A stretch of DNA of 64,000 nucleotides from Pandoraea communis (GTDB taxonomy: Bacteria > Pseudomonadota > Gammaproteobacteria > Burkholderiales > Burkholderiaceae), in the NCBI RefSeq assembly GCF_902459745.1, contig NZ_CABPSJ010000002.1:496001-560000 (forward strand), read 5' to 3'. Made by a program: the position numbers and the translations under genes. The notes below the pieces were generated by a model that saw only the letters and a list, made by a program, of their open reading frames with translations, did not search any database and was not told where the DNA came from. Within the stretch, counting starts at the first letter, position 1, and every line of letters starts with the position of its first letter. Positions 1-64,000 of this stretch are shown in pieces.

Positions 1-1055
1 GGTATCACGTCCCCCAACTGCGCCAGCAGCGCCCAATGCGCCGCATAGCCAAGCGCGACGCCCAATACGCCGCCAATCAGACCCAGTCCGATGAATTCGA
101 ACGTCACCATGCCGCGCAGGGCGCGGCGCGAAAGTCCCAGACAACGCATCACGGCACAAGCGTCGAGATGGCGCTCGCTGTAACGACGCGAGGCGATGCC
201 CACGGCCACCGCCGCCAGCACGGCAGCGAGCAATGCGACCAGCGACAGGAATCGTTCGGCGCGATCGAGCGTCTGACGCACCTGCGGCTGCCCTTCTTCC
301 AGCGATTCGAGATGCACGCCACGGGCCTGTTCCGCCGCGGGACGCGCCCACGCCGCGAACTTGCCAACCTGAGCGTCTGTTCCCGCCAACAACAGGCGAT
401 AAGTGATGCGGCTGCCGAACTGCACGAGGCCCGTCGACGGCAGTTCGTCGAAGCGCATCATGACGCGCGGCGCCAGCGATCCGAAGCCATAGCCACGATC
501 CATCTCGCGCGTAATGACAGCCGCGATGCGCAATGTCCGATTGCCCACACGAATGGACTCGCCGGGTTTGACATGCAGGGCGTCGAGCAATGCGGCATCG
601 ACCCAGACCGTGCCCGGCGCGGGAATACCGGCGGCGGGAGCATCCGGCGTGCCGCCGCCCGCATCGGGTGCGGTACGCACGCGCCCGCGCAAGGGATAGC
701 CGTCACTGACGGCCTTGAGCGACGATAGACGGCTCGCGCCGACCTGTCCGCTTTGCGCAATGGCACTGGCCATGCTGGGGAAATTGGCGACGACGGCCAT
801 CGTCAGCCCGTCGGCTTGCGCCTGACGGGTGAATTCGGATGACAACGGGGCGTCGCTGCGAACGACGAGATCGGCGGCAAGCATCTGCCGCGCGTCACGC
901 TCGAGCCCACCCTGCATCCGATCCGAGAGAAAACCTACGCTGGAGAGTGCGCCGACCGCCAGCAACAACGCCACGAGAAGCAGATGCAGCTCGCCCGCGC
1001 GCCAGTCGCGCAGGAACATCCGCCATGCCTGGCGGGCAACCTCAGTGAACCCCAT
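1..1055 (-). CDS. FtsX/YbbP-type ABC transporter permease (partial, C-terminus outside window)
   Basis: Inner-membrane permease of the MacB/FtsX superfamily, closest in layout to YbbP-type lipoprotein/lysophospholipid exporters. The reading frame is open from an ATG at 1055 (MGFTEVARQAWRMFLRDWR) to the window edge, about 351 codons. A first membrane segment (about residues 23-42) is followed by a large periplasmic domain. A second hydrophobic stretch (SLVALLAAVLAAVAVGIASR) and the conserved cytoplasmic segment around ACAVMRCLGLSRRALR open the FtsX domain. The partner ATPase should lie outside the window. Only the N-terminal part is visible, so the exact subfamily is inferred. Confidence 0.8.
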   Translation of the reverse strand, partial: MGFTEVARQAWRMFLRDWRAGELHLLLVALLLAVGALSSVGFLSDRMQGGLERDARQMLAADLVVRSDAPLSSEFTRQAQADGLTMAVVANFPSMASAIAQSGQVGASRLSSLKAVSDGYPLRGRVRTAPDAGGGTPDAPAAGIPAPGTVWVDAALLDALHVKPGESIRVGNRTLRIAAVITREMDRGYGFGSLAPRVMMRFDELPSTGLVQFGSRITYRLLLAGTDAQVGKFAAWARPAAEQARGVHLESLEEGQPQVRQTLDRAERFLSLVALLAAVLAAVAVGIASRRYSERHLDACAVMRCLGLSRRALRGMVTFEFIGLGLIGGVLGVALGYAAHWALLAQLGDVI

Positions 1056-1062
1056 CGTTCCT

Positions 1063-1638
1063 CTATCCTTTGACCCGCGCCAGCAACGAGCGCCACCCGC
1101 GCCAGACGCGGGGCAGCCACCACCACGCCAGCACGACGAAGACCAGCAACATTACGAGAAAAACGGCGGGAAGGAAAAACGCAAGCGCCAGTCCGCCCAC
1201 CGTGGAGATATCTTCGCCGGCTGAGGCCGCAACATTGGAGAAAGGTTCCGGCGACGTGTTGATCAGCGCGCGGCTACCCGCTTTGGCCAGATGCGCCGTT
1301 CCCGCCAGCGCACCGCCCGTCAGACCGGCCAGCACCGTGACCGTCGGGTCCATCTGTCCCAGCGCCGCCGCCCCCAGCACGATCCCGGCAGGAATGCGGA
1401 TGAAGGTATGCACCGCGTCCCAGGCACTATCGACGAAAGGGATTTTGTCGGCGAAGAACTCGATGACAGCCAGCACACCGGCCGTGGCAATCACCCACGT
1501 CGACGTCAGCACCATCAGCGACGGCGGCAGATGCAACCAGCCCAGACGCGCCGCCAGTCCCGCGCAGAACACCGTCAGGTACAACCGCAGACCGCTGCCC
1601 CACGACAGCCCTGCGCCCAACGCAATCGATTCAAGCAT
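1063..1638 (-). CDS. DUF4126 family membrane protein
   Basis: A 191-residue integral membrane protein resembling the DUF4126 family, whose function is not established. It begins MLESIALGAGLSWGSGLRLYLTVF and has four or five hydrophobic segments with glycine/alanine-rich stretches; the segment DKIPFVDSAWDAVHTFIRIPAG is typical of the family. I chose the ATG at 1638 over an upstream extension of 27 arginine-rich residues that looks non-coding. The stop lies 7 bp before the permease start at 1055, so the two are probably co-transcribed, although no functional link is known. Confidence 0.75.
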   Translation of the reverse strand: MLESIALGAGLSWGSGLRLYLTVFCAGLAARLGWLHLPPSLMVLTSTWVIATAGVLAVIEFFADKIPFVDSAWDAVHTFIRIPAGIVLGAAALGQMDPTVTVLAGLTGGALAGTAHLAKAGSRALINTSPEPFSNVAASAGEDISTVGGLALAFFLPAVFLVMLLVFVVLAWWWLPRVWRGWRSLLARVKG

Positions 1639-1906
1639 GGTGACCTCGCTGCCGCCGACATGACGGCGTCGCACGATCACGCGCCTCAGACCACCGACGC
1701 GATAGCGGCCAACCGGCAAGACGCATTACCGCCACGCCATCCGGACTGAAGTGACCGGTGAAGACCGGAGACGCTCCCTTGCCGCCGGACTGCCACCGAA
1801 AGGTAATTCGACCGCTACGGCGCCATTATGCCGCGCGTTACGGCAACGCACCACTGGTGCCGAAAGTTGAGGATATGGTTCGGTCCGAGCCAGCCCGGGC
1901 GCGCCC

Positions 1907-2224
1907 TCAGGCTGCCGTCAGCTTCAGCCCGACGAGCCCCGCCAGAATCAACGTCACGCTGGCGATGCGGGCCGCAGACGCCGACTCCCCGAAGAGCACG
2001 ATGCCCAGGACGAAAGCGCCGACGGCGCCGATGCCGGTCCAAATGGCATACGCGGTACCCAATGGCAGGGAACGCACGGCGAGCGCCAGCAGCCAGACGC
2101 TGCCGACCATAGCCGCAATCGTGAAGACCGATGGCACAAGACGCGAAAAACCTTGCGTGTACTTCAGGCCAACGGCCCATGCCACTTCGAGCAAACCGGC
2201 AAAGACGAGAAGGATCCAGGCCAT
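1907..2224 (-). CDS. gdx: Guanidinium exporter, SMR family (Gdx/SugE)
   Basis: A 105-residue small multidrug resistance protein with four predicted membrane helices. The start [26 protein letters not shown] has the conserved membrane glutamate (LLEVAWA) of the family. The Gdx/SugE subgroup exports guanidinium ion in exchange for protons and works as an antiparallel dimer. Subtype assignment rests on the sequence and above all on the guanidine-II riboswitch directly upstream (2246-2297), which typically controls this class. An in-frame extension of 59 residues upstream would run through the riboswitch and is rejected. The gene is monocistronic. Confidence 0.9.
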
Positions 2225-2245
2225 GACTGACTCCGATGAAAAAAT

Positions 2246-2297
2246 CGGGGTCGTCCCCGGAAGAAAAGCGAGCCGATTGCCAGGCCGTCCTGGCAAT
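2246..2297 (-). promoter_or_regulatory. Guanidine-II (mini-ykkC) riboswitch
   Basis: Read on the minus strand, two short hairpins lie 22 nt upstream of the gdx start, each closed by an ACGR loop. The first has a 9-bp stem (2276-2284 with 2289-2297) and loop ACGG. The second has stem CGGGG/CCCCG (2246-2250 with 2255-2259) and loop ACGA. Two ACGR-loop hairpins joined by a short linker define the guanidine-II class. The expected mode is translational: guanidine-induced loop pairing frees the ribosome binding site in front of gdx. Confidence 0.9.
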
Positions 2298-2525
2298 GGG
2301 TTCCATCGGATGTCGAATGAAATGGCGCAGCGCCGACGTCGCGTAACCGCAGCTCGGCACATCACCGCAAGGGAGATCGCCAGACACGCCGGACGGAACA
2401 CCGCGATTTTAACAAAGCCAGCGCCTTATCGCCGTAGGCCTCACCTATCACAGGGGCATTGAGTGGCGCGTTACCGTGCCGCCAAGCACTGGCGGGCGAG
2501 CATCATCCGGTTGCCGGTCAGTTGG

Positions 2526-3236
2526 TCACCCGATCGCCTCGACCTCAAGCCGGTAACCGACGCCCGTCTCGGTCAGGATGTGCTGAGGCTGAGCCGGATC
2601 GGCCTCCAGCTTCTGGCGCAGGTGCCCCATATAGATGCGCAGGTAGTGGTTGCTCTCTACATGCGAAGGGCCCCACACTTCCTTGAGCAATTGCCGATGC
2701 GTCAGTACGCGCCCCGCATGCCGTACCAGCGTGACCAGCAGCCGGTATTCGATAGGCGTGAGGTGGACAGGCTCGCCCGCACGCGTGACCTTGCGTCTTG
2801 CGAGATCGATATGGATATCGCCGAACGAAAACGCCTCATCGAGCGTCTCCGAGTTGCCGCCACGATGGTGCCGCCGCAATTGCGCGCGAATTCGTGCGAG
2901 CAGTTCCGACACCCCGAACGGCTTGGTCAGGTAATCGTCGGCACCCACGTCGAGCGCCACCACCTTCTCGGCTTCCTCATTGCGGGCGGACAGCACGATG
3001 ATCGGCATGTCAGTCCAGCTTCGCACTTCCCGGATGACCTCTACGCCGTCGATATCCGGCAGGCCCAGATCAACGATGAGCAGATCGGGCTTGCGTGTGG
3101 CGGCCTCGACCATGCCCTGCCGTCCGGCTTCCGCCTCATGCACGACCATGCCTTCGGCCTCCAGGGAGGTGCGTAGAAAGCGTCGAATCTGTCGTTCGTC
3201 TTCAATCACCACGATGGTGATGGTGGGTTCACTCAT
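2526..3236 (-). CDS. kdpE: KdpE response regulator
   Basis: A 236-residue OmpR/PhoB-family regulator that activates kdpFABC under K+ limitation or osmotic stress. The receiver domain holds the acidic pair near residues 12-13, phospho-acceptor Asp56 (DLLIVDLGLP) and the KPF lysine. The C-terminal winged helix includes LTPIEYRLLVTLVRHAGRV and ends GVGYRLEVEA. The start overlaps the end of kdpD by 8 bp, indicating translational coupling. It is the last gene of the kdp block. Confidence 0.97.
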   Translation of the reverse strand: MSEPTITIVVIEDERQIRRFLRTSLEAEGMVVHEAEAGRQGMVEAATRKPDLLIVDLGLPDIDGVEVIREVRSWTDMPIIVLSARNEEAEKVVALDVGADDYLTKPFGVSELLARIRAQLRRHHRGGNSETLDEAFSFGDIHIDLARRKVTRAGEPVHLTPIEYRLLVTLVRHAGRVLTHRQLLKEVWGPSHVESNHYLRIYMGHLRQKLEADPAQPQHILTETGVGYRLEVEAIG

Positions 3237-6081
3237 GTTCTTCTGTCGCGTTGGGGTCCGGAGAGCGGGACGACGGCGAGCCTTCGTCCTTCGTGGGCCT
3301 CACGTCGTTCATCTCGGTCATATTCGACTCGTCCTCGCCGACGCCTTCGGGCGCGTCCGGGGCCACCGGCGGCGTCTCCACCGGCAACGTAAAGACGAAC
3401 CGGGCACCGTGACCGTCAGGCACATTGGTGGCATGAATTTTACCGCCATGCGCCTCGACAATGGCGCGGCAAATCGCAAGCCCGAGTCCGATACCGGGCT
3501 TGGCAGACTCCTTCTCACCTCGCATGAACTTCTCGAAGATACGGCCCTCCATGCCCGGAGGCAGGCCGGGACCATCATCGCTCACACTCACTTCAACGTC
3601 GTCGCCGTGCACGCGCGCAGCAATTTCGATATGGGAACCTGCGGGCGAGTACTTCGCCGCATTCTCCAGCAAGTTGGTGAATAGTCGTTCGAGCAGCACG
3701 GCGTCGAAGCGCAGTAGCGGCAGGTCGGCGGGCAGTTGGGTCGTGACCACATGCCCGGCAAGCACCCGGCGGCTGGCGCGCAGCGATGTGCCGACCACCT
3801 CCTCGAGCATCTGCCACTGACGGTTGAGTTGCACCCCGCCCGCTTGCAACTTCGCCATGTCGAGCAAATTGGTCACGAGACCGGTCATGCGCTGCGCTTC
3901 CTCGTGAATGGCATCGACGAGTTCGGTGCGCAGCGGGCCGGGTGTCTGTGCATTGCGACTGAGCATACTCGCGAAACCCACAATGGATGTGAGCGGTGTA
4001 CGCAGGTCGTGCGAGATCGCTGAGAGCAAGGAATTGCGCAGCCGCTCCGACTCCATCGTCACCAGTGCATCCTGCGCGATCTCGACGTAATGCACGCGCT
4101 CTAGCGCCAGAGCGATTTGTGCGGCGAACGTATCGAGCAGACGTTGCTGCTCCGGCGTGTCGATCGTGCCGCCCCCGTCCGGCTCCGGCGCAACCACCAG
4201 CACGCCGCGCGTGCGCATGGGGGCGCGTAGCGGCAGATAGTAGGCGTCGGATGCCGGCAACGTGTTCGTGCCCTGCCCGGCGGCCTGCTGACGGTCGTAG
4301 ACCCACTGTGCAACGTCGGTGTCGATATGGGCAGGCATGGTCTCTGCCCGCGCGTTCTCCACCGGCTGACGCACGCTGCCCTGGCTGTCCGGCAACAATA
4401 GCGCCACACGCGCCTGAAACACTTCGCGCACGTGGCGCGAGCCGATCTCCACGATCTGTGGCGTCGTGAGCGCCGCCGCCAGTTCGCGGGCCATGGCATA
4501 CACCGCGCCCGTACGACGCTCACGCCACGTGGCCAGCCGCGCCTGAAAGCGCAGGCTTGTTGTCAGATGGCTGATGACGAGCGCCACGGTCAGCATGACG
4601 GCGAACGTCAGAAGATACTGAGTATCCGACACCGACAACGACATCTTCGGCGGGACGAAGAAAAAGTCGAACGCCAACACAGACAGAAACGAAGCGAGTA
4701 CGCCCGGCCCGCGACCCAGCCGCATGGCGGCGACGATCACGCCGAGCAGATACAGCATCGCGATATTGGCCAGATCGAGGAACGACGTGAGTTCCGCCGC
4801 AACGAGCGACACGCCGCCGCAGATACCGACGGCCCACGCATAAGCACGCCACGGACCGCCGACCAGTTCCAACTCAGGCGCCGTCTCGAACCAGTCGCGC
4901 CAGTCTCCGCGCACGACGCGCTTGTCTGCTGCCGAGTCGCCAGCGGCTGGCCCGATCAGTACGACATCGACGCCACGCGCGAGCCGCAACAGTTGCTCAT
5001 GCAGCGGCGTGCGCGCGGTCCACCAACGCCGCGCGCCACTTGCCCCGACCACCAGCTTCGAGACATTGCGCATCTGCGCATAGGCCAGCAGCGTGGTAGC
5101 GGCTTGCGCGCCGTCGAGCGTGAGGGTTTCCGCGCCGAGTTCTTGCGCGAGCTTGAGCGTTGCATACGTGCTTTCGCGACGCGCCGGCGATTGCCGCAGC
5201 ATCGCTGGGGTTTCCACGTGCACGGCCAGCCAGTCGGCACGCAGGCTTGCCGCCAGCCGCGCGGCCGAACGCACTAGCGCCACACCTTCCGGCCCCGGCC
5301 CAACGGCGACGAGCAGCCGCTCACGTGCCTGCCAGACCTGACTGATCGACTGATCGGCGCGGTATTCGCGCATCTGCGCGTCGACACGATCGGCGGTGCG
5401 GCGCAGCGCCAGTTCGCGCAAGGCAATCAGGTTGCCCTTGCGGAAAAAATTGCGCACGGCGCGCTCGGCCTGCGCTGCCATGTACACCTTGCCCTCACGC
5501 ATTCGCTCAAGCAGTTCGTCTGGCGGCAGATCGACCAGTTTCACCTCGTCGGCAAGATCGAAGATGCGATCGGGCACCGTCTCCCATACGCGAATGCCGG
5601 TGATCTGACCGACTACGTCGTTGAACCGCTCCAAATGTTGCACGTTGAGTGTGGTGTACACGTCGATGCCGGCATCGAGCAGCTCCTGCACATCCTGCCA
5701 ACGCTTCATGTGGCGCTCGCCCGGCACATTCGCGTGGGCCAGTTCATCCACTAGCGCCACGGCCGGTTTGCGTGCAAGCATGCCGTCGAGATCGAATTCC
5801 CGCAGTACACGGCCACGGTACTCGACCGCCTTCTGCGGCAAGGTTTCCAGCCCGTCCAACAAGCGCGCCGTTTCTTCGCGGCCATGCGTCTCCAGCACAC
5901 CGACGACGACGTCGGTGCCCTCGTCGCTGAGCTTGCGTGCCGCCTGCAACATCGCAAACGTCTTGCCGACCCCCGCAGACGCACCGAAGAAAATCTTCAG
6001 CCGGCCACGCCGGCCGCGCGCTTCGTCGCGTTGCAGCTTGTCGAGCAATTCGTCGGGATCGGGGCGTTCCATGCCAGCCAT
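3229..6081 (-). CDS. kdpD: KdpD K+ sensor histidine kinase
   Basis: A 950-residue membrane kinase that phosphorylates KdpE. In order: a cytoplasmic KdpD domain with Walker A GASAGVGKT (residues 33-41); a Usp-like domain; four clustered membrane helices around residues 415-510; a GAF-like region; the HisKA domain with His691 in SHDLRTPLTS; and a HATPase domain with GPGLPPG and GIGLGLAI. The tail after about residue 900 (DAPEGVGEDESNMTEMNDV onward) is acidic, probably disordered and longer than in E. coli KdpD. It is separated from kdpC by 173 bp that include an intrinsic terminator, so it may be partly uncoupled from kdpFABC. Confidence 0.97.
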   Translation of the reverse strand: MAGMERPDPDELLDKLQRDEARGRRGRLKIFFGASAGVGKTFAMLQAARKLSDEGTDVVVGVLETHGREETARLLDGLETLPQKAVEYRGRVLREFDLDGMLARKPAVALVDELAHANVPGERHMKRWQDVQELLDAGIDVYTTLNVQHLERFNDVVGQITGIRVWETVPDRIFDLADEVKLVDLPPDELLERMREGKVYMAAQAERAVRNFFRKGNLIALRELALRRTADRVDAQMREYRADQSISQVWQARERLLVAVGPGPEGVALVRSAARLAASLRADWLAVHVETPAMLRQSPARRESTYATLKLAQELGAETLTLDGAQAATTLLAYAQMRNVSKLVVGASGARRWWTARTPLHEQLLRLARGVDVVLIGPAAGDSAADKRVVRGDWRDWFETAPELELVGGPWRAYAWAVGICGGVSLVAAELTSFLDLANIAMLYLLGVIVAAMRLGRGPGVLASFLSVLAFDFFFVPPKMSLSVSDTQYLLTFAVMLTVALVISHLTTSLRFQARLATWRERRTGAVYAMARELAAALTTPQIVEIGSRHVREVFQARVALLLPDSQGSVRQPVENARAETMPAHIDTDVAQWVYDRQQAAGQGTNTLPASDAYYLPLRAPMRTRGVLVVAPEPDGGGTIDTPEQQRLLDTFAAQIALALERVHYVEIAQDALVTMESERLRNSLLSAISHDLRTPLTSIVGFASMLSRNAQTPGPLRTELVDAIHEEAQRMTGLVTNLLDMAKLQAGGVQLNRQWQMLEEVVGTSLRASRRVLAGHVVTTQLPADLPLLRFDAVLLERLFTNLLENAAKYSPAGSHIEIAARVHGDDVEVSVSDDGPGLPPGMEGRIFEKFMRGEKESAKPGIGLGLAICRAIVEAHGGKIHATNVPDGHGARFVFTLPVETPPVAPDAPEGVGEDESNMTEMNDVRPTKDEGSPSSRSPDPNATEEHE

Positions 6082-6107
6082 CGGATCAGTCCACTATGAA
6101 GGCGCGA

Positions 6108-6127
6108 GCCACGCCATATGGCGTGGC
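6108..6127. repeat. 20-bp perfect palindrome in the kdpC-kdpD gap
   Basis: The sequence from 6108 to 6127 is a perfect dyad (half-site GCCACGCCAT) 26 bp upstream of the kdpD start. No T-run follows it on either strand, so it is more likely a protein-binding site or an mRNA hairpin in the kdpD leader than a terminator. No regulator is assigned. Confidence 0.6.
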
Positions 6128-6158
6128 AAGAATCAAATCACCGGTCGCCCGGCGATGC

Positions 6159-6187
6159 AAAAAGCGGCACGCGCCGGGGCGTGCCGC
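6159..6187 (-). terminator. Intrinsic terminator between kdpC and kdpD
   Basis: On the minus strand a 9-bp GC-rich stem (6179-6187 with 6164-6172) and 6-nt loop are followed by five T residues (6163-6159). It lies 67 bp after the kdpC stop and should end or attenuate kdpFABC transcripts before kdpDE. Confidence 0.75.
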
Positions 6188-6254
6188 CAATCTACCGCAG
6201 GCCGTCGGGCAAGACCAGCGATTCACCGGCCTACCCCGTCAGCGGATGCCCTTT

Positions 6255-6839
6255 TCAGACGCTACCGGGTGCGAGTCCGTCCAGCGCGAGGTTGAGCTTC
6301 AGAACATTCACCCGTGCCTCTCCGAAAATGCCCCATTGGCGGCCTTCGGTGTAGCGTGCCACGAGCGAGCGCACGGCATCGGGCGCGAGGCCACGCGCCT
6401 TGGCCACGCGAGCGACCTGATAGTCTGCGGCCGCCGGGCTGATTTGCGGATCGAGACCGCTGGCGGACGCCGTCACCAGATCGGCAGGCACCGGCAGCGT
6501 GGCGCTCGGGTCGGCGTCGCGCAGCGCGGCGATGCGGGCCTTCACGGCGTCGGCGAGGGCGGGATTGAGCGGGCCGAAATTAGAGCCGCCCGAAGCCGCG
6601 CCGCTATTGGGCATTGGCGCCGTGGCCGACAGACGCCCCCAGAAGTACTTTGGTTCGTCGAAGTTCTGGCCGATCAGCGACGAGCCAACGGCACGGCCGT
6701 CCTTGTAGATCAGGCTACCGGTGGCTTCGCGCGAGAACGCCGCCCGGCCGATGCCGGCCACGACCAGCGGATACACCAGCCCCGTGATGACCGAGAGCAC
6801 GACGAACAGGCTCAGCATCGGGCGCAAGAGGGATTTCAT
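6255..6839 (-). CDS. kdpC: KdpC subunit of the K+-transporting ATPase
   Basis: A 194-residue subunit that stabilises the KdpFABC complex. It has one N-terminal membrane helix ([24 protein letters not shown]) and a periplasmic domain with the conserved [18 protein letters not shown] and GLDPQISP motifs. Length is normal for the family. It follows kdpB after 78 bp and is followed by a terminator-like hairpin at 6159-6187. Confidence 0.97.
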
Positions 6840-6917
6840 GACGTCTATTCCTTAGAGTTTCAGCAATGAGGCCCGGACGCGCGGCCCCTGTGGGCAAACG
6901 CGCCCGGAAGCCCGTAA

Positions 6918-9044
6918 TCAGGCCCAACCCATCGCGGCGATGATCATGTCGATGGCCTTGATACCTACGAACGGCACCAGAATCCCGCCCAGACCGTAAA
7001 TCACGAGGTTACGGCGCAGTAGCGTCGCGGCCCCGAGCGGGCGGTACTTCACGCCCTTGAGCGCCAGCGGAATCAGCACCACGATGATCAGCGCGTTGAA
7101 GATCACCGCCGACAGAATCGCCGACGACGGGCTCGCCAGACGCATCACGTTGAGCGCGTCGAGTTGCGGGTACGTGGTGGCGAATGCGGCCGGAATGATC
7201 GCGAAATACTTCGCCACATCGTTCGCGATCGAGAACGTGGTGAGACTGCCGCGCGTCATCAGCATCTGCTTGCCGATCTCGACGATCTCGATCAACTTGG
7301 TCGGGTTCGAATCCAGGTCGACCATATTGCCGGCCTCTTTCGCGGCTTGCGTGCCCGAGTTCATCGCCACGGCCACGTCGGCCTGCGCGAGCGCCGGGGC
7401 ATCGTTCGTGCCGTCGCCGGTCATCGCCACGAGCTTGCCTTCGGCCTGATACTTGCGGATCGTCGCAAGCTTGGCTTCCGGCGTCGCTTCGGCGAGGAAA
7501 TCGTCAACACCGGCTTCGGCCGCGATGGCGGCAGCCGTGAGGCGGTTATCGCCCGTGACCATCAGCGTCGTGATGCCCATCTGGCGCAGCTCGGCGAATC
7601 GCTCCTTAATACCGCCCTTGACCACGTCCTTCAACTCGATCACACCCAACGCGCGAGTGCCTTGCGCGTCTTGCTCGGCTACCACCAGCGGCGTGCTGCC
7701 GCGGCGTGCGATCTCGTCCACCGAAGTGGCCAGCGCGACCGGCCACAGGCCACCGGCCGATTCCACATAACGCTTGACCGCGTCGGCCGCGCCCTTGCGA
7801 ATCTGCTTGTCGACCAGATCCACACCGCTCATACGCGTTTGCGCGGTGAACGGGATAAAGATAGCGTGCAGACCGCTCATTTCGCGCTCGCGCAAATTGA
7901 AGCGTTGCTTGGCGAGCACCGCGATGCTGCGGCCTTCCGGCGTTTCGTCGGCCAGCGACGCGAGTTGCGCAGCATCGGCCAGCGCGCGCTCATCCACACC
8001 CGGTGCGGGCACGAACTGCGACGCCTGACGGTTGCCCAGCGTGATCGTGCCGGTCTTGTCGAGCAGCAGCACGTCGACGTCGCCGGCCGCTTCCACGGCG
8101 CGGCCCGACGTGGCGATCACATTCGCCTGCATCATCCGGCTCATCCCTGCCACACCGATGGCAGAGAGCAGCCCGCCGATGGTCGTCGGAATCAGACACA
8201 CCAGCAGCGCGACGAGCACCGTAATCGTGACCGGACGCCCCGCCTGCATGACGAACACGCTGTAGATCGAATACGGCAGCAGCGTAGCGGTGGCGAGCAG
8301 CAGCACCAGCGTGAGCGCGACGAGCAGGATCGTGAGGGCGATTTCGTTCGGCGTCTTCTGACGCTTCGCGCCTTCGACCATCGCGATCATACGATCGAGG
8401 AACGCTTCACCCGGATTGACCGTCACCTTCATGACGATCCAGTCCGAGAGCACCCGCGTGCCACCGGTCACGGCCGAGAAATCACCGCCCGACTCGCGGA
8501 TCACCGGGGCAGACTCCCCCGTGATGGCCGATTCGTCGACCGATGCCACGCCCTCCACCACATCGCCGTCGGCCGGAATCACGTCGCCGGCTTCGACCAG
8601 TACGAAGTCACCGCGACGCAGGCTGGCGCTATCGATCACCAGACATTCCGCGTCACGACGGGCGGCGCGCAGTTGCTTGGCCGGCACGTTCTTCTTTGCC
8701 TGACGCAGCGACGCGGCCTGCGCTTTGCTGCGGCCTTCCGCCAGCGCTTCTGCGAAGTTCGCGAACAGCACCGTGAACCACAGCCAGAGCGTGATCGCGA
8801 GGATGAACGGCGCGCTCGCCTCGGCGTGACCTGCGACGGCCATGCCGAAGAGCACGGTCGTGAGCAGGCTGCCGACATACACCACGAACATCACCGGATT
8901 CTTGGCCTGGGTGATCGGGTGCAGCTTGCGGAACGAGTCGACGATGGCCGGCTTCACGATGGCGGGGTCGAACATCGACTTGGTGGCCGATGCGTGCCCT
9001 TCGCCTGCCGGCCGGGTGACAGTATTTCCTGAGGTTTGATTCAT
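6918..9044 (-). CDS. kdpB: KdpB catalytic P-type ATPase subunit
   Basis: A 708-residue P-type ATPase that couples ATP hydrolysis to K+ import through KdpA. The phosphorylated aspartate is Asp329 in DKTGTIT. The TGES motif of the actuator domain, the MVTGDN and [21 protein letters not shown] motifs and the membrane-domain [12 protein letters not shown] segment are all intact. Length is usual for KdpB. It lies 28 bp downstream of kdpA. Confidence 0.98.
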
Positions 9045-9072
9045 GAGTGCCTCGAATGCCTCACTTCATTAT

Positions 9073-10878
9073 TCAATGCGCACCGATCATCGCCAGATGT
9101 TCGGCGACGGGACCGAGTGCAAGTGCCGGGATGTAGGTGAGCGCGCCCACCAGCAGCACCGTGCCGAGCAGCAGCACGACAAACAGCGGGCCATGCGTGG
9201 GCAACGTGCCCGACGTGGCGGCAATGCGCTTCTTGCGTGCGAGTGCACCGGCGATCGCCAGCACCGGCACGATCACCCAGAAGCGGCCGAACCACATCGC
9301 GATCGCCAGCGTGCTGTTGTAGAACGGCGTGTTGGCCGACAGACCGGCAAATGCGCTGCCGTTGTTGTTCGCTGCCGAGCTATAGGCATAGAGGATTTCC
9401 GAGAAGCCGTGTGTGCCGGGGTTTGCAACACCTGCCTGCCCCGCCGCGACGAGCACCGCTAGCGCGGTACCGCACAGCACGAGCAACGGCGTCATGAGCA
9501 CGGCGACGGCGACCATCTTCATCTCGAACGCCTCGATCTTCTTGCCGAGGTATTCCGGCGTGCGGCCGATCATCAACCCGGCCACGAACACCGCGAGCAT
9601 CGCGAAGACGAGCATGCCGTACAGACCCGAGCCGACCCCACCGAACACCACCTCACCCAACTGCATCAGCAACATCGGCACCATGCCGCCCAGCGGCGTG
9701 AGCGAGTCGTGCATGGCGTTGACGGCACCGCACGACGCGGCCGTCGTTACCGTCGCAAAAATGCCCGACGCGACGATACCGAAGCGTGTCTCCTTGCCTT
9801 CCATATTGCCGCCGGCCTGCGTGGCGCTCACTTGCTGGTCGACACCGAGCGTTGTCAAAACCGGATTGCCGGCTTGCTCGGCAGACACCGTAGCGACCGC
9901 TGCAATCGAGAAAGCAATCGTCATGGCGGCGAGAATCGCGAGGCCCTGACGACGATCGCCGACCATGCGTCCAAACGTAGTGCACAGCGCCGCCGGGATC
10001 AGGAAGATCGCGAGGATCTGCAGGAAATTCGACAGTGGCGTCGGGTTCTCATACGGGTGAGCCGAGTTCGCGTTGAAGAAGCCGCCACCGTTCGTGCCGA
10101 GCATCTTGATCGCTTCCTGCGAGGCGACCGGCCCCATCGGCAGCGTTTGCGTCTGCGTCACGGCGGGCGTTGTCACCGGCTTGCCTGCAGCGTCGACCTT
10201 CGGCTGACCGTCTGGGCCGAGCACCGGGTTGTCGTAGTGCGTGGCCTGCAGCGTGGCCACGTCCTTATAGGCGTCGAAATTCTGGATCACGCCCTGGCTC
10301 ATGAAAGCGGCGGCGATAACCACCGACAGCGGCACCAGAATGTAGAGCGTGATGCGAGTCATATCGACCCAGAAATTGCCGATCGTCTGTGCTGTGTGGC
10401 GAGCGAAGCCACGAATGAGTGCGATGACCACGGCGATACCCGTGGCGGCCGACATGAAGTTCTGGACGGCCAGACCGAGCATCTGCGTCAGATAACTCAT
10501 GGTCGATTCGCCGGAGTAGCCTTGCCAGTTCGTGTTTGCCACGAAACTCACGGCCGTGTTCATCGACGAATCGGGCGAGACGGCCCCGAACCCTTGGGGG
10601 TTGAGCGGCAGCCAGACTTGCCAGCGTTGCAGCGCGTAGACCGCTAACGCGCCGAGGGCATTGAAGCCGATCAGTGCAAGCGCGTAGGCGCGCCAGTGCA
10701 TTTCCTTTTCGGGATCGATACCGCAAAGGCGGTACAGCCCGCGTTCCAGCGGCGCGAACCAGCGGTTCACGCGAGATTCGCCGGCGAGTACGTCGGCCAT
10801 GAAACGACCGAGCGGGCGCGCCAGCACCAGCAGCACGACGAGGAAGATGCCGAGCTGGATCCAGGCGTTGAGTGTCAT
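9073..10878 (-). CDS. kdpA: KdpA K+-binding channel-like subunit
   Basis: A 601-residue membrane subunit that binds and translocates K+. The four selectivity-loop regions characteristic of the SKT superfamily can be found: [51 protein letters not shown] and [10 protein letters not shown]. About ten hydrophobic segments are present. The start ATG overlaps the kdpF stop by 4 bp. It is slightly longer than E. coli KdpA because of an extra periplasmic stretch around [19 protein letters not shown]. Confidence 0.98.
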
Positions 10879-10967
10879 GCTAAGTCCTCCGGCTTGAACA
10901 GCGCGTAGACGAGATAAACGAGCAGCGCGAGCGTGAGTCCGCCGCTCAGCCAGTACATGGCTGTCAT
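10875..10967 (-). CDS. kdpF: KdpF small subunit
   Basis: A 30-residue hydrophobic peptide ([30 protein letters not shown]) matching the KdpF pattern of one membrane helix followed by LFKPE. KdpF stabilises the KdpABC complex. Its stop overlaps the kdpA start by 4 bp and its start overlaps the stop of the preceding 30-residue ORF by 4 bp. Confidence 0.92.
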
Positions 10968-11056
10968 TGCTGCCCCCCTACCGACGCGCAGAACGCGACA
11001 AAGCCGACGGTCGTGGCAGCGAACACCGCGATGACGCCGAGATATAACCAGTCCAT
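10964..11056 (-). CDS. Small hydrophobic ORF coupled to kdpF
   Basis: A 30-residue single-helix peptide ([20 protein letters not shown] then [10 protein letters not shown]) is the first ORF of the kdp operon. A purine-rich ribosome binding site (AGGGAG) lies about 6 nt before its ATG, and its stop overlaps the kdpF start by 4 bp in an ATGA. Position, coupling and membrane character suggest a leader or accessory subunit of the Kdp complex. I do not know of an experimentally assigned role. Confidence 0.65.
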
Positions 11057-11200
11057 GACAACTCCCTATCGTGTGGCGGCCGGCGTGCCACGGACGCGAC
11101 GCGCCCTCGCATGCGCATGCCAGCCGTGCAGTGAAAGATACGGATCGACGCGTAAAGACGGGGACAAAAGGGGTAAAGGGCGTGTAAACAACGTGTAAAC

Positions 11201-11236
11201 AAAAAAAGCCCGCCCATATCAATATAGGCGGGCTTG
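11201..11236 (-). terminator. Intrinsic terminator after the solute-binding protein gene
   Basis: On the minus strand a stem of AAGCCCGCC with GGCGGGCTT, with AT-rich inner pairing, is followed by seven T residues (11207-11201). It ends transcription of the 11297-12271 gene before the kdp operon. Confidence 0.88.
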
Positions 11237-11296
11237 GGGCCGGCAGTGGGGGCGGACGCGGCGGACATCTCATGCCGCCCGCGCCTCAGGGGCGCG

Positions 11297-12271
11297 TCAC
11301 TCGGTCACTTGGGACCCCTTATGCCAGACCTCGATCACTTCCTTGCTCGGTTCGAGGTTCAGGTTGACGTTACGCGGGGGGATGGGTTGTTGGAACCACT
11401 TGCGCTGAATGCGGCGAATCTCGCCGGAACTGAACACATGTGCGAGCGTCGTGTCGACAAAACGTTTGAATTGCGAATCATCGCGACGCAGCATCAGGGC
11501 ATTGAGTTCCGTTTCCAGGGGCGCTCCAACAATGGCAAAGTCGCCCGGTTCGCGCGCGGTTGCCCGCAGGCCGGCAAGCAGCACGTCGTCGAGCGCGAAG
11601 GCTTTGGCGCGACCGGTTTCGAGGGTCATCATCGATTCGCCGTGATCGCGGGCGGGGATCACGCGGAAGCCGCCCTTCTCGGCTTGAAGACGGGCCAGGC
11701 GTTCACCGGTGGAGCCGGCCGACGCCACGAGATTTTGGCCCTTGAGGTCATCCAGTCCCCGGATGTTGTCCTTCTTGTTCACCAGCAGGCGAACCTCTGA
11801 AACATAGTAAGGATGACTGAAGCCGACCTGTTCGGCGCGTTCCGGTGTGATCGTATTGGGCGCGCAGTCCAGGTCCACCGTACCGTTCTTCACGAGGGGA
11901 ATGCGGTTCTGGGGGGTGACGGACATTTCACGCACGCGAAGATTGGGCATATTGAGGGCCGTCTTCACTGCATCGACAACGGCGTAGCAGAGATCCATCG
12001 TATAGCCGACGGGCTTGCCCTTATCGTTGACATAGGCGAACGGAATGGCGGCTTCGCGGTAGCCGAGGGTAATAAGGCCTGTGTCGTGGATCTTCTTGAG
12101 GGTACCGGTGAGGTCACCGTTCACGGAAGGCAGTGCGACAACCGGGGCGTCAGCTTTGGTGGTTGCAGCGATAGCCGTGGAGACGGCGGCTTGGGCGGCG
12201 AGCCAGACGGTGAGGCCCAATGCGGCGCGTTTGGCGACGCCTTTCCAGTTGACTTCCTTGAAACCGTTCAC
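11297..12271 (-). CDS. Family 3 amino-acid ABC transporter solute-binding protein
   Basis: A 324-residue periplasmic binding protein of the bacterial extracellular solute-binding family 3 (GltI-like). An N-terminal signal peptide (about residues 1-36, ending near TAIAATT) precedes TGLITLGYREAAIPFAYVNDKGKPVGYTMDLC and VDLDCAPNTITPERAEQVGFS, typical of glutamate/aspartate-type binders. No permease or ATPase gene is adjacent, so the cognate transporter is elsewhere or the protein acts as an orphan receptor. A strong terminator follows at 11201-11236. It is paralogous to the neighbouring gene at 12537-13700. Confidence 0.88.
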   Translation of the reverse strand: MNGFKEVNWKGVAKRAALGLTVWLAAQAAVSTAIAATTKADAPVVALPSVNGDLTGTLKKIHDTGLITLGYREAAIPFAYVNDKGKPVGYTMDLCYAVVDAVKTALNMPNLRVREMSVTPQNRIPLVKNGTVDLDCAPNTITPERAEQVGFSHPYYVSEVRLLVNKKDNIRGLDDLKGQNLVASAGSTGERLARLQAEKGGFRVIPARDHGESMMTLETGRAKAFALDDVLLAGLRATAREPGDFAIVGAPLETELNALMLRRDDSQFKRFVDTTLAHVFSSGEIRRIQRKWFQQPIPPRNVNLNLEPSKEVIEVWHKGSQVTE

Positions 12272-12402
12272 AGCAAATTCCTATCAAATTATCAGCACGA
12301 TAGGAATTTACAGACATGGTGGATGGAGGGCAAAGAAACCTTAGTCATTAGCTTATGAAAAAGCGAGAGAGAAAGGACAAGAAACGGAGGGAATCGGGAG
12401 AG

Positions 12403-12471
12403 ACGGATTGGGGCCCCTTTCTGCAGCGAGTTGGGTTTATGTCTGAGAGGCGGAAAGGGGCCCCGATCCGT
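12403..12471. repeat. Long inverted repeat between two solute-binding protein genes
   Basis: Arms 12403-12420 and 12454-12471 pair almost perfectly around a GGGGCCCC core, with pairing that extends a few more bases inwards. The spacer is about 25-33 nt and there is no T-run after the stem on either strand. It lies between two minus-strand genes, 66 bp downstream of the 12537-13700 stop. The rest of the 12272-12536 gap shows no convincing gene. It may be a factor-assisted terminator or a mobile-repeat remnant. Confidence 0.6.
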
Positions 12472-12536
12472 CGTTGGGGGGCGATGACGTGTGGTGAGCA
12501 AGTTCGGGGGGGGGTGAGTCGAATGTGAACAGCGGC

Positions 12537-13700
12537 CTAGCTCCCGGGGGGATAGGGGGTGGTCAAAGCGCCGTGTCCTGTGAGGTTAGCGTTGGGGCTG
12601 GTATCGAGCCCCTCGCCGGAGGGGGTACCAAAGCGGGCCCCGGCGTTCCAGACTGCGAGCACCTCGGCGGACGGTTGGACATTCAGGCTGTGCCCAAAGG
12701 GTGGTACGGCGGTCTGAAACCACTCGCGTTGGAGCTTGGCCATATCGCCGTTGCGGAACAGCGTGGCGAGCGCGGCGTCCACGCGCGCCTTGAAAACCGG
12801 GTCATCCTTAGGCAGAACCAGCGCGTAATACTCGGGTTGGTTCGACAGCGGCGGCCCGACGATTTGAAACAGATCCGGCGATTTGCTAGTAGCGCGCAGG
12901 CCTTCGAGAAGCACGTCGTCGAGCGCGAGGGCTTGAGCACGATGTTCGCGCAGCATGCGGAACGCGTCGGCATAGTCGCGTGCCAAGAGGAGTTGGAAGC
13001 CTGTGCGGACGTGCTGGGCGCGTACGAGCCGCTCGGCCGTCGTTCCTTGCACAACGGCGAGCCGAAGCCCGCGAAGGTCGTCGATGGAGTTGATCCCTGC
13101 GCCTTGCCGGACCATGAGGCGAACGTTGGCCGCGTAGTACGGAAGGCTGAAAGCCACCTGCCGCTCACGTGTTGCGGTGACCGTCGACGGGGCGCAATCG
13201 ATGTCGATGGCATCGCTCTTGATCATCGGCCCGCGCATCTGCTCGATCACTCGCACGGGCGTAACGCGCAGGTCCGGCATTGCCAGCTCGCGCTGCAGCG
13301 CGGGGACGATGCGCTGACAGAGCGCCCATGCCAGCCCCATCGGTCGATCCTTTGCGTCGACATACGAAAAAGGGACGGCGGTCTGCCGGTAGCCGAGCAC
13401 GATGCGTCCACGCTCGCGAATGCGCGCCAGCGTTGGGGCCACGTCCGACGCCACCGTTTGCGTGACGGCACTATCGCGTGATGCTGGCGAATCCGCTGCC
13501 GATAGCGGGAGCGCGACAGTGTTGATCCGGGGCAACCCCGGCACCGGCGGCCCTCCGGCGTGCGCCATGACCGGGACGACGACCGCCAACCCGGCCACCG
13601 ACCTCAGGGCAACATGAAGGAATTTTCTACAGAAGCCCACGACACTGGCCGCAGGCGAAGACAACGGGCAAAGAGGCAGGGACATGATCGGCGTGGGCAC
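12537..13700 (-). CDS. Family 3 solute-binding protein, second paralogue
   Basis: A 387-residue family 3 binding protein related to its downstream neighbour: both share the LGYR...AVPF.YVD.K..P.G pattern, the IDCAPST/LDCAPNT segment and ALDDVLLEGLRAT. It has a long N-terminus with a hydrophobic stretch (SVAGLAVVVPVMAHAGG) as probable signal peptide, and a proline/glycine-rich C-terminal tail. A later in-frame Met at residue 6 is an equally plausible start. No permease or ATPase is nearby. The two genes probably arose by duplication. Confidence 0.82.
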   Translation of the reverse strand: MPTPIMSLPLCPLSSPAASVVGFCRKFLHVALRSVAGLAVVVPVMAHAGGPPVPGLPRINTVALPLSAADSPASRDSAVTQTVASDVAPTLARIRERGRIVLGYRQTAVPFSYVDAKDRPMGLAWALCQRIVPALQRELAMPDLRVTPVRVIEQMRGPMIKSDAIDIDCAPSTVTATRERQVAFSLPYYAANVRLMVRQGAGINSIDDLRGLRLAVVQGTTAERLVRAQHVRTGFQLLLARDYADAFRMLREHRAQALALDDVLLEGLRATSKSPDLFQIVGPPLSNQPEYYALVLPKDDPVFKARVDAALATLFRNGDMAKLQREWFQTAVPPFGHSLNVQPSAEVLAVWNAGARFGTPSGEGLDTSPNANLTGHGALTTPYPPGS

Positions 13701-13796
13701 AGGGAGGAAAGTGCCCCTACCTTAGCAACGCACGCGCCGCGCCCTCCCCCCGCAAAACGCGTTTTAAGACTTTTCCCTTGGAACAAATTTCAACGA

Positions 13797-14384
13797 TCAG
13801 CGTGTCTGCGCCAGCAGCGTTTGCAGCAACTGCTCGTCGTCGTCCAGCGTCGGGGCGGTGTTGTCGAAACGAATCAAGCCGGGGAACGCGGCTGCGGGCG
13901 GCAAAATCCGACGTACGCGGTACGCGTCCCAATGCGCGAGCTTATAAGCGTCGTTCGGATTCCCCCGGCTCTCGATGCGCGCCTTCGCGTGAGCCTCGTC
14001 GAGATCCACCCAAACGACATGCACCCCGACATCGTCATCGATATCGAGCCACGCGCGGTCGAAGAGCAACCCTTCACGCAACTCACGGGAAAACGGTCCC
14101 ACCACAAGCACGTTCACGCCGAGGCGCAGATTCTCTCGCGCCGTTTCCAACAGCCCGGCGTACTCCGGTTCGCGCAGCGTCTGCAAATACAGAGGACTGT
14201 CGCGATCGTTCGGATTGCCCGTCAGTGCGCCCATCACCGCTGCGCTGTAAGCACCGTAAAGCGTATCTTTATCGAGCAGACAGAACGCTTCCCCGCTACG
14301 GGCGATCAGTGGGCGGATCAGCCGTTTGGCGAGCGTCGTCTTGCCTGCCCCCGCGTGACCACAGAAGAAAATGAGGCGCGTCAT
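13797..14384 (-). CDS. P-loop ATP-binding protein (kinase-like)
   Basis: A 195-residue AAA/P-loop protein beginning MTRLIFFCGHAGAGKTTLAKRL with a clear Walker A at residues 9-17. LLDKDTLYGAY, VLVVGPFSREL and a C-terminal arginine-rich region resemble small nucleotide or metabolite kinases of the zeta/gluconate-kinase group. Substrate unknown. Its ATG overlaps the stop of the cupin gene by 4 bp, so the two are translated together. Confidence 0.75.
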   Translation of the reverse strand: MTRLIFFCGHAGAGKTTLAKRLIRPLIARSGEAFCLLDKDTLYGAYSAAVMGALTGNPNDRDSPLYLQTLREPEYAGLLETARENLRLGVNVLVVGPFSRELREGLLFDRAWLDIDDDVGVHVVWVDLDEAHAKARIESRGNPNDAYKLAHWDAYRVRRILPPAAAFPGLIRFDNTAPTLDDDEQLLQTLLAQTR

Positions 14385-14758
14385 GATTGCGTCTTGCGCT
14401 CGAACATCACGAAATGCTTGCGTACCGGCTCCACCACTTCGAACACCCCTTCAAAACCGGCCGGGATCACACAGGCATCGCCTGGCCCGAATTCCGAGGC
14501 GTTACCGTCGAGGTCGCTGATGCGAATACGCCCCTCGATCACCGAAAAATACTCCTGACGATGCGCGCCGAAGGCGATGCGCCACGCGCCGGGCTCGCAC
14601 GTCCATTCACCACAATCGAACTCGCCCAGCGCGTCGGTGTAGAACGGACGCGTCACGCGTTGCGGATTACCGCTCACGCGGCGGGCTTCAGCAGGATGGT
14701 CGAAGACGGCTTCGCCCGCCTGATCGGGAGCGAAGGTAATCAGAGAAGGAGCAGTCAT
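14381..14758 (-). CDS. Cupin domain protein (EutQ/DUF861-like)
   Basis: A 125-residue single-domain cupin. FDCGEWTCEPGAWRIAF, EYFSVIEGRIRISDLDG and FGPGDACVIPAGFEGVFEVVEPVRKHFVMF match the DUF861 cupin pattern, in which the glycine-rich turns are kept but the metal ligands are variable. No catalytic activity can be assigned. It is coupled to the downstream P-loop ATPase through an ATGA overlap. Confidence 0.8.
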   Translation of the reverse strand: MTAPSLITFAPDQAGEAVFDHPAEARRVSGNPQRVTRPFYTDALGEFDCGEWTCEPGAWRIAFGAHRQEYFSVIEGRIRISDLDGNASEFGPGDACVIPAGFEGVFEVVEPVRKHFVMFERKTQS

Positions 14759-14804
14759 CAGCGTACAGTCCGTATTGAAAAGGATGTGCCTCAGATAATT
14801 TGCC

Positions 14805-15659
14805 TCAGTTAAGCGCCGCGCTCAGCTTGCGCCGCCATGCGGCGACCGTGGCCGGGTCGGTCTCGGATAAGGCCTCGAAAATGGCCAGCATCGATTTACG
14901 GCCGGCGTCGTCGCCAAACGCACGGTCGCGCTGAACGATCTCCAGCAGCGTCTGCAATGCGGGCTCGTAGGCGTGATCCGCCAGATAGCGATTCGCGAGG
15001 TCGAGCCGTGCCTGCAAGTTATCCGGCGCTGCTGCCACACGCGCCAGCAACGCCTGCGCAGGCGGCAAATGGCTCGCTTGCTCCGCCGCCGCGATACGCG
15101 TGTTCAGGGCTGCGATGCGAACGTCGCCGCTGGCCGCTGTGCGCGGGGAAAGCAACGTCAGTTCGGTGCGTGCACTCTCGACGTCGCCCATACCAAGCAG
15201 CACGTCGGCCAGATCAAGACGCACGTCGTCATGTGCGGGATCTAGCGCGAGGGCGGCCTGCAACGCGTCGCGTGCGACCTCCGGCTTGCCCTCCTGCAAA
15301 GCCTGGCGTGCCACCCGGCGAGCCATCTCCGCCGGATTCGGGACAACGCGATCGATGAACGCGCGCAACTGCCCCTCCGGCAACGCCCCCACAAACTGGT
15401 CGACAGGCTCGCCATTGACGAACGCGACCACGGTCGGCAGGCTGCGCACACCGTACTCCGCGCAAAGCTGTGCGTTCTCGTCGGCATTGATCTTCACCAG
15501 ACGAATGCGGCCCTGCCCTTCGGTCTCCAGCTTCTCCAGCAGTGGGCCGAGCATATTGCATGGGCCGCACCACGGCGCCCAGAAGTCTGCCAGCACAGGC
15601 ACCTGATGCGAGACGGCCAGCACGTCGGCGTCGAAACTGGCGAGGTTGGTATCGATCAT
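14805..15659 (-). CDS. cnoX: Thioredoxin-TPR protein (CnoX/YbbN-like)
   Basis: A 284-residue protein with an N-terminal thioredoxin domain that has the canonical active site WCGPC (Cys31, Cys34), followed by a helical C-terminal half with tetratricopeptide-like repeats (PEVARDALQAALALDPAHDD, LLARVAAAPDNLQARLDLA). This is the architecture of CnoX/YbbN, a chaperone-redox protein that works with GroEL and DnaK. E. coli YbbN has SXXC instead of CXXC, whereas this one keeps both cysteines, as in Caulobacter CnoX. It is divergent from the antiporter gene at 15831. Confidence 0.88.
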   Translation of the reverse strand: MIDTNLASFDADVLAVSHQVPVLADFWAPWCGPCNMLGPLLEKLETEGQGRIRLVKINADENAQLCAEYGVRSLPTVVAFVNGEPVDQFVGALPEGQLRAFIDRVVPNPAEMARRVARQALQEGKPEVARDALQAALALDPAHDDVRLDLADVLLGMGDVESARTELTLLSPRTAASGDVRIAALNTRIAAAEQASHLPPAQALLARVAAAPDNLQARLDLANRYLADHAYEPALQTLLEIVQRDRAFGDDAGRKSMLAIFEALSETDPATVAAWRRKLSAALN

Positions 15660-15830
15660 AGGTTCTTATTGAGCATGGTAAATTGCGTCAACAGCGGCCG
15701 TCACGCATCGAATATGGCCGCCAGCTTGAAGCATGGTAATCGCAAAACTGGGCAAATCGGTACAGACGCGCGTTAGCGCCCCGGGTTCCCGTCCCGTGTG
15801 CGCGCCGTCCCACGACGGGCAGGGAGGCAC

Positions 15831-18338
15831 ATGCACTCAGGCCACGGCACAGCAATCTTCTTCACCCAACTCCTTCTGCTGGTACTCGTCGGCCGTCTGC
15901 TCGGCGAGGGGATGCAGCGCCTGCGGCAGCCGGCGGTCATGGGCCAGTTGCTCGCCGGTGTGCTGCTTGGCCCGTCTGTCTTCGGCACGCTGATGCCCGC
16001 CTGGCAGCATGCCGTCTTCCCCGACTCGGAAGCCCAGAAAAGGATGCTCGACGCGGTCTCCGAGCTAGGTGTGCTGCTGCTTCTGCTATCCACCGGGCTG
16101 GAAACCGATCTCGGCCTCGTTCGCCGCATGAAGCGAATGGCCGTCTTCGCCTCCGCAGGCGGCATGCTGATCCCTTTCGCATGCGGGTTCGCACTCGGCT
16201 GGCATCTACCCGACAACCTGCTGCCGCACCCCGAGGCGAGGCTCGTCACCTCCCTCTTCCTCGGTACGGCGCTCTCCATTTCGTCGGTCAAAGTCGTGGC
16301 GATGGTCATTCGCGAGGTCAACTACCTGCGCCGCAACATCGGTCAGATCATTCTCGCAACCGCCATTCTCGACGACACCACTGGCTGGATCATCATCGCC
16401 GCCATTGCCGGTTTGGGCGCAAGCGGCTCGATCGATCTCGGACACCTGTCGTTTAGTCTCGGCGGCACGTTGCTGTTCGTCGTGCTGTGCTTCACCGTGG
16501 GCAAACGCGCGGTTGCCGTGGCGATGCGCTGGACGAACGACCGCTTCACGAGCGAGATGCCCGTGCTCAGCGCGATTCTCGTCATCACCTTCGTGCTCGC
16601 ACTCGCGACCGACAAACTCGGCGTGCATACCGCGCTGGGCGCCTTCATGGCGGGCATCATGATCGGACAGTCGTCCATTCTCACCGATCAGATCGAAGCG
16701 CAACTACGCGGGCTCATTGTCGCCCTCTTCGCCCCTGTGTTCTTCGGCGTAGCGGGCCTGTCGGTCGATCTGACGATCTTGTTCGACTGGCGCATGCTTG
16801 GACTGGTCGCCGGGCTGATCCTGATCGCCAGCATCGGCAAATTCTCCGGCTGCTTCATCGGCGGACGCCTCGGCGGCATGTCCTCGACTGAAGCACTGGC
16901 CCTTGCGACCGGCATGAACGCACGTGGCTCAACCGAAATCATCGTGGCAAGCATCGGGCTGTCGCTCGGCGTCCTCAGCGAGGACCTATTCACCATGATC
17001 GTGATCATGGCGCTGGTCACTACGCTCATCATGCCACCGGTGCTGCGACGCGCGCTCGTCCGCATTCCGCTCTCCGAACAGGAAAAGGCACGACTGGAGA
17101 AGGAGGCCGCCGAAGAGAAGGACTTCCTGCCGAACGTCGAACGCATTCTGGCCGTCGTGGACGGCAGCGCCAACGGGCGCTTCGCCGCCTGGATCGCCGG
17201 ATTGACGGCGGGGGTGCGCGGCACGCTCACGACGGTGCTGGCGCCTGCGCCTGCCAGCACCGATGGTGGAAAGACGGCACGCGAGGTGAGCAAGACGGTG
17301 GAGAACACGCAGCCGTCTGCCCCCGCCGCAGGAAAACACAAACCGGGCAAGGAACACGAAAGCCGTGATAACGACAAGAACAATGAAGGCCCCGACGACG
17401 AAGGCGCGGGACGCGATGCCTACGACATCGCCCTCGCGGCAGCCACGCTGGCGGTCGCGCGTGTGCCCGGCACGCCGGGTGTCGAAAACGACGCGGGCCA
17501 GAACCACGCACGCGAGGCTTCCCGACTGGTGATGCGCGAGCGCACGGGCAAGTCTCCGCCAAAGACCCCCGAACTACCGCACGGACCTGTCAAGGAAGGC
17601 AAGACCAGGGGTGGCGACGAAAAACGCGTGAGCGAGGTGGCAGAGGAAGGCGATTTCGGCGCGAGCGATCCATCGTACACTGCGCACGAACAAGAGGCGT
17701 CTCACCCCGACAGCAGCCACGAAGCCACCCGGATTTCTGACGAAATCGCCAAGGGCTACGACTTCGTCATCGCTGGTTTCGACGCGCCCGGCAAGGAATC
17801 GGATTCAGACGTCCCGCCGCTCCCCCTGCCCACGGGTGTCCTTGCGCTCACCAAGGCGTTCGATGGCGCCATCGGCATTGTGCTCGCGCATGGCGACCAT
17901 ATCCGTCACCCCGACGCGCCGCTAAACATCCTCGTACCGGTCTCGGGCACCGATTACTCGAGGCATGCGGCCGAGCTCGCCATCACGTTGGCGCGGGCAG
18001 CGAGCGCGCCCGTCACGGCCCTGCACGTCTCAGCGCGCGTCGCGCCGGGCATGCCGCACCAGCGCTGGCGTGCGCGCGCACTGCGTCCGGACGCCGCCGA
18101 AGCTGCGATGATGAAAAACCTGCACGCGCTGGCGGAACGTAATGGCGTGAAGCTGAGCACTCGCCTGCTCGCGGGGGGCGAGGTCGACGAAGCCGTGTTG
18201 CATCAGATCCATGACGGCGAACACAATCTGCTCGTACTCGGCGTGCAGCCGCGTTTCGGCGACCGCCTCAACTTCGGGGCGATCTCGCACCGGCTGCTGG
18301 AGGATCGCCGCTGTTCGGTCATTGTGCTGAGTGCGTGA
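15831..18338 (+). CDS. CPA2-family cation:proton antiporter with Usp-like C-terminal domain
   Basis: An 835-residue monovalent cation:proton antiporter. I chose the ATG at 15831 (MHSGHGTAIFFTQLLLLVLV) because a strong GGGAGG lies 6 nt before it; an upstream ATG at 15798 lacks one. Residues 1-410 hold about 12-13 membrane helices with the family motifs LLLLSTGLETDL, AILDDTTGWIII and FAPVFFGVAGLSVDL. The cytoplasmic part starts like a Usp domain (ERILAVVDGSANGRFAAWIAGL). It is then interrupted by about 150 residues of charged, low-complexity sequence and resumes with a second Usp-like domain (PLNILVPVSGTDYSRHAAELAI) that ends in the nucleotide-binding-like LVLGVQPR and SVIVLSA. Confidence 0.88.
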   Translation: MHSGHGTAIFFTQLLLLVLVGRLLGEGMQRLRQPAVMGQLLAGVLLGPSVFGTLMPAWQHAVFPDSEAQKRMLDAVSELGVLLLLLSTGLETDLGLVRRMKRMAVFASAGGMLIPFACGFALGWHLPDNLLPHPEARLVTSLFLGTALSISSVKVVAMVIREVNYLRRNIGQIILATAILDDTTGWIIIAAIAGLGASGSIDLGHLSFSLGGTLLFVVLCFTVGKRAVAVAMRWTNDRFTSEMPVLSAILVITFVLALATDKLGVHTALGAFMAGIMIGQSSILTDQIEAQLRGLIVALFAPVFFGVAGLSVDLTILFDWRMLGLVAGLILIASIGKFSGCFIGGRLGGMSSTEALALATGMNARGSTEIIVASIGLSLGVLSEDLFTMIVIMALVTTLIMPPVLRRALVRIPLSEQEKARLEKEAAEEKDFLPNVERILAVVDGSANGRFAAWIAGLTAGVRGTLTTVLAPAPASTDGGKTAREVSKTVENTQPSAPAAGKHKPGKEHESRDNDKNNEGPDDEGAGRDAYDIALAAATLAVARVPGTPGVENDAGQNHAREASRLVMRERTGKSPPKTPELPHGPVKEGKTRGGDEKRVSEVAEEGDFGASDPSYTAHEQEASHPDSSHEATRISDEIAKGYDFVIAGFDAPGKESDSDVPPLPLPTGVLALTKAFDGAIGIVLAHGDHIRHPDAPLNILVPVSGTDYSRHAAELAITLARAASAPVTALHVSARVAPGMPHQRWRARALRPDAAEAAMMKNLHALAERNGVKLSTRLLAGGEVDEAVLHQIHDGEHNLLVLGVQPRFGDRLNFGAISHRLLEDRRCSVIVLSA

Positions 18339-18368
18339 CACGTCGCCCGCGACTGCCCGTGCCCTAAT

Positions 18369-18393
18369 AAAAAACGCCTGCGGCCGATGGCGT
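18369..18393 (-). terminator. Probable terminator of the pirin gene
   Basis: On the minus strand the short stem ACGCC/GGCGT (18393-18389 with 18378-18374) with a GC-rich loop is followed by a run of T residues, 33 bp beyond the pirin stop. The plus-strand antiporter gene also ends here, but the T-run fits only the minus direction. Confidence 0.55.
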
Positions 18394-18425
18394 CGGCAGC
18401 AAGCGCGGGAACGCGGGAAATCGAC

Positions 18426-19325
18426 TTAATTCGCGGACGGCTTGCGCTCAGGCAGCGGAATCCACTCCGTCTCGCCGGGCACGGTACCCATCTGCTGGGC
18501 CGTCCAGGCCGCCTTGGCCTGTTCGATACGCTCGCGGCTCGACGACACGAAGTTCCAGAAGATGAAGCGGTCACCGTCGAGCGGGGCGCCACCGAGCAGC
18601 ATCAGCCGTGCTGGCTTGTCGCCCGCCTCGATGCGCACATCGGCGTGCGGTGCGAGTACGCCCATACGCTGTTCCGGCAATACCTCGTCGTTCACCGTCA
18701 CCTCGCCCTGCACGGTGTAGACCGCGCGCTCCGCATACTCCGGCGGTAGCACGAACGCCGCGTGAGGCTCCATGTCGACGGCCAGATAAAAGATCGGTGA
18801 GAACACCTTCACCGGCGCCTTCTTGCCGAATGCTTCCCCAAGAATCAGACGCATATGCACGCCCGGCAGAAAGATATCCGGCAGCGAGGCCGCTTCGTGA
18901 TGCGCAAACGAGGGCTCCGTCTCTTCGTCGGCCTGCGGCAGCGCGACCCACGTCTGAATGCCGTGCACGTCGCCGCCGCGCGCCCGCACGTCTTGCGGCG
19001 TGCGTTCCGAGTGCACGATGCCGCGTCCTGCCGTCATCCAGTTCACCGCGCCCGGCGTGATGCGCTGGTCGCTGCCAAGACTATCGCGATGCCAGATCTC
19101 CCCGTCGAACAGGTAGGTGACGGTCGCCAGTCCGATGTGCGGATGCGGACGCACGTCCATGCCCTGCCCCGGCGCCAGTGTGGCCGGGCCCATGTGATCG
19201 AAGAAGATGAACGGCCCGACCGTCTTGAACGGCAGACTGGGCAGACTCCGCTGCACGGTGAAAGCGCCGATATCGCTCAAATGCGGCTTGAGCACGGCGA
19301 GAAAGGGACTCGTGGAATCTGTCAT
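18426..19325 (-). CDS. Pirin family protein
   Basis: A 299-residue bicupin pirin. The N-terminal cupin keeps the metal-binding cluster DVRPHPHIGLATVTYLFDG...WHRDSLG and the GRGIVHSE segment (residues about 105-115), as in quercetinase-type pirins. The C-terminal cupin includes LLLGGAPLDGDRFIFWNFVSSS. Pirins with this signature can oxidise flavonols or act as redox-responsive cofactors; the role here is not known. It converges with the antiporter gene. Confidence 0.93.
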   Translation of the reverse strand: MTDSTSPFLAVLKPHLSDIGAFTVQRSLPSLPFKTVGPFIFFDHMGPATLAPGQGMDVRPHPHIGLATVTYLFDGEIWHRDSLGSDQRITPGAVNWMTAGRGIVHSERTPQDVRARGGDVHGIQTWVALPQADEETEPSFAHHEAASLPDIFLPGVHMRLILGEAFGKKAPVKVFSPIFYLAVDMEPHAAFVLPPEYAERAVYTVQGEVTVNDEVLPEQRMGVLAPHADVRIEAGDKPARLMLLGGAPLDGDRFIFWNFVSSSRERIEQAKAAWTAQQMGTVPGETEWIPLPERKPSAN

Positions 19326-19525
19326 GGCGCTGCTCTCCTGCAGTCATGTGGGGCGTTGTGCCCCGATTGTAGAGGACATTGGCGGCCCATTCCATGACAC
19401 CTGAGCATGATTGCCAGGCGGCGAATCCGGCTTGTGGGCTTGCGTGCATGCTCGATGCGCATCGAACCTATAATGCATGAATCCCGAAACCCATTTCCGT
19501 ACGCGCGCGTCGTGTGCATGGACTT

Positions 19526-20086
19526 ATGAACAAAGCCTTCGTCAAGGAAGACAGCGGCGACGACGATGACGATCTCGACGCCGGTGCCCCGGAAATTCCG
19601 GCAGGCACCAAAAACTACATCACGCCGGCCGGTTATCGTCGCCTGAAGGACGAATTGCTCGATCTCATCGACAATCAGCGGCCCGAAGTCGTGAAAATCG
19701 TGTCGTGGGCGGCGTCCAATGGCGACCGCTCGGAAAACGGCGATTACATCTATGGCAAGCGGCGTCTGCGCGAGATCGACCGTCGTATTCGCTTTCTCAC
19801 GCGACGTCTCGATAATGCCGAGGTTGTCGACACACGCCGTCAGGAAAACGTCGACCAGGTGTTTTTCGGGGCAGAGGTGACCTATGCCGACACCAAGGGC
19901 GACGAGCACACGATCATGATCGTCGGCATCGACGAGGTCGATCTCGACCGGGGGCACGTCAGTTGGATTTCACCGATCGCCCGCGCGATCACCAAAGCGA
20001 AGATCGGCGACACAGTGCCCCTGCGCACCCCGGCAGGGCTCGAACAGATCGAGATTCTGGACGTACGCTACCCGCCGTCGACGTGA
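19526..20086 (+). CDS. greB: Transcription elongation factor GreB
   Basis: A 186-residue Gre factor starting MNKAFVKED; four further in-frame residues (MHGL) upstream are possible but less likely. An acidic N-terminal stretch precedes the coiled-coil finger (ITPAGYRRLKDELLDLIDNQRPEVVKIV...ENGDYIYGKRRLREID) with the two tip acidic residues, then a C-terminal FKBP-like domain with the Gre signature VSWISPIARAI. GreB rescues backtracked RNA polymerase by stimulating transcript cleavage. A TATAAT lies at 19469-19474. It is convergent with spoT, the usual arrangement in this order. Confidence 0.95.
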   Translation: MNKAFVKEDSGDDDDDLDAGAPEIPAGTKNYITPAGYRRLKDELLDLIDNQRPEVVKIVSWAASNGDRSENGDYIYGKRRLREIDRRIRFLTRRLDNAEVVDTRRQENVDQVFFGAEVTYADTKGDEHTIMIVGIDEVDLDRGHVSWISPIARAITKAKIGDTVPLRTPAGLEQIEILDVRYPPST

Positions 20087-20177
20087 TGACGGCGCTCGCA
20101 AAGCCTTTCGGGGTCTGAGAATAGCGGTGCAGACTTTGCCGGCGCGCCTCGATTGAGGGCGTGCGCCGGCCGTCTCG

Positions 20178-22592
20178 TCAGAAGTTGCCGCGTTCGCGCG
20201 CCATACGCAAGGCACGCAGTTCTTCATGATGGCGTTCGCTCGGGCGCTCGCGCGCCACCCGCATCACATCCGGATTCACGCGAATACGACGCATCACATT
20301 GGCCAGATGCACGCGGTCGCTTACCTGGATGAGGAAGCGCAATGTTGCCGATTCGTCCGGCACCACTTCATCCATGCTGATATGCGCGATGTTGGCATCC
20401 GACGCGGTAATGTCGGCCGCCACCCGCGAGAACACGCCGCGGTTGTGATGCACGAGCACCTTGATACCCACATCGAACAAACGCCCTGGCTGCGGTGCCC
20501 ATGCCACGTCAATCCAGCGGGTCGGGTCCTTGCGATGAATACGGCGTGCGATCGGACAATCGGTGGTATGGATCGCCATCCCCAGACCAATGCCGATATA
20601 GCCCATGATGGCGTCGCCTGGAATCGGTCGACAGCAGGCCGAGAACTGCACCGACATGCCTTCCGTGCCCGTGATGAGCACCGGCGGTCCGACATTCTCA
20701 TCGCCGGTACGCGGCGAATCGGGATCGTCCGGGCTGTCGATATCGTTCTCGCCTTCCTTGCCCGACGAGAGCACGGCAAGACGCTTGGCCAGAACCGCCG
20801 CCACCCGACGCCCCAAGCCGATATCGGCGAAGATGTCCTGCCGGTCCTTGTTGCCGGTCCACTGCGCGAGCTTGTCCCAGATCTCCGGCGAAATCTCGCT
20901 CATCGTCAGGCCATAGCCCTTGAGCGCCTGCTCCACCAGACGTTCGCCAAGTTGTACCGACTCGGCAAACCGCATCGTCTTGAGGTAATGACGAATGGCC
21001 GAGCGCGCCTTGCCCGTGCGCACGAACCCGAGCCAGACCGGGTTTGGCTTCGAATACGGCGCGGTGATGACTTCCACGATGTCGCCATTCTTCAACTCGG
21101 TACGAAGCGGCAACAACTCGTTGTTGATCTTGACGGCGACACACTGGTTTCCCAGATCGCTGTGGACCGAATAGGCAAAGTCCAGGGCCGTTGCGCCGCG
21201 CGGCAGCGCCATGATGCGCGCCTTGGGCGTGAAGACATAGACGGCGTCCGGGAACAGATCGATCTTGACGTGTTCAAGGAATTCGGTCGAATCGCCGGTC
21301 TCGCTCTGAATGTCGAGTAACGACTGTAACCATTGATGCGCATGCTTCTGCACATCGTTCATGTCCGCGCCGCCGTTCTTGTACAGCCAGTGTGCGGCCA
21401 CGCCCGCTTCCGCAATCTCGTGCATGCGGCGCGTGCGAATCTGGAATTCGATGGGGGTACCGAAGGGGCCGACGAGCGTCGTATGCAACGACTGATAGCC
21501 GTTGACCTTCGGAATGGCGATGTAATCCTTGAACTTGCCCGGCACCGGCTTGTAGAGCGCGTGCAACACGCCGAGCGCCAGGTAGCACTGCGCATTCGAC
21601 TCGACGACGACACGGAAGCCGTAAACGTCGAGCACCTGCGAGAACGACAGTTGCTTCTCCTGCATCTTGTTGTAGATGCTGAAGAGCGTCTTTTCGCGGC
21701 CGAAGACGTCGGCGCTCACGCCACCGTCCGTCAGCGCCTTCTCGACGGCGTCGAGGATCTTGCCGACCACTTCGCGCCGGTTGCCGCGCGCGGCCTTCAC
21801 GGCCTTGTCGAGCACGGCGTAGCGACGCGGATGGTAATTCGCGAAGCTCAGATCCTGCAGCTCGCGATAAGTATTGTTCAGGCCCAGACGGTGCGCGATG
21901 GGCGCGTAGATGTCGAGCGTCTCGCGCGCCACACGACGCTGCTTTTCCGTCGACGTGACGCCCAGCGTGCGCATGTTGTGCAGGCGGTCCGCGAGCTTGA
22001 CGAGAATGACGCGAACGTCGCGCGCCATGGCCAGCAGCATCTTGCGGAAGCTCTCGGCCTGGGCTTCTTCCCGGCTGCGAAACTCCATCTTGTCGAGTTT
22101 AGACAGGCCGTCGACCAGTTCCGCGACCTTCGGGCCGAATCGCTCGGCGAGTTCGGCCTTGGTCACGCCCTGGTCTTCCATCACATCGTGCAGCAGCGCC
22201 GCCATGATCGATTGTGCATCGAGCTTCCACTCGGCACAGATCTCGGCAACGGCGACGGGATGGGTGATATAGGGTTGTCCGCTCTGGCGATACTGGCCTA
22301 GGTGGGCCTCGTCGCTGAACTGGAATGCCTCTTTGATTTGCGCGAGGTCGTTTTCCTTGAGGTACTCCCCAAGCATGCCCTTCAGACGGGCAATCGAAAC
22401 GACTTCGTGCTTACGCGGCTGCTCAGGCGTTGCCGTCGGACCGAACAGGTGCCGGTACGACTGCTCTAGCAGCGCGTCGATGTACTGCCGCGTGGCGCTT
22501 TCGCCCTTCTTTTTCTTGCGTTCGGGCTTGGGCTCCCCCGCTTTGGGTTCATCCGCAGCGATGGACGCGGCCGGTGATTTCGCATGACTCAT
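20178..22592 (-). CDS. spoT: Bifunctional (p)ppGpp synthetase/hydrolase SpoT
   Basis: An 804-residue RSH protein of the stringent response. In order: an HD hydrolase domain (YITHPVAVAEICAEW and ALLHDVMEDQGV); a synthetase domain (GKFKDYIAIPKVNGYQSLHT and EFQIRT); TGS (VYVFTPKARIMALPRGATALDFAYSVHSDLG); a helical/zinc-finger-like region with CCRPIPGD; and a C-terminal ACT domain. The HD motif is intact, so this is the bifunctional form. An N-terminal lysine-rich leader of about 60 residues precedes the catalytic part. It follows rpoZ by 60 bp. Confidence 0.97.
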   Translation of the reverse strand: MSHAKSPAASIAADEPKAGEPKPERKKKKGESATRQYIDALLEQSYRHLFGPTATPEQPRKHEVVSIARLKGMLGEYLKENDLAQIKEAFQFSDEAHLGQYRQSGQPYITHPVAVAEICAEWKLDAQSIMAALLHDVMEDQGVTKAELAERFGPKVAELVDGLSKLDKMEFRSREEAQAESFRKMLLAMARDVRVILVKLADRLHNMRTLGVTSTEKQRRVARETLDIYAPIAHRLGLNNTYRELQDLSFANYHPRRYAVLDKAVKAARGNRREVVGKILDAVEKALTDGGVSADVFGREKTLFSIYNKMQEKQLSFSQVLDVYGFRVVVESNAQCYLALGVLHALYKPVPGKFKDYIAIPKVNGYQSLHTTLVGPFGTPIEFQIRTRRMHEIAEAGVAAHWLYKNGGADMNDVQKHAHQWLQSLLDIQSETGDSTEFLEHVKIDLFPDAVYVFTPKARIMALPRGATALDFAYSVHSDLGNQCVAVKINNELLPLRTELKNGDIVEVITAPYSKPNPVWLGFVRTGKARSAIRHYLKTMRFAESVQLGERLVEQALKGYGLTMSEISPEIWDKLAQWTGNKDRQDIFADIGLGRRVAAVLAKRLAVLSSGKEGENDIDSPDDPDSPRTGDENVGPPVLITGTEGMSVQFSACCRPIPGDAIMGYIGIGLGMAIHTTDCPIARRIHRKDPTRWIDVAWAPQPGRLFDVGIKVLVHHNRGVFSRVAADITASDANIAHISMDEVVPDESATLRFLIQVSDRVHLANVMRRIRVNPDVMRVARERPSERHHEELRALRMARERGNF

Positions 22593-22652
22593 ACGTGTAC
22601 CTGCATCGTCGAGCGGCCCGGAACGTCACATCGCATCAGTGCAGTCTCCAGA

Positions 22653-22859
22653 TCAGAGCGGCACTTTCTTGAGCATCTCGATGCCCACCTGACCCGCCGC
22701 GATTTCGCGCAGCGCGACAACGGTCGGCTTGTCCTTGTTGTTCTCGAGCTTCGGGGTGTGACCTTGCGCGAGTTGACGAGCGCGGTAGGTCGCGGCGAGT
22801 GCCAGCTCGAAGCGATTCGGGATTCTTTTCAGACAGTCTTCAACGGTAATACGGGCCAT
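22653..22859 (-). CDS. rpoZ: RNA polymerase omega subunit
   Basis: A 68-residue omega subunit beginning [23 protein letters not shown], with the conserved RARQL and [13 protein letters not shown] motifs. It assists assembly of beta-prime and, with DksA, mediates ppGpp binding. It lies between gmk and spoT, the conserved order in beta-proteobacteria. Confidence 0.98.
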
Positions 22860-22949
22860 AAGGGGGTTCCTTCTTGATATAAGGCGTATTCTATCGCAGC
22901 CGGCGCAGACTCGCGCAAAACGCGAGCGCCGCCGACGAATGCTTGGATA

Positions 22950-23627
22950 TTACTGGTGCTCGTTCAGCGCGTGGATGTCCAGATCGGTGAACAACGTCTT
23001 GTGCCGGGCGTACTGCGAAGCGAAGCGCAGACGCACTGCGGTGAAGACCGATTGCAGTTGATCGAGCGCGCGCTGGAATTCGTCATTGATGATGATGAAG
23101 TCCGCTTCAGGCGCGTGGGCGATTTCGCCGCCGGCCGCCAGCAGACGTCGTGCAATCACCTTCGGCTCGTCGGTGCCTCGCTTTTTCAGCCGCTCTTCGA
23201 GGGCCTCGATGGACGGCGGCAGGATGAAGATCCCGACCGCATTCGAAAAGCGCTTGCGCACCTGCTGCGCACCCTGCCAGTCGATCTCCAGCAAAACGTC
23301 GCGACCTTCGCGCATCTGATCTTCGATCCAGACGCGCGACGTGCCGTAATAGTTGCCGTGCACTTCGGCGCTTTCCAGAAACTCGCCACGCTTGCGGCGC
23401 TCAAGAAATTGCTCGACCGAAATGAAGTTGTAATGCACACCCTCTTCCTCGTTCGGACGCGGTGCCCGCGTCGTGCACGAGATCGACAAACACACCTCGC
23501 TATCTTGCGCGAGCAGTGCGTTGACGAGCGTGGACTTGCCCGCGCCCGAAGGGGCGACCACCATGAACAGGTTGCCGGGATACTCGGCGTGCAAGGCTGA
23601 GGGCGGGACTTGCGATTGCGGGGTCAT
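22950..23627 (-). CDS. gmk: Guanylate kinase
   Basis: A 225-residue GMP kinase (GMP + ATP to GDP + ADP). The P-loop is [15 protein letters not shown] (residues about 26-40), the GMP-binding region [17 protein letters not shown], and the lid region [17 protein letters not shown]. The N-terminus is about 18 residues longer than in E. coli. It lies 5 bp after the yicC stop, so the two share a transcript. Confidence 0.97.
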
Positions 23628-23632
23628 GCGAG

Positions 23633-24562
23633 TTACTCCAGATTCTGCACTTGCTCTCGCATCTGCTCGATATAGAGCTTCAGCTCCATCGACGCGTCGG
23701 CGAGTTCCTTCGAGGCGGCCTTCGAGCCGAGCGTATTCGCTTCGCGATTGAGCTCCTGCATCATGAAGTCCAGCCGTTTGCCGACCAATCCCCCCTTATC
23801 GAGGATGTGGCGGGTTTCCTTCAGGTGAGCGTCCAGACGCGTGAGTTCTTCCGCAACGTCGATACGCACGCCGTACATCGTCACTTCCTGACGAATGCGC
23901 TCGGCGATTTCGTCCTTACCGGGTGCGGCCGAGCCTTCCGGCAGCACGATACCCAGCGCTTCCTGCAAGCGATCGATGATCTTCTGTTGATGGCGCGCGA
24001 TCAGCTCCGGCACCTGCGGCTGCAGGACCATGAGAATTCTCTCCATGTTCTCGATGCGCTCGACAAGGCTGGCCTTGAGCTGTGCACCTTCGCGCTTGCG
24101 GACATCGACGAGATCGCCAATGGCGGTGCGGCCTGCGTCAATGACGGCATCGCGCAGCGCTTCGGCGGTCACCGACTCTTCGCCGAGCACGCCCGGCCAG
24201 CGCAGGATTTCGCCGGTGCGCATGCGTTCCGCGTCCGGGAAAATCGAGAGGACCTGTTTTTCGAGATCGGAGAGTTGCTTGACGGCGTCGAGATTGAGCG
24301 CACCGTTCGTGCCGCTCTCGGGACGCTGCACATTGATGCGGATATCGACCTTGCCGCGCGAGAGCTTGGCGGTGAGCGCTTCGCGCAGCACCGGCTCGCA
24401 CGCACGCGCTTCTTCGGGCATGCGGAATGCCAGATCGAGGAAGCGCGAATTGACCGTGCGCAATTCGACCGACACGCTCGCGCCTGCGGCGCCATCGGCA
24501 TGCGCAATGTCGCGCGTGACGCTGGCGTAGCCAGTCATACTGTAGATGTTGTTGTCTTTCAT
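23633..24562 (-). CDS. yicC: YicC family endoribonuclease
   Basis: A 309-residue YicC-family protein starting [20 protein letters not shown], which contains the family-defining SMTGYA segment. The C-terminal region ([41 protein letters not shown]) is the DUF1732 domain. E. coli YicC is an endoribonuclease involved in sRNA turnover; that role is inferred from homology. I chose the ATG at 24562; an upstream ATG at 24580 adds six residues. It heads the yicC-gmk-rpoZ-spoT set. Confidence 0.93.
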
Positions 24563-24773
24563 CGGGGTGTCCGGTACCACTGCCTCGTGACAGTTCTTCA
24601 GCGAGGTGAAGCAGCCATCGGATTCGCATGCATGGATGAAACGCGATTATCGCATTTTCCCGCCCGACGCTCCGGAATCGGCACGCCGCGCCGGGCGGCG
24701 GCGCCAAGCTTGACGCGTTTAGCGATACCATTCGGGTATTGCCGCATAAACTCACCTCGCAGGACATTCACTC

Positions 24774-25502
24774 ATGACGCAAATCACCCGCCCGGACGGC
24801 CGTGCGCTAGATGCACTGCGCCCCGTGCGCATTACCCGCCAATACACCCGTTACGCCGAAGGTTCGGTGTTGATCGAGTGCGGCGAAACCAAGGTCATCT
24901 GCACCGCCAGCGTTGAAGAGAAAGTGCCAGGCTTCCTGCGCGACGCCGGCCAGGGCTGGCTCACCGCCGAGTACGGCATGCTGCCGCGCGCCACGCACAC
25001 CCGCAGCGATCGGGAAGCGGCACGTGGCAAGCAGAGCGGCCGCACGCAGGAAATCCAGCGCCTGATCGGCCGTTCGCTGCGCGCCGTGTTCGATCTCGAG
25101 AAGTTCGGTCCACGCACGATCCAGATCGACTGCGACGTCATTCAGGCGGACGGCGGCACGCGTTGCGCCTCGATCACCGGCGCGTTCGTCGCGGCGCACG
25201 ACGCCGTCTCGAAGCTCATCGCCGAGGGCAAACTTGCGTCGTCGCCCATACGCGCGCACGTCGCCGCAGTCTCGGTCGGGCTGTATCAGGGCCACCCGGT
25301 GCTCGATCTGAATTACGCTGAAGATTCCGCGTGCGATACCGACATGAACGTCATCATGACGAGCGAAGGCGGTTTCGTCGAAATTCAGGGAACGGCCGAA
25401 GGCGCGCCGTTCACGCGCGCGCAAAGCAACGTGCTGCTCGATCTGGCCGACACCGGCATCCGTCAATTGATCGACGCCCAGAAGCGCGCACTGGGAGTCT
25501 GA
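24774..25502 (+). CDS. rph: Ribonuclease PH
   Basis: A 242-residue phosphorolytic 3' exoribonuclease that trims tRNA 3' ends. The start [20 protein letters not shown] and the motifs [52 protein letters not shown] and [16 protein letters not shown] are all intact. It is 2 bp upstream of rdgB, which is consistent with co-transcription. Confidence 0.98.
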
Positions 25503-25504
25503 CG

Positions 25505-26122
25505 ATGACGATGCAGAAGATCGTGCTGGCGTCGAACAACCCAGGCAAGCTGCGCGAATTCGCGTCGTTGTTCGAGCCGCTCGGCATCGAGTTGGTGCCG
25601 CAGGGGATGCTTGGCGTTTCCGAAGCCGACGAGCCCCACGTGACCTTCGTCGAAAACGCGCTGGCGAAAGCGCGGCACGCGGCGGCGGCGACCGGCTTGC
25701 CCGCACTGGCAGACGACTCCGGCCTGTGTGTGCCGATCCTTGGCGGCGCACCGGGCGTGTATTCCGCCCGTTACGCGGCCCGCGCCGGACGCGAGAAGTC
25801 GGATGCTGCAAACAACCGTCATCTGATCGAGCAACTCGCCCCGCATGCCGACACCCCCGGCTACCGCGACGCCTATTACTATGCGGCGCTCGTGCTGGTG
25901 CGTCATGCTGCCGATCCGCAGCCAATCATTGCCGAAGGGCGTTGGGATGGCGAGATCATCGACACGCCGCGTGGCGCGCATGGCTTCGGGTACGATCCGC
26001 ACTTCCTCATCCGCTCGCTGAATCAGACGGCGGCCGAACTCGATCCTGCCGTGAAGAACGCCCACAGCCACCGTGCGCGCGCATTGCGCGTGCTGCTGGA
26101 AAAATTGGGCCGGGAGGCGTGA
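25505..26122 (+). CDS. rdgB: dITP/XTP pyrophosphatase
   Basis: A 205-residue RdgB/HAM1 family enzyme that hydrolyses non-canonical purine triphosphates (dITP, XTP) to the monophosphate and pyrophosphate. The start MTMQKIVLASNNPGKLREF has the SNNxGK motif (residues 10-15). PALADDSGLCVPILGGAPGVYSARYA and HGFGYDPHFL are intact. Longer in-frame extensions overlap rph and are rejected. Confidence 0.97.
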   Translation: MTMQKIVLASNNPGKLREFASLFEPLGIELVPQGMLGVSEADEPHVTFVENALAKARHAAAATGLPALADDSGLCVPILGGAPGVYSARYAARAGREKSDAANNRHLIEQLAPHADTPGYRDAYYYAALVLVRHAADPQPIIAEGRWDGEIIDTPRGAHGFGYDPHFLIRSLNQTAAELDPAVKNAHSHRARALRVLLEKLGREA

Positions 26123-26127
26123 GCGGT

Positions 26128-27348
26128 ATGAATGAGTCCGTGCTGCCCGTGCAGAACTTCCTGCGGCCCGGCAAGATCAGCTTGCCGGCGTTGCCGCCGA
26201 TGTCGCTGTACGTGCACTTTCCGTGGTGTGTACGTAAGTGTCCGTATTGCGACTTCAACTCGCACGAGTGGCGTGGCGACGGCGGTGCACAGGCATTCCC
26301 GGAACAAGCCTATCTCGACGCGCTGCGTCAGGATCTGGAACAGGCATTGCCGCTGGTGTGGGGGCGTCCGGTGCACACGGTCTTCATTGGTGGCGGCACG
26401 CCGAGCCTGTTGTCGGCTGCGGGGCTGGACCGTCTGCTGTCGGATCTGCGCGCGCTGCTGCCGCTCGACGCCGACGCCGAAATCACCATGGAGGCGAACC
26501 CCGGCACCTTCGAAGCCGACAAGTTCCGCAGCTTCCGTTCGAGTGGCATCAATCGATTGTCCATCGGCATTCAGAGCTTCAACAGCGAGCATCTGAAGGC
26601 GCTCGGACGCATTCACGATGGCGACGAGGCCCGTCATGCCATCGAGATCGCGCAGGCGAACTTCGAGAACTTCAACCTCGATCTCATGTTTGCGTTGCCG
26701 AACCAAACGTTGGCGCAATGCCAGCAGGATGTGGAGACGGCGTTGTCGTTCTCGCCCCCGCACCTGTCGCTGTATCACCTCACGCTCGAGCCGAACACAC
26801 AGTTCCACAAATATCCGCCCACGGTGCCCGACGACGATACGGCGGCGGACATGCAGGATTGGATTGCCGAGCGCACGGCGGCGGCGGGTTACGGACATTA
26901 CGAGGTGTCGGCGTATGCCCAGCCGCATCGTCGCGCGAAGCACAACGTGAACTACTGGGAATTCGGCGACTATCTTGGCATCGGCGCGGGCGCGCACAGC
27001 AAGATTTCGTTCCCGCACCGGGTGTTGCGGCAGATCAGGCATAAGCATCCGCAACGGTTCATGGAAGCGGCGGCGGCGGGCAATGCCGTTCAGGATGAGC
27101 GCGAGGTCGACGTGCGCGAGTTGCCGTTCGAGTTCATGCTCAACGCGTTGCGGCTGACCGATGGCGTGAAGAGCGAGCTTTTTGCGGACCGCACCGGCTT
27201 GCCGATGGCGAAGATTGCCAAGGCGCTGGCGGCGGGTGTCGACAAAGGATTGCTCGTTGACGATCCGCAACGCATTGCCCCGACCGAACTGGGTCAGCGG
27301 TTCCTTAACGACCTTCAGGCGATGTTTCTGGAGCGCGATGGGAAGTAA
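26128..27348 (+). CDS. hemW: HemW-type radical SAM protein
   Basis: A 406-residue radical SAM protein of the HemW group, which binds and inserts heme rather than oxidising coproporphyrinogen. The cluster motif is CVRKCPYC (CxxxCxxC, near residue 37), followed by GGGTPSLL and, later, NYWEFGDYLGIGAGAHS. The C-terminal HemN domain is present. The start MNESVLPVQNFL lies 5 bp after the rdgB stop; the long upstream extension of the frame overlaps rdgB and is not coding. Confidence 0.95.
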   Translation: MNESVLPVQNFLRPGKISLPALPPMSLYVHFPWCVRKCPYCDFNSHEWRGDGGAQAFPEQAYLDALRQDLEQALPLVWGRPVHTVFIGGGTPSLLSAAGLDRLLSDLRALLPLDADAEITMEANPGTFEADKFRSFRSSGINRLSIGIQSFNSEHLKALGRIHDGDEARHAIEIAQANFENFNLDLMFALPNQTLAQCQQDVETALSFSPPHLSLYHLTLEPNTQFHKYPPTVPDDDTAADMQDWIAERTAAAGYGHYEVSAYAQPHRRAKHNVNYWEFGDYLGIGAGAHSKISFPHRVLRQIRHKHPQRFMEAAAAGNAVQDEREVDVRELPFEFMLNALRLTDGVKSELFADRTGLPMAKIAKALAAGVDKGLLVDDPQRIAPTELGQRFLNDLQAMFLERDGK

Positions 27349-27465
27349 CTGTCCGACGCAGCACTCGCCCCTCCCCCGGCGGCGACGCGTGCCCAAGAGA
27401 AATGCACCGTCGCGCGGCGCACCTCCCTCTCCAGACTCGCTGGCTTGAGCCGCAGCACGTTGGGA

Positions 27466-29190
27466 TCACCCTAGTGCGGAGCCCATCTCACGCAACGCCT
27501 TACGGATGATCTTGCCGGTGACCGTCATCGGCAACTCCGGCAGGAAGACGACTTTGCGTGGATATTCATGCGCCGCGAGACGGGTCTTCACGAAGTCCTG
27601 AATCTCCTTGGCTAGTTCGTCGGACGGCGCACACCCTTCGCGAAGCACCACAAACGCCTTCACGATTTCGGTACGAAGCTCGTCGGGCTCTCCGATCACG
27701 GCGGCGAACTGCACTGACGGATGCCGGATCAGGCAGTCTTCGATGGGGCCGGGACCAATGCGATAACCGGCGCTGGTGATGACGTCATCCGAGCGGCCGG
27801 TGAACGTGATGTAGCCCTGCTCGTCCACAAATCCCGAGTCCCCCGTGAGCAGGTAGTCGCCGCGATACTTCTCCATCGTGGCGTCGGGGTTGTGCCAGTA
27901 GCCGAGGAACATGACCGGGTTGGGCCGGGCGATGGCGATGTTGCCGACTGAGCCCACGGGAAGCGGGTTGCCGTCGTCATCGACGATGGTGACATCGTGA
28001 CCGCGCACGGCGCGTCCGATGGCGCCGGGCAGCGCGGGAAACGCTGCGGCGCATGACGAGACGACCATGTTGCACTCTGTCTGCCCGTAGAACTCGTTGA
28101 TGTCGACGCCGAGATGCTCGCGTCCCCATGTCAGCAGCTCGGGACCGAGCGACTCGCCGCCGCTGGCGACCGAACGCAGTTGCAGCGGCCAGTGCTCACG
28201 TGGTAACGGGACGGTGCGTAGCATCTTGAGCGCCGTCGGCGGGAGGAAAGTGTTGCGCACACCGTGGCGCGCCATCAGATCGAACGCGGCGACGGGATCG
28301 AATTTCTCGAAGCGGCGCGAGAGCACCGGCACACCGTGATGCAGGGCTGGCAGCAGCACGTCGAGCAGTCCACCGATCCAGGCCCAGTCGGCGGGCGTCC
28401 AGATCAGATCGCCCTCCTGAGGAAACCCGTTGTGCGACGTCTCCACACCCGGCAGATGGCCGAGCAGCACCCGATGCGCATGGAGCGCGCCCTTGGGTTT
28501 GCCGGTGGTGCCTGAGGTGTAGATGATGAGCGCGGGGGCGTCGGCGCGGGTCCGCACGGGTTCGAAATGCGTATCGCGCGAGGCGATGGCGGGCCAGAGC
28601 GCGAGCAGGCCGTCTTCGGCGACACCCCAGTCCTGATCGTCGGCGACATGATGATGGGCTTCGGGGAGGTCGTCGTGGACGACATAGACGAGGCGCAGGT
28701 CTGGGATTTCGGCGCGAATGTCGTCGATTTTTCCGATGCTGGAGAGGTCGGTGACGAGCACAGCGGCGCCGGAGTTTTGCAGGCGATAGGCGAGCGCTTC
28801 CGGGCCGAATAGTGTGAAGAGGGGAACGGCGATGGCACCGAGTTTGTAGGCGGCAACGTGAGCGACGAGCGTGGCGGGCGATTGGGGCAGGAAAATGCCG
28901 ACGCGGTCGCCTGACTTGACGCCGTGGGCGCGCCATTCGTTGGCGAGTTGATTCGAGAGTCGTTTGAGGACGTCAAACGTGAGTCGCACGTGCGAGCCGT
29001 CTGCGCTTTCGTGAATGAGCGCGAGGCGGTTGGAGCCATCGGCCCATTTATCGCAGACATCGACGCCGATGTTGTAGAGGGTGGGGATCTGCCAGGAGAA
29101 GGTATTGGCAGTCGGGGCATCGGTCGCGCGTTCGCCGCTGGCGTCATTTGACGTCTCTTGGGCGGAATCGCGGGAGGTGTCGGCATCCAT
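27466..29190 (-). CDS. AMP-binding acyl-CoA synthetase
   Basis: A 574-residue ANL-superfamily ligase (acid + ATP + CoA to acyl-CoA + AMP + PPi). The signature LIIYTSGTTGKPKGALHAH, the EFYGQTECN motif, the DYLLTGDSG hinge region and the C-terminal TVTGKIIRKALRE lysine motif are all present. The start at 29190 is favoured by a GGAG 8 nt upstream; six more residues are possible from 29208. Similarity is to acetyl-/medium-chain acyl-CoA synthetases of the AcsM type, but the substrate cannot be read from the sequence. It converges with hemW. Confidence 0.9.
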   Translation of the reverse strand: MDADTSRDSAQETSNDASGERATDAPTANTFSWQIPTLYNIGVDVCDKWADGSNRLALIHESADGSHVRLTFDVLKRLSNQLANEWRAHGVKSGDRVGIFLPQSPATLVAHVAAYKLGAIAVPLFTLFGPEALAYRLQNSGAAVLVTDLSSIGKIDDIRAEIPDLRLVYVVHDDLPEAHHHVADDQDWGVAEDGLLALWPAIASRDTHFEPVRTRADAPALIIYTSGTTGKPKGALHAHRVLLGHLPGVETSHNGFPQEGDLIWTPADWAWIGGLLDVLLPALHHGVPVLSRRFEKFDPVAAFDLMARHGVRNTFLPPTALKMLRTVPLPREHWPLQLRSVASGGESLGPELLTWGREHLGVDINEFYGQTECNMVVSSCAAAFPALPGAIGRAVRGHDVTIVDDDGNPLPVGSVGNIAIARPNPVMFLGYWHNPDATMEKYRGDYLLTGDSGFVDEQGYITFTGRSDDVITSAGYRIGPGPIEDCLIRHPSVQFAAVIGEPDELRTEIVKAFVVLREGCAPSDELAKEIQDFVKTRLAAHEYPRKVVFLPELPMTVTGKIIRKALREMGSALG

Positions 29191-29351
29191 GCGGTGTCTC
29201 CGGGTCATGTCTGGCCTCGCACGGTAACGCGGGGGGCGTTCACCGCACGTCTTGAAGCATGATGCATGCCGGACGCAGACAAAACAAGGGGGTGATGAGG
29301 GAAACGCTAGGATTTGAGCGGGATGCGAGGCGATTTTGACGCAGGAAGGGC

Positions 29352-29379
29352 TTCACATGACGAGATGAGCGGGTATAAT
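29352..29379 (+). promoter_or_regulatory. Candidate sigma-70 promoter for tRNA-Ser
   Basis: TTCACA (29352-29357) and a consensus TATAAT (29374-29379) are separated by 16 bp, about 127 bp upstream of the tRNA. Nothing else is recognised in the 29191-29505 gap. Confidence 0.6.
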
Positions 29380-29505
29380 GCCCGCTGCCGTGCGGTACTG
29401 GTCTGCGCCGGAATACCGACGCCGATTCTCCCGGACCGCCCGCATCCCAAGCCGTCGCCTCAGACGGCACCCCATGCCGCGACAAGCAGTCGTGCGCAAC
29501 GCCCC

Positions 29506-29595
29506 GGAGGCGTGCCAGAGTGGTTTAATGGACTGGTCTTGAAAACCAGCGAAGGGGTAACCCTTCCGTGAGTTCGAATCTCACCGCCTCCGCCA
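29506..29595 (+). tRNA. tRNA-Ser (UGA)
   Basis: A 90-nt class II tRNA. The acceptor stem GGAGGCG pairs with CGCCTCC (29506-29512 with 29585-29591), then discriminator G and an encoded CCA end. The anticodon loop CTTGAAA (anticodon TGA) sits on the stem CTGGT/ACCAG. The variable arm contains GAAGGGGTAACCCTTC and the T loop is TTCGAAT. Its 3' half is the integration target for the downstream island, and further copies of that end lie at 37600-37658 and 54922-54936. Confidence 0.97.
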
Positions 29596-29596
29596 G
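29538..29596 (+). repeat. Attachment core copy 1 (3' part of tRNA-Ser)
   Basis: The 59 bp from the anticodon loop to one base beyond the CCA end of the tRNA are identical to 37600-37658, marking the left attachment site of the island. The following 55 bp (29597-29651) match the flank of copy 3 at 54937-54991 without gaps. Confidence 0.92.
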
Positions 29597-29791
29597 TTTT
29601 CTTAGGTTTTCCCGATAGTAGCTACTGACTTTTGTGAGCGGTGCTCCGCAATTATTTTGGGAGTGCTCCGCAAAACGCGCTGCATTTCGCCCCCCCCTCG
29701 CCGGCTCTCATGCGCAACCGTTCCAAGGAATTGGACCACAAGCCGGTCTAGCAGCATACAGAGTTCCGAAGCCCCCCCTCCCAGTTACAAA

Positions 29792-31477
29792 CTACGCCCT
29801 AGCGAGGTCGAAGAGGTGTTTGCTCATTGATGGATTCTTAAAGAGCACGGCGAGAAATTTACCGCTGTAGTGCTTTTCGATCCCAGCGACGAGCTTCTCA
29901 TACACGTCCTCGCAGATCACCTCAAGCTCTGGAACGGCAAGTTTTGAACCAAAGTCTCCGATCGGCTGCATCAGCTTATCAACTCCGTAACGGCTAAACA
30001 CCGCTGCGGACAAAATCCTATTACCGTGAATCAGTGCCCCCCATGCAGGACCGCTTCGCTTCTGAACACTGCCCTTCTTCCTCTCAATCCATTTCTCAAT
30101 AATGCGATTCATGAAAACTGCGTTGAATGCTTTGGCACCACTTACACTTGGATTGAAAATCGTCTTATAAGGTGCCTTCGATAAATCCGCAAAAAACCTA
30201 CCGATCCCCGTCTTGACTTGAACCGCGAGATTTGCGTCACCTGCTGCACATGCAAGAGCGGTTGTCACCTCCACCAACTCGCATGCTGCAGTTACCGAAG
30301 CCGCTTCATCAGATCTAACAAACTGATAATCAATCCCTTCAATCGCCATTTCCTGGCGCAACCTTTTCTGCTCAGGATCTTGCGCAACGAAGTCGCGCGG
30401 CTCGACTCGATTTTGCAGGTTATTTGTGCGAGTAACTTCGTTTCCAAATCCATCCGGCGCTCCCTTTAAGAGAATGACCCGAATTGGGACACGAACATTC
30501 CCCAACTTCGTGTCATCTTCCACTTTGGCAAGTGAACTGACAGTCTGCGCACCATTCACGATCGACGCACCTTTCAACGAGAAAACCCCAGCAGCTCGTG
30601 ACGCGGCTCCAGCAGGCGCCTTCAATGCCTCATTAGCGACCAACGTTATTCCGTTATTAAAGTACCAGAACTTTTCCGGAGCAGACGAAGCCGTCTGTTT
30701 GATTTCGTTATTGACATCGGTACTACCCAAGGAGTGCCGTATATTAAGTGACACAAGCCCCTTTCCATGAGTCCTCCACCACTCTTTCAATTGCAGGCCG
30801 TCAACTAGTCCAAAATATGCCGGATACGGCGTTGCGATGTAAGACCACTCAAGAATTGTCGACTCCAACGATACGTTATTGTGAGAAATATCATTTGCCA
30901 GGCCACCATATACTTCGCTAAGCCCTACGATTTGACTAGTCGCGATCGCATCGGGATCTTCACCATTCAGATCTTTCAATATCGCAGCGATTACCCCTGC
31001 CCCATGCTTTGCAAGCTCACTTGCGCCCGTAGACACTACGACCAAGTGGATTGAGGTCCCTGGATTGCTAAGCCTCAGAGCAATATCAGCGAATTTTGAG
31101 TGAAGCCGCGGGTGAAATCCTGTATCGTCCTGCTCCACCAAATCACGTACGCCCTTCGTAAATGCCCCCAAATCTTTAGCCTCTGGCTCTCCAGCCCCCT
31201 TGTTGATCCACTTCGATTGCACCAGCACGACCCGCAGATCTGATGGATCGAAATATGCTGCGTCGATACCATTGTCATCCGCCCCATCCCAAACCGACTC
31301 CGCCGCCTCCTTTTCCGAGCAACCAGTCTGCAGATAGATAGCGAGAGCGGCAAGGCAGCGACTTAGAATCTTTTGATCACGTTCGGAGTCATTCACTCCA
31401 ACATCATTAAGATCAAGATGAGGCTCAAACATCGCTCTGATCTTCGATTTTATCTGGCTAACTTTCAAAGACGACAT
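29792..31477 (-). CDS. AIPR-family abortive-infection protein with nuclease-like N-terminus
   Basis: A 561-residue protein of the AIPR (abortive infection phage resistance) family. The C-terminal two-thirds contain the AIPR motifs FWYFNNGITLVA, IVNGAQTVSSLAK and RTNNLQNRVEPRDFVAQD. The N-terminal region resembles a PD-(D/E)xK nuclease of the Mrr type: DGADDNGIDAAYFD followed by VVLVQSKW gives Asp72 and Gln87-x-Lys89, plus acidic residues near 57-60. The ATG at 31477 (MSSLKVSQIKSKI) was chosen because the 23 residues upstream look non-coding. It is a single gene without a visible partner, the first cargo after the tRNA. Phage defence by nucleic-acid cleavage is inferred. Confidence 0.85.
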   Translation of the reverse strand: MSSLKVSQIKSKIRAMFEPHLDLNDVGVNDSERDQKILSRCLAALAIYLQTGCSEKEAAESVWDGADDNGIDAAYFDPSDLRVVLVQSKWINKGAGEPEAKDLGAFTKGVRDLVEQDDTGFHPRLHSKFADIALRLSNPGTSIHLVVVSTGASELAKHGAGVIAAILKDLNGEDPDAIATSQIVGLSEVYGGLANDISHNNVSLESTILEWSYIATPYPAYFGLVDGLQLKEWWRTHGKGLVSLNIRHSLGSTDVNNEIKQTASSAPEKFWYFNNGITLVANEALKAPAGAASRAAGVFSLKGASIVNGAQTVSSLAKVEDDTKLGNVRVPIRVILLKGAPDGFGNEVTRTNNLQNRVEPRDFVAQDPEQKRLRQEMAIEGIDYQFVRSDEAASVTAACELVEVTTALACAAGDANLAVQVKTGIGRFFADLSKAPYKTIFNPSVSGAKAFNAVFMNRIIEKWIERKKGSVQKRSGPAWGALIHGNRILSAAVFSRYGVDKLMQPIGDFGSKLAVPELEVICEDVYEKLVAGIEKHYSGKFLAVLFKNPSMSKHLFDLARA

Positions 31478-31622
31478 AATTAGTAACTCGCAGATCAAGG
31501 TAAATTTTGATAATATCATTTCGGCATGGACTACGACACATGACATATATTATTTCAACCACTGTGCGTAGCACCTGACGCCAGACATCTATACCGACTC
31601 GCCCCCGACTCGTTTCGCCCCC

Positions 31623-32692
31623 TCATCTCGTCGGCTCTACTTTTTCGCCACGACGATTACGCATATAGCGCTCCGTCGTCGTGACACAGGAATGCCCTAA
31701 TTGCTTTTGCGCAGCCCGGATATCCCCCATATCTTCAGCTTTGTCCGTTCCTGCTTTCGCCCGAAGATCACGAAATTGGTACTTTTTCGGCTCAAAGAGC
31801 CCAGCTGCTTGACGAGCCTCAACAAACATTGATTGAATTGACTTGAGGCCAACCCGTCGCCCGCGCTCATTGACAACCAAGAAGAAACTGCGAGGGTTAT
31901 GGTCGATCTTTTGGTGTGCAATCCTGGCAAGGAGCGCCTTAAGTCTTCCCGACACGCTGATTCGCAGTTTAACTTTTGTCTTCTTCTGCCGGATTATCAG
32001 ACAACCATCTGAAATGTCGCACTCGCTCATCTGGAGGACATCAGATGGACGCTGGCCAGTTAAGTACGCCAAGTCCATTGCGTCGCGCAAAGGCTGGCGA
32101 GCGTATTTGTGAATAAGGCGATATTCGTCATCCTCGATGTACACGTCTCTTGGACGCTCCCGATATCCCTTGATGCCTGCGCACGGGTTCGGCTGATCGG
32201 TGTAGCCCCATTCTCTAGCCTTGTTCCAGATGTGCGAGAACAGGGCCTTCTCTCGATTCGCACGCACCTGCCCTTCCGTACCTTTGACTTCCTTTCCGCC
32301 AGCGCGCAGGGCGTCTACAGTGCTCCGCACACGCCAGTCCAAATACTGGCGGATATTGATCGGCTTGATCTCGTCAAGTGGAGCTGGCGGGTCGTCAAAG
32401 AAGGCATAGAGCTTCGCAAGCATCAGCCGGTCACCCTCACGGGTACTCAACGCCTTCGTCGGCAGAACCTCGCGGACATACCGTTCTGCTACGTAGCGAA
32501 ACGTCATCAGCCGACGGTGAATCGGCTTCGCGTCAGCTTCCAACTCGGTCCATTTGCGAACAGCTTGTACGAAGTCCGGGCCTAACGGGATTTGCCGCCA
32601 GCGTCGTAGTAGTAGAAGACCCGGCCGCTTCTCTGCCTCCGTGCCCGCATTCCCTTCGGCAGGTTCAGATTCACACTCGGCCTAGGCCCCAT
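31623..32692 (-). pseudogene. Tyrosine integrase of the island, frameshifted near the N-terminus
   Basis: A tyrosine recombinase read in two frames. The N-terminal 36 residues start at ATG 32692 (MGPRPSVNLNLPKGM... through SGRVFYYYDAGGKSR) and meet a stop at 32582-32584. The rest resumes in another frame from about 32590 (IPLGPDFVQAVRKWTELEADAKP) and stays open to 31623. Catalytic motifs are present in the long part: YLTGQRPSDVL (Arg I), FRDLRAKAGTDKA (box II), LGHSCVTTTERYMRN (His/Tyr). The intact gene would be about 350 residues. A loss of roughly a dozen bases between short A-runs near 32592 would explain the break. A 306-residue product from a TTG at 32543 is possible but would lack the N-terminal arm-binding part. 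Confidence 0.85.
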
Positions 32693-32853
32693 GCCCGCCC
32701 TCCAGCACACGGGGTAGCCGCCCCGACCAGGAGCGGGCTTTCACGCGACTCCAATTGCTTACACTTGCCGACGCGGCGAATGGTCGGGCGACGGTCTTCC
32801 GCTCGCGAAAATGACGCCTGTGCTACACTACAAAGTGATCGTCACCAGATTTA

Positions 32854-32869
32854 ATTTGTCGATACAAAT
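32854..32869. promoter_or_regulatory. Inverted repeat upstream of abiEi, candidate autoregulatory operator
   Basis: ATTTGT and ACAAAT are separated by CGAT, 41 bp before the abiEi start. AbiEi antitoxins repress their own promoter by binding inverted repeats at this position in characterised systems; here the assignment rests on position and symmetry only. Confidence 0.45.
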
Positions 32870-32910
32870 CAATCGCTTGCAATAACCACCGCGCCACGAA
32901 GGAGAGTACC

Positions 32911-33327
32911 ATGAGCCTGCGAGACAAACTGAAAACATCGCTCCGTAAGCGGAAAGCGGATGTCTTTCTGCGGGCCGACTTCGCGCAAATGGGAAGCGAG
33001 GCACAACTTAGCCGCGCGCTGCGGGAGCTGGTTGGCGACGGCACGATCGTCAAATTAGGCGTCGGGGTGTACGCCAAGGCCAAACCTAGTGTCCTGTCCG
33101 GCAAACCAATCCCCGTGCGTCCGGTCGAAGTCCTGGCACCGCAGGCGCTCAGGAGGCTTGGCGTTAGGACATACCCGAGCAGAATGGTCGCCGCCTACAA
33201 CGCTGGTGACACCACTCAGTTGCCAACGAGTGTTGTCATCAATACGGGGAACCGCCGCATCGCCCGCAAGCTCGGGTTTGGCCGGCAAATCATTCGATAT
33301 GAAAATAATTTCCAAGGATCAACGTGA
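32911..33327 (+). CDS. AbiEi-like antitoxin of a type IV toxin-antitoxin system (DUF6088)
   Basis: A 138-residue antitoxin. An N-terminal winged helix (DVFLRADFAQMGSEAQLSRALRELVGDGTIVKLGVGVYAKAK) is followed by the DUF6088-type domain (RPVEVLAPQALRRLGVRTYPS, VINTGNRRIARKLGFGRQIIRYEN). AbiEi proteins repress their operon and counter the nucleotidyltransferase toxin without binding it. A good ribosome site (AAGGAGAG) precedes the ATG. Its 3' end overlaps the toxin gene by 29 bp. Confidence 0.88.
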   Translation: MSLRDKLKTSLRKRKADVFLRADFAQMGSEAQLSRALRELVGDGTIVKLGVGVYAKAKPSVLSGKPIPVRPVEVLAPQALRRLGVRTYPSRMVAAYNAGDTTQLPTSVVINTGNRRIARKLGFGRQIIRYENNFQGST

Positions 33328-34273
33328 TCTCATCGACGCGTTGATCATAGAGCAGGATCTTGATGGCATTTCCGCCGCAATTCTAGAGAAAGACATTCAC
33401 GTCAGCGACGCGCTCCGCGCCCTGGCGTCTATAGAACACGAAAGCTTACAGTTGGTATTCTGCGGCGGCACGAGTCTCTCAAAGGCGCATCGCATCATCA
33501 AAAGAATGTCGGAAGACATTGATCTGAAGGTAGTGCTTGCGCCGAACCACGGGTTTTCGCAAAACCAACTGAAGAGTCATCTATCTGCTCTCAAACGCAA
33601 GATCGCTGACTGCATGATCGGACTCGGATTTTCTGAAATCCCCGAAGAGATGGTGGCACGCAACGCGAACGGATTTTTTGCTAGCGGTTGGCATTACAAC
33701 CCCCAATACGCGGCTGCCACAAGTCTGCGCCCGCATTTGAAGCTCGAATTCACGACTCGCACGCCCTACTTCGCAACGTCACAGCAAACGCTTGGCTATT
33801 TGGCCTACCAGTTGGCAACCCAAGACGCGACGCCTTTCACGATGCAATGTGTAGCCGTGGAGGAAACCCTGGGGGAAAAGGTACTCTCGTTCCTTCGCCG
33901 TTTCGCCGAACATCGTGCCGGCGTGCGGGACAACTGGGATGACGCGTTGGTCCGCCATATCTACGATACCTGGTGCATCGTGGCGGCAGACGGAACTGCG
34001 GTTGAGCGGGCAACCAAGCATTTCAAAGACCTGGTCGCTTTTGATCAAGGCGAATTTACTCGACACGCTGCATTTTGCGCGAATCCGGCCGAGTGTCTGA
34101 GCCAAGCCCTGGAAACGGTCGGCCAGGATAAGCAGACCATTGATGAGTATGCAACCAAGCTGGTCCCGTTGATCTACGGCGACGACCGGCCGTCGTTTGA
34201 CGCTGCATTTGGTGTGTTCAGGACCGCAGCGCAAACACTGCTCAGCACATTGCCGGCCGTCAAACGCACCTAA
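33299..34273 (+). CDS. AbiEii-like nucleotidyltransferase toxin
   Basis: A 324-residue AbiEii/AbiGii-family toxin. The nucleotidyltransferase core FCGGTSLSKAH (residues 55-64) and MSEDIDLKV (Asp73/Asp75) supply the GSx...DxD-type active site. Related toxins transfer nucleotides to tRNA acceptor ends and halt translation during phage infection. The start MKIISKDQRDLIDALII overlaps the antitoxin by 29 bp. A terminator follows 37 bp after the stop. The pair is intact and expected to be functional. Confidence 0.9.
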   Translation: MKIISKDQRDLIDALIIEQDLDGISAAILEKDIHVSDALRALASIEHESLQLVFCGGTSLSKAHRIIKRMSEDIDLKVVLAPNHGFSQNQLKSHLSALKRKIADCMIGLGFSEIPEEMVARNANGFFASGWHYNPQYAAATSLRPHLKLEFTTRTPYFATSQQTLGYLAYQLATQDATPFTMQCVAVEETLGEKVLSFLRRFAEHRAGVRDNWDDALVRHIYDTWCIVAADGTAVERATKHFKDLVAFDQGEFTRHAAFCANPAECLSQALETVGQDKQTIDEYATKLVPLIYGDDRPSFDAAFGVFRTAAQTLLSTLPAVKRT

Positions 34274-34310
34274 CGACGCCGAATCCGCTGCTCAAGCCGC
34301 TTAACACCAT

Positions 34311-34332
34311 AGGGGACTTCGGTCCCCTTTTT
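34311..34332 (+). terminator. Intrinsic terminator after abiEii
   Basis: Stem AGGGGAC/GTCCCCT with a TTCG tetraloop (34318-34321) followed by T residues. Of the rest of the 34274-34682 gap, only a weak 70-codon minus-strand frame (34454-34666, containing AIIRNIAFYYAGWVSEDG) is worth noting; I do not recognise it. Confidence 0.9.
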
Positions 34333-34682
34333 CATTCAGCTCACGGCGCCGGACGATCACACGAATTTCCGAGTGTAGTCACGAGGCAACCCACACTCGT
34401 AGATGATGAAGAAGTCGATCACGCGAGACCAGCTCCGAAATTAACGCGCGTCGTCAACCGGCGTCGGAGGGGAAGTGCTCCGCACCACCGAACCGAATCC
34501 CCTCAAACTCAGCTCTGCAACGTCTTCGTTCTCGGCCATCTTCGCTGACCCAGCCAGCGTAGTAAAAAGCAATATTGCGGATAATCGCGCAATTCGGTAG
34601 TGCCTGGCGGCGCGCTAGTCGAGCATCAGGTGTCTGCGGTATCGCCGCGGGTGGATGTGCACTCATTGGCGTTCACCTTTAC

Positions 34683-35444
34683 TCAGACGCCGGTCGGCGG
34701 CGGACGATAGTCGGGGTGGCCCTCGGTGCGCTCACCACGAGCTGACGCCCAGAAGTACTTTGCATGGTGCTCGTAGACTTCCGTTGCCTCCGACAGATCG
34801 TAGGCCATGCCCAAAACGACACTCAACAGCAGCCGCATGATTTTGAGGTTGTCTTGGTAGAAGGTCTCAATCTCGTCGTCGGTGGCCCAAACAGGTAGCG
34901 CACCCTCCTCCTGATGCAGCGCTGCCGTATGCGATTCCGTGGGCCCAACCGGGGCTCTGGGCAATTGCCGATGGGCTAGATGCTGGTGGCGAAGCATTTT
35001 AAGCTTCTCTAGGACCTCGAAGCTGGCGCCGTTCGCACTGTATTTGCCGATCAATTCCAGTATCTCATCGCGCCTTGGCGTCAGCGTGTTTCTCATCGCG
35101 TCGGGAGCGAACTTAGAACTGAGGCCGAAGCGCCTAGCACGTTCTTGAACCAGTTCTTCGAACAATTTTTTGTTCTGTAGGCGATCGGCGATCAGGCTCA
35201 TTCGCACAGCCTGTTTGTTGGTGTCCCACACACGTGTCAGCGCCAATAACAGTTCACGACGCAGCGACAAGCGAATGATTTGGAAGGCGTGCGCCGCATA
35301 GGACGTCCCTATTCGTGCTTGGAGCGCGCCGTCATATGCTGCGGGTTTCCAAGTCTCATGGAACATAACCGACAGTTCGATCTCCTGTCGGGCGGTGTCG
35401 ACGATTCGTTTCAATTCTTCGATTTCTGATCGGGTATCGTCCAT
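34683..35444 (-). CDS. AbiU2-like HEPN domain protein
   Basis: A 253-residue, mostly helical protein. The segment LEKLKMLRHQHLAHRQLPRAP (residues about 148-168) carries an R-x4-6-H motif of the HEPN ribonuclease fold as found in AbiU2-type abortive-infection proteins. SYAAHAFQIIRLSLRRELLLALTRVWDT is the other conserved AbiU2 helix. HEPN proteins of this kind cleave RNA when activated. It is alone on the minus strand, between AbiE and a second HEPN-like gene, with no obvious antitoxin partner. Confidence 0.7.
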   Translation of the reverse strand: MDDTRSEIEELKRIVDTARQEIELSVMFHETWKPAAYDGALQARIGTSYAAHAFQIIRLSLRRELLLALTRVWDTNKQAVRMSLIADRLQNKKLFEELVQERARRFGLSSKFAPDAMRNTLTPRRDEILELIGKYSANGASFEVLEKLKMLRHQHLAHRQLPRAPVGPTESHTAALHQEEGALPVWATDDEIETFYQDNLKIMRLLLSVVLGMAYDLSEATEVYEHHAKYFWASARGERTEGHPDYRPPPTGV

Positions 35445-35494
35445 CTGAGTTGTCCACGAGCTAATCTTTTGATAAGAGCGCGGAGATGCATGGT

Positions 35495-35713
35495 TTAGCC
35501 AAGTGCAACTCCGTGTATCCAGCGGCTGCTCCCGTGATTGAGCGAAAGCAGGCCGGGAGCAAACGAAAACTCAGAGGCTCGGCTCGGTTTTCGGGTCAGC
35601 CGTGAGGCCGGAGTCTTTGAGAGCAGCTTCCAGTAGCCGACGACAAGTGAATCGAATGACCGAAACGCGTCGAGTTTCAGCCGTACGTCTTCGTTGAACG
35701 AGCGTCGCTTCAT
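35495..35713 (-). CDS. Hypothetical short ORF in the 35445-35846 gap
   Basis: A 72-codon frame beginning MKRRSFNEDVRLKLDAFRSFDSL. The first 30 residues look protein-like; the remainder is arginine/serine-rich and may be read-through. I do not recognise it, and it may be a truncated gene. Nothing else is evident in this gap of about 400 bp. Confidence 0.25.
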   Translation of the reverse strand: MKRRSFNEDVRLKLDAFRSFDSLVVGYWKLLSKTPASRLTRKPSRASEFSFAPGLLSLNHGSSRWIHGVALG

Positions 35714-35846
35714 GGCCGATTACTGACGTTTGCGACGGGTCGCTTTCGACCAAGAGGAAACTTTGATTGACCCAGCGGTGCCTCTAGGCACTATTCTTCG
35801 GTATATGAACTGCTAAATTTTGAACATGAATAGGGCGAGATAAGGG

Positions 35847-36449
35847 ATGGAAGACGAGGCATTTAGTATCTGGACGCCGCACCAGGCGTTCTACATTCAG
35901 TCGATGCTCTTCAATACGACCTCTGCTTTCCAGTCGTGCAGCATTGCAGAAAAGATCATCAAGAAGATCTCAGTTGGGGAGATTGATCCGCAAGAGAAGA
36001 AGGACTTATTACTGGACTGCTTGCAGAACGTCGTCAACCAGTCTGGGGCTATATCGCGATACTTCTTCCCGTCGCGTGAAGGTATGAAGGGAACGGACAA
36101 GAAGACCATCCACAGGGATCGCGGACAGTATTTGTCAAAGGTCTTTGGTGTAAAGGACGACAGCCCCTTGATGAATAGGGCGTTAAGAAATTCGATTGAA
36201 CACTTTGACGAGCGGCTTGATCTTTATCTTCAAGAGGGGATAGTCGGATACATCTTTCCTAGCCTTATTCTTCCTGAGCCTGAAGACTCGGATGTGCCTC
36301 ATCACATCTTCAGGGCTTACTACTTGAAGGAAGGCATTTTTCAAGTGCTAGGTGAGCGATACGAGGTCCAGCCAATTGTTGAGGAGGTAGCCAGAATTCA
36401 TGATCTCTTAGTCAAGTTTGACGGCAATGGCGGAGTCTTCCACTCGTAA
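35847..36449 (+). CDS. Uncharacterised HEPN-like protein
   Basis: A 200-residue helical protein that I cannot assign to a named family. Residues about 118-130 (NRALRNSIEHFDERLDLYL) contain R-N-x3-H, the RNase signature of HEPN proteins, on a predicted amphipathic helix, and the N-terminal helices (SMLFNTTSAFQSCSIAEKIIKKI) fit a four-helix bundle. Base composition is clearly lower in GC than the chromosome. It is divergent from the AbiU2-like gene. Position in the island and the motif suggest an RNA-targeting defence role; this is inference. Confidence 0.6.
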   Translation: MEDEAFSIWTPHQAFYIQSMLFNTTSAFQSCSIAEKIIKKISVGEIDPQEKKDLLLDCLQNVVNQSGAISRYFFPSREGMKGTDKKTIHRDRGQYLSKVFGVKDDSPLMNRALRNSIEHFDERLDLYLQEGIVGYIFPSLILPEPEDSDVPHHIFRAYYLKEGIFQVLGERYEVQPIVEEVARIHDLLVKFDGNGGVFHS

Positions 36450-36746
36450 AAAATGGGCTTTACGCTCCTTTTTATTGTGCTGACGCATAGAACTTATCCA
36501 AGACGAAGTTCGCCACCTTGGCGATCTCTGGACCCCCTGACGAATGTCCGCATCCACAGCCGATTGCAGCCGATCACCAGCGTCTGCTTCTCGACCCGTT
36601 TCGGTCCTTCGTCACATCGTGACGGCAACGATGGGTTTCGAGGCGCAACCATCACTGCCACCCGCAGACCAGCCAGCAAGTTGCCCTCCCTCACCAGCCG
36701 GGATTCCGCCTGTCGGCTGCGCATAGGCTACAGCGTTCCCAGCCTA

Positions 36747-36838
36747 CGAATCGCTTCAAGACGGGTTTGGCTGGCAATTCGTTCAGTATGAGAGAGATTT
36801 CGAAAGAACCATGCGAACGTATCGACGCGTCGGTCGCG
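36747..36838 (+). pseudogene. Relic of a second AbiEi-AbiEii junction
   Basis: This stretch aligns with the AbiEi 3' end and AbiEii 5' end at 33258-33349. AAG...GGGTTTGGC.GGCAA is shared with a one-base shift. An ATG at 36788 then opens a frame reading MREISKEPCERIDASVA against MKIISKDQRDLIDALII of the intact toxin. The similarity ends after about 17 toxin codons. It is a decayed or truncated copy. The remainder of the 36450-36858 gap shows nothing I can identify. Confidence 0.65.
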
Positions 36839-36858
36839 GGAGAATATCTCGGCAACTC

Positions 36859-37203
36859 TCATCGCACCAAATGCCGATGCTCCGCAATGAACTGCCGCAG
36901 CGCCGCATCGATTCTCGTCTGCCAACCGCTACCAGACGCCTTGAAGTACGCAACGACCTCCGGCGACAGCCGAATGTTAATTCGCTCCTTCGTCACCTCG
37001 GCCTTGGGTCGACCGCGAGGCTTGAGCAGTTTCTCGGCAGCCTCTTCGCCAACAATCCCCGGCAACACGTCACTCGCAGGCCGCGCCCTGGCGAAGTCCC
37101 TCTTCGTCCATTCGGGATTCTGCGAATCCTGACGCATTTGCCTTTTGATCTTGGCATCCTCAGCCGGTGTAGGGAGGACGGTTCCCGGCTTAAGTTTGGG
37201 CAT
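36859..37203 (-). CDS. brnA: BrnA-family antitoxin
   Basis: A 114-residue antitoxin. The C-terminal half is the BrnA ribbon-helix-helix region (KERINIRLSPEVVAYFKASGSGWQTRIDAALRQFI), which binds DNA and neutralises BrnT. The N-terminal half (KLKPGTVLPTPAEDAKIKRQM) is a typical longer BrnA extension. Its start lies inside the 3' end of the preceding brnT frame, with a 14-bp overlap. Confidence 0.9.
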   Translation of the reverse strand: MPKLKPGTVLPTPAEDAKIKRQMRQDSQNPEWTKRDFARARPASDVLPGIVGEEAAEKLLKPRGRPKAEVTKERINIRLSPEVVAYFKASGSGWQTRIDAALRQFIAEHRHLVR

Positions 37204-37381
37204 AGCGTTTCACCTCTCGCGGATTCGCCTTGCGCAAGCTGACGACGTGTATTTTTTCTGCGCGAGGCATGAAGGCCACCGCGCTGTCCCATTCGAAGTC
37301 CTGGGCCATCGTGAACGGCAAACCCCGTTCCTGCACATTCCGGTCACTTTTCGCCGGGTCGAAACTGATATCCATGGGCAT
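37190..37381 (-). pseudogene. brnT: BrnT toxin with internal in-frame deletion
   Basis: A 63-residue frame whose two ends match BrnT: the N-terminus MDISFDPAKSDRNVQERGLPFTMAQDFEWDSAV and the C-terminus AEKIHVVSLRKANPREVKRY. BrnT toxins are normally about 90-95 residues, and the central beta-strands expected between FEWDSAV and the EKIHVVSLRKAN helix are missing. The deletion keeps the frame and leaves brnA intact. BrnT is a RelE-fold ribonuclease; without the core sheet it is probably inactive, though it might still bind BrnA. Confidence 0.75.
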
Positions 37382-37520
37382 TTATTGTACTCACAAAAAT
37401 TCTCGCCCATCAACTATTTTTTGTGGCGACAATAAATCAGGAAGTTTCCCGACCGCACGCCTCCAAATCCCTCCAACTTTTGCTCCGCAACCCGTTTTCC
37501 ACCCCCAGTAAACACGCGGG

Positions 37521-37785
37521 TTTCCGGCATTTCACGTCCTCCCGTTTTCGAAGCAAAACCTCCCCTAACCCCTTCCTCCACAACGATTTCCCAGTAAGAC
37601 TTGAAAACCAGCGAAGGGGTAACCCTTCCGTGAGTTCGAATCTCACCGCCTCCGCCAGAATTCTTTGTTTGCAGTGGTAGTGGCTACTGACCAATGTCAG
37701 TGAGACGCCCCCTCGGCTCCGGATAAGCGCCCCCCCGGATACCCGAACACCTTGAATTAGAAATTTCCGGCATTTCACGCCCTCC
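37521..37785 (+). repeat. 22-bp direct repeats flanking attachment core copy 2
   Basis: The 22-bp sequence TTTCCGGCATTTCACGNCCTCC occurs at 37521-37542 and again at 37764-37785 with one mismatch, 57 bp before and 105 bp after the tRNA-derived core at 37600-37658. The symmetrical placement resembles integrase arm-type sites. No gene is seen between 37382 and 37818. Confidence 0.6.
37600..37658 (+). repeat. Attachment core copy 2 (3' part of tRNA-Ser)
   Basis: 59 bp identical to 29538-29596, covering the anticodon arm, variable arm, T arm and CCA end of tRNA-Ser but lacking the 5' half, so it is not a functional tRNA gene. It marks the right end of the defence island. The next bases keep the GTAGTGGCTACTGAC segment in the same register as copy 1. 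Confidence 0.92.
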
Positions 37786-37818
37786 GGTAAATCTGAAGCG
37801 GTCATTTGCGTTGCCGCA

Positions 37819-38718
37819 TCATATGACTCCTCCCGCCCCCTTCCGCTCGCTTTCCAGCACCGCATCGGCACAAGCCAGAAAGCCCCCGATCAGACGCCCG
37901 CGCGGCGACGCCCGATGCCACAGCACGCCAAATCGACGCGGCTCCGTCTGCACCGGCAGCGAGAGCTTTGCGACATTCAGATGGGTCGTTAGCGGCGAAA
38001 CGATATCCGGCATAAGCGACACACCGAGTCCGCGATCGACCATCATCGCAATCGCCATCAACGAGTTCAGTTCGAACAGTTCGTGCGGCACGATCTTCGC
38101 CGCGCGCAGGTATTGATCCGCCTGCTTGCCACCGCCAAGCGAGCGGTCGTACCGAATGAACGGCTCGCGCGCCAGCAGGTCGTGAGGCGCGTGCGCGGCG
38201 AGACGTGACGGCGCGAGGACGACGAGCGGTTCTTCGCGCAGCAGATGCCAGTTGTACGCCTTCGGCAACGCGAACGCCGGGTGCAGGCAGACAGCGACGT
38301 CCACGTCGCCACGCTGCAGCGCTTCATAGAGTTCCATCGATGTTCCCGCGCGAATCAGCACGTTTGTGTGCGGGAACGATGCCGCAAAACCCGACAAGAC
38401 ATCAGGCACGAGACTCAGCAGTGCGGTCGTAATCGTTCCGATCCGCAATTCGCCCGCTGCTTCGCCTTCCAGCGCAAAAGCCTTCAGCTCCGAGAATTCG
38501 CGCACCAGGCCGCGCGCGCGTTCGATCACCCGATGGCCTGCTTCGGTCGGCGTCACCGTACGCCCCGAGCGCACCAGCAACTCGACACCGAGTTCGCGCT
38601 CCAGCGCCTGAACCTGCTGCGCGACCGCAGCCGGCGTCACTCCGATCCGGCGCGCGGCTTCCGCCATCGAGCCACTATCGACGATCAGTAAAAGATTGGC
38701 CAGAAAGGTGACGTCCAT
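37819..38718 (-). CDS. LysR-family regulator of the CitE/CoA-transferase cluster
   Basis: A 299-residue LysR-type regulator. The N-terminal helix-turn-helix is FLANLLLIVDSGSMAEAARRIGVTPAAVAQQVQALERELGVELLVR; the C-terminal part is the effector-binding domain. It is divergent from the citE-like gene with a 103-bp shared control region, the classic arrangement for regulating that operon. The inducer is probably a metabolite of the pathway below. Confidence 0.9.
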   Translation of the reverse strand: MDVTFLANLLLIVDSGSMAEAARRIGVTPAAVAQQVQALERELGVELLVRSGRTVTPTEAGHRVIERARGLVREFSELKAFALEGEAAGELRIGTITTALLSLVPDVLSGFAASFPHTNVLIRAGTSMELYEALQRGDVDVAVCLHPAFALPKAYNWHLLREEPLVVLAPSRLAAHAPHDLLAREPFIRYDRSLGGGKQADQYLRAAKIVPHELFELNSLMAIAMMVDRGLGVSLMPDIVSPLTTHLNVAKLSLPVQTEPRRFGVLWHRASPRGRLIGGFLACADAVLESERKGAGGVI

Positions 38719-38752
38719 AACGATAGTTTCCCTACCATTTGAAGATAGATAC

Positions 38753-38765
38753 AGATAGTTTATCT
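38753..38765. promoter_or_regulatory. Candidate LysR-regulator binding site
   Basis: AGATA and TATCT flank GTT in the intergenic region between the divergent LysR and CitE-like genes. A second GATAGTTT copy lies 31 bp upstream (38722-38729). Position and dyad symmetry suggest the regulator binds here. Confidence 0.4.
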
Positions 38766-38821
38766 AATTTCACCCCGGAATTAGACTGGCTTCCGATAAG
38801 TCTGAAACCGAAAGCGAAGAC

Positions 38822-39706
38822 ATGAGAAGCAAACTGTTCGTGCCGGCCTCGCGCCCCGAGTTGTTCGCGAAGGCATTCGCGAGCGCCGCCGATGCGCTGT
38901 CTTTCGACCTTGAAGATTCGGTCGTCGCCGAGCGCAAACCGCAAGCACGCGTAGAACTGCGTGAACTGCTGGGCTCCAATCTCGTCACCGGCAAGCAAAA
39001 GGTGCTGATAATCCGCGTCAACGCACTCGACACGCCGCATTTCAGCGCGGATATCAACGCCGTCGCACAACGCGGTCTCGATCTGATCAATCTGCCAAAA
39101 CCGGAATCCGCCAGCGATGTGCTCGCTGCCGTGGCCGCGCTCGAACGCGCCGAAGCCGCCAATGGCGTAACAACGCCGATCCGGCTGCTGCTCAACATCG
39201 AATCGCCGAAGGCGTTTCACCGTGCGGCCGAACTCGCCGCTGCGCATCCGCGCGTCGCGGGTTTGCAACTCGGGCTTGGCGATCTGTTCGAGCCGCTCGG
39301 CATTGCGCGTCGTGAACCGTCAGCCATTCAGCAGGCCATGTTCGGCCTGCGCATCGCGGCTGGCGAGGCCGGCGTGTTCGCGTACGACTCGGCCTTCGCC
39401 AATATCAAGGACGAAGCAGGTTTTCGTGCAGAGGCGCAACTCGCGCGGTCGATGGGTTTTCTCGGCAAGAGCTGCATTCATCCGAGCCAGATCGCGCTCG
39501 CGAACGAAGTCTTCCGCCCTTCCGACGACGACATCGCGCATGCGCTGCGCGTTGTCGAAGCGGCCCAAGAAGCCGATGCGAATGGCGTCGGCGCCTATGT
39601 GGTGGACGGCAAGATGATCGATGCGCCGTTCGTTGAACGGGCGCGCGTGCTGGTTCGCGATGCCGCGCGCCTCGGGCTGCTGAACAGGCCACCAGGCAGC
39701 CGCTGA
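38822..39706 (+). CDS. HpcH/CitE-type CoA-ester lyase
   Basis: A 294-residue TIM-barrel lyase. The start MRSKLFVPASRPELFAKAFA, the metal-binding SFDLEDSVVAERKPQAR, LLNIESPKAFHRAAELA and GFLGKSCIHPSQI are typical of citrate lyase beta-like enzymes that split malyl-, citramalyl- or 3-hydroxy-3-methylglutaryl-type CoA esters. No citrate lyase alpha or gamma subunit is nearby, so the substrate is a free CoA ester. The CoA-transferase gene follows directly and would supply it. Confidence 0.9.
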   Translation: MRSKLFVPASRPELFAKAFASAADALSFDLEDSVVAERKPQARVELRELLGSNLVTGKQKVLIIRVNALDTPHFSADINAVAQRGLDLINLPKPESASDVLAAVAALERAEAANGVTTPIRLLLNIESPKAFHRAAELAAAHPRVAGLQLGLGDLFEPLGIARREPSAIQQAMFGLRIAAGEAGVFAYDSAFANIKDEAGFRAEAQLARSMGFLGKSCIHPSQIALANEVFRPSDDDIAHALRVVEAAQEADANGVGAYVVDGKMIDAPFVERARVLVRDAARLGLLNRPPGSR

Positions 39707-39756
39707 ACGCCTTGCGCTGCCGAGCCTCCCCCAACCCCATACCGATGGAGCCAATC

Positions 39757-40962
39757 ATGGAACGTTCGTCCCACGCAGCCGAAACCGCCGCAACAGGTCC
39801 GCTGGCGGGGATTCGCGTGCTGGACCTGAGCGCCTACATCGCCGGTCCGTACGGCTGTACGCTGCTCGCCGATCAGGGTGCCGAAGTCATCAAGATCGAG
39901 CCGCCCTCCGGCGACAACCTGCGTAAGTACCCGTCCACGCTCGAAGCCGAGAGCCGCGCCTTTCTCGGCGTGAATCGCGGCAAGCGCGGTCTCGTGCTGG
40001 ACCTGAAACAGCCCGAAGCGCTCGACGTGCTGATGCAACTCGTCAAGACCGCCGATGTGCTCGTCCATAACTTTCGCCCCAGCGTGCCTGCGCGCCTCGG
40101 CATGACTTACGAGCAGCTTCGCGAGGTCAATTCGCGCCTGATCTATTGCGCGGTCACCGGTTACGGCGAAACCGGTCCGAACAAGGACAAGGCCGGCTAC
40201 GACCAGGTGCTGCAAACCATGAGCGGCATGTGCATGCTGCAAGGCAAGCGTGGCGGGCCGCCGGAGATCCTGTACGGCTCAGTGGTCGATTACTACGCTG
40301 CGGCTATGGTCGCCGCAGGCGTGTCGTCGGCGCTTTTCGAGCGCGAGCGCAAAGGCACGGGACAGTACGTCGGCGTGTCGCTATTGCGCAGCGCGCTGAC
40401 AATGCAATCCGCGCGGATGATCTGGGCCGAAGGCGAACCGAAGGACATCGGCCGCGATATGCGCTCAGGTGGCATTACCGGCATTCACCCAACCCGCGAA
40501 GGCTATCTCTACATCTCCGCGAACACGCCGCATTTCTGGCAAGCACTCTGCGAGAAAACCGGTCTCGACGCGCTCGCGAGCAACGAACGCTACGACTCCG
40601 TGCGCAAGCGTGCGCTGCACTGCGACGAAATCGTGCCGCAACTGCATGCGGCACTCGCCGCGCGCAGCGCGCTCGAATGGGAGGCGTTGTTCGGCGATGC
40701 TGTACCTTCTGCCGCTGCGCGCAGCATCGAAGACATGTTCGATGATCCGCAGGTGCTGGCCGAAGACATGGTCGCGACCTATGAGTATCCGGGTGTCGGA
40801 CGTTACCGGGGTTTCCGCCAGCCGATCCGCTTTGGCGACACGACCGCCCCCACGCCGCTCGCCGCGCCCGCATTCGGCCAGCATTCGGATGCCGTACTGC
40901 GCGAGTCCGGTTGGAGCGACGATAGGATCGCCGCGCTGCGTGCAAGGCGCGCGGTGCTGTAA
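39757..40962 (+). CDS. CaiB/BaiF-type (class III) CoA-transferase
   Basis: A 401-residue class III CoA-transferase. The start at 39757 (MERSSHAAETAA) is preceded by GGAG. GIRVLDLSAYIAGPYGCTLLADQGAEVIKIEPPSGDNLRKYP, LVLDLKQPEAL, VLVHNFRPSVPARLGM and YCAVTGYGETGP are diagnostic; the catalytic aspartate falls in the SGMCMLQGK/GSVVDYYAA region. It moves CoA between carboxylic acids. Together with the upstream lyase it would activate and cleave a hydroxy acid. Confidence 0.92.
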   Translation: MERSSHAAETAATGPLAGIRVLDLSAYIAGPYGCTLLADQGAEVIKIEPPSGDNLRKYPSTLEAESRAFLGVNRGKRGLVLDLKQPEALDVLMQLVKTADVLVHNFRPSVPARLGMTYEQLREVNSRLIYCAVTGYGETGPNKDKAGYDQVLQTMSGMCMLQGKRGGPPEILYGSVVDYYAAAMVAAGVSSALFERERKGTGQYVGVSLLRSALTMQSARMIWAEGEPKDIGRDMRSGGITGIHPTREGYLYISANTPHFWQALCEKTGLDALASNERYDSVRKRALHCDEIVPQLHAALAARSALEWEALFGDAVPSAAARSIEDMFDDPQVLAEDMVATYEYPGVGRYRGFRQPIRFGDTTAPTPLAAPAFGQHSDAVLRESGWSDDRIAALRARRAVL

Positions 40963-41013
40963 GCGGACTTTCGGTGACGCATGGGTATCGCGCGACATAG
41001 AACGGAGACGACG

Positions 41014-41907
41014 ATGGACACGCCACAGCGCAACGATAACGCGCAACTGCCGCATAACAGAGCGCCGGCAGGTGCGTGCGATTCGCACATGCACATCTAC
41101 GACCGCCGCTTCCTCGCGGATGGCGCGAATCAGGCGAACTTCCCCGAGCACGCGACCGTCACCGACTATCTCGACGTGCAACGCAGAACCGGCACCCAAC
41201 GCACAGTCGTCGTGACGCCGCGTAATTACGGCACGGACAACCGCGTCACGCTCGACGCGATCCAGCGCCTAGGCCAAGACCGGACACGCGGTGTCGCGGT
41301 GCTGACGCCAGCGGTCACCGATAAGGAACTCGCCGCGCTCCACGACGGCGGCGTTCGCGGCATCCGCTTCACGCTGTACACACCCGCCCACGCCGCCGTC
41401 ACCTTCGAGATGGTCGAGCCGCTCGCGCGACGTGTCGCGGAACTCGGCTGGCACGTGCAACTGCACTGGACCGCCGCACAGATCGTCGAGCATCGGGCGA
41501 TGCTGGCGCGCCTGCCTTCGAGCATTGTGTTCGATCATCTGGCGCGTCTGCCGATGCCCGACGGTGCGTCGCATCCGGCGTTCGGCATCGTGCGCGATCT
41601 GGCCGATTCCGGTCGTGTCTGGGTCAAGCTTTCCGGGCCGTATCTCGACTCCGTGGCGGGCATCGCCAACGACTACGCAGACATCACCCCGACCGTGCGC
41701 GCGTGGATCGACACGCTTCCCGAGCGCCTCGTGTGGGGCAGCGACTGGCCGCACACGACCGAATCGCACAAGCCCGACGACGCGCGGCTGTTCGATCTGC
41801 TCGGCACATGGACCGGCGACGATGCCATTCGCGACCGTATTCTGGTCGACAACGCCGCGACGCTATACGATTTCCCCCCTCGAACGGATTCGGCCACCAC
41901 AGCCTGA
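41014..41907 (+). CDS. TIM-barrel metal-dependent hydrolase (amidohydrolase 2 family)
   Basis: A 297-residue hydrolase of the amidohydrolase-2 group, similar in layout to 2-pyrone-4,6-dicarboxylate and 4-sulfomuconolactone hydrolases. The metal-binding ACDSHMHIYDRRF is near the N-terminus. VQLHWTAAQIVEHRAML, IVFDHLARLP and RLVWGSDWPHT supply the later histidines and aspartate. GGAGA precedes the ATG at 41014. In this operon it may open a lactone to give the hydroxy acid used by the CoA-transferase; this is inference. Confidence 0.85.
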   Translation: MDTPQRNDNAQLPHNRAPAGACDSHMHIYDRRFLADGANQANFPEHATVTDYLDVQRRTGTQRTVVVTPRNYGTDNRVTLDAIQRLGQDRTRGVAVLTPAVTDKELAALHDGGVRGIRFTLYTPAHAAVTFEMVEPLARRVAELGWHVQLHWTAAQIVEHRAMLARLPSSIVFDHLARLPMPDGASHPAFGIVRDLADSGRVWVKLSGPYLDSVAGIANDYADITPTVRAWIDTLPERLVWGSDWPHTTESHKPDDARLFDLLGTWTGDDAIRDRILVDNAATLYDFPPRTDSATTA

Positions 41908-41962
41908 ATCCCCCCGAACGCGCATAGAACGCGTCACCTACAAGATTCCTCGGAGACACAAG

Positions 41963-43330
41963 ATGAAACCCGTAGCCGCTGCCCCGCTAACCGTACGCAA
42001 GACCCGCTTCACCGAAGCGACCATCCGGCTTTTCGAACGGACCATCCCGGACCCGTTCGTGCTCGCCATCCTGATCACCGTCGTGGTCGCCCTGCTATCG
42101 GTCGCGTTCGCGCCGCATGCGTCGGCCTCGCACCTGATCGGCGGGTGGTACAAGGGCTTCTTCAATATTCTGACCTTCGCTTTTCAGATCACGCTAGTCC
42201 TCGTGACCGGTCATGCATTCGCGCATGCGCCGCTTGTGCAGCGTATGTTCAAGGCGCTGGTATCGGTCGCGCGCACGCCTGTGCAGGCGGCGACGCTCAC
42301 GTTCGTACTCGTCGCGATTGCGTCGTTCTGCAACTGGGGCCTGGGGCTCGTGGTCAGCGCGTTGCTCGCGCGCGAAGTGGCAAAACGGATGCGAGTGGAT
42401 TTCGCGTGGATCGTCGCAGCGGGTTTTTCCGGCTGGGTCGTGTGGGCAAGCGGCATTTCGAGTTCCATCGTACTCGCGCAATCCACGCCCGGTGGCGCGA
42501 TGAACGTCGTGCAGAAGCTGACCGGACAGGTGCTGCCGTTCAGCAGCACGGTGTTCACTAGCTTCAACCTCGTGCCGACGATCGTCATGCTGATCGTGAT
42601 GCCGTTCGTGTTCGCGTGGCTCAAACCGTCTGACGAAGACGCAGTCGTGCTCGACACGGAGGCGCATCCCGACGCTCCGCCACGCAAACGCCCGGCCGGC
42701 AAGCTGAGTTTCGCGCGCTGGATCGAACATTCGTGGCTTGGCAGCGCCTTCATTGGTGCTGCGGGCATTGCGTTTCTGATTCTCGCGCGCGTCGAACATC
42801 TGGCATTTTCAGGCGTGAACGCGGTGATATTCGTGATGTTCATCGCCGGCGTGGTCCTACATGGCTATCCGCTCGCCTATGCGGACGCCGTCAAGAATGC
42901 GGCAAAGCAGACCGGTTCGATGATGCTTCAGTACCCGTTGTACGGCGGAATCATGGGGATGATGGACGCGACCGGATTGCCGGACGTGATCTCGCATTTC
43001 TTCATCGCTATCTCGAATGCGCACACGTTGCCGTTCTGGAGCTATGTGTGCTCGCTGATCGTCACGTTCTTCATTCCGAGCGGTGGCGGTCACTGGGCCG
43101 TCCAGGGACCATTCGTTGTACCGGCCGCAATCGCGCTGCACGCGTCGGTGCCAGCGACCACGATGGCAGTCGCGATGGGCGAGCAGGTGTCGAACATGCT
43201 GCAGCCGTTCTGGGCCGCCCCAGTCGTCGCGATGGCGGGTATTGGCGTACAGCGCGTACTCGGCTTCACCGTAATGACCTTCGTGGTAGGCGCACTCGTG
43301 TACGGCGCCGCGCTGCTGCTACTCGTATAA
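41963..43330 (+). CDS. AtoE-type short-chain fatty acid transporter
   Basis: A 455-residue membrane protein of the AtoE/short-chain fatty acid transporter family with about ten to twelve helices. The start MKPVAAAPLTVRKTRFTEATIRLFERTIPDPFVLAILIT fits the family, as do NWGLGLVVSALLAREVAK, QYPLYGGIMGMM and FFIPSGGGHWAVQGPF. A GGAGA precedes the ATG. It is a secondary carrier for short carboxylates. Confidence 0.9.
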   Translation: MKPVAAAPLTVRKTRFTEATIRLFERTIPDPFVLAILITVVVALLSVAFAPHASASHLIGGWYKGFFNILTFAFQITLVLVTGHAFAHAPLVQRMFKALVSVARTPVQAATLTFVLVAIASFCNWGLGLVVSALLAREVAKRMRVDFAWIVAAGFSGWVVWASGISSSIVLAQSTPGGAMNVVQKLTGQVLPFSSTVFTSFNLVPTIVMLIVMPFVFAWLKPSDEDAVVLDTEAHPDAPPRKRPAGKLSFARWIEHSWLGSAFIGAAGIAFLILARVEHLAFSGVNAVIFVMFIAGVVLHGYPLAYADAVKNAAKQTGSMMLQYPLYGGIMGMMDATGLPDVISHFFIAISNAHTLPFWSYVCSLIVTFFIPSGGGHWAVQGPFVVPAAIALHASVPATTMAVAMGEQVSNMLQPFWAAPVVAMAGIGVQRVLGFTVMTFVVGALVYGAALLLLV

Positions 43331-43378
43331 CGATCGATAGCGCCCTCACCGGCTACAACTATGAGCGGAGACAATTCG

Positions 43379-44758
43379 ATGAAAGCAGTGATAACGCAGC
43401 AAGGCACTCCCGGACCGAATTCAACGGCAGCAACGGCAACGGATTCGTCGCCCGGCCCCGCAGCATTGAAGGATCGCTGGTGGGCGATCTTCGATACACG
43501 TATCGGATCGTTGCCGGCGCCGGTCTACTTCGTGCTGCTCGCAGTGCTTGCGGCGATGACCCTGCGCGGTAAGCTGCCGTCAGATCTACCGACCGGTATT
43601 GCACTCGTTGCAGTCGGTGGCTTCACATGCGCCGAGCTCGCAAAGCGCATTCCCTGGATTCGCCACATCGGCGCCACGTCTATCTTCGCGGCGTTCATTC
43701 CGTCGATGCTCGTCTACTATAAGGTGATGCCGGCGCCGGTCGTCAAGGCCGTCACCGACTTCACCAAGTCGTCGAATTTCCTCTATCTGTTCATCGCCGC
43801 AATCATTGTCGGCAGCGTACTCAGCATGGACCGCGAGACGCTGATCAGGGGCTTCGCGCGCATCTTCATTCCGGTCGCCATAGGCTCCATTGCGGCGGCA
43901 TGCGTCGGTACCGGGGTCGGCGTCGCACTTGGCATGGACCTCCGGCACGCATTGTTCATGGTCGTGGTTCCAATCATGGCCGGCGGTGTGGGTGAAGGCG
44001 CACTGCCGTTGTCGGCGGGCTATGCGCAGATCATGGGTGTCGAACAGGGACCGCTGTTCGCGCAAGCGCTGTCCGCCGTGATGCTCGGCAATATCGCCGC
44101 CATTTGTTGCGCAGGCCTGTTGAGCTATCTCGGAACACGCAAGCCGCATTGGACGGGCAACGGCCGTCTGACCGTCGCGAACCGTGCCGACGACGCAGCA
44201 ATACGCAACGCGCCACAATCGTTCGAGGTCGACGTGAGTTCTGTTGCCGCTGCGGGTGCCACGGCGATTGCGCTGTATCTGCTCGGCGTGCTCAGTCATC
44301 AACTGTTCGACTGGCCCGCGCCGGTTGTGATGCTGATTCTGGTGGTCGCTGCGCAACTGTTCCAGGTCGTGTCACCGCGCGTTCGCGGCGGCGCGCGTTT
44401 CATGTATGGTTTCTTCTCGACCGCGGTGACGTATCCACTCATGTTCGCAATCAGCGTCGCAATGACACCATGGGGTGAAATCGTCACGGCATTTCACTGG
44501 GTCAATATCGTCACTGCGGTTTCAACGGTGCTGACGCTCGTGGTGACGGGTTTCGTCGTCGGCAGACTGGTCGGCATGTATCCGATCGAGGCCGCGATCG
44601 TCAATGCAACGCATAGCGGCCTGGGTGGCACAGGCGATGTCGCGATTCTGACCGCCGCCAATCGAATGGAATTGATGCCGTTTGCGCAGATTGCGACACG
44701 TATCGGCGGCGCCGTCACAGTAATGATGGCGCTTGCCGCTTTTGCATGGATTCACTGA
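43379..44758 (+). CDS. 2-hydroxycarboxylate transporter (CitS/MaeN family)
   Basis: A 459-residue secondary transporter of the 2HCT family (citrate, malate, citramalate type). Both re-entrant GGxG loops can be read: IMAGGVGEGALPLSAGYA and NATHSGLGGTGDVAILTAANR. About eleven membrane helices are present. The ATG at 43379 is preceded by GGAG at suitable spacing; an ATG six codons earlier lacks one. Its substrate class, 2-hydroxy dicarboxylates, supports a hydroxy-acid pathway for the operon. Confidence 0.9.
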   Translation: MKAVITQQGTPGPNSTAATATDSSPGPAALKDRWWAIFDTRIGSLPAPVYFVLLAVLAAMTLRGKLPSDLPTGIALVAVGGFTCAELAKRIPWIRHIGATSIFAAFIPSMLVYYKVMPAPVVKAVTDFTKSSNFLYLFIAAIIVGSVLSMDRETLIRGFARIFIPVAIGSIAAACVGTGVGVALGMDLRHALFMVVVPIMAGGVGEGALPLSAGYAQIMGVEQGPLFAQALSAVMLGNIAAICCAGLLSYLGTRKPHWTGNGRLTVANRADDAAIRNAPQSFEVDVSSVAAAGATAIALYLLGVLSHQLFDWPAPVVMLILVVAAQLFQVVSPRVRGGARFMYGFFSTAVTYPLMFAISVAMTPWGEIVTAFHWVNIVTAVSTVLTLVVTGFVVGRLVGMYPIEAAIVNATHSGLGGTGDVAILTAANRMELMPFAQIATRIGGAVTVMMALAAFAWIH

Positions 44759-44822
44759 TTTCGTTCGCGCCGGCGGCCTCGTCGGACAGTCTGTTGGCGC
44801 ACCATTTGCACCACGCTCACCC

Positions 44823-45440
44823 TCACGCGAAAGAAGAACGACAGGATGGCGTATCGGTGCCGATTGCATCGGCAAAACGCCTGAACTGGACGCCCTCTCC
44901 GCCCAATTCAACACGATGAACTTGTCTCAGCCATTCTTTTCGGACAATAGGCAGTGTTGCTTGAACCAGGTCATCTTCGACGGACGTAAGATCAACGCCA
45001 AAAACTCGATGCGCTTTCTCGTCATCTTCCAACCGTGTCATTTCCAAAATGCAGTTACTCTCATCCGCCAGTGATGGAAAGTAAACCCAATCACACCATT
45101 GGTGGTAATCGGAGAGTAAATACTGGTCATCGGGGCACGCTAGCGAAAGCAATACGATGTTATTTTCAGCAAGCTGCGAGAGACTGAGAAGCTGCGTCGC
45201 AACCTCGCTATCAGGCGCTTTCCCAGCCGCGCAACACGAGTGCCATGCCCAGATTGGAGGCGCATCCCCACAATCCAATCCGTAATTTCCCATTACTCGA
45301 CACATGTACCGATACGCTTCCTCGCAAGCCGGATCGATATTCTTCCAATCCCCGTACACCACGCCATCTCGCAGCAAGGCGTTTAATTGCGCAATATGTT
45401 GAAACGTCCATAACTGCGTGTGACTGTCCACTGTCGGCAT
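44823..45440 (-). CDS. DUF3841 domain protein
   Basis: A 205-residue protein from MPTVDSHTQLWTFQHIAQLNALLRDG. The segments GVVYGDWKNIDPACEEAYRYMCRVM, PPIWAWHS and CDWVYFPSLADES match the DUF3841 pattern. Function unknown. An upstream in-frame stretch of about 50 residues is rejected as non-coding. It ends 64 bp from the 2HCT transporter in convergent orientation and interrupts the metabolic and phosphate-ester gene groups. Nothing is seen in 45441-45700. Confidence 0.7.
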   Translation of the reverse strand: MPTVDSHTQLWTFQHIAQLNALLRDGVVYGDWKNIDPACEEAYRYMCRVMGNYGLDCGDAPPIWAWHSCCAAGKAPDSEVATQLLSLSQLAENNIVLLSLACPDDQYLLSDYHQWCDWVYFPSLADESNCILEMTRLEDDEKAHRVFGVDLTSVEDDLVQATLPIVRKEWLRQVHRVELGGEGVQFRRFADAIGTDTPSCRSSFA

Positions 45441-45700
45441 AGGTATTTTTCCCATAGAGAAGCAACTTTGACTTGGACGCGCACAGTATCGCGCAGAAGG
45501 TGGGGCAGCCCCTTTCATCGGGCCGCTCGGTACTTCGCCAGGGAGCCCAAGGGAAGTACCGTTTCGGCAACGATCGTCAACACGAGTTCCGCATCGCAAT
45601 AGCCGCCAGCGCGGCCATCGCTGCGATCGCTCACACCGTCACGGTTTGTTCACGCAAATGCCATATAGTCATGTGTTCCCCTTCGATCTGAACGCGAGCT

Positions 45701-46441
45701 ATGGGCACAATCGCCACGAACGCCGACAAACCCTACACCGCCCGCTCGGCCTCGTCCGTCCATCGCATTCTCGTCGTTGAGGACGAAGCCAAGGTCGCCC
45801 ACGAACTTGTTTCCGCGCTTGGAGAGCACGGATTCACGGTCGAACTTGCACGTGCCGGCGGAGAGGGATTGCAACGCCTGCTGCACGGCCAGTACGACTG
45901 CGTCGTTCTCGATCGTCTACTGCCCGAAATCGACGGCATGTCGATCCTCGCCACGGCCCGCAACGTCGGTATCAAGACACCTGTCCTGGTGCTCTCCGCA
46001 CTGGGCGCCGCCGATGAACGTGTGCGCGGCCTGCGTAACGGCGCCGACGACTACCTCACGAAACCCTTCAGCTTCGACGAACTGACGGCGCGTATCGATG
46101 TGCTGCTCCGTCGGCATAGCGATACGGACACCGGCGCCAGCCTGCGTGTGGGTGACCTGCACCTCGATCGAGACAACGGCACCGTGACGCGCGCAGGCGT
46201 GCCCGTCTCACTGAAGCCTCGCGAGATGCGCCTGCTCGAGTATCTGATGCGCAACGCCAATCAGGTCGTCACGCGTGCGCTGTTGTTCGAATCTGTATGG
46301 AAATACCAGCACGACGTGCAGACCAACGTCATCGACGTCCATATCGCGCGCTTGCGCAAGAAGATTTCACTCGATGGCGCATGCTCGGCCATGATCGACA
46401 CCGTTCGCGGCACCGGCTACGTCCTCCATGCCGACGACTGA
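45701..46441 (+). CDS. OmpR-family response regulator
   Basis: A 246-residue regulator with an N-terminal receiver domain (acidic pair at Glu27/Asp28, phospho-acceptor Asp71 in DCVVLDRLLPEIDGM, KPF lysine) and a C-terminal winged helix (LKPREMRLLEYLMRNANQVVTRALLFESVW...TVRGTGYVL). It overlaps the histidine kinase gene by 14 bp. Given the neighbours it probably controls the phosphatase/TonB genes that follow. Confidence 0.95.
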   Translation: MGTIATNADKPYTARSASSVHRILVVEDEAKVAHELVSALGEHGFTVELARAGGEGLQRLLHGQYDCVVLDRLLPEIDGMSILATARNVGIKTPVLVLSALGAADERVRGLRNGADDYLTKPFSFDELTARIDVLLRRHSDTDTGASLRVGDLHLDRDNGTVTRAGVPVSLKPREMRLLEYLMRNANQVVTRALLFESVWKYQHDVQTNVIDVHIARLRKKISLDGACSAMIDTVRGTGYVLHADD

Positions 46442-47870
46442 ACGCAGCTTTTTGCGCAGTCTGTGGGGCGCAGGCCCCATCTTCGCGATCTTCATCGTGT
46501 CGGTCGTCTCGCTGTTCGCGGTGGTCTACTGGCTCACGATGGGCTACCTCACGGATCTCGTCGACGCCCGGCTGCAACGCGAAAGCAACCAGCTTATCCG
46601 GCGCACGGCGGCCGACGCACGGACCAATATCTCGGAACGCAGCCGTCGCGACGCCGCCAATGTACGCCCCTACGGCCTGTTCACCGCCAGCGGTCAGCGG
46701 CTGGCCGGGAATATCGATGTGCTGCCAAAGGATGTGCCCGACTGGAAAGCCTATCGCTACACGCAGACCGTCGTCGATAAGGAAGGCCAGGCGTGGGCAC
46801 GCCCCTACCGCGCAATGATCGCCACTATGCCCGACGCCAACCGGGTAATCGTCGGGCAGGCCGTCGACGATATCGACCGCTTTGATCATATGCTGGTGCG
46901 CGTCGCCACCGGCGGCCTGCTCGCGACGATTCTGCTCGGCGCCCTGTGTGGATATGCATTGCATCGCGCGGCAAACCAGCGCGTTCGTCAGTTGCGGGAG
47001 TCGTGTCAGGACATCATTTCCAGTCACTTTACGCGCCGTCTTCCGACAAGTGGCCGTCGCGACGACATCGACCTGCTCGTGGGCTTCGTCAACACGATGC
47101 TCGACGACATCGAGCGCCTCGTATCGGAACTACGTGACGTGTGCGCATGGATTGCCCACGATCTGCGAACACCGATGACGAGCCTACGCGCAGGGCTGGA
47201 GCGCGTGCGCCGTGGCGCAACCTCCGTCGGCGATTACGATGCGGCGGTCGAGCGTGCCCTTGAGCAGACCGACCACGTGCTCGATCGCTTCTCAGCCCTG
47301 CTTCGCATCGCTGAAATCGACGCTCACGCCCGCCGGGAGAACTTCCGTCTGGTCGACCTCGCCCGCATTGTCGAAGATGTCGTGGATCTCTATGAGCCGC
47401 TTGCCGAAGCGCGCGCGGTGACGTTGACCGTGCAAACGCAACGCAGCGCTCCCGTGCTTGGCGACAGCGATCTGATCTTCGGCGCGATTCAGAACCTGCT
47501 CGACAACGCATTGAAATTCACCCCGTCGGGTGGCACCGTGCACTTGCGTGTCATGGCAACGCTGCAACACGCCATGGTGGAGGTGTGTGACACCGGTCCG
47601 GGCATTGCCAGCATCGAGCGCGACGCCGTTCTGCGGCCGTTCTATCGTGGCGCGGGCGTAAGCGGCATGCCAACGCCCGGCCACGGATTAGGGCTGAGCG
47701 TCGTCGCGGCAACGGCCCGCATTCATAGCGCCGTCATGCGAATCGACGACGCCCAGCCCGGCTGCCGCGTCGCGTTGCGTTTCGCAGCGGCACCGGCCGC
47801 CCACCCAACATCCGACGCTTCGCCCGCGCCTGCGTGCGAGCCCCACTCGACCGGCATCGCGAGCGCCTGA
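46428..47870 (+). CDS. Membrane sensor histidine kinase
   Basis: A 480-residue kinase with an N-terminal helix (GPIFAIFIVSVVSLFAVVYWL), a periplasmic sensor of about 120 residues, a second helix (VATGGLLATILLGALCGYAL), a HAMP region, HisKA with His244 (AHDLRTPMTSLRAGLERV) and HATPase (NLLDNALKFTPSGG, DTGPGI, GHGLGLSVV). It is translationally coupled to the regulator. The signal is unknown; a phosphate-ester or substrate cue is plausible from context. Confidence 0.95.
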   Translation: MPTTERSFLRSLWGAGPIFAIFIVSVVSLFAVVYWLTMGYLTDLVDARLQRESNQLIRRTAADARTNISERSRRDAANVRPYGLFTASGQRLAGNIDVLPKDVPDWKAYRYTQTVVDKEGQAWARPYRAMIATMPDANRVIVGQAVDDIDRFDHMLVRVATGGLLATILLGALCGYALHRAANQRVRQLRESCQDIISSHFTRRLPTSGRRDDIDLLVGFVNTMLDDIERLVSELRDVCAWIAHDLRTPMTSLRAGLERVRRGATSVGDYDAAVERALEQTDHVLDRFSALLRIAEIDAHARRENFRLVDLARIVEDVVDLYEPLAEARAVTLTVQTQRSAPVLGDSDLIFGAIQNLLDNALKFTPSGGTVHLRVMATLQHAMVEVCDTGPGIASIERDAVLRPFYRGAGVSGMPTPGHGLGLSVVAATARIHSAVMRIDDAQPGCRVALRFAAAPAAHPTSDASPAPACEPHSTGIASA

Positions 47871-47875
47871 CCTGT

Positions 47876-48652
47876 TTATCGCAACGGCGGCAGTCCCAAT
47901 GCTTCGCGCGTCTCGCGCGTCGCCTTGACGAGATCGTCCCGAAACGACGGATTGGCAAGCATGGCAGAGGCAATCACGGTGCCGCTCACCTTGCCGGCCT
48001 CGACATCGCTCACATAGTGCACGCCGCCCAACGCTCGGCCCTGCGCGTAAGCATCGGCGCGGGAGAAAATTTCCGCGCGCTTCTCCGGGACGATCTCGGC
48101 AAGCACCACGGCAGTCAGATAGGCGAACGTCGCGTGTCCGCTCGGGTAGCTCGGTGAAGTGCCTTCAGTGACGATGCCAGGATGCACCTCGGCGCTGACG
48201 TTGTACGGACGCGGACGCTTCCAGTAATCCTTCGCCACCTTGAGCGGGGCAGCGCCCTCCTTCGCCAGACGCTTGAAAAACATCTCCGTGAACGGCAGCC
48301 GATCCGCGCGGAAGCCCGCACCGACAACATCTGCAAAGCGGAACACGCTCTTGTGCGTGTCGCCGTCGGCAAGCGCCAGTTGCGCAGCAGTGCGTGAGTG
48401 TTGCAGCACCAGCACCTGACGCAGATCGTCTGCCTGAGTGACGCTGCCGGGCGCGGGGGGCGGCGCGACAAGCACGGTCAGATCCGGGGCCATCGCGGCC
48501 AGATAGCCGGCGTTAACAACATCGCCCCCGGTTGTGGCATTTACCTCAGGTGCCACAGATGTCGTGGCGCCCACATGCACCGCGTGCAGCGCACAAAGAA
48601 GCAGTGCTGCGGATGCGAAGGCGCGTCTATTGCGCGTTAAGACAGAAAGCAT
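47876..48652 (-). CDS. Secreted class A acid phosphatase (PAP2 superfamily)
   Basis: A 258-residue periplasmic phosphatase. It has a signal peptide (MLSVLTRNRRAFASAALLLC to about residue 30), then the three PAP2 motifs: KDYWKRPRPY, SYPSGHATFAYL and ALGGVHYVSDVEAG. This is the layout of PhoN-type non-specific acid phosphatases, which release phosphate from organic esters. It converges with the kinase gene (5 bp apart) and is divergent from the phosphodiesterase gene. Confidence 0.93.
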   Translation of the reverse strand: MLSVLTRNRRAFASAALLLCALHAVHVGATTSVAPEVNATTGGDVVNAGYLAAMAPDLTVLVAPPPAPGSVTQADDLRQVLVLQHSRTAAQLALADGDTHKSVFRFADVVGAGFRADRLPFTEMFFKRLAKEGAAPLKVAKDYWKRPRPYNVSAEVHPGIVTEGTSPSYPSGHATFAYLTAVVLAEIVPEKRAEIFSRADAYAQGRALGGVHYVSDVEAGKVSGTVIASAMLANPSFRDDLVKATRETREALGLPPLR

Positions 48653-49032
48653 TGGTTCATTCCTTCGGGGATCGAATGGTCGAGTCAGTCATCGCGATCG
48701 ACACAGGAAGGTCGATCGGTTCATGAACGCAAGGAGGCTACGAGCCATCCGTGACTCGGCAAAGGCGCAAACCTTTCCACCCGGACAGGTTCACAAAGCG
48801 CCGCAAGTGCTGCCGCACGCGGCCTGCCTCGCTGGGAGGCCCCCACAGCGATAGCCTCTCCATCAATTTCAAAACGTTTGGCGATACGGTGGCCGAATCC
48901 GGCGTTCATGTTGGCAAGCTTTGCTTCATCTGTGCATCACGGGCGTCCCCTACAGTTCGCCTCGCTGACCACCGGCGAGTACGCCGGTCCATTCAACCGA
49001 GCCCCCTGCGCCGACGAAGCACGATCCCCACA

Positions 49033-50523
49033 ATGCCGACGACTTTTCGCATTACCCCAACTTTGGCGCTCGCTTGCGCCATGCTGGTTCCGGTGGCGGC
49101 GTATGCCGACCACCCCACCCGCCTCTCGCCGGCTGAGCGCGTCCTGCTGATCAGCATTGACGGCATGCACGACCAGGATCTGGCACGCTACGTAGCGTCG
49201 CATCCAGGGTCTGCACTCGCCTCCCTCGCCCGTCACGGCGTGACGTACCGAAACGCACTGACACCCGTGCCGTCCGATTCGTTCCCAGGGATGGTGGCGC
49301 TCGTCAGCGGCGCCAGCCCCGCCACGTCCGGGGTGTACTACGACGACAGCTTCGACCGCAAGCTCGTACCGGCCGGCGAATCCTGCACGACGGCTCGCGG
49401 CCCCGGCGCCGAAGTCGTCTACGACGATTCGATCGATCACGATCCGAAACGCATCGACGGCGGCGGCGCCATCGAAGCCACCCGTTTGCCGCGCGACCCG
49501 GCTCGCCACTGTGCACCGGTCTACCCGCATGACTATATGCGCACGAACACCGTCTTCGAAGTCGTGCGCGCCGCCGGTGGTCGCACCGCCTGGGCAGACA
49601 AACATCTCGCCTACGACTTCGTGCACGGTCCAAGCGGACAAGGGGTCGACGATCTCTATACGCCGGAGATCGCTGCCGTCGGCGAGAAACTCGCCGCCTT
49701 CCCGGCCTACGACAACTTGAAGGTCGACGCGTTGCTCCATCAGATTGAGGGCCGCGACAGCGGTGGCAGCGGGTCGCCGGGCGTACCGCGTTTGTTCGGC
49801 ATGAATTTTCAGCAGTTGAGCGTGGCGCAGAAGTCGGGCGACGGCTACCGCGATGCGCATGCCATGCCGGGAGACGCGATCGGCAAGGCACTTGACCAGA
49901 TCGACGGCTCGCTGCAACGCCTGCTCAGCGCGCTGGCCGCACGTCATCTCGAGACCTCCACGCTTGTCGTGATTGCCGCGAAGCATGGTCAATCGCCGAT
50001 CACGCCAGGACAACTTCGCCGAATCGACGGCAAGCGCGTGCTCGACGTCGTCGCGCAAAGCGCCCCGGGTGCCCTGGCCAAAGCCACGCTCGACGACGTC
50101 GGCTTGCTGTGGCTCAAACAGCCTCGCACGACGCAGACCATCGTCGAGGCGCTGCGAGCCAACGCCAAAGCGCTGGGCATCGAACACGTGTATGCGGGCA
50201 ATGACATGCCGGAGGGCTGGGGGCGCATCGGTCGGGACAGCCGTGTGCCGGATATCGCCATCGAGACGACGTACGGCGTCATTTACACGCACGGCACGAA
50301 GGTCGCCGAGCACGGCGGTTTTCATGACGACGACCGCCACGTCGCGCTGCTGATCTCCCGTCCGGACATTGCAGCACAGGAGGTCGATGCGCCGGTCTCG
50401 ACGCGTCAGGTCGCCCCGACGCTTCTTCAGGCGCTGGCGCTCAAGCCTGGCGCGCTCGACGCCGTGCGCCGCGAAGCCACCGCCCCGCTGCCCGGCATTG
50501 TTTTCCGCACAACGGCCGACTGA
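49033..50523 (+). CDS. Secreted alkaline-phosphatase-superfamily phosphodiesterase
   Basis: A 496-residue type I phosphodiesterase/nucleotide pyrophosphatase-like enzyme. The start at 49033 gives a clean signal peptide (MPTTFRITPTLALACAMLVP then VAAYADH). LLISIDGMHDQDL supplies the first metal aspartate and PVPSDSFPGMVALVSGA the nucleophile region, where serine replaces the more usual threonine. YTHGTKVAEHGGFHDDDRHVALLIS gives the C-terminal metal histidines and aspartate. The 380-bp gap to the divergent phosphatase gene must hold both promoters; no clear box is visible. Confidence 0.88.
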   Translation: MPTTFRITPTLALACAMLVPVAAYADHPTRLSPAERVLLISIDGMHDQDLARYVASHPGSALASLARHGVTYRNALTPVPSDSFPGMVALVSGASPATSGVYYDDSFDRKLVPAGESCTTARGPGAEVVYDDSIDHDPKRIDGGGAIEATRLPRDPARHCAPVYPHDYMRTNTVFEVVRAAGGRTAWADKHLAYDFVHGPSGQGVDDLYTPEIAAVGEKLAAFPAYDNLKVDALLHQIEGRDSGGSGSPGVPRLFGMNFQQLSVAQKSGDGYRDAHAMPGDAIGKALDQIDGSLQRLLSALAARHLETSTLVVIAAKHGQSPITPGQLRRIDGKRVLDVVAQSAPGALAKATLDDVGLLWLKQPRTTQTIVEALRANAKALGIEHVYAGNDMPEGWGRIGRDSRVPDIAIETTYGVIYTHGTKVAEHGGFHDDDRHVALLISRPDIAAQEVDAPVSTRQVAPTLLQALALKPGALDAVRREATAPLPGIVFRTTAD

Positions 50524-50589
50524 GGCGCCGTCGCGCCCCAACACCGACTTATCACGACTCACCACGACTTAACACGATGTATCAGGGCC

Positions 50590-50609
50590 GCCGGCCATCT
50601 TTGGCCGGC
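50590..50609. repeat. Perfect hairpin upstream of the TonB receptor gene
   Basis: GCCGGCCA and TGGCCGGC flank a 4-nt loop, 30 bp before the receptor start and 66 bp after the phosphodiesterase stop. Without a T-run it is more likely an mRNA processing or stability element than a terminator. Confidence 0.5.
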
Positions 50610-50638
50610 ACAACTTCCAAAGAGAACGCACCCAAGCC

Positions 50639-52978
50639 ATGAAACTTCAGACGTTGCGTAACCCGCGCCATGCGCATCCTGCTCGTCCCGTCCGTCTTGC
50701 CTTCGCCCTTAGCGCGCCACACCTGACGCTCACCGCCATCGCGCTAGCGGTGCTGGCAAGCACAGCTCATGCCCAGAGCGCCTCGCCAATCACCGACATT
50801 GGCGATGTCTCCGCCTCCGATATCGGTGCCCCCGTCAACGTCACGGCCACCAAGTCGCGTAAGGCACCGACAGAGGCCGCCGCAAAAGCGCTCACGCAAG
50901 CGCCACTCGAAGCGACTTCGCCGCAAACGCAGATCAGTAGCGACTACATCGCCAATCAGATCAACCCGCAGGCCGACTACGGCACTATTCTGCGCATCGC
51001 GCCGAGCTACAGCAGCTCGTCGCCGAACGGCCTTGGCCTGTCGGAAGCGAAGAACCAGACACTGCGCGGTTTTCCGGACGGGCAGTTCAACGTAACGTAC
51101 GACGGCATTCCGTTTGGCGACACCAACGACTTCTCGCACCATACGACCTCGTACTTCCCGGCGGCGACCATCGGCGGTGTCACCATCGATCGCAGCCCGG
51201 GCAACGCCACAACACTCGGTTACGCAACCTTTGGCGGCTCGGTCAACCTGTTCTCGCCCACGCTCAGCCCGACGCGCAAGATCGAGTACTCGCAAACCAT
51301 CGGCTCGCACGCAACGTGGCAGGAGAACCTCGGCGTGACGACGGGCATCATGCCCGGCCTGCTCGACTCGAACATCTTCCTGAACGTCCAGCGCACCGAC
51401 TCGAACGGCGCGTTGAGCAACAGCGGCTTACGCAACACGAACATCTTCCTCAAAGGCGTAACGCCGATCGGCAGCAGCACGCTCGTGACGTGGGTCTACG
51501 CGTACGACAAGATTCACTTCAATAACCCGGGCGGCGCCACGCTCAACCAGGTGGCCCAGAACGGCTACAACTACGGCCTGAACGGCGACCCGAAGAGCCC
51601 GAACTACTGGGGCTACAACTATCAGGACAAGAACACCGAGTTCGCCTACCTCGACGTCAAACACGACTTCGACAGCGGGTGGAGCCTGAACAACAAGCTC
51701 TACACGTACTACTACTACAACCTGAGCCACGAACTGAACGGCGACAACACGTCGTCGCCACTCTCCGCATTGAGTGCTGCCAAGCCCTTCTCTGCGGGGC
51801 AATCGGGTTCCGACATTGCCGGCGCGCTGAAGCTCAACGAGTACCGAACGTACGGGGACACGCTGAGTGCGACGCACACCGGCACCTACGGCACGTTCAC
51901 GGGCGGCTTCTGGGTCGAGCACACGCGCAATCCGCGCAATCGCTTCGCGTACGACGCCACGACCGGCCAGTCGGTCAAACAGAACGCCACCTACGGCAAC
52001 ACCTACTACGACATGGTCGATGAGGTGAACACCGCTCAGGCGTTCTCGCAGTACGCATGGAAAGCGACAGATGCACTGACCGTCACACCGGGCATCCGCT
52101 ACCAACACTTCGAGCGCTCGTTGTCGGCCAGCGTGTTGCAGAACAACCTGCCCGGGACGTCGGCTAGCAAGTCGTGGAACAGCGTGCTGCCAAGCCTGGA
52201 CGTCAACTATCGCTTCACGTCGCTGTGGTCGGGCTATGCACAGGTCTCGCGCGGCGCGCTCGGGCCGAACCTGAACACGTTGTACTCCGCCAATCCGGCG
52301 GGCAACAACAACGTCAATCCGCAAACGTCGATGGCGTACCAGATCGGCACGGTGTTCAAGGCGGATCGCTTTACGTTCAATGCGGATGCCTACTTCATCG
52401 AGTTCAGCAACTACATCACGAAGAATGGTTCGGGGGCGAACGCCACCTACTTCAACGCCGGCGGCGTGCGCTACACCGGCGTCGAAGCCGAAGGCAACGT
52501 GTTGCTCGGCAGCGGCTTCTCGTTCTACGCGAACGGATCGCTTAACAACGCCACGTACACGCAGGACGGCACGGGCTCGCAGATCTGGAAATCGGGTCAG
52601 CGAATTTCGTTTGTCCCGCAGTACACGGCCGCCATCGCGCTCAATTTCGATCAGGGGCCGTGGCACGCGGGCATCAACACCAAGTTCGTCGGCTCGATGT
52701 ATCAAGGCAGCAACGGGGCGGCTGACGGCTCGATCTACAAGGTCGGCCCGTATAACGTCACAAGCATGATGATCGCGCGCGACTTTACCAACCTCAGCTC
52801 GGTACTCAAGAAGGTTCGCGTGTCGTTCGGCATCGACAACCTGTTTGACACGCATCGCATTACCGACAACCTCGGACCCGCCGCGACCGATACCAGTAAG
52901 GGGACCGACGCGAACCAGTTCCTCTACTACTTCGTGCCGGGCCGCAGCGTCTACGTCAACCTGCGCGCCGAGATCTGA
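50639..52978 (+). CDS. TonB-dependent outer-membrane receptor
   Basis: A 779-residue receptor. The long signal peptide ends near TAHAQS (residue about 47). An N-terminal plug (YGTILRIAPSYSSSSPNG, QTLRGFPDGQFNVTYDGIPFGD, GSVNLFSP) is followed by a 22-strand barrel rich in alternating aromatic residues, ending YFVPGRSVYVNLRAEI. No siderophore synthesis or transport gene is near. Its placement after two secreted phosphatases and before a complete ExbB-ExbD-TonB set suggests import of a phosphate ester or of the product they release. Confidence 0.93.
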   Translation: MKLQTLRNPRHAHPARPVRLAFALSAPHLTLTAIALAVLASTAHAQSASPITDIGDVSASDIGAPVNVTATKSRKAPTEAAAKALTQAPLEATSPQTQISSDYIANQINPQADYGTILRIAPSYSSSSPNGLGLSEAKNQTLRGFPDGQFNVTYDGIPFGDTNDFSHHTTSYFPAATIGGVTIDRSPGNATTLGYATFGGSVNLFSPTLSPTRKIEYSQTIGSHATWQENLGVTTGIMPGLLDSNIFLNVQRTDSNGALSNSGLRNTNIFLKGVTPIGSSTLVTWVYAYDKIHFNNPGGATLNQVAQNGYNYGLNGDPKSPNYWGYNYQDKNTEFAYLDVKHDFDSGWSLNNKLYTYYYYNLSHELNGDNTSSPLSALSAAKPFSAGQSGSDIAGALKLNEYRTYGDTLSATHTGTYGTFTGGFWVEHTRNPRNRFAYDATTGQSVKQNATYGNTYYDMVDEVNTAQAFSQYAWKATDALTVTPGIRYQHFERSLSASVLQNNLPGTSASKSWNSVLPSLDVNYRFTSLWSGYAQVSRGALGPNLNTLYSANPAGNNNVNPQTSMAYQIGTVFKADRFTFNADAYFIEFSNYITKNGSGANATYFNAGGVRYTGVEAEGNVLLGSGFSFYANGSLNNATYTQDGTGSQIWKSGQRISFVPQYTAAIALNFDQGPWHAGINTKFVGSMYQGSNGAADGSIYKVGPYNVTSMMIARDFTNLSSVLKKVRVSFGIDNLFDTHRITDNLGPAATDTSKGTDANQFLYYFVPGRSVYVNLRAEI

Positions 52979-53045
52979 TCGGCACCCCAATCACCGGCCG
53001 CATGATCATGCGGCCGGCGTTCATTTCTGCGGAAGGGAATTTTTC

Positions 53046-53717
53046 ATGAATCTGACTCAATTCAATCAACTGGCGATGTCCTCGGGTGGCACGCTCTATC
53101 TCATGGCGCTGCTGGCATTCGTCGGCATCACGGTGATCGTCGATCGCGGTTTGCGCCTGCGCCGGACGTTCCGCCGCGGCCAGCGCATTGTCGAGGCTGT
53201 GAGCGCACTGCCCGTCGTCGACGTACACGACGCCGACGAATTGCGCGCGGCTGCCGCGGGCTTGCCGCACGGCCATCTGCTAGACACGTACGCACACAAT
53301 CTCAAACGCTCGCACGACGGCGATATGGAAGCCGCCATCGACGAAGCGATCTACCTGGAAGTGCCGGGCATCGATCGCGGCCTGTGGGTGCTCGATACGG
53401 TCATCACCGTTGCGCCGCTGCTGGGCTTGTTCGGCACGATCGTCGGCATGTTCCACGCGTTCGACGTGCTCGGCGCGTCCGGCGGCGATCCCACGCGCGT
53501 GACGTCGGGGGTGGCAGAAGCCCTGATCGCGACCGCATGCGGTCTGGCGATCGCCATGAGCCATTTGTGGTTCTTCAACGGCATGCAAGACACCGTGCGT
53601 CAGACGGTCCATCAAATGGATACGCTCAAGCGTCTGCTGCTCAACCGGCATTACGTTGCGAAGCAGGCCCAGGAGCCGGCGGGTGTGGTGCTGCGTCACG
53701 AACGTGCTTCGGCCTGA
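53046..53717 (+). CDS. exbB: ExbB-like proton channel protein
   Basis: A 223-residue MotA/TolQ/ExbB family protein with three membrane helices (LYLMALLAFVGITVIVDRGL; LDTVITVAPLLGLFGTIVGMF; VAEALIATACGLAIAMSHLWF) and the conserved APLLGLFGTIVGM segment. It forms the proton channel that energises TonB. An AAGGGAA ribosome site precedes the ATG at 53046; longer upstream frames overlap the receptor gene. Confidence 0.95.
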   Translation: MNLTQFNQLAMSSGGTLYLMALLAFVGITVIVDRGLRLRRTFRRGQRIVEAVSALPVVDVHDADELRAAAAGLPHGHLLDTYAHNLKRSHDGDMEAAIDEAIYLEVPGIDRGLWVLDTVITVAPLLGLFGTIVGMFHAFDVLGASGGDPTRVTSGVAEALIATACGLAIAMSHLWFFNGMQDTVRQTVHQMDTLKRLLLNRHYVAKQAQEPAGVVLRHERASA

Positions 53718-53726
53718 GAGTCTGCG

Positions 53727-54119
53727 ATGCGATATTTCGAAACGAAAAAAACCCGCATCGAAGTCGTGCCGATGATCGACATCATGTTCTTCCTGCTGGT
53801 GTTCTTCATCATGATCACGCTCAAAATGATGCCGTCGGTGGGCATGTCGGCCAAGTTGCCGGGAAGCTCGACCGCGCAAGACCTGCCGCACCCCAAAGTG
53901 CTCGTTGCGTTGCATGCGGACGGTAGCGTCGAAGCCGATCACCAACCGGTCACGCTTGACGCCCTGACTGCCAGCCTGCGCGCGCATGACCCTGAGCATA
54001 CGGTGGTCACCATCGCCAGTGAAAAGACCGCCAACGTCCAGCAGTTGACCCGTTTGATGGACGCCTGCCGAACGGCGGGTGTGACGCAGATCGGGATTGC
54101 GACGAAAGAGGCATCATGA
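53727..54119 (+). CDS. exbD: ExbD-like biopolymer transport protein
   Basis: A 130-residue ExbD with the single helix PMIDIMFFLLVFFIMITLKM, whose aspartate is the proton-carrying residue, and a periplasmic domain. It starts 9 bp after exbB and overlaps tonB by 4 bp. Confidence 0.95.
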   Translation: MRYFETKKTRIEVVPMIDIMFFLLVFFIMITLKMMPSVGMSAKLPGSSTAQDLPHPKVLVALHADGSVEADHQPVTLDALTASLRAHDPEHTVVTIASEKTANVQQLTRLMDACRTAGVTQIGIATKEAS

Positions 54120-54865
54120 TGACGATCGACGTGGCCAACGCCCTCCCCTCGCGCAATGCGACGTCCCCGATGACGCCGCACACCGGGCGCTGGCCCTGGC
54201 GGGCCATGGCGGTAGCGTTAGCGGTGGAGGCGATCCTGTTGGGGGTGACGACAGGATGGCTCGCCAGTGGCACGCCGACCCCGCAAACGGTTAGCACCGA
54301 TGCCCCGGTGATGCTATCGATGCTCGTGCCGGAACCGGAAGCGACGCCCACGCCGGCCCCCAAACCCGCCGAGCCTGCCAAGTTGCCTTTACCGCCCCTC
54401 AAGCGCGAAGTCGTACCGAAACCTGACACGTCGCACGTCCGCAAGCCGGCGCAGGTGCCTCGCGCTACAGCAAATGTCGAAGCGCCACCGATCGAGACGG
54501 TGAGCGGTGCGGACGCCCCACCAGCGCCGTCCGCAGCTCCCCCAGCCTTGCCCCCCGCACCGCCAGTAGCCACCAGTTCCGGTCCCGACGAGCGGTTCGT
54601 TGCCAAGTTGCGCGCGGCCGTGCAGGCGGCTGTCGTCTATCCGGCGGCGTTACGGGGAATGGGGCTGGCGGCAAGCATAGACGTCGAGTTCGTCTATATG
54701 GACGGAAGGGTTTCGAACGTACACGTCACCCACCCAGGGCGTGTTGCAACACTCGATGAAGCCGCCATTGCCGCAGTGCAACGGGCCGCGATGCCCTCTG
54801 CGCCGCCGAGTCTGGCGGGGACGCCACATGCGTTCAAAGTGCGTGTCATATTTAGAGAAACGTGA
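54116..54865 (+). CDS. tonB: TonB energy transducer
   Basis: A 249-residue TonB with an N-terminal anchor (WRAMAVALAVEAILLGVTTGWL), a proline/alanine-rich periplasmic spacer (TPTPAPKPAEPAKLPLPPLK) and a C-terminal domain (VYPAALRGMGLAASIDVEFVYMDGRVSNVHV, ALDEAAIAAV-like helix, FKVRVIFRE). It overlaps exbD by 4 bp. It is the last gene before the third tRNA-end repeat at 54922. Confidence 0.93.
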   Translation: MMTIDVANALPSRNATSPMTPHTGRWPWRAMAVALAVEAILLGVTTGWLASGTPTPQTVSTDAPVMLSMLVPEPEATPTPAPKPAEPAKLPLPPLKREVVPKPDTSHVRKPAQVPRATANVEAPPIETVSGADAPPAPSAAPPALPPAPPVATSSGPDERFVAKLRAAVQAAVVYPAALRGMGLAASIDVEFVYMDGRVSNVHVTHPGRVATLDEAAIAAVQRAAMPSAPPSLAGTPHAFKVRVIFRET

Positions 54866-54921
54866 GGCTTGGGGCGTGAGGTCCGATGGCGCACCTGGAT
54901 TGCCTGCGAACCATGGTAAGC

Positions 54922-54991
54922 CACCGCCTCCGCCAGTTTTCCTTGCTCACCCCGGTAGCAGCGACTGACTTTTGCGGACGGTGCTCCGCAA
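54922..54991 (+). repeat. Third copy of the tRNA-Ser end and island flank
   Basis: Positions 54922-54940 match 29582-29600 exactly (CACCGCCTCCGCCAG plus four T). The next bases to 54991 align without gaps to 29601-29651, so that 43 of the 55 positions in the flanks 54937-54991 and 29597-29651 are identical, including TACTGAC-like and GTGCTCCGCAA segments. The 5' part of the core is not retained. It is best read as an old attachment scar or the end of a further related element. Confidence 0.8.
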
Positions 54992-54998
54992 GTGCACG

Positions 54999-55373
54999 CT
55001 AGGGATTGATCGTTTCCGCGTGGTGAAAAATTTTTGCGACAATCATCCAGCGCTGGTCGAATTTAAGCAGGTTAAGGTTGTCGACGTAGACCTTCTCGAA
55101 GATGCGAACGCGAACCTGCGCAAACGCGATTTCGGATGACAGCACCCCGATCTGCAGAATTTCATCCACGCGCGGTTGCTGCACGCTCTTTGGCGGCGTT
55201 CGAGCGGCGATCTCTTCACGGTACTGGGCAAATGGGCGCAGGTTGAACTCGCCATTCTTCATGGTGAAAAGTGAGCTGGACGGATGAAATACCTGATCGA
55301 ATTTTTTCAGATCACATTCGTACATCACGTCGAAGTAGGTTTGCAAAGCATGCTGAATGCTGTCGGTTTCCAT
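54999..55373 (-). CDS. NTF2-like (SnoaL/lumazine-binding type) protein
   Basis: A 124-residue protein starting METDSIQHALQTYFDVMYECDLKKFDQVF after an AGGAAG ribosome site. The alpha+beta cone-fold pattern (helical N-terminus, then RVDEILQIGVLSSEIAFAQVRVRIFEKVYVDNLNLLKFDQRWMIVAKIFHH) is typical of the nuclear transport factor 2 superfamily. Function unknown. It is divergent from the ArsR regulator, which probably controls it. Confidence 0.8.
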   Translation of the reverse strand: METDSIQHALQTYFDVMYECDLKKFDQVFHPSSSLFTMKNGEFNLRPFAQYREEIAARTPPKSVQQPRVDEILQIGVLSSEIAFAQVRVRIFEKVYVDNLNLLKFDQRWMIVAKIFHHAETINP

Positions 55374-55539
55374 GTCGCGTTCCTTCCTGCATGAGTGAAA
55401 TGTGTGAAGTGTTGTTCTCGCGTGCGGCAATGAGCCAGTCCGTAGACTGGCTCGACCTAATCACAGGGCAATTCCGCAAGGGATGGTAGTGCTAGTATCG
55501 ACGAAACAAACTCGCGAACGTTTCATCGGACGATGAACT

Positions 55540-56235
55540 ATGGACGATACGCCTGATATCGCACGGGTCGCCAGACTCCTCGCTGACACAGCACGCACGA
55601 GAATCGTGTGGACATTGATTGACGGATCGGCTCGCCCGGCGGGCGAGTTGGCTTATCAGGCAGGCATATCGGCGCAATCGGCCAGCGCCCATTTGACGAA
55701 ACTCGTCGGGGGCGGCTTGCTGGCCGTCGAAGCACAAGGGCGCCATCGCTATTTCCGAATTGCCAACACCGACGTGGCATGCATGATCGAGAGCATGGCT
55801 GCGCTGGCATCGGGGACGGAGTTAGGTCTGCCACAGTGCCTTGGATCAACGCGCTCGCCGACCGAAGCATTCATGCATGCCCGAACCTGCTATGACCATC
55901 TGGCAGGAGAACTCGCGGTGGGCGTACTCGCGTCGATGACGAGGGCGCGTTGGTTGCGACGCCACGGTGCCGAACTAGTCGCTACCCGGCTCGGCGAGCA
56001 GCAGTTGGGCGCGCTTGGCATTGATCTGGCTTCTGCGCAGGGAGAACGTCGCGTGTTCGCTCGGCCATGTGCCGACCTTACGCAGCGGCAACCGCATCTG
56101 GGCGGCGCGCTAGGGACGCATATGCTCAGACTCTACATCGATCAGAACTGGATCGTGCGCTCGCCGAAGTCTCGTCTTGTCAGCATCACCCCAAAGGGAA
56201 ACGAGATGTTTCGTAAGCTTCTGGGACTGGCATGA
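55540..56235 (+). CDS. ArsR-family transcriptional regulator
   Basis: A 231-residue regulator. The N-terminal winged helix (IARVARLLADTARTRIVWTLIDG..ARPAGELAYQAGISAQSASAHLTKLVGGGLL) is ArsR type. The C-terminal half is longer than in metal-sensing ArsR proteins and lacks the CxC metal motif, as in the larger members that sense organic ligands or oxidants. Confidence 0.88.
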   Translation: MDDTPDIARVARLLADTARTRIVWTLIDGSARPAGELAYQAGISAQSASAHLTKLVGGGLLAVEAQGRHRYFRIANTDVACMIESMAALASGTELGLPQCLGSTRSPTEAFMHARTCYDHLAGELAVGVLASMTRARWLRRHGAELVATRLGEQQLGALGIDLASAQGERRVFARPCADLTQRQPHLGGALGTHMLRLYIDQNWIVRSPKSRLVSITPKGNEMFRKLLGLA

Positions 56236-56412
56236 AGCTCACGTTTTTTTATCCACGTGAATTCGGTCGATGACGTTTCTCCGTCTTCGCCCTATGTGCG
56301 CATCATGCGAGGTATCGAACTTTGCCTCTTCGAGCCGCCGGATCGAGCGACGCATCCGGTCAAGGCCATTATCTCCAGATTTCTTTGGTACGAGATTCTC
56401 AGGACAGGTCAC

Positions 56413-56706
56413 CAGCGAAGTCTTGGTGCGGCGCATCGTATGCACGCCGTACGCCGTATCGTCGAGTCCGATCGATGTGATCCACCGATAAACCGCTCGG
56501 GCATATTATCGTGTCGACAGATGCGGCGACGCATGCAATCGGCTTGGGAACAGATCGTTGGTAGCCTTCAAACCCCGCGCCCTAATCCATGCGTCAAGGC
56601 TCTGAGGAGTCTGCTCCGAGATCTCAAACTGAGCCGGTCGTTGCGTCTTCTGTTGCATTACCGCCGTTCGTCGAACGCGAAGGCCTTCAATGTCTGTCAC
56701 GTCGTA
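56413..56706 (-). pseudogene. Decayed short site-specific integrase
   Basis: Read on the minus strand, this is a fragment of the short tyrosine recombinases common in Burkholderiales: DVTDIEGLRVRRTAVMQQKT, RPAQFEISEQTPQSLDAWI, then LFPSRLHASPHLSTR, a TAA stop (56506-56508) where family members have Gln, then in the same frame YARAVYRWITSIGLDDTAYG and VHTMRRTKTSL. After this the sequence departs from the family, losing the RAVQLLLGH and tyrosine motifs. The 5' part is cut by the LysR gene. No other gene is seen between 56236 and 56696. Confidence 0.8.
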
Positions 56707-57605
56707 TCGTCGAAACACAATTGCGTTTTGAGGTAATTCAGAAAAGCTTGCAGCTTGGGCGACGGAACCCGCTCTCGCGGGAACAGCGCATTCAGATCTT
56801 GCGGGGGACCTATCCATTCGGGCAGCACTCTCAGTAAGCGCCCGGCCTCGACTTCGGGGGCCATGCTGGCATCCATCGCCAGCAACAACCCTTTTCCGGC
56901 GCGCGCGGCGTCAAGAATAAGCGCGGGGTCGCTGGCAACGATCACCGGTTCAAGCGAATAGTGAGTCGACTTCCGTCCCGGCTTGCGCAGAGGCCAGGTG
57001 TAGCCGCTGTCGGTGCGTGCCTGATGAAGGGCGAGTGAAGGATGGAGCCGGAGTTCATCGGGAGCGGCTGGCGAGCCATGCTGTTCAATGTACGCGGGAC
57101 TCGCGTAGACCGAAGTCGAAAAGGTCCCGAGCCGCCGCGCCACAAGACTGGAATCGGGAAGGACGCCAAGACGTAGAGCGACGTCCACTTCGTCGTCGAA
57201 AAGATCCAATGGCACATGCGTCGCCAGAATATCGAGCCGCACATCGGGATAGCGAGAGCAGAATCCGGCAATCAATGGCGCGATCCACGTGACGCCGAAC
57301 GAATACGGCAGCGTCACGCGCAGCCAGCCTGCTGGCGTGCCGCGAATGCGCTGCACGGCATTCTCCGCCTCGTCGAGCTGTCTGGAGATGCTGCGGCAGT
57401 GCTCGAAGTAAGCCGTACCCGCCTCGGTCAAACGCAGTTTGCGCGTGGTCCGGTGCAACAGGCGTGAACCGAGGTGCGCCTCGAGTTCCCGCACTCGCCG
57501 GCTGACCGTCGTCTTGGGAATCTGCAACGCGATCGCTGCCGCCGTAAAGCTGCCTGATTGCACGACGCGAATAAAGATAAGCGTGTCGTTGAGGTCCCTG
57601 GTCAT
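56697..57605 (-). CDS. LysR-family regulator (amidase locus)
   Basis: A 302-residue LysR-type regulator with helix-turn-helix LIFIRVVQSGSFTAAAIALQIPKTTVSRRVRELEAHLGSRLLHRTTR and a C-terminal effector domain. It is divergent from the amidase gene, with a 147-bp shared control region, and probably regulates it. Its 3' end abuts the decayed integrase. Confidence 0.92.
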   Translation of the reverse strand: MTRDLNDTLIFIRVVQSGSFTAAAIALQIPKTTVSRRVRELEAHLGSRLLHRTTRKLRLTEAGTAYFEHCRSISRQLDEAENAVQRIRGTPAGWLRVTLPYSFGVTWIAPLIAGFCSRYPDVRLDILATHVPLDLFDDEVDVALRLGVLPDSSLVARRLGTFSTSVYASPAYIEQHGSPAAPDELRLHPSLALHQARTDSGYTWPLRKPGRKSTHYSLEPVIVASDPALILDAARAGKGLLLAMDASMAPEVEAGRLLRVLPEWIGPPQDLNALFPRERVPSPKLQAFLNYLKTQLCFDDTT

Positions 57606-57752
57606 CGACGACTGTATCCCGACTGAGCGTTTGTTGATGGATCGAGACTAGCATAGAGATTGTGCCGCTGATGGCTCAATCCTTGCTGGCAGCACGGGCT
57701 AATCGCCGGCACGGGCCTGGAATATCTTGTCGCCTTCAACCTGGAGGCGCAA

Positions 57753-59207
57753 ATGAATCTCAGCGAATACACAAGTCACGATGCAATCGGGCTCGCAAAA
57801 CGCGTGTCCGACCGCGAAGTCACGCCGGCGGAGCTTGCCGAACTCGCCCGTTCGGCGATCGAAGCAGTCAATCCGGCGATCAACGCGATTATCGAGCACT
57901 GGCCGGCCAGCGATAGCGGAGGCTGCCCGGAACTCTGCAACGGTCCGCTCGCTGGCGTACCGTTTTTGGTCAAGGATCTTGCGGTCGCCATGAGCGGTAA
58001 GCGGCTGGAGCTAGGAAGCCGGCTCTCCAGCGGCGTTGTCGCCCCGTCGGATTCGTGGCTCATGTCGCGGTTCCGCGCAGCCGGACTCGTCACGATTGGC
58101 CGCACGGCTACGCCCGAAATGGCGTTCAGCACGACCACTGAATCCACGCTGCAGGGCGCGACGCGCAATCCCTGGCAGCCGGACTTAAGCGCCGGTGGTT
58201 CGAGCGGTGGAGCGGCTGCGGCAGTCGCAGCCGGCGCCGTCCCGCTGGCGCATGCCACCGATGCCGCCGGATCGATCCGGGTGCCAGCAAGCTACAACGG
58301 CTTGTTCGGACTCAAGCCGACGCGCGGGCGCAGCTCGAACGGGCCAGCCTTCGACGAAATCTTTGCAGGCTTCGGCGTGCAACTGGGCGTGAGCCGGAGC
58401 GTGCGGGACAGCGCCGCGCTACTCGATGCGATCCAGGGACAGGCGATCGGCGAGCCTTACCTCACCGCCGCGCCGGAGCACAGCTTCCTGTCGCAGGTCG
58501 ACCGCGAACCGGGCAAACTCAGGATTGGCATGATGATTGATCCGTGGAGCGCGGATCGAACCAACCCGGCTATCGCGGCAGCGGTAGGATCGACGGCGCG
58601 GCTCCTGGAGGACCTCGGCCACACGGTCTACGAAGCACGGCCGTCACTTGGCGTGTCGTGGGATGCGCTCGTGCAGATGAACGCGACGATCTGGACGGCG
58701 ACGCTGGTGGGCTGGATCGAAGGCCTGGCTGCGGCGACGGGACGCCCGATTGATGAGACAACGCTGGAGCCCACCACATTGGCCTGTTATCGCTATGGCA
58801 AGGAAGAAAAGGCATCCGCATTTTCCGCTGCGCTGGCGATGCGCAACGTTGTGACGCGAGCTGTCGGGCATTGGTTCGAAGACTTCGATGTGCTGCTCAC
58901 GCCGACGCTGCCGCAAATGCCGCTGCGCGTTGGAGAATACGGCAAGGGCGCGGAATCGATGAACGGCCTCGAATGGACGCAGCGAGTATTCCGGCATTCG
59001 CCTTTTACCCCACCGTTCAATGTTGCCGGTGTTCCCGCGATGTCGGTACCGCTAGCAAGTCATCCAGAAACGGGTTTGCCGATCGGGATGCAGTTCGCGG
59101 GAGCATTCGCGCGCGAAGATAAATTGCTGCGACTCGCAGGACAGCTCGAACGCGCGCGGCCGTGGATCAATCGACGGCCCGTAGTTTGGGCGGGACGTCG
59201 GGCGTAA
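57753..59207 (+). CDS. Amidase-signature-family amidase
   Basis: A 484-residue amidase. The Ser-cisSer-Lys triad can be read: Lys74 in GVPFLVKDLAV, Ser150 in the GGSSGGAAAAV motif and Ser174 in DAAGSIRVPAS. The C-terminal part includes FTPPFNVAGVPAMSVPL. It hydrolyses an amide or ester; the substrate cannot be told from sequence. It is divergent from the LysR regulator. Confidence 0.93.
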   Translation: MNLSEYTSHDAIGLAKRVSDREVTPAELAELARSAIEAVNPAINAIIEHWPASDSGGCPELCNGPLAGVPFLVKDLAVAMSGKRLELGSRLSSGVVAPSDSWLMSRFRAAGLVTIGRTATPEMAFSTTTESTLQGATRNPWQPDLSAGGSSGGAAAAVAAGAVPLAHATDAAGSIRVPASYNGLFGLKPTRGRSSNGPAFDEIFAGFGVQLGVSRSVRDSAALLDAIQGQAIGEPYLTAAPEHSFLSQVDREPGKLRIGMMIDPWSADRTNPAIAAAVGSTARLLEDLGHTVYEARPSLGVSWDALVQMNATIWTATLVGWIEGLAAATGRPIDETTLEPTTLACYRYGKEEKASAFSAALAMRNVVTRAVGHWFEDFDVLLTPTLPQMPLRVGEYGKGAESMNGLEWTQRVFRHSPFTPPFNVAGVPAMSVPLASHPETGLPIGMQFAGAFAREDKLLRLAGQLERARPWINRRPVVWAGRRA

Positions 59208-59230
59208 TAGCGACAGCGAGCGTGTGTCAT

Positions 59231-59252
59231 GCGGGCGGCTCGGTCCGCCCGC
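59231..59252 (+). terminator. Possible terminator after the amidase gene
   Basis: Stem GCGGGCGG/CCGCCCGC with a 6-nt loop, 23 bp after the amidase stop, followed by only three T residues. The remainder of 59208-59540 shows no feature. Confidence 0.5.
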
Positions 59253-59540
59253 TTTCACTTGCGTTCTCACGCGAATGCACCCGCATGCCTTCGCAGCGAG
59301 ACAACTCGCCAACTTGCTATCCGGTCGGCAGCTTTCGATTGCAAAGCGGCCGCTTGAATCCGCAGCCGTCTACCGTCGTTCGGGAACCACTGTTCCCGAC
59401 CCCGAACGGTCATTTGGGAAAAGCCAATCGCCGTCAGGGTCTTGGGGCAAGTGGGGAACGTGATCCTCTGAGTCAGATACCCGCGGTAAACATGCCGGTG
59501 GTAAATTGCAGATATTCAGACTTTCTCGGATGCGCTCGCC

Positions 59541-60395
59541 ATGATTTTGACCGGACCTGAGGTCGCCCATTCGCTGGAACTTGTCGAGGCGCGGCATTTG
59601 GCGCAACAGGTGGCAACGCTTCGCAGCGTCACGAAGCGACAAGACGTTTGCGCATTGAACGTCTGCGGTGGGATCGCTGCGTTGACCGACAATGCCTTCG
59701 GACGAAAACTGAATCACGTTACGGGACTCGGGATGGGTGTCGCCGTCAGCGATGAGGCGATCGAGCAACTTGAAGCGGAATACGGTGCGCGATCGCTCGA
59801 TGTCGAAATCGATGCATGCCCTCACGCCGTCCCTTCCACGCTTGATGTTTTATCGGCGCGCGGATATGTGGTAAATGCGTTCAGCAACACTTATGTCCGT
59901 GAACTGGGGGGCGATGACTTTGAGGTTCCGCCCCCTGCCGGGATTGAAATCGTGAGCGGCCGATCCGTCGCGGAGAGCGCGTTTGTGTCGCATTCGGTAT
60001 CTGCATTCGAAATGCAAGCCAAGCCTCGGCCGCGGGCCCTGCTCGAAGCGCTCGCCATCATCGCTGCTGCACGAACGGATACGACACGCTTTGTCGCAAC
60101 GCTTGACGGGCACATCGCAGGTACCGCGGGTATGAGCGTGATTGACAGTCCGATGGGTAAGATCGCGCACCTCTACATCGCCAGCACGCACGCTGACTAT
60201 CGCGGCCGAGGCGTGCAACTTGCGCTGATCCGTGCGAGATTGTCCGCCGCCCGGGAGGCGGGTTGCACGTTGGCGAGCGTCACCGCACGGGCTCAGAACG
60301 TCAGCGCTCGAAACACGGAACGGGCTGGCTTCAGACTTGCTTACACCAAGGCAACGCTGGTGAAACCCTTCGTCAAACCGACCGACGCAAAGTGA
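59541..60395 (+). CDS. GNAT-family N-acetyltransferase
   Basis: A 284-residue acetyltransferase. The C-terminal GNAT domain shows AGTAGMSVIDSPMGKIAHLYI, the acetyl-CoA-binding RGRGVQLALIRARLSAA and NTERAGFRLAYTKATL. The N-terminal half (residues 1-120) may be a second, degenerate GNAT domain. The substrate is unknown. Confidence 0.85.
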   Translation: MILTGPEVAHSLELVEARHLAQQVATLRSVTKRQDVCALNVCGGIAALTDNAFGRKLNHVTGLGMGVAVSDEAIEQLEAEYGARSLDVEIDACPHAVPSTLDVLSARGYVVNAFSNTYVRELGGDDFEVPPPAGIEIVSGRSVAESAFVSHSVSAFEMQAKPRPRALLEALAIIAAARTDTTRFVATLDGHIAGTAGMSVIDSPMGKIAHLYIASTHADYRGRGVQLALIRARLSAAREAGCTLASVTARAQNVSARNTERAGFRLAYTKATLVKPFVKPTDAK

Positions 60396-60644
60396 TGGGC
60401 TGCTGACGGAGCGTCTACGGCATGATGGCCCGGAGTGACGGCAACTGGCCGCACGCTGCCCCGTGCAAATCGCATCGGCGGCTCGATCTCCATTGGGGGC
60501 GATCGACAACACGCGGCCCAATTCGGTCAGTTGACGCTCTCTAGAGCGGCCGCTCGGCCGCAATAGCAACCTCCCCCGTATCAGACGTCAATAGTCAGGC
60601 GGATTGGTCATGCGCAGATCGACCTGAGGTGGTCAGACACTTGA

Positions 60645-60667
60645 AATATACAGCATCGCTGTATATT
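60645..60667. promoter_or_regulatory. Perfect palindromic operator upstream of the SnoaL-marR operon
   Basis: AATATACAGC and GCTGTATATT flank ATC, giving 10-bp perfect arms 58 bp before the SnoaL-like start. Size and spacing suit a MarR-family dimer. The palindrome contains -10-like TATATT sequences, so binding would block transcription. The rest of 60396-60640 shows nothing recognisable. Confidence 0.75.
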
Positions 60668-60725
60668 ATCCTCGCGTACCCGTCTGCGGAATGTAACGAA
60701 TGTATGAAAAATGTTGAGGACTGGC

Positions 60726-61139
60726 ATGCACAGCAATGACCCCAAAGCTGTTGTCGAGCGATTCAATTACGAAGTCATCCGTGATGGCAATCGGGAAAGC
60801 TTCGAGGCGCTCATGGCGCCCGACTTCATCAACTGGTCGGCACCGAGTGAGGCGACGCGAGGCGCCGAAACGATGTGGGCGACGTTTGCTTCCGTGCTGC
60901 GCCCGGCGATCGGGGGCATGAAGGTCCACATTCATGAGCAACTGTGCGACGGCGATAAGGTCACGACGCGAAAGTCGATCTCTGGCAAGCATGTCGGGCC
61001 GCTGCTTGGCGTGGAGGCCACCGGCGAGAATATTTCAATCGATGTAATCGACATCGTCCGTGTTCGGGACGGACGGTACGTCGAACATTGGGGTGTGAAT
61101 ACGCTTGCCGCCGTCGTTGCGCGACTTCACAAACAATGA
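60726..61139 (+). CDS. SnoaL-like ester cyclase family protein
   Basis: A 137-residue protein from MHSNDPKAVVERFNYEVIRDGN, preceded by GAGG. The NTF2 fold pattern (FEALMAPDFINWSA, ALCDGDKVTTRKSI-like strands, VIDIVRVRDGRYVEHWGVN) is typical of SnoaL-like polyketide cyclase relatives. Its stop overlaps the marR start in an ATGA. It is probably a detoxification or modification enzyme induced by the ligand of the MarR regulator. Confidence 0.8.
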   Translation: MHSNDPKAVVERFNYEVIRDGNRESFEALMAPDFINWSAPSEATRGAETMWATFASVLRPAIGGMKVHIHEQLCDGDKVTTRKSISGKHVGPLLGVEATGENISIDVIDIVRVRDGRYVEHWGVNTLAAVVARLHKQ

Positions 61140-61597
61140 GCGCTCGCAAAGTGGGTCGAGCTGACTCTCTCCCCGTCCAGACCGAAGATGCCGCATCCTT
61201 AGGAGAGTCGATTCGTGATGTCGTAAGCCGCCTCGTTAAGGTTGTCCGCGAGCAAACTGGTACGCACTCGAATGCGCAGAGCGAGACACTTTCGCTGCTG
61301 GAGCGCGCTGGCCCTGTCAGTATTTCAACACTCGCCGTGGGCCGGGCAGTGACTCATCAAACTATGCGGGTGATCGTAATGAAAATGGTCGAACAAGGGG
61401 TGGCAACCCTGAGGCAAGACACTGAAGACGGCCGCGCTTACATCGTGAACCTGACCGATAAAGGACGCGCACAGATTGCGCATGAGCGAACCACACGTTC
61501 GCAATGGCTTACTGATCAACTGATCAGGAAACTCAGCCGCGAAGAGCGTGCTTTATTGGAAGTTGCCGTTGGAACACTTCAGAAGCTGATTGACTAA
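61136..61597 (+). CDS. MarR-family transcriptional regulator
   Basis: A 153-residue regulator starting MSARKVGRADSLPVQTED, with the winged helix SETLSLLERAGPVSISTLAVGRAVTHQTMRVIVMKMVEQGVATLRQDTEDGRAYIVNLTDKGR. It is coupled to the SnoaL-like gene by a 4-bp overlap and probably autoregulates through the palindrome at 60645-60667. Confidence 0.9.
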   Translation: MSARKVGRADSLPVQTEDAASLGESIRDVVSRLVKVVREQTGTHSNAQSETLSLLERAGPVSISTLAVGRAVTHQTMRVIVMKMVEQGVATLRQDTEDGRAYIVNLTDKGRAQIAHERTTRSQWLTDQLIRKLSREERALLEVAVGTLQKLID

Positions 61598-61709
61598 TGC
61601 CCCCTCGTGGCGCCCCCGTTATCGCTAACTAGGGGCTACCGCAAAATCGGAAGCGCTAGACGACGCGCCCCCCGCAAATCCCGGTGATTCCACTCGCCAT
61701 CACGGATCA

Positions 61710-62252
61710 CTAAAACTCGCATTCCGCCGTGCTCACAAGTCTCACGAAGGGGCCATTCAATGTCCGATTGTGGTGGTCGATAATGTTTCGCGCAGACAAC
61801 ACCGGCGTGTCCATGGAGGTATGCGCGTCGGCCACCAGCAAAGGTTGGAATCCCAAATCCGCTGCTGCCCGACAAGTTGCGTCGATGCAGTATTCCGTTT
61901 TCATTCCGACGATAACCAACTCGTTAACGGATGCATCCCGGAGCGAGTCCGCCAGTCCAGTGCCTAAAAAACAGTTAGGCCGGTTTTTGTCGAATACGGC
62001 GTCCGTCATCGCATCAACGGCCAAATCTCGCAGTAGTTGTGTCAGCGGGCTCCCAGGCTCAATGGGGGAACCTTGAGGGCCGGTATGTCGCGCAACGAAG
62101 ATTGAAGCACCGGCTCGGCGAGCCTTTTCGATCAACTGGTTGATGTTGGCAAGAACTTGCGGCCCGTTGTGAGGCGTTTCTGGGCCATTAAACAGTCCGA
62201 CTTGCATGTCAACGATTAAGAGGGCGCGGCGTTGAGGCTGAGGACCCTGCAT
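61710..62252 (-). CDS. Isochorismatase-like cysteine hydrolase
   Basis: A 180-residue hydrolase starting MQGPQPQRRALLIVDMQVGLF after a CAGGAGAA ribosome site. The triad can be read: Asp15 (LLIVDMQ), Lys in AVFDKNRPNCFLGTGL and Cys in VIVGMKTEYCIDATCRAA. Members hydrolyse amides or vinyl ethers such as nicotinamide, carbamoyl compounds or isochorismate. Confidence 0.9.
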   Translation of the reverse strand: MQGPQPQRRALLIVDMQVGLFNGPETPHNGPQVLANINQLIEKARRAGASIFVARHTGPQGSPIEPGSPLTQLLRDLAVDAMTDAVFDKNRPNCFLGTGLADSLRDASVNELVIVGMKTEYCIDATCRAAADLGFQPLLVADAHTSMDTPVLSARNIIDHHNRTLNGPFVRLVSTAECEF

Positions 62253-62296
62253 TGCATTTCTCCTGGATTGTTGCCAGTGACGCACGGAGAAACTTC

Positions 62297-62325
62297 AAGG
62301 CCCCGTCCATCACTGGCGGGGCCTT
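62297..62325. repeat. Inverted repeat upstream of the isochorismatase-like gene
   Basis: AAGGCCCC and GGGGCCTT are separated by 13 nt, 44 bp before the start of the minus-strand gene, in its leader or promoter region. No gene is seen in 62253-62782. Confidence 0.45.
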
Positions 62326-62782
62326 GGGGCGATACGATATTTGAAACTCGCGCACCGACCTCACGGCCCGCCATAAGCGGTCGTGGTGATGGTAGTGGTA
62401 GTGAGAGCGAGGAAGTTCATGTCATGCATGATGCAGTAACCGCTTCAAGGCGTCAACGACCGTTGCATCACAATTAAGCTCGGTCGATTGGACTGGCGGC
62501 GACAGGCCGGGATGGCACCATAGCTGCCGTTTGAACGTCGATGGGCAGGCCGCGAACATCGCTTCCTGGCCGTCTAAAGACACTCCGGAATGGCGGTTTC
62601 CGACCCAGTTCGGCCCATCAGCCGGGCGCCAAGCCTAAGGCTGCTCTCCGGATAATAACGGTCATTCCCGCAGGCGAAGTCGATGGACAAGTAATCAGCC
62701 TATTTGCCTCGTCGACACCCTCAGCTAATTGCCGCATGAAGGAAGTACCCGAACATCGTTTCGACGCAGGCATGCCATTGGG

Positions 62783-63946
62783 TTAGCTATCGCGTAGGCT
62801 CGCGAAGGTCGAGCGAATATCGCCTACCAAAGCATGCGGATTTTCCAACGCGGCAAAGTGGCCGCCCCGCTCGTGCTCAGCGAAGTGCCGCACATCGCTG
62901 TAGCGTTGTTCAATCCAGCGTCGCGATTTACGCACCTGTTCGCCGGCAAGCATGGTGAATCCAGACGGCACGCCAATTGGACGATCGGTGCGAGCCGCAG
63001 AGGACCAGTTGGATCGCTTCAATTCCCAATAAAGTCGAGCCGACGAAGCTGACGCATTGGGTATCCAATACAACATGACGTCGTCGAGTATTTCGTCGAG
63101 CGTGAAGGAAGCTTCTGCGTTGCCTGCCGTACCACACGTGTCCTGGAACATTGCGTAAATCCACGCTGCCTGCGCGACTGGAGAATCTGCGAGCGCGTAG
63201 CCTATCGTCTGCGGTCGCGTCTGCTGCTGTTGAGCGTATCCGGATAGCGTGCTCCAGAAATACCTGGCACTGTCGAGCATTCTCTGTTCATCCGGCGTAG
63301 CGTCGCGCATTTCGTCTTGCGTGGGCATGAACATCGCGAAGTTCAGATGGATACCGATTAGCTCGGGGAGCGCCAGTGATGCGATTTCGTCGGTCACTCC
63401 TGCGCCAAAATCACCACCGTGCATAGCCCAACGGTCGTAGCCAAGCCGTCGCATCAGCTGAACGTAAGCACGCCCAATGCGCGACATGTCCCACCCGGGT
63501 TCACCTGGCTTGTCGGAAAAGCCAAATCCCGGCATCGACGGAATGATAAGGTGAAACGCCTGCCTCGGATCATCGCCCTGTGCGCTGGGATTGGTAAGCG
63601 GCGCTATCACCTTGCGGAACTCAAGCACAGAGCCGGGCCAACCATGCGCCATCAGCAAGGGAATCGCATCAGGTTCAGGTGACCGAATGTGAAGAAAATG
63701 GATGTCCAAGCCGTCAATGGTCGTCTTGAACTGTCCGAAGTCATTCAACATCGACTCGCAGCGACGCCAGTCGTAACCCTCTATCCAATGCGCGACGAGT
63801 GCCTGCAGCTTTAAAAGTTGCGGACCTTGGCTCGTGTCATTGACGGTTTCACGGTCTGGCCAGCGCACCCGCTGCAGTCGCTCACGCAACTCGGTCAGCT
63901 CCCGCTCAGACACATTGAGCTGAAACGGCTTGATCAGATCAATCAT
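62783..63946 (-). CDS. Epoxide hydrolase (EHN-type alpha/beta hydrolase)
   Basis: A 387-residue alpha/beta hydrolase with the N-terminal EHN domain (IKPFQLNVSERELTELRERLQRVRWPD). The oxyanion-hole motif is LLMAHGWPGS (residues 98-106), the probable nucleophile Asp179 in HGGDFGAGVTDEIA, the lid region WSTLSGYAQQQQTRPQTIGYAL, and the catalytic His in HERGGHFAALENP. It opens epoxides to diols. The last 54 bp of the window upstream of it hold no gene. Confidence 0.93.
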   Translation of the reverse strand: MIDLIKPFQLNVSERELTELRERLQRVRWPDRETVNDTSQGPQLLKLQALVAHWIEGYDWRRCESMLNDFGQFKTTIDGLDIHFLHIRSPEPDAIPLLMAHGWPGSVLEFRKVIAPLTNPSAQGDDPRQAFHLIIPSMPGFGFSDKPGEPGWDMSRIGRAYVQLMRRLGYDRWAMHGGDFGAGVTDEIASLALPELIGIHLNFAMFMPTQDEMRDATPDEQRMLDSARYFWSTLSGYAQQQQTRPQTIGYALADSPVAQAAWIYAMFQDTCGTAGNAEASFTLDEILDDVMLYWIPNASASSARLYWELKRSNWSSAARTDRPIGVPSGFTMLAGEQVRKSRRWIEQRYSDVRHFAEHERGGHFAALENPHALVGDIRSTFASLRDS

Positions 63947-64000
63947 CGCTTGCTACCCCTGGTAATGTAGTGACGTTTCATGAAGTCGAGGAGCGATGTT

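Follow-up and report, generated by a model that had tools for sequence, protein, structure and literature searches.

Probable successive island insertions at a tRNA-Ser(TGA) gene of Pandoraea communis

The interval from tRNA-Ser(TGA) to an acnB-like core gene is probably a Pandoraea hotspot for island accretion that serves two or more kinds of tyrosine integrase. Mobile DNA seems to have entered repeatedly at the tRNA site, most recently as a phage-defence cassette. Both statements belong to what we regard, with considerable confidence, as the best explanation of the locus as a whole, namely successive insertions of kind-1 and kind-2 islands at one tRNA-Ser. The DNA studied, a stretch of 64,000 nt referred to as the window, is from Pandoraea communis (GCF_902459745.1, contig NZ_CABPSJ010000002.1, positions 496,001-560,000, forward strand). 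Its features are as follows.

29506..29595, +, tRNA-Ser(TGA), the target gene, intact (ARAGORN)
29538..29596, +, core copy 1 (59 bp), anticodon loop to tRNA 3' end; left end of island 1
29642..29673, +, pair of TGCTCCGCAA direct repeats offset by 22 bp (29642, 29664), at the left end of island 1 and presumed to be arm sites for the integrase
29792..31546, -, AIPR/Abi-alpha-like abortive infection protein of 584 aa, encoded left of the integrase
31623..32704, -, tyrosine integrase split between two frames: the body reaches 32597, and ~40 N-terminal residues (32585-32704) are in the other frame
32685..32714, -, remnant of a DUF4224 gene, reduced to its final 10 codons; G005, G022, G011 and G016 have a longer version beside the integrase
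32911..34273, +, AbiEi-like regulator (32911-33327) and AbiEii (ORF 33089-34273), right of the integrase
34683..35444, -, AbiU2-type HEPN protein
36859..37336, -, right-end module of BrnA antitoxin (36859-37203) and a shortened BrnT-like stretch (~37211-37336)
37481..37490, +, right-end TGCTCCGCAA at core -163
37600..37658, +, core copy 2, exact 59-bp repeat of copy 1; right end of island 1
37659..37691, +, left-arm relic (TAGTGGCTACTGAC, no TGCTCCGCAA)
37692..45599, strand not assigned, metabolic genes (LysR regulator, CitE-like lyase, CoA-transferase, amidohydrolase, SCFA and 2HCT transporters), missing here in G008
45600..54921, strand not assigned, response regulator/histidine kinase, PAP2, phosphodiesterase, TonB receptor, ExbB/ExbD/TonB
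54922..54936, +, short core copy 3 (last 15 bases of the 59-bp core), apparently a short-core island end joined to an older left arm
54937..54991, +, putative left arm derived from an older first-family island, with TGCTCCGCAA at +60

The tRNA-Ser interval and its repeats

The distance from the tRNA to the acnB-like gene is 131.8 kb here and 2.6 kb in G018, the tightest relative. Both genes were found on one contig in 19 of the 32 genus genomes, 18 of which span 2.6 kb (G018) to 59.5 kb (G026). They lie on different contigs in seven genomes, and six have no acnB match at E<=1e-200. The flank of G018 resembles that of G024, so G018 may itself hold an old island end; G024 was not used as an empty site because an integrase adjoins its tRNA.

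A search of the genome with the DNA at 29480-29680 (E<=0.001) returned three matches, the query itself, copy 2 (C2:533600-533691, E 6.9e-27) and copy 3 (C2:550922-550991, E 9.2e-14). This agrees with the first-pass annotation, which had described an exactly repeated tRNA-Ser 3' half and a third copy of its last part. The registers given there were also recovered, with a TAGTNNCTACTGAC-like block in register at all three copies, and copies 1 and 3 both having TGCTCCGCAA at core +60. With two mismatches allowed, CACCGCCTCCGCCAGNNTTC occurred three times in the window versus none in 100 shuffles. TGCTCCGCAA occurred five times versus 0.36 expected, a count reached in none of 100 shuffles. One of the five occurrences (36878) lies at none of the offsets +60, +82 and -163. 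Between 55 and 161 kb, further matches to the core had three mismatches and stood without the rest of the block.

GC content was 53.6% in island 1, 61.4% at 37.66-45.60 kb and 63.1% at 45.60-54.92 kb, compared with 63.4% in the left flank and 57.5% at 54.94-71.71 kb. The contrast in base composition proposed earlier is thus real but uneven: the defence segment is the outlier, and the metabolic segment is not.

Island 1 and its relatives in the genus

In the stretches examined, 16 non-tRNA core copies (<=1 mismatch) were found, nine with the long core and seven shorter. TGCTCCGCAA (<=1 mismatch) stood at exactly -163 in 9/9 long-core copies, those being copy 2 and copies from eight relatives, a count that rests on related sequences and not on independent trials. 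The -163 site was absent from all seven shorter copies, two of which are probably chance. The second core-like places of G003, G010 and G017 were excluded from the count, having more than one mismatch or being otherwise missed by the pattern; that of G017 has its +60 site. The precise 8-kb defence island with ends at 29596 and 37658 stands as first drawn, since its right-end geometry equals that of the eight relatives and direct comparison showed G008 to be without it.

Island 1 (29,597-37,658) has what defines a tRNA-targeted island in the sense of Islander: an intact tRNA, a displaced 3' fragment in the same orientation and an internal tyrosine integrase gene (PF00589, 2.1e-19), though the N-terminal part of the latter is in another frame. 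The AbiEi-like regulator falls just below the Pfam cut-off for AbiEi_4 and above it for DUF6088, and the ORFs 35847-36449 and 36453-36791 matched no family in the libraries tried. This copy looks grounded, because the integrase is in two frames, the DUF4224 gene is nearly gone and brnT is shortened; the frameshift could be an assembly error. In P. horticolens LMG 31112, by contrast, both the integrase gene and the DUF4224 gene have open frames. Relaxase, coupling protein and conjugation domains of an ICE or IME were absent from the nine ORFs tested in Pfam, small ORFs being covered in part. Five stretches compared with PHROGs gave no structural, packaging or replication genes of a prophage or phage satellite; the named matches were only to integrase, antitoxin and Abi families, and two stretches had no match.

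Among the candidates scored (up to nine per genome), none of the 31 other genus genomes matched island 1 at full length and 14 matched it in part (E<=1e-30), in keeping with the absence from relatives that the Islander sense also asks of such an island. These partial matches cover the integrase, AbiE, BrnTA with the right end, and one 67% piece of a 200-aa ORF (G017). Members of the family have in common the 59-bp core, TGCTCCGCAA sites at +60, +82 and -163 relative to it, and a tyrosine integrase in the interior. BrnTA is usually present too, a DUF4224 gene occurs in some members, and the defence cargo varies. Of the 8121 bp of island 1, 2573 bp are common to G005, 2047 bp to G022 and 2429 bp to G011, comprising arms, integrase and BrnTA/right end, with the AbiEi-like part in G005 and G011. 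Recognised cargo was HerA/SIR2 and Lamassu in G005, EcoRII-like restriction in G022 and PD-Lambda-4 in G011. The islands of G013 and G031 are split over contigs and were excluded from the pairwise comparison. In G007, an island that looks complete contains three transposase ORFs, and no match to an integrase was found in it.

Outside Pandoraea, none of 12 integrase loci (L114-L125) had tRNA-Ser; a tRNA gene lay within the examined stretch in seven (Leu 4, Lys 2, Asn 1) and in none of the other five. Carriage by plasmids or phages was rejected, as all 37 plasmid and all 106 phage records were below 60% identity, the best values listed being 52.5% for plasmids and 38.8% for phages.

The stretch behind island 1 and copy 3

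The 17-kb "metabolic segment" had been read as one island (37.7-54.9 kb). It is, as far as its arrangement in relatives indicates, a composite, because the part at 45.6-55.0 kb stands straight behind the tRNA in G008 (94% identity for 45600-54921), where 37.7-45.6 kb is absent, and lies on the acnB-carrying contig in G005. The 31 other genus genomes gave no listed match to 37.7-45.6 kb close to the tRNA (E<=1e-60, up to nine candidates scored per genome). A core copy at 45.6 kb, which would divide the stretch into two clean islands, was looked for with up to three mismatches, and none was found. Integrase domains were absent from all 14 ORFs tested in the 37.8-54.9 kb interval. Among the ORFs tested, one integrase accompanies the three fragments, whereas complete islands in a tandem array would each have one of both.

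Islands that enter the 3' ends of tRNA genes by a P4-type integrase are a known type. In G019 and G024 an integrase with Arm-DNA-bind_3 and Phage_int_M domains lies beside the tRNA, and in G019 a short core (14 bp) with a kind-1 left arm follows ~20 kb further. Copy 3, with a core of 14-15 bp and no -163 site, is like the far end of that G019 island, which speaks against the "related integrases" first proposed for it; its short-core end is probably the work of another integrase class. Among the ORFs tested in the window, no P4-type integrase was found near copy 3. G008 carries copy 3 and its 60-bp flanks at 88% identity, and there the 9.4 kb preceding it begin ~215 bp behind the tRNA. Copy 3 appears to connect a short-core island end with the left end, arm included, of an older island belonging to the first family; G008 and G019 show the same arrangement.

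Order of insertion and its alternatives

In the proposed history, a kind-1 integrase would recombine within the anticodon-to-3'-end part of the tRNA gene (the 59-bp core), with an attP carrying TGCTCCGCAA arm sites at +60, +82 and -163 that the integrase may bind. Kind-1 islands would have an internal integrase, a DUF4224 gene in some, usually right-end BrnTA, which may stabilise island 1, and exchangeable cargo including defence systems. In kind 2, an integrase with P4-type domains would lie beside the tRNA, and the far junction would keep only a short tRNA 3' piece (14 bp in G019). Every insertion would restore the tRNA and shift older ends rightward, so that age would increase from left to right in the window: first island 1, a kind-1 island that is now grounded, then the composite at 37.66-54.92 kb with a kind-2-like junction at its end, then a bare left arm derived from an older kind-1 island. 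Beyond it would follow ~106 kb of mostly accessory DNA and then the core gene. Successive site-specific insertion at tRNA-Ser, the central suggestion of the first-pass annotation, is supported. Confidence in the layering is slightly lowered by the order in G005, where the 45.6-55.0 kb segment adjoins no core copy and the pieces beyond it are ordered differently than here, and by G008, where the segment starts behind a degenerate kind-1 left arm and ends in a short core, so that its ends do not match one simple island of either kind. None of the genus genomes combined the absence of island 1 with the presence of copy 2 and its right flank, so a precise empty version of the 37658 junction was not seen.

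The mismatched G008 ends, the differing arrangements in G005 and G008 and the segment borders at 45.6 and 54.88 kb, which have no core copies, imply that deletion and rearrangement shaped the region. They are also what would be expected if one large composite element had entered at once, its inner copies arising by homologous exchange between similar islands before deletions. That history is nevertheless unlikely: island 1 has both complete ends, the right-end geometry of eight other genomes and a much lower GC content, and G008 carries the 45.6-kb segment and copy 3 without it. A simpler scheme of two islands placed by related integrases, defence (29.6-37.7 kb) and metabolic (37.7-54.9 kb), with core genome from 54.9 kb, would account for three in-register copies and the precise ends of island 1. 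We consider it very improbable given the solitary middle segment of G008 and the short core of copy 3 without its -163 site. Moreover, the islands do not end near 54936: a left arm follows copy 3, one that G018 and G015, with the two shortest intervals, lack behind the tRNA, and the acnB-like gene lies 106 kb further right, which rules out core genome starting at 54.94 kb.

The block behind the core might instead be part of the tRNA's own flank, such as a terminator, that was duplicated imprecisely. Of 29 genomes, 14 do have the +60 site (<=2 mismatches, +57 to +63) behind the tRNA itself, and G008 and G012 show it in shifted or degenerate form. It is missing at that offset in the other 15, including G018 and G015, on which ground this reading was rejected, and a terminator would not explain the same motif at -163 on the far ends of long-core islands. 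We give it hardly any credence and retain successive insertion.

In Islander (PMC4383910), tandem tRNA-gene islands are catalogued, anticodon-centred (A) and T-stem/junction (J) subsites are known, and arrays of three or more are rare (four in its table). As there, an intact tRNA marks one end here and displaced 3' fragments mark successive ends; unlike there, only island 1 keeps an integrase (two frames), so a rule of one integrase and one fragment would miss the inner members. Integrase-only defence islands are described for E. coli hotspots, of which 18 lie at tRNA loci, in PMC10121019. Compared with that account, island 1 likewise has an integrase without other known mobility genes, variable anti-phage cargo and fixed core flanks, but differs in genus and site, in ends, presumed arm sites and a usual right-end BrnTA common to members, and in an internal integrase with genes on both sides.

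Island accretion at tRNA genes is a well-known mechanism and tandem tRNA islands are a known kind, of which this locus is a well-preserved case. The likeness to P4-type islands lies in the integrases beside the tRNA of G019 and G024 and the resemblance of copy 3 to the G019 far end; the difference is that no such integrase stands near copy 3 among the window ORFs tested. The openly accessible literature searched, at the level of titles and abstracts, held no description of this Pandoraea site or island family. On balance, we lean towards an undescribed Pandoraea family of exchangeable defence cassettes, with an anticodon-site integrase, a DUF4224 gene, three TGCTCCGCAA arm sites and right-end BrnTA, whose cargo on either side of the integrase differs by species. 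Such cassettes would compete with P4-type islands for one tRNA, and the alternation would leave the order of events readable in the remaining ends. The locus provides a precise map of a genus-wide integration hotspot from tRNA-Ser to acnB, in which a family of small islands would deliver different anti-phage systems through the same ends. Because the end geometry is fixed, sequence alone is enough to locate island ends, bare relics among them.

Repeat copies at tRNA-Ser and the tRNA-acnB interval

A single tRNA, Ser(TGA) at 29506-29595, was found by ARAGORN in the window (C2:496001-560000 of the 5.7 Mb genome). The three attachment-site copies proposed around it in the first-pass annotation were borne out, as the 59 bp at 29538-29596 (copy 1) are repeated exactly at 37600-37658 (copy 2), their last 15 bases recur at 54922-54936 (copy 3), and a 20-base core-end pattern occurred three times in the window and in 0 of 100 shuffles. 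These same three places were also returned at E<=0.001 when the whole genome was searched with the repeat region, and TGCTCCGCAA was counted five times in the window vs 0.36 expected.

Of 61 genomes searched, 59 have a match to the DNA around the tRNA. An 861-aa protein encoded downstream of the tRNA in relatives, which we take from our own reading of the sequence to be aconitase B (acnB), served as core landmark. Of 32 genus genomes, 19 have this landmark on the same contig as the tRNA and 7 on a different one, and 6 had no match to it at E<=1e-200. The tRNA-acnB interval is a variable region, since distances among genus genomes run from 2.6 kb (G018) and 4.6 kb (G015), over 11-60 kb in sixteen others, to 131.8 kb in P. 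communis, the largest of the 19. Copy 3 is found 25 kb from the tRNA, well within this interval.

The defence island and its relatives

The island between copies 1 and 2 (island 1, 29597-37658) comprises 8062 bp with 53.6% GC.

Recognised genes of island 1
Tyrosine integrase
AIPR/Abi-alpha-like protein
AbiEi-like protein and AbiEii
AbiU2-type protein
BrnA and a BrnT-like remnant

For two cargo ORFs at 35847-36791 (200 and 112 aa), the libraries tried yielded no family; DNA of the 200-aa ORF is matched at 67% elsewhere in G017. Judged by its sequence, island 1 appears incapable of excising itself, because its integrase lies in two frames (the first ~40 residues are in a different frame from the remainder, vs the 366-aa integrase of G005), its DUF4224 gene is mostly lost, with the last 10 codons alone recognisable, and brnT is shortened by ~80 bp vs G005 and G022. 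The DUF4224 protein of G005 has 75 aa and adjoins the integrase, and as a query it was found in the stretches of 3 of 10 other genomes (G011, G016, G022), always beside the integrase; our guess from this gene position is that it aids excision.

Seven islands, each between two long cores, were compared pairwise.

Island 1 DNA (of 8121 bp) common to the six other islands, with their content
G005: 2573 bp; HerA, SIR2 and Lamassu proteins
G011: 2429 bp; PD-Lambda-4
G022: 2047 bp; EcoRII-like nuclease and cytosine methylase
G001: 1769 bp, mostly AbiE; remnant of 2.3 kb, no integrase
G030: 1097 bp; remnant of 1.8 kb, no integrase
G007: 316 bp; transposases, matches to integrase, BrnA and BrnT all absent

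AbiE aside, the common parts are the arms, the integrase, the AbiEi-like gene and the BrnTA/right end. The integrase is internal, with genes on either side, in P. communis (G000), G005, G022 and G011, and only in P. communis were recognised defence genes seen both to its left and to its right. Candidatus Glomeribacter, Nitrosomonas and a small number of further MAGs carry integrase relatives (52-59% identity) at 12 loci, and for 7 of these loci the stretch also contains tRNA-Leu, -Lys or -Asn. The island family is represented once more away from the tRNA, at G000 C1:43177-43916 (L133 8178-8917), by a second piece with BrnA and the right end, which stops in a partial core followed by unrelated sequence.

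Geometry of the island ends

Ends were counted over 29 tRNA copies and 16 other core copies with <=1 mismatch, while G023, G025 and G029, with a more divergent tRNA, stand outside this count. In tRNA-oriented sequence, counted from the start of CACCGCCTCCGCCA, left ends carry TGCTCCGCAA at +60 and often also at +82, and right ends carry it at exactly -163. Behind the tRNA copies, a +60 site (<=2 mismatches) is present in 14 of 29. Ahead of the other copies, a -163 site (<=1 mismatch) is present in 9 of 9 with a long core vs 0 of 7 shorter ones, the sequences being related and the trials not independent. GCTCCGCAA is unchanged in all nine aligned right ends. We infer that the TGCTCCGCAA repeats at the ends are putative integrase arm sites.

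Shorter core copies by length of tRNA match
14 bp: copy 3, one in G008, one in G019
22 bp: G008
33 bp: G009

The two shorter core copies at G008 29429 and G011 15688 are probably due to chance. The tRNA of G026 and inner copies of G008 and G022 have left ends with a single TGCTCCGCAA, followed by common sequence containing GACGCG; these ends are perhaps a second island lineage.

The middle stretch, copy 3 and the layering

The stretch at 37.7-54.9 kb had been described as one 17-kb metabolic segment differing in base composition from the defence segment. Its GC of 61-63% is host-like, and the segment has two histories, because G008 has 45.6-55.0 kb, the right half alone, behind its tRNA without 37.7-45.6 kb. 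Window 45603-54996 aligns at 94% with G008 2412-11790, which is separated from the tRNA there by ~215 bp that include a degenerate left arm, and 45600-54883 was found at 95% in G005 on contig C13, the same contig as acnB. The left half, 37.7-45.6 kb, was missing from the corresponding place in G008 by direct comparison; among <=9 candidates scored per genome, it was found across the genus as diverged pieces (67-81%) away from the tRNA only (G003, G006, G009, G010, G012, G014, G016, G026, G027, G028, G031). A core copy was sought at the 45.6 kb junction and none was present. This junction (45590-45620), without any att core, separates metabolic genes from a two-component/TonB segment, and G008 and G005 have a common short flank of >100 bp ahead of that segment in place of the metabolic genes.

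Copy 3 has a core of only 14-15 bp, is preceded by 60 bp of non-tRNA sequence common to G008, and lacks the -163 site, while the +60 site is present after it. In G019, a copy-3-like junction occurs ~20 kb from the tRNA, and an integrase with P4-type domains adjoins the tRNA. On the simplest reading, copy 3 would mark the entry of a short-core island between the tRNA and a pre-existing left arm of the long-core kind. Against a simple version of this reading, the G008 segment starts behind such a long-core arm and its ends are mismatched.

The DNA beyond copy 3 has clearly undergone rearrangement or deletion. With the window numbering continued, 108.6-163.5 kb runs for the most part collinear with G005 (87-95%), and 54.9-108.6 kb is common to it in parts only, with the order not wholly kept; homologues of 54883 and 71712 lie within 67 bp of each other in G005, and that of 62.6-66.0 kb is located ~11 kb further on. 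No body once belonging behind the third arm was recognised in the comparisons beyond copy 3. The 16.8 kb after this arm (54937-71711) have a lower GC (57.5%), are mostly absent from G005 at the matching junction, and include a gene of lumazine-binding type, to which a gene elsewhere in G008 is 80% identical.

The Islander paper describes subsites at the anticodon and at the T-stem/junction as well as tandem arrays, with arrays of three or more rare (4) in its table (PMC4383910), and integrase-only defence islands of unclear mobility are described for E. coli in PMC10121019. The Pandoraea case is of the same known kind. Among the matches listed on Pandoraea genomic islands or on defence with integrase, no description of this tRNA-Ser site appeared in the entries and the starts of their abstracts. 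The mechanism is ordinary site-specific accretion. The first-pass interpretation is supported in part: accretion at tRNA-Ser by site-specific insertion stands and the layering does not, the 17-kb segment being composite. What is new here is a Pandoraea island family, the geometry of its ends and the corrected layering.
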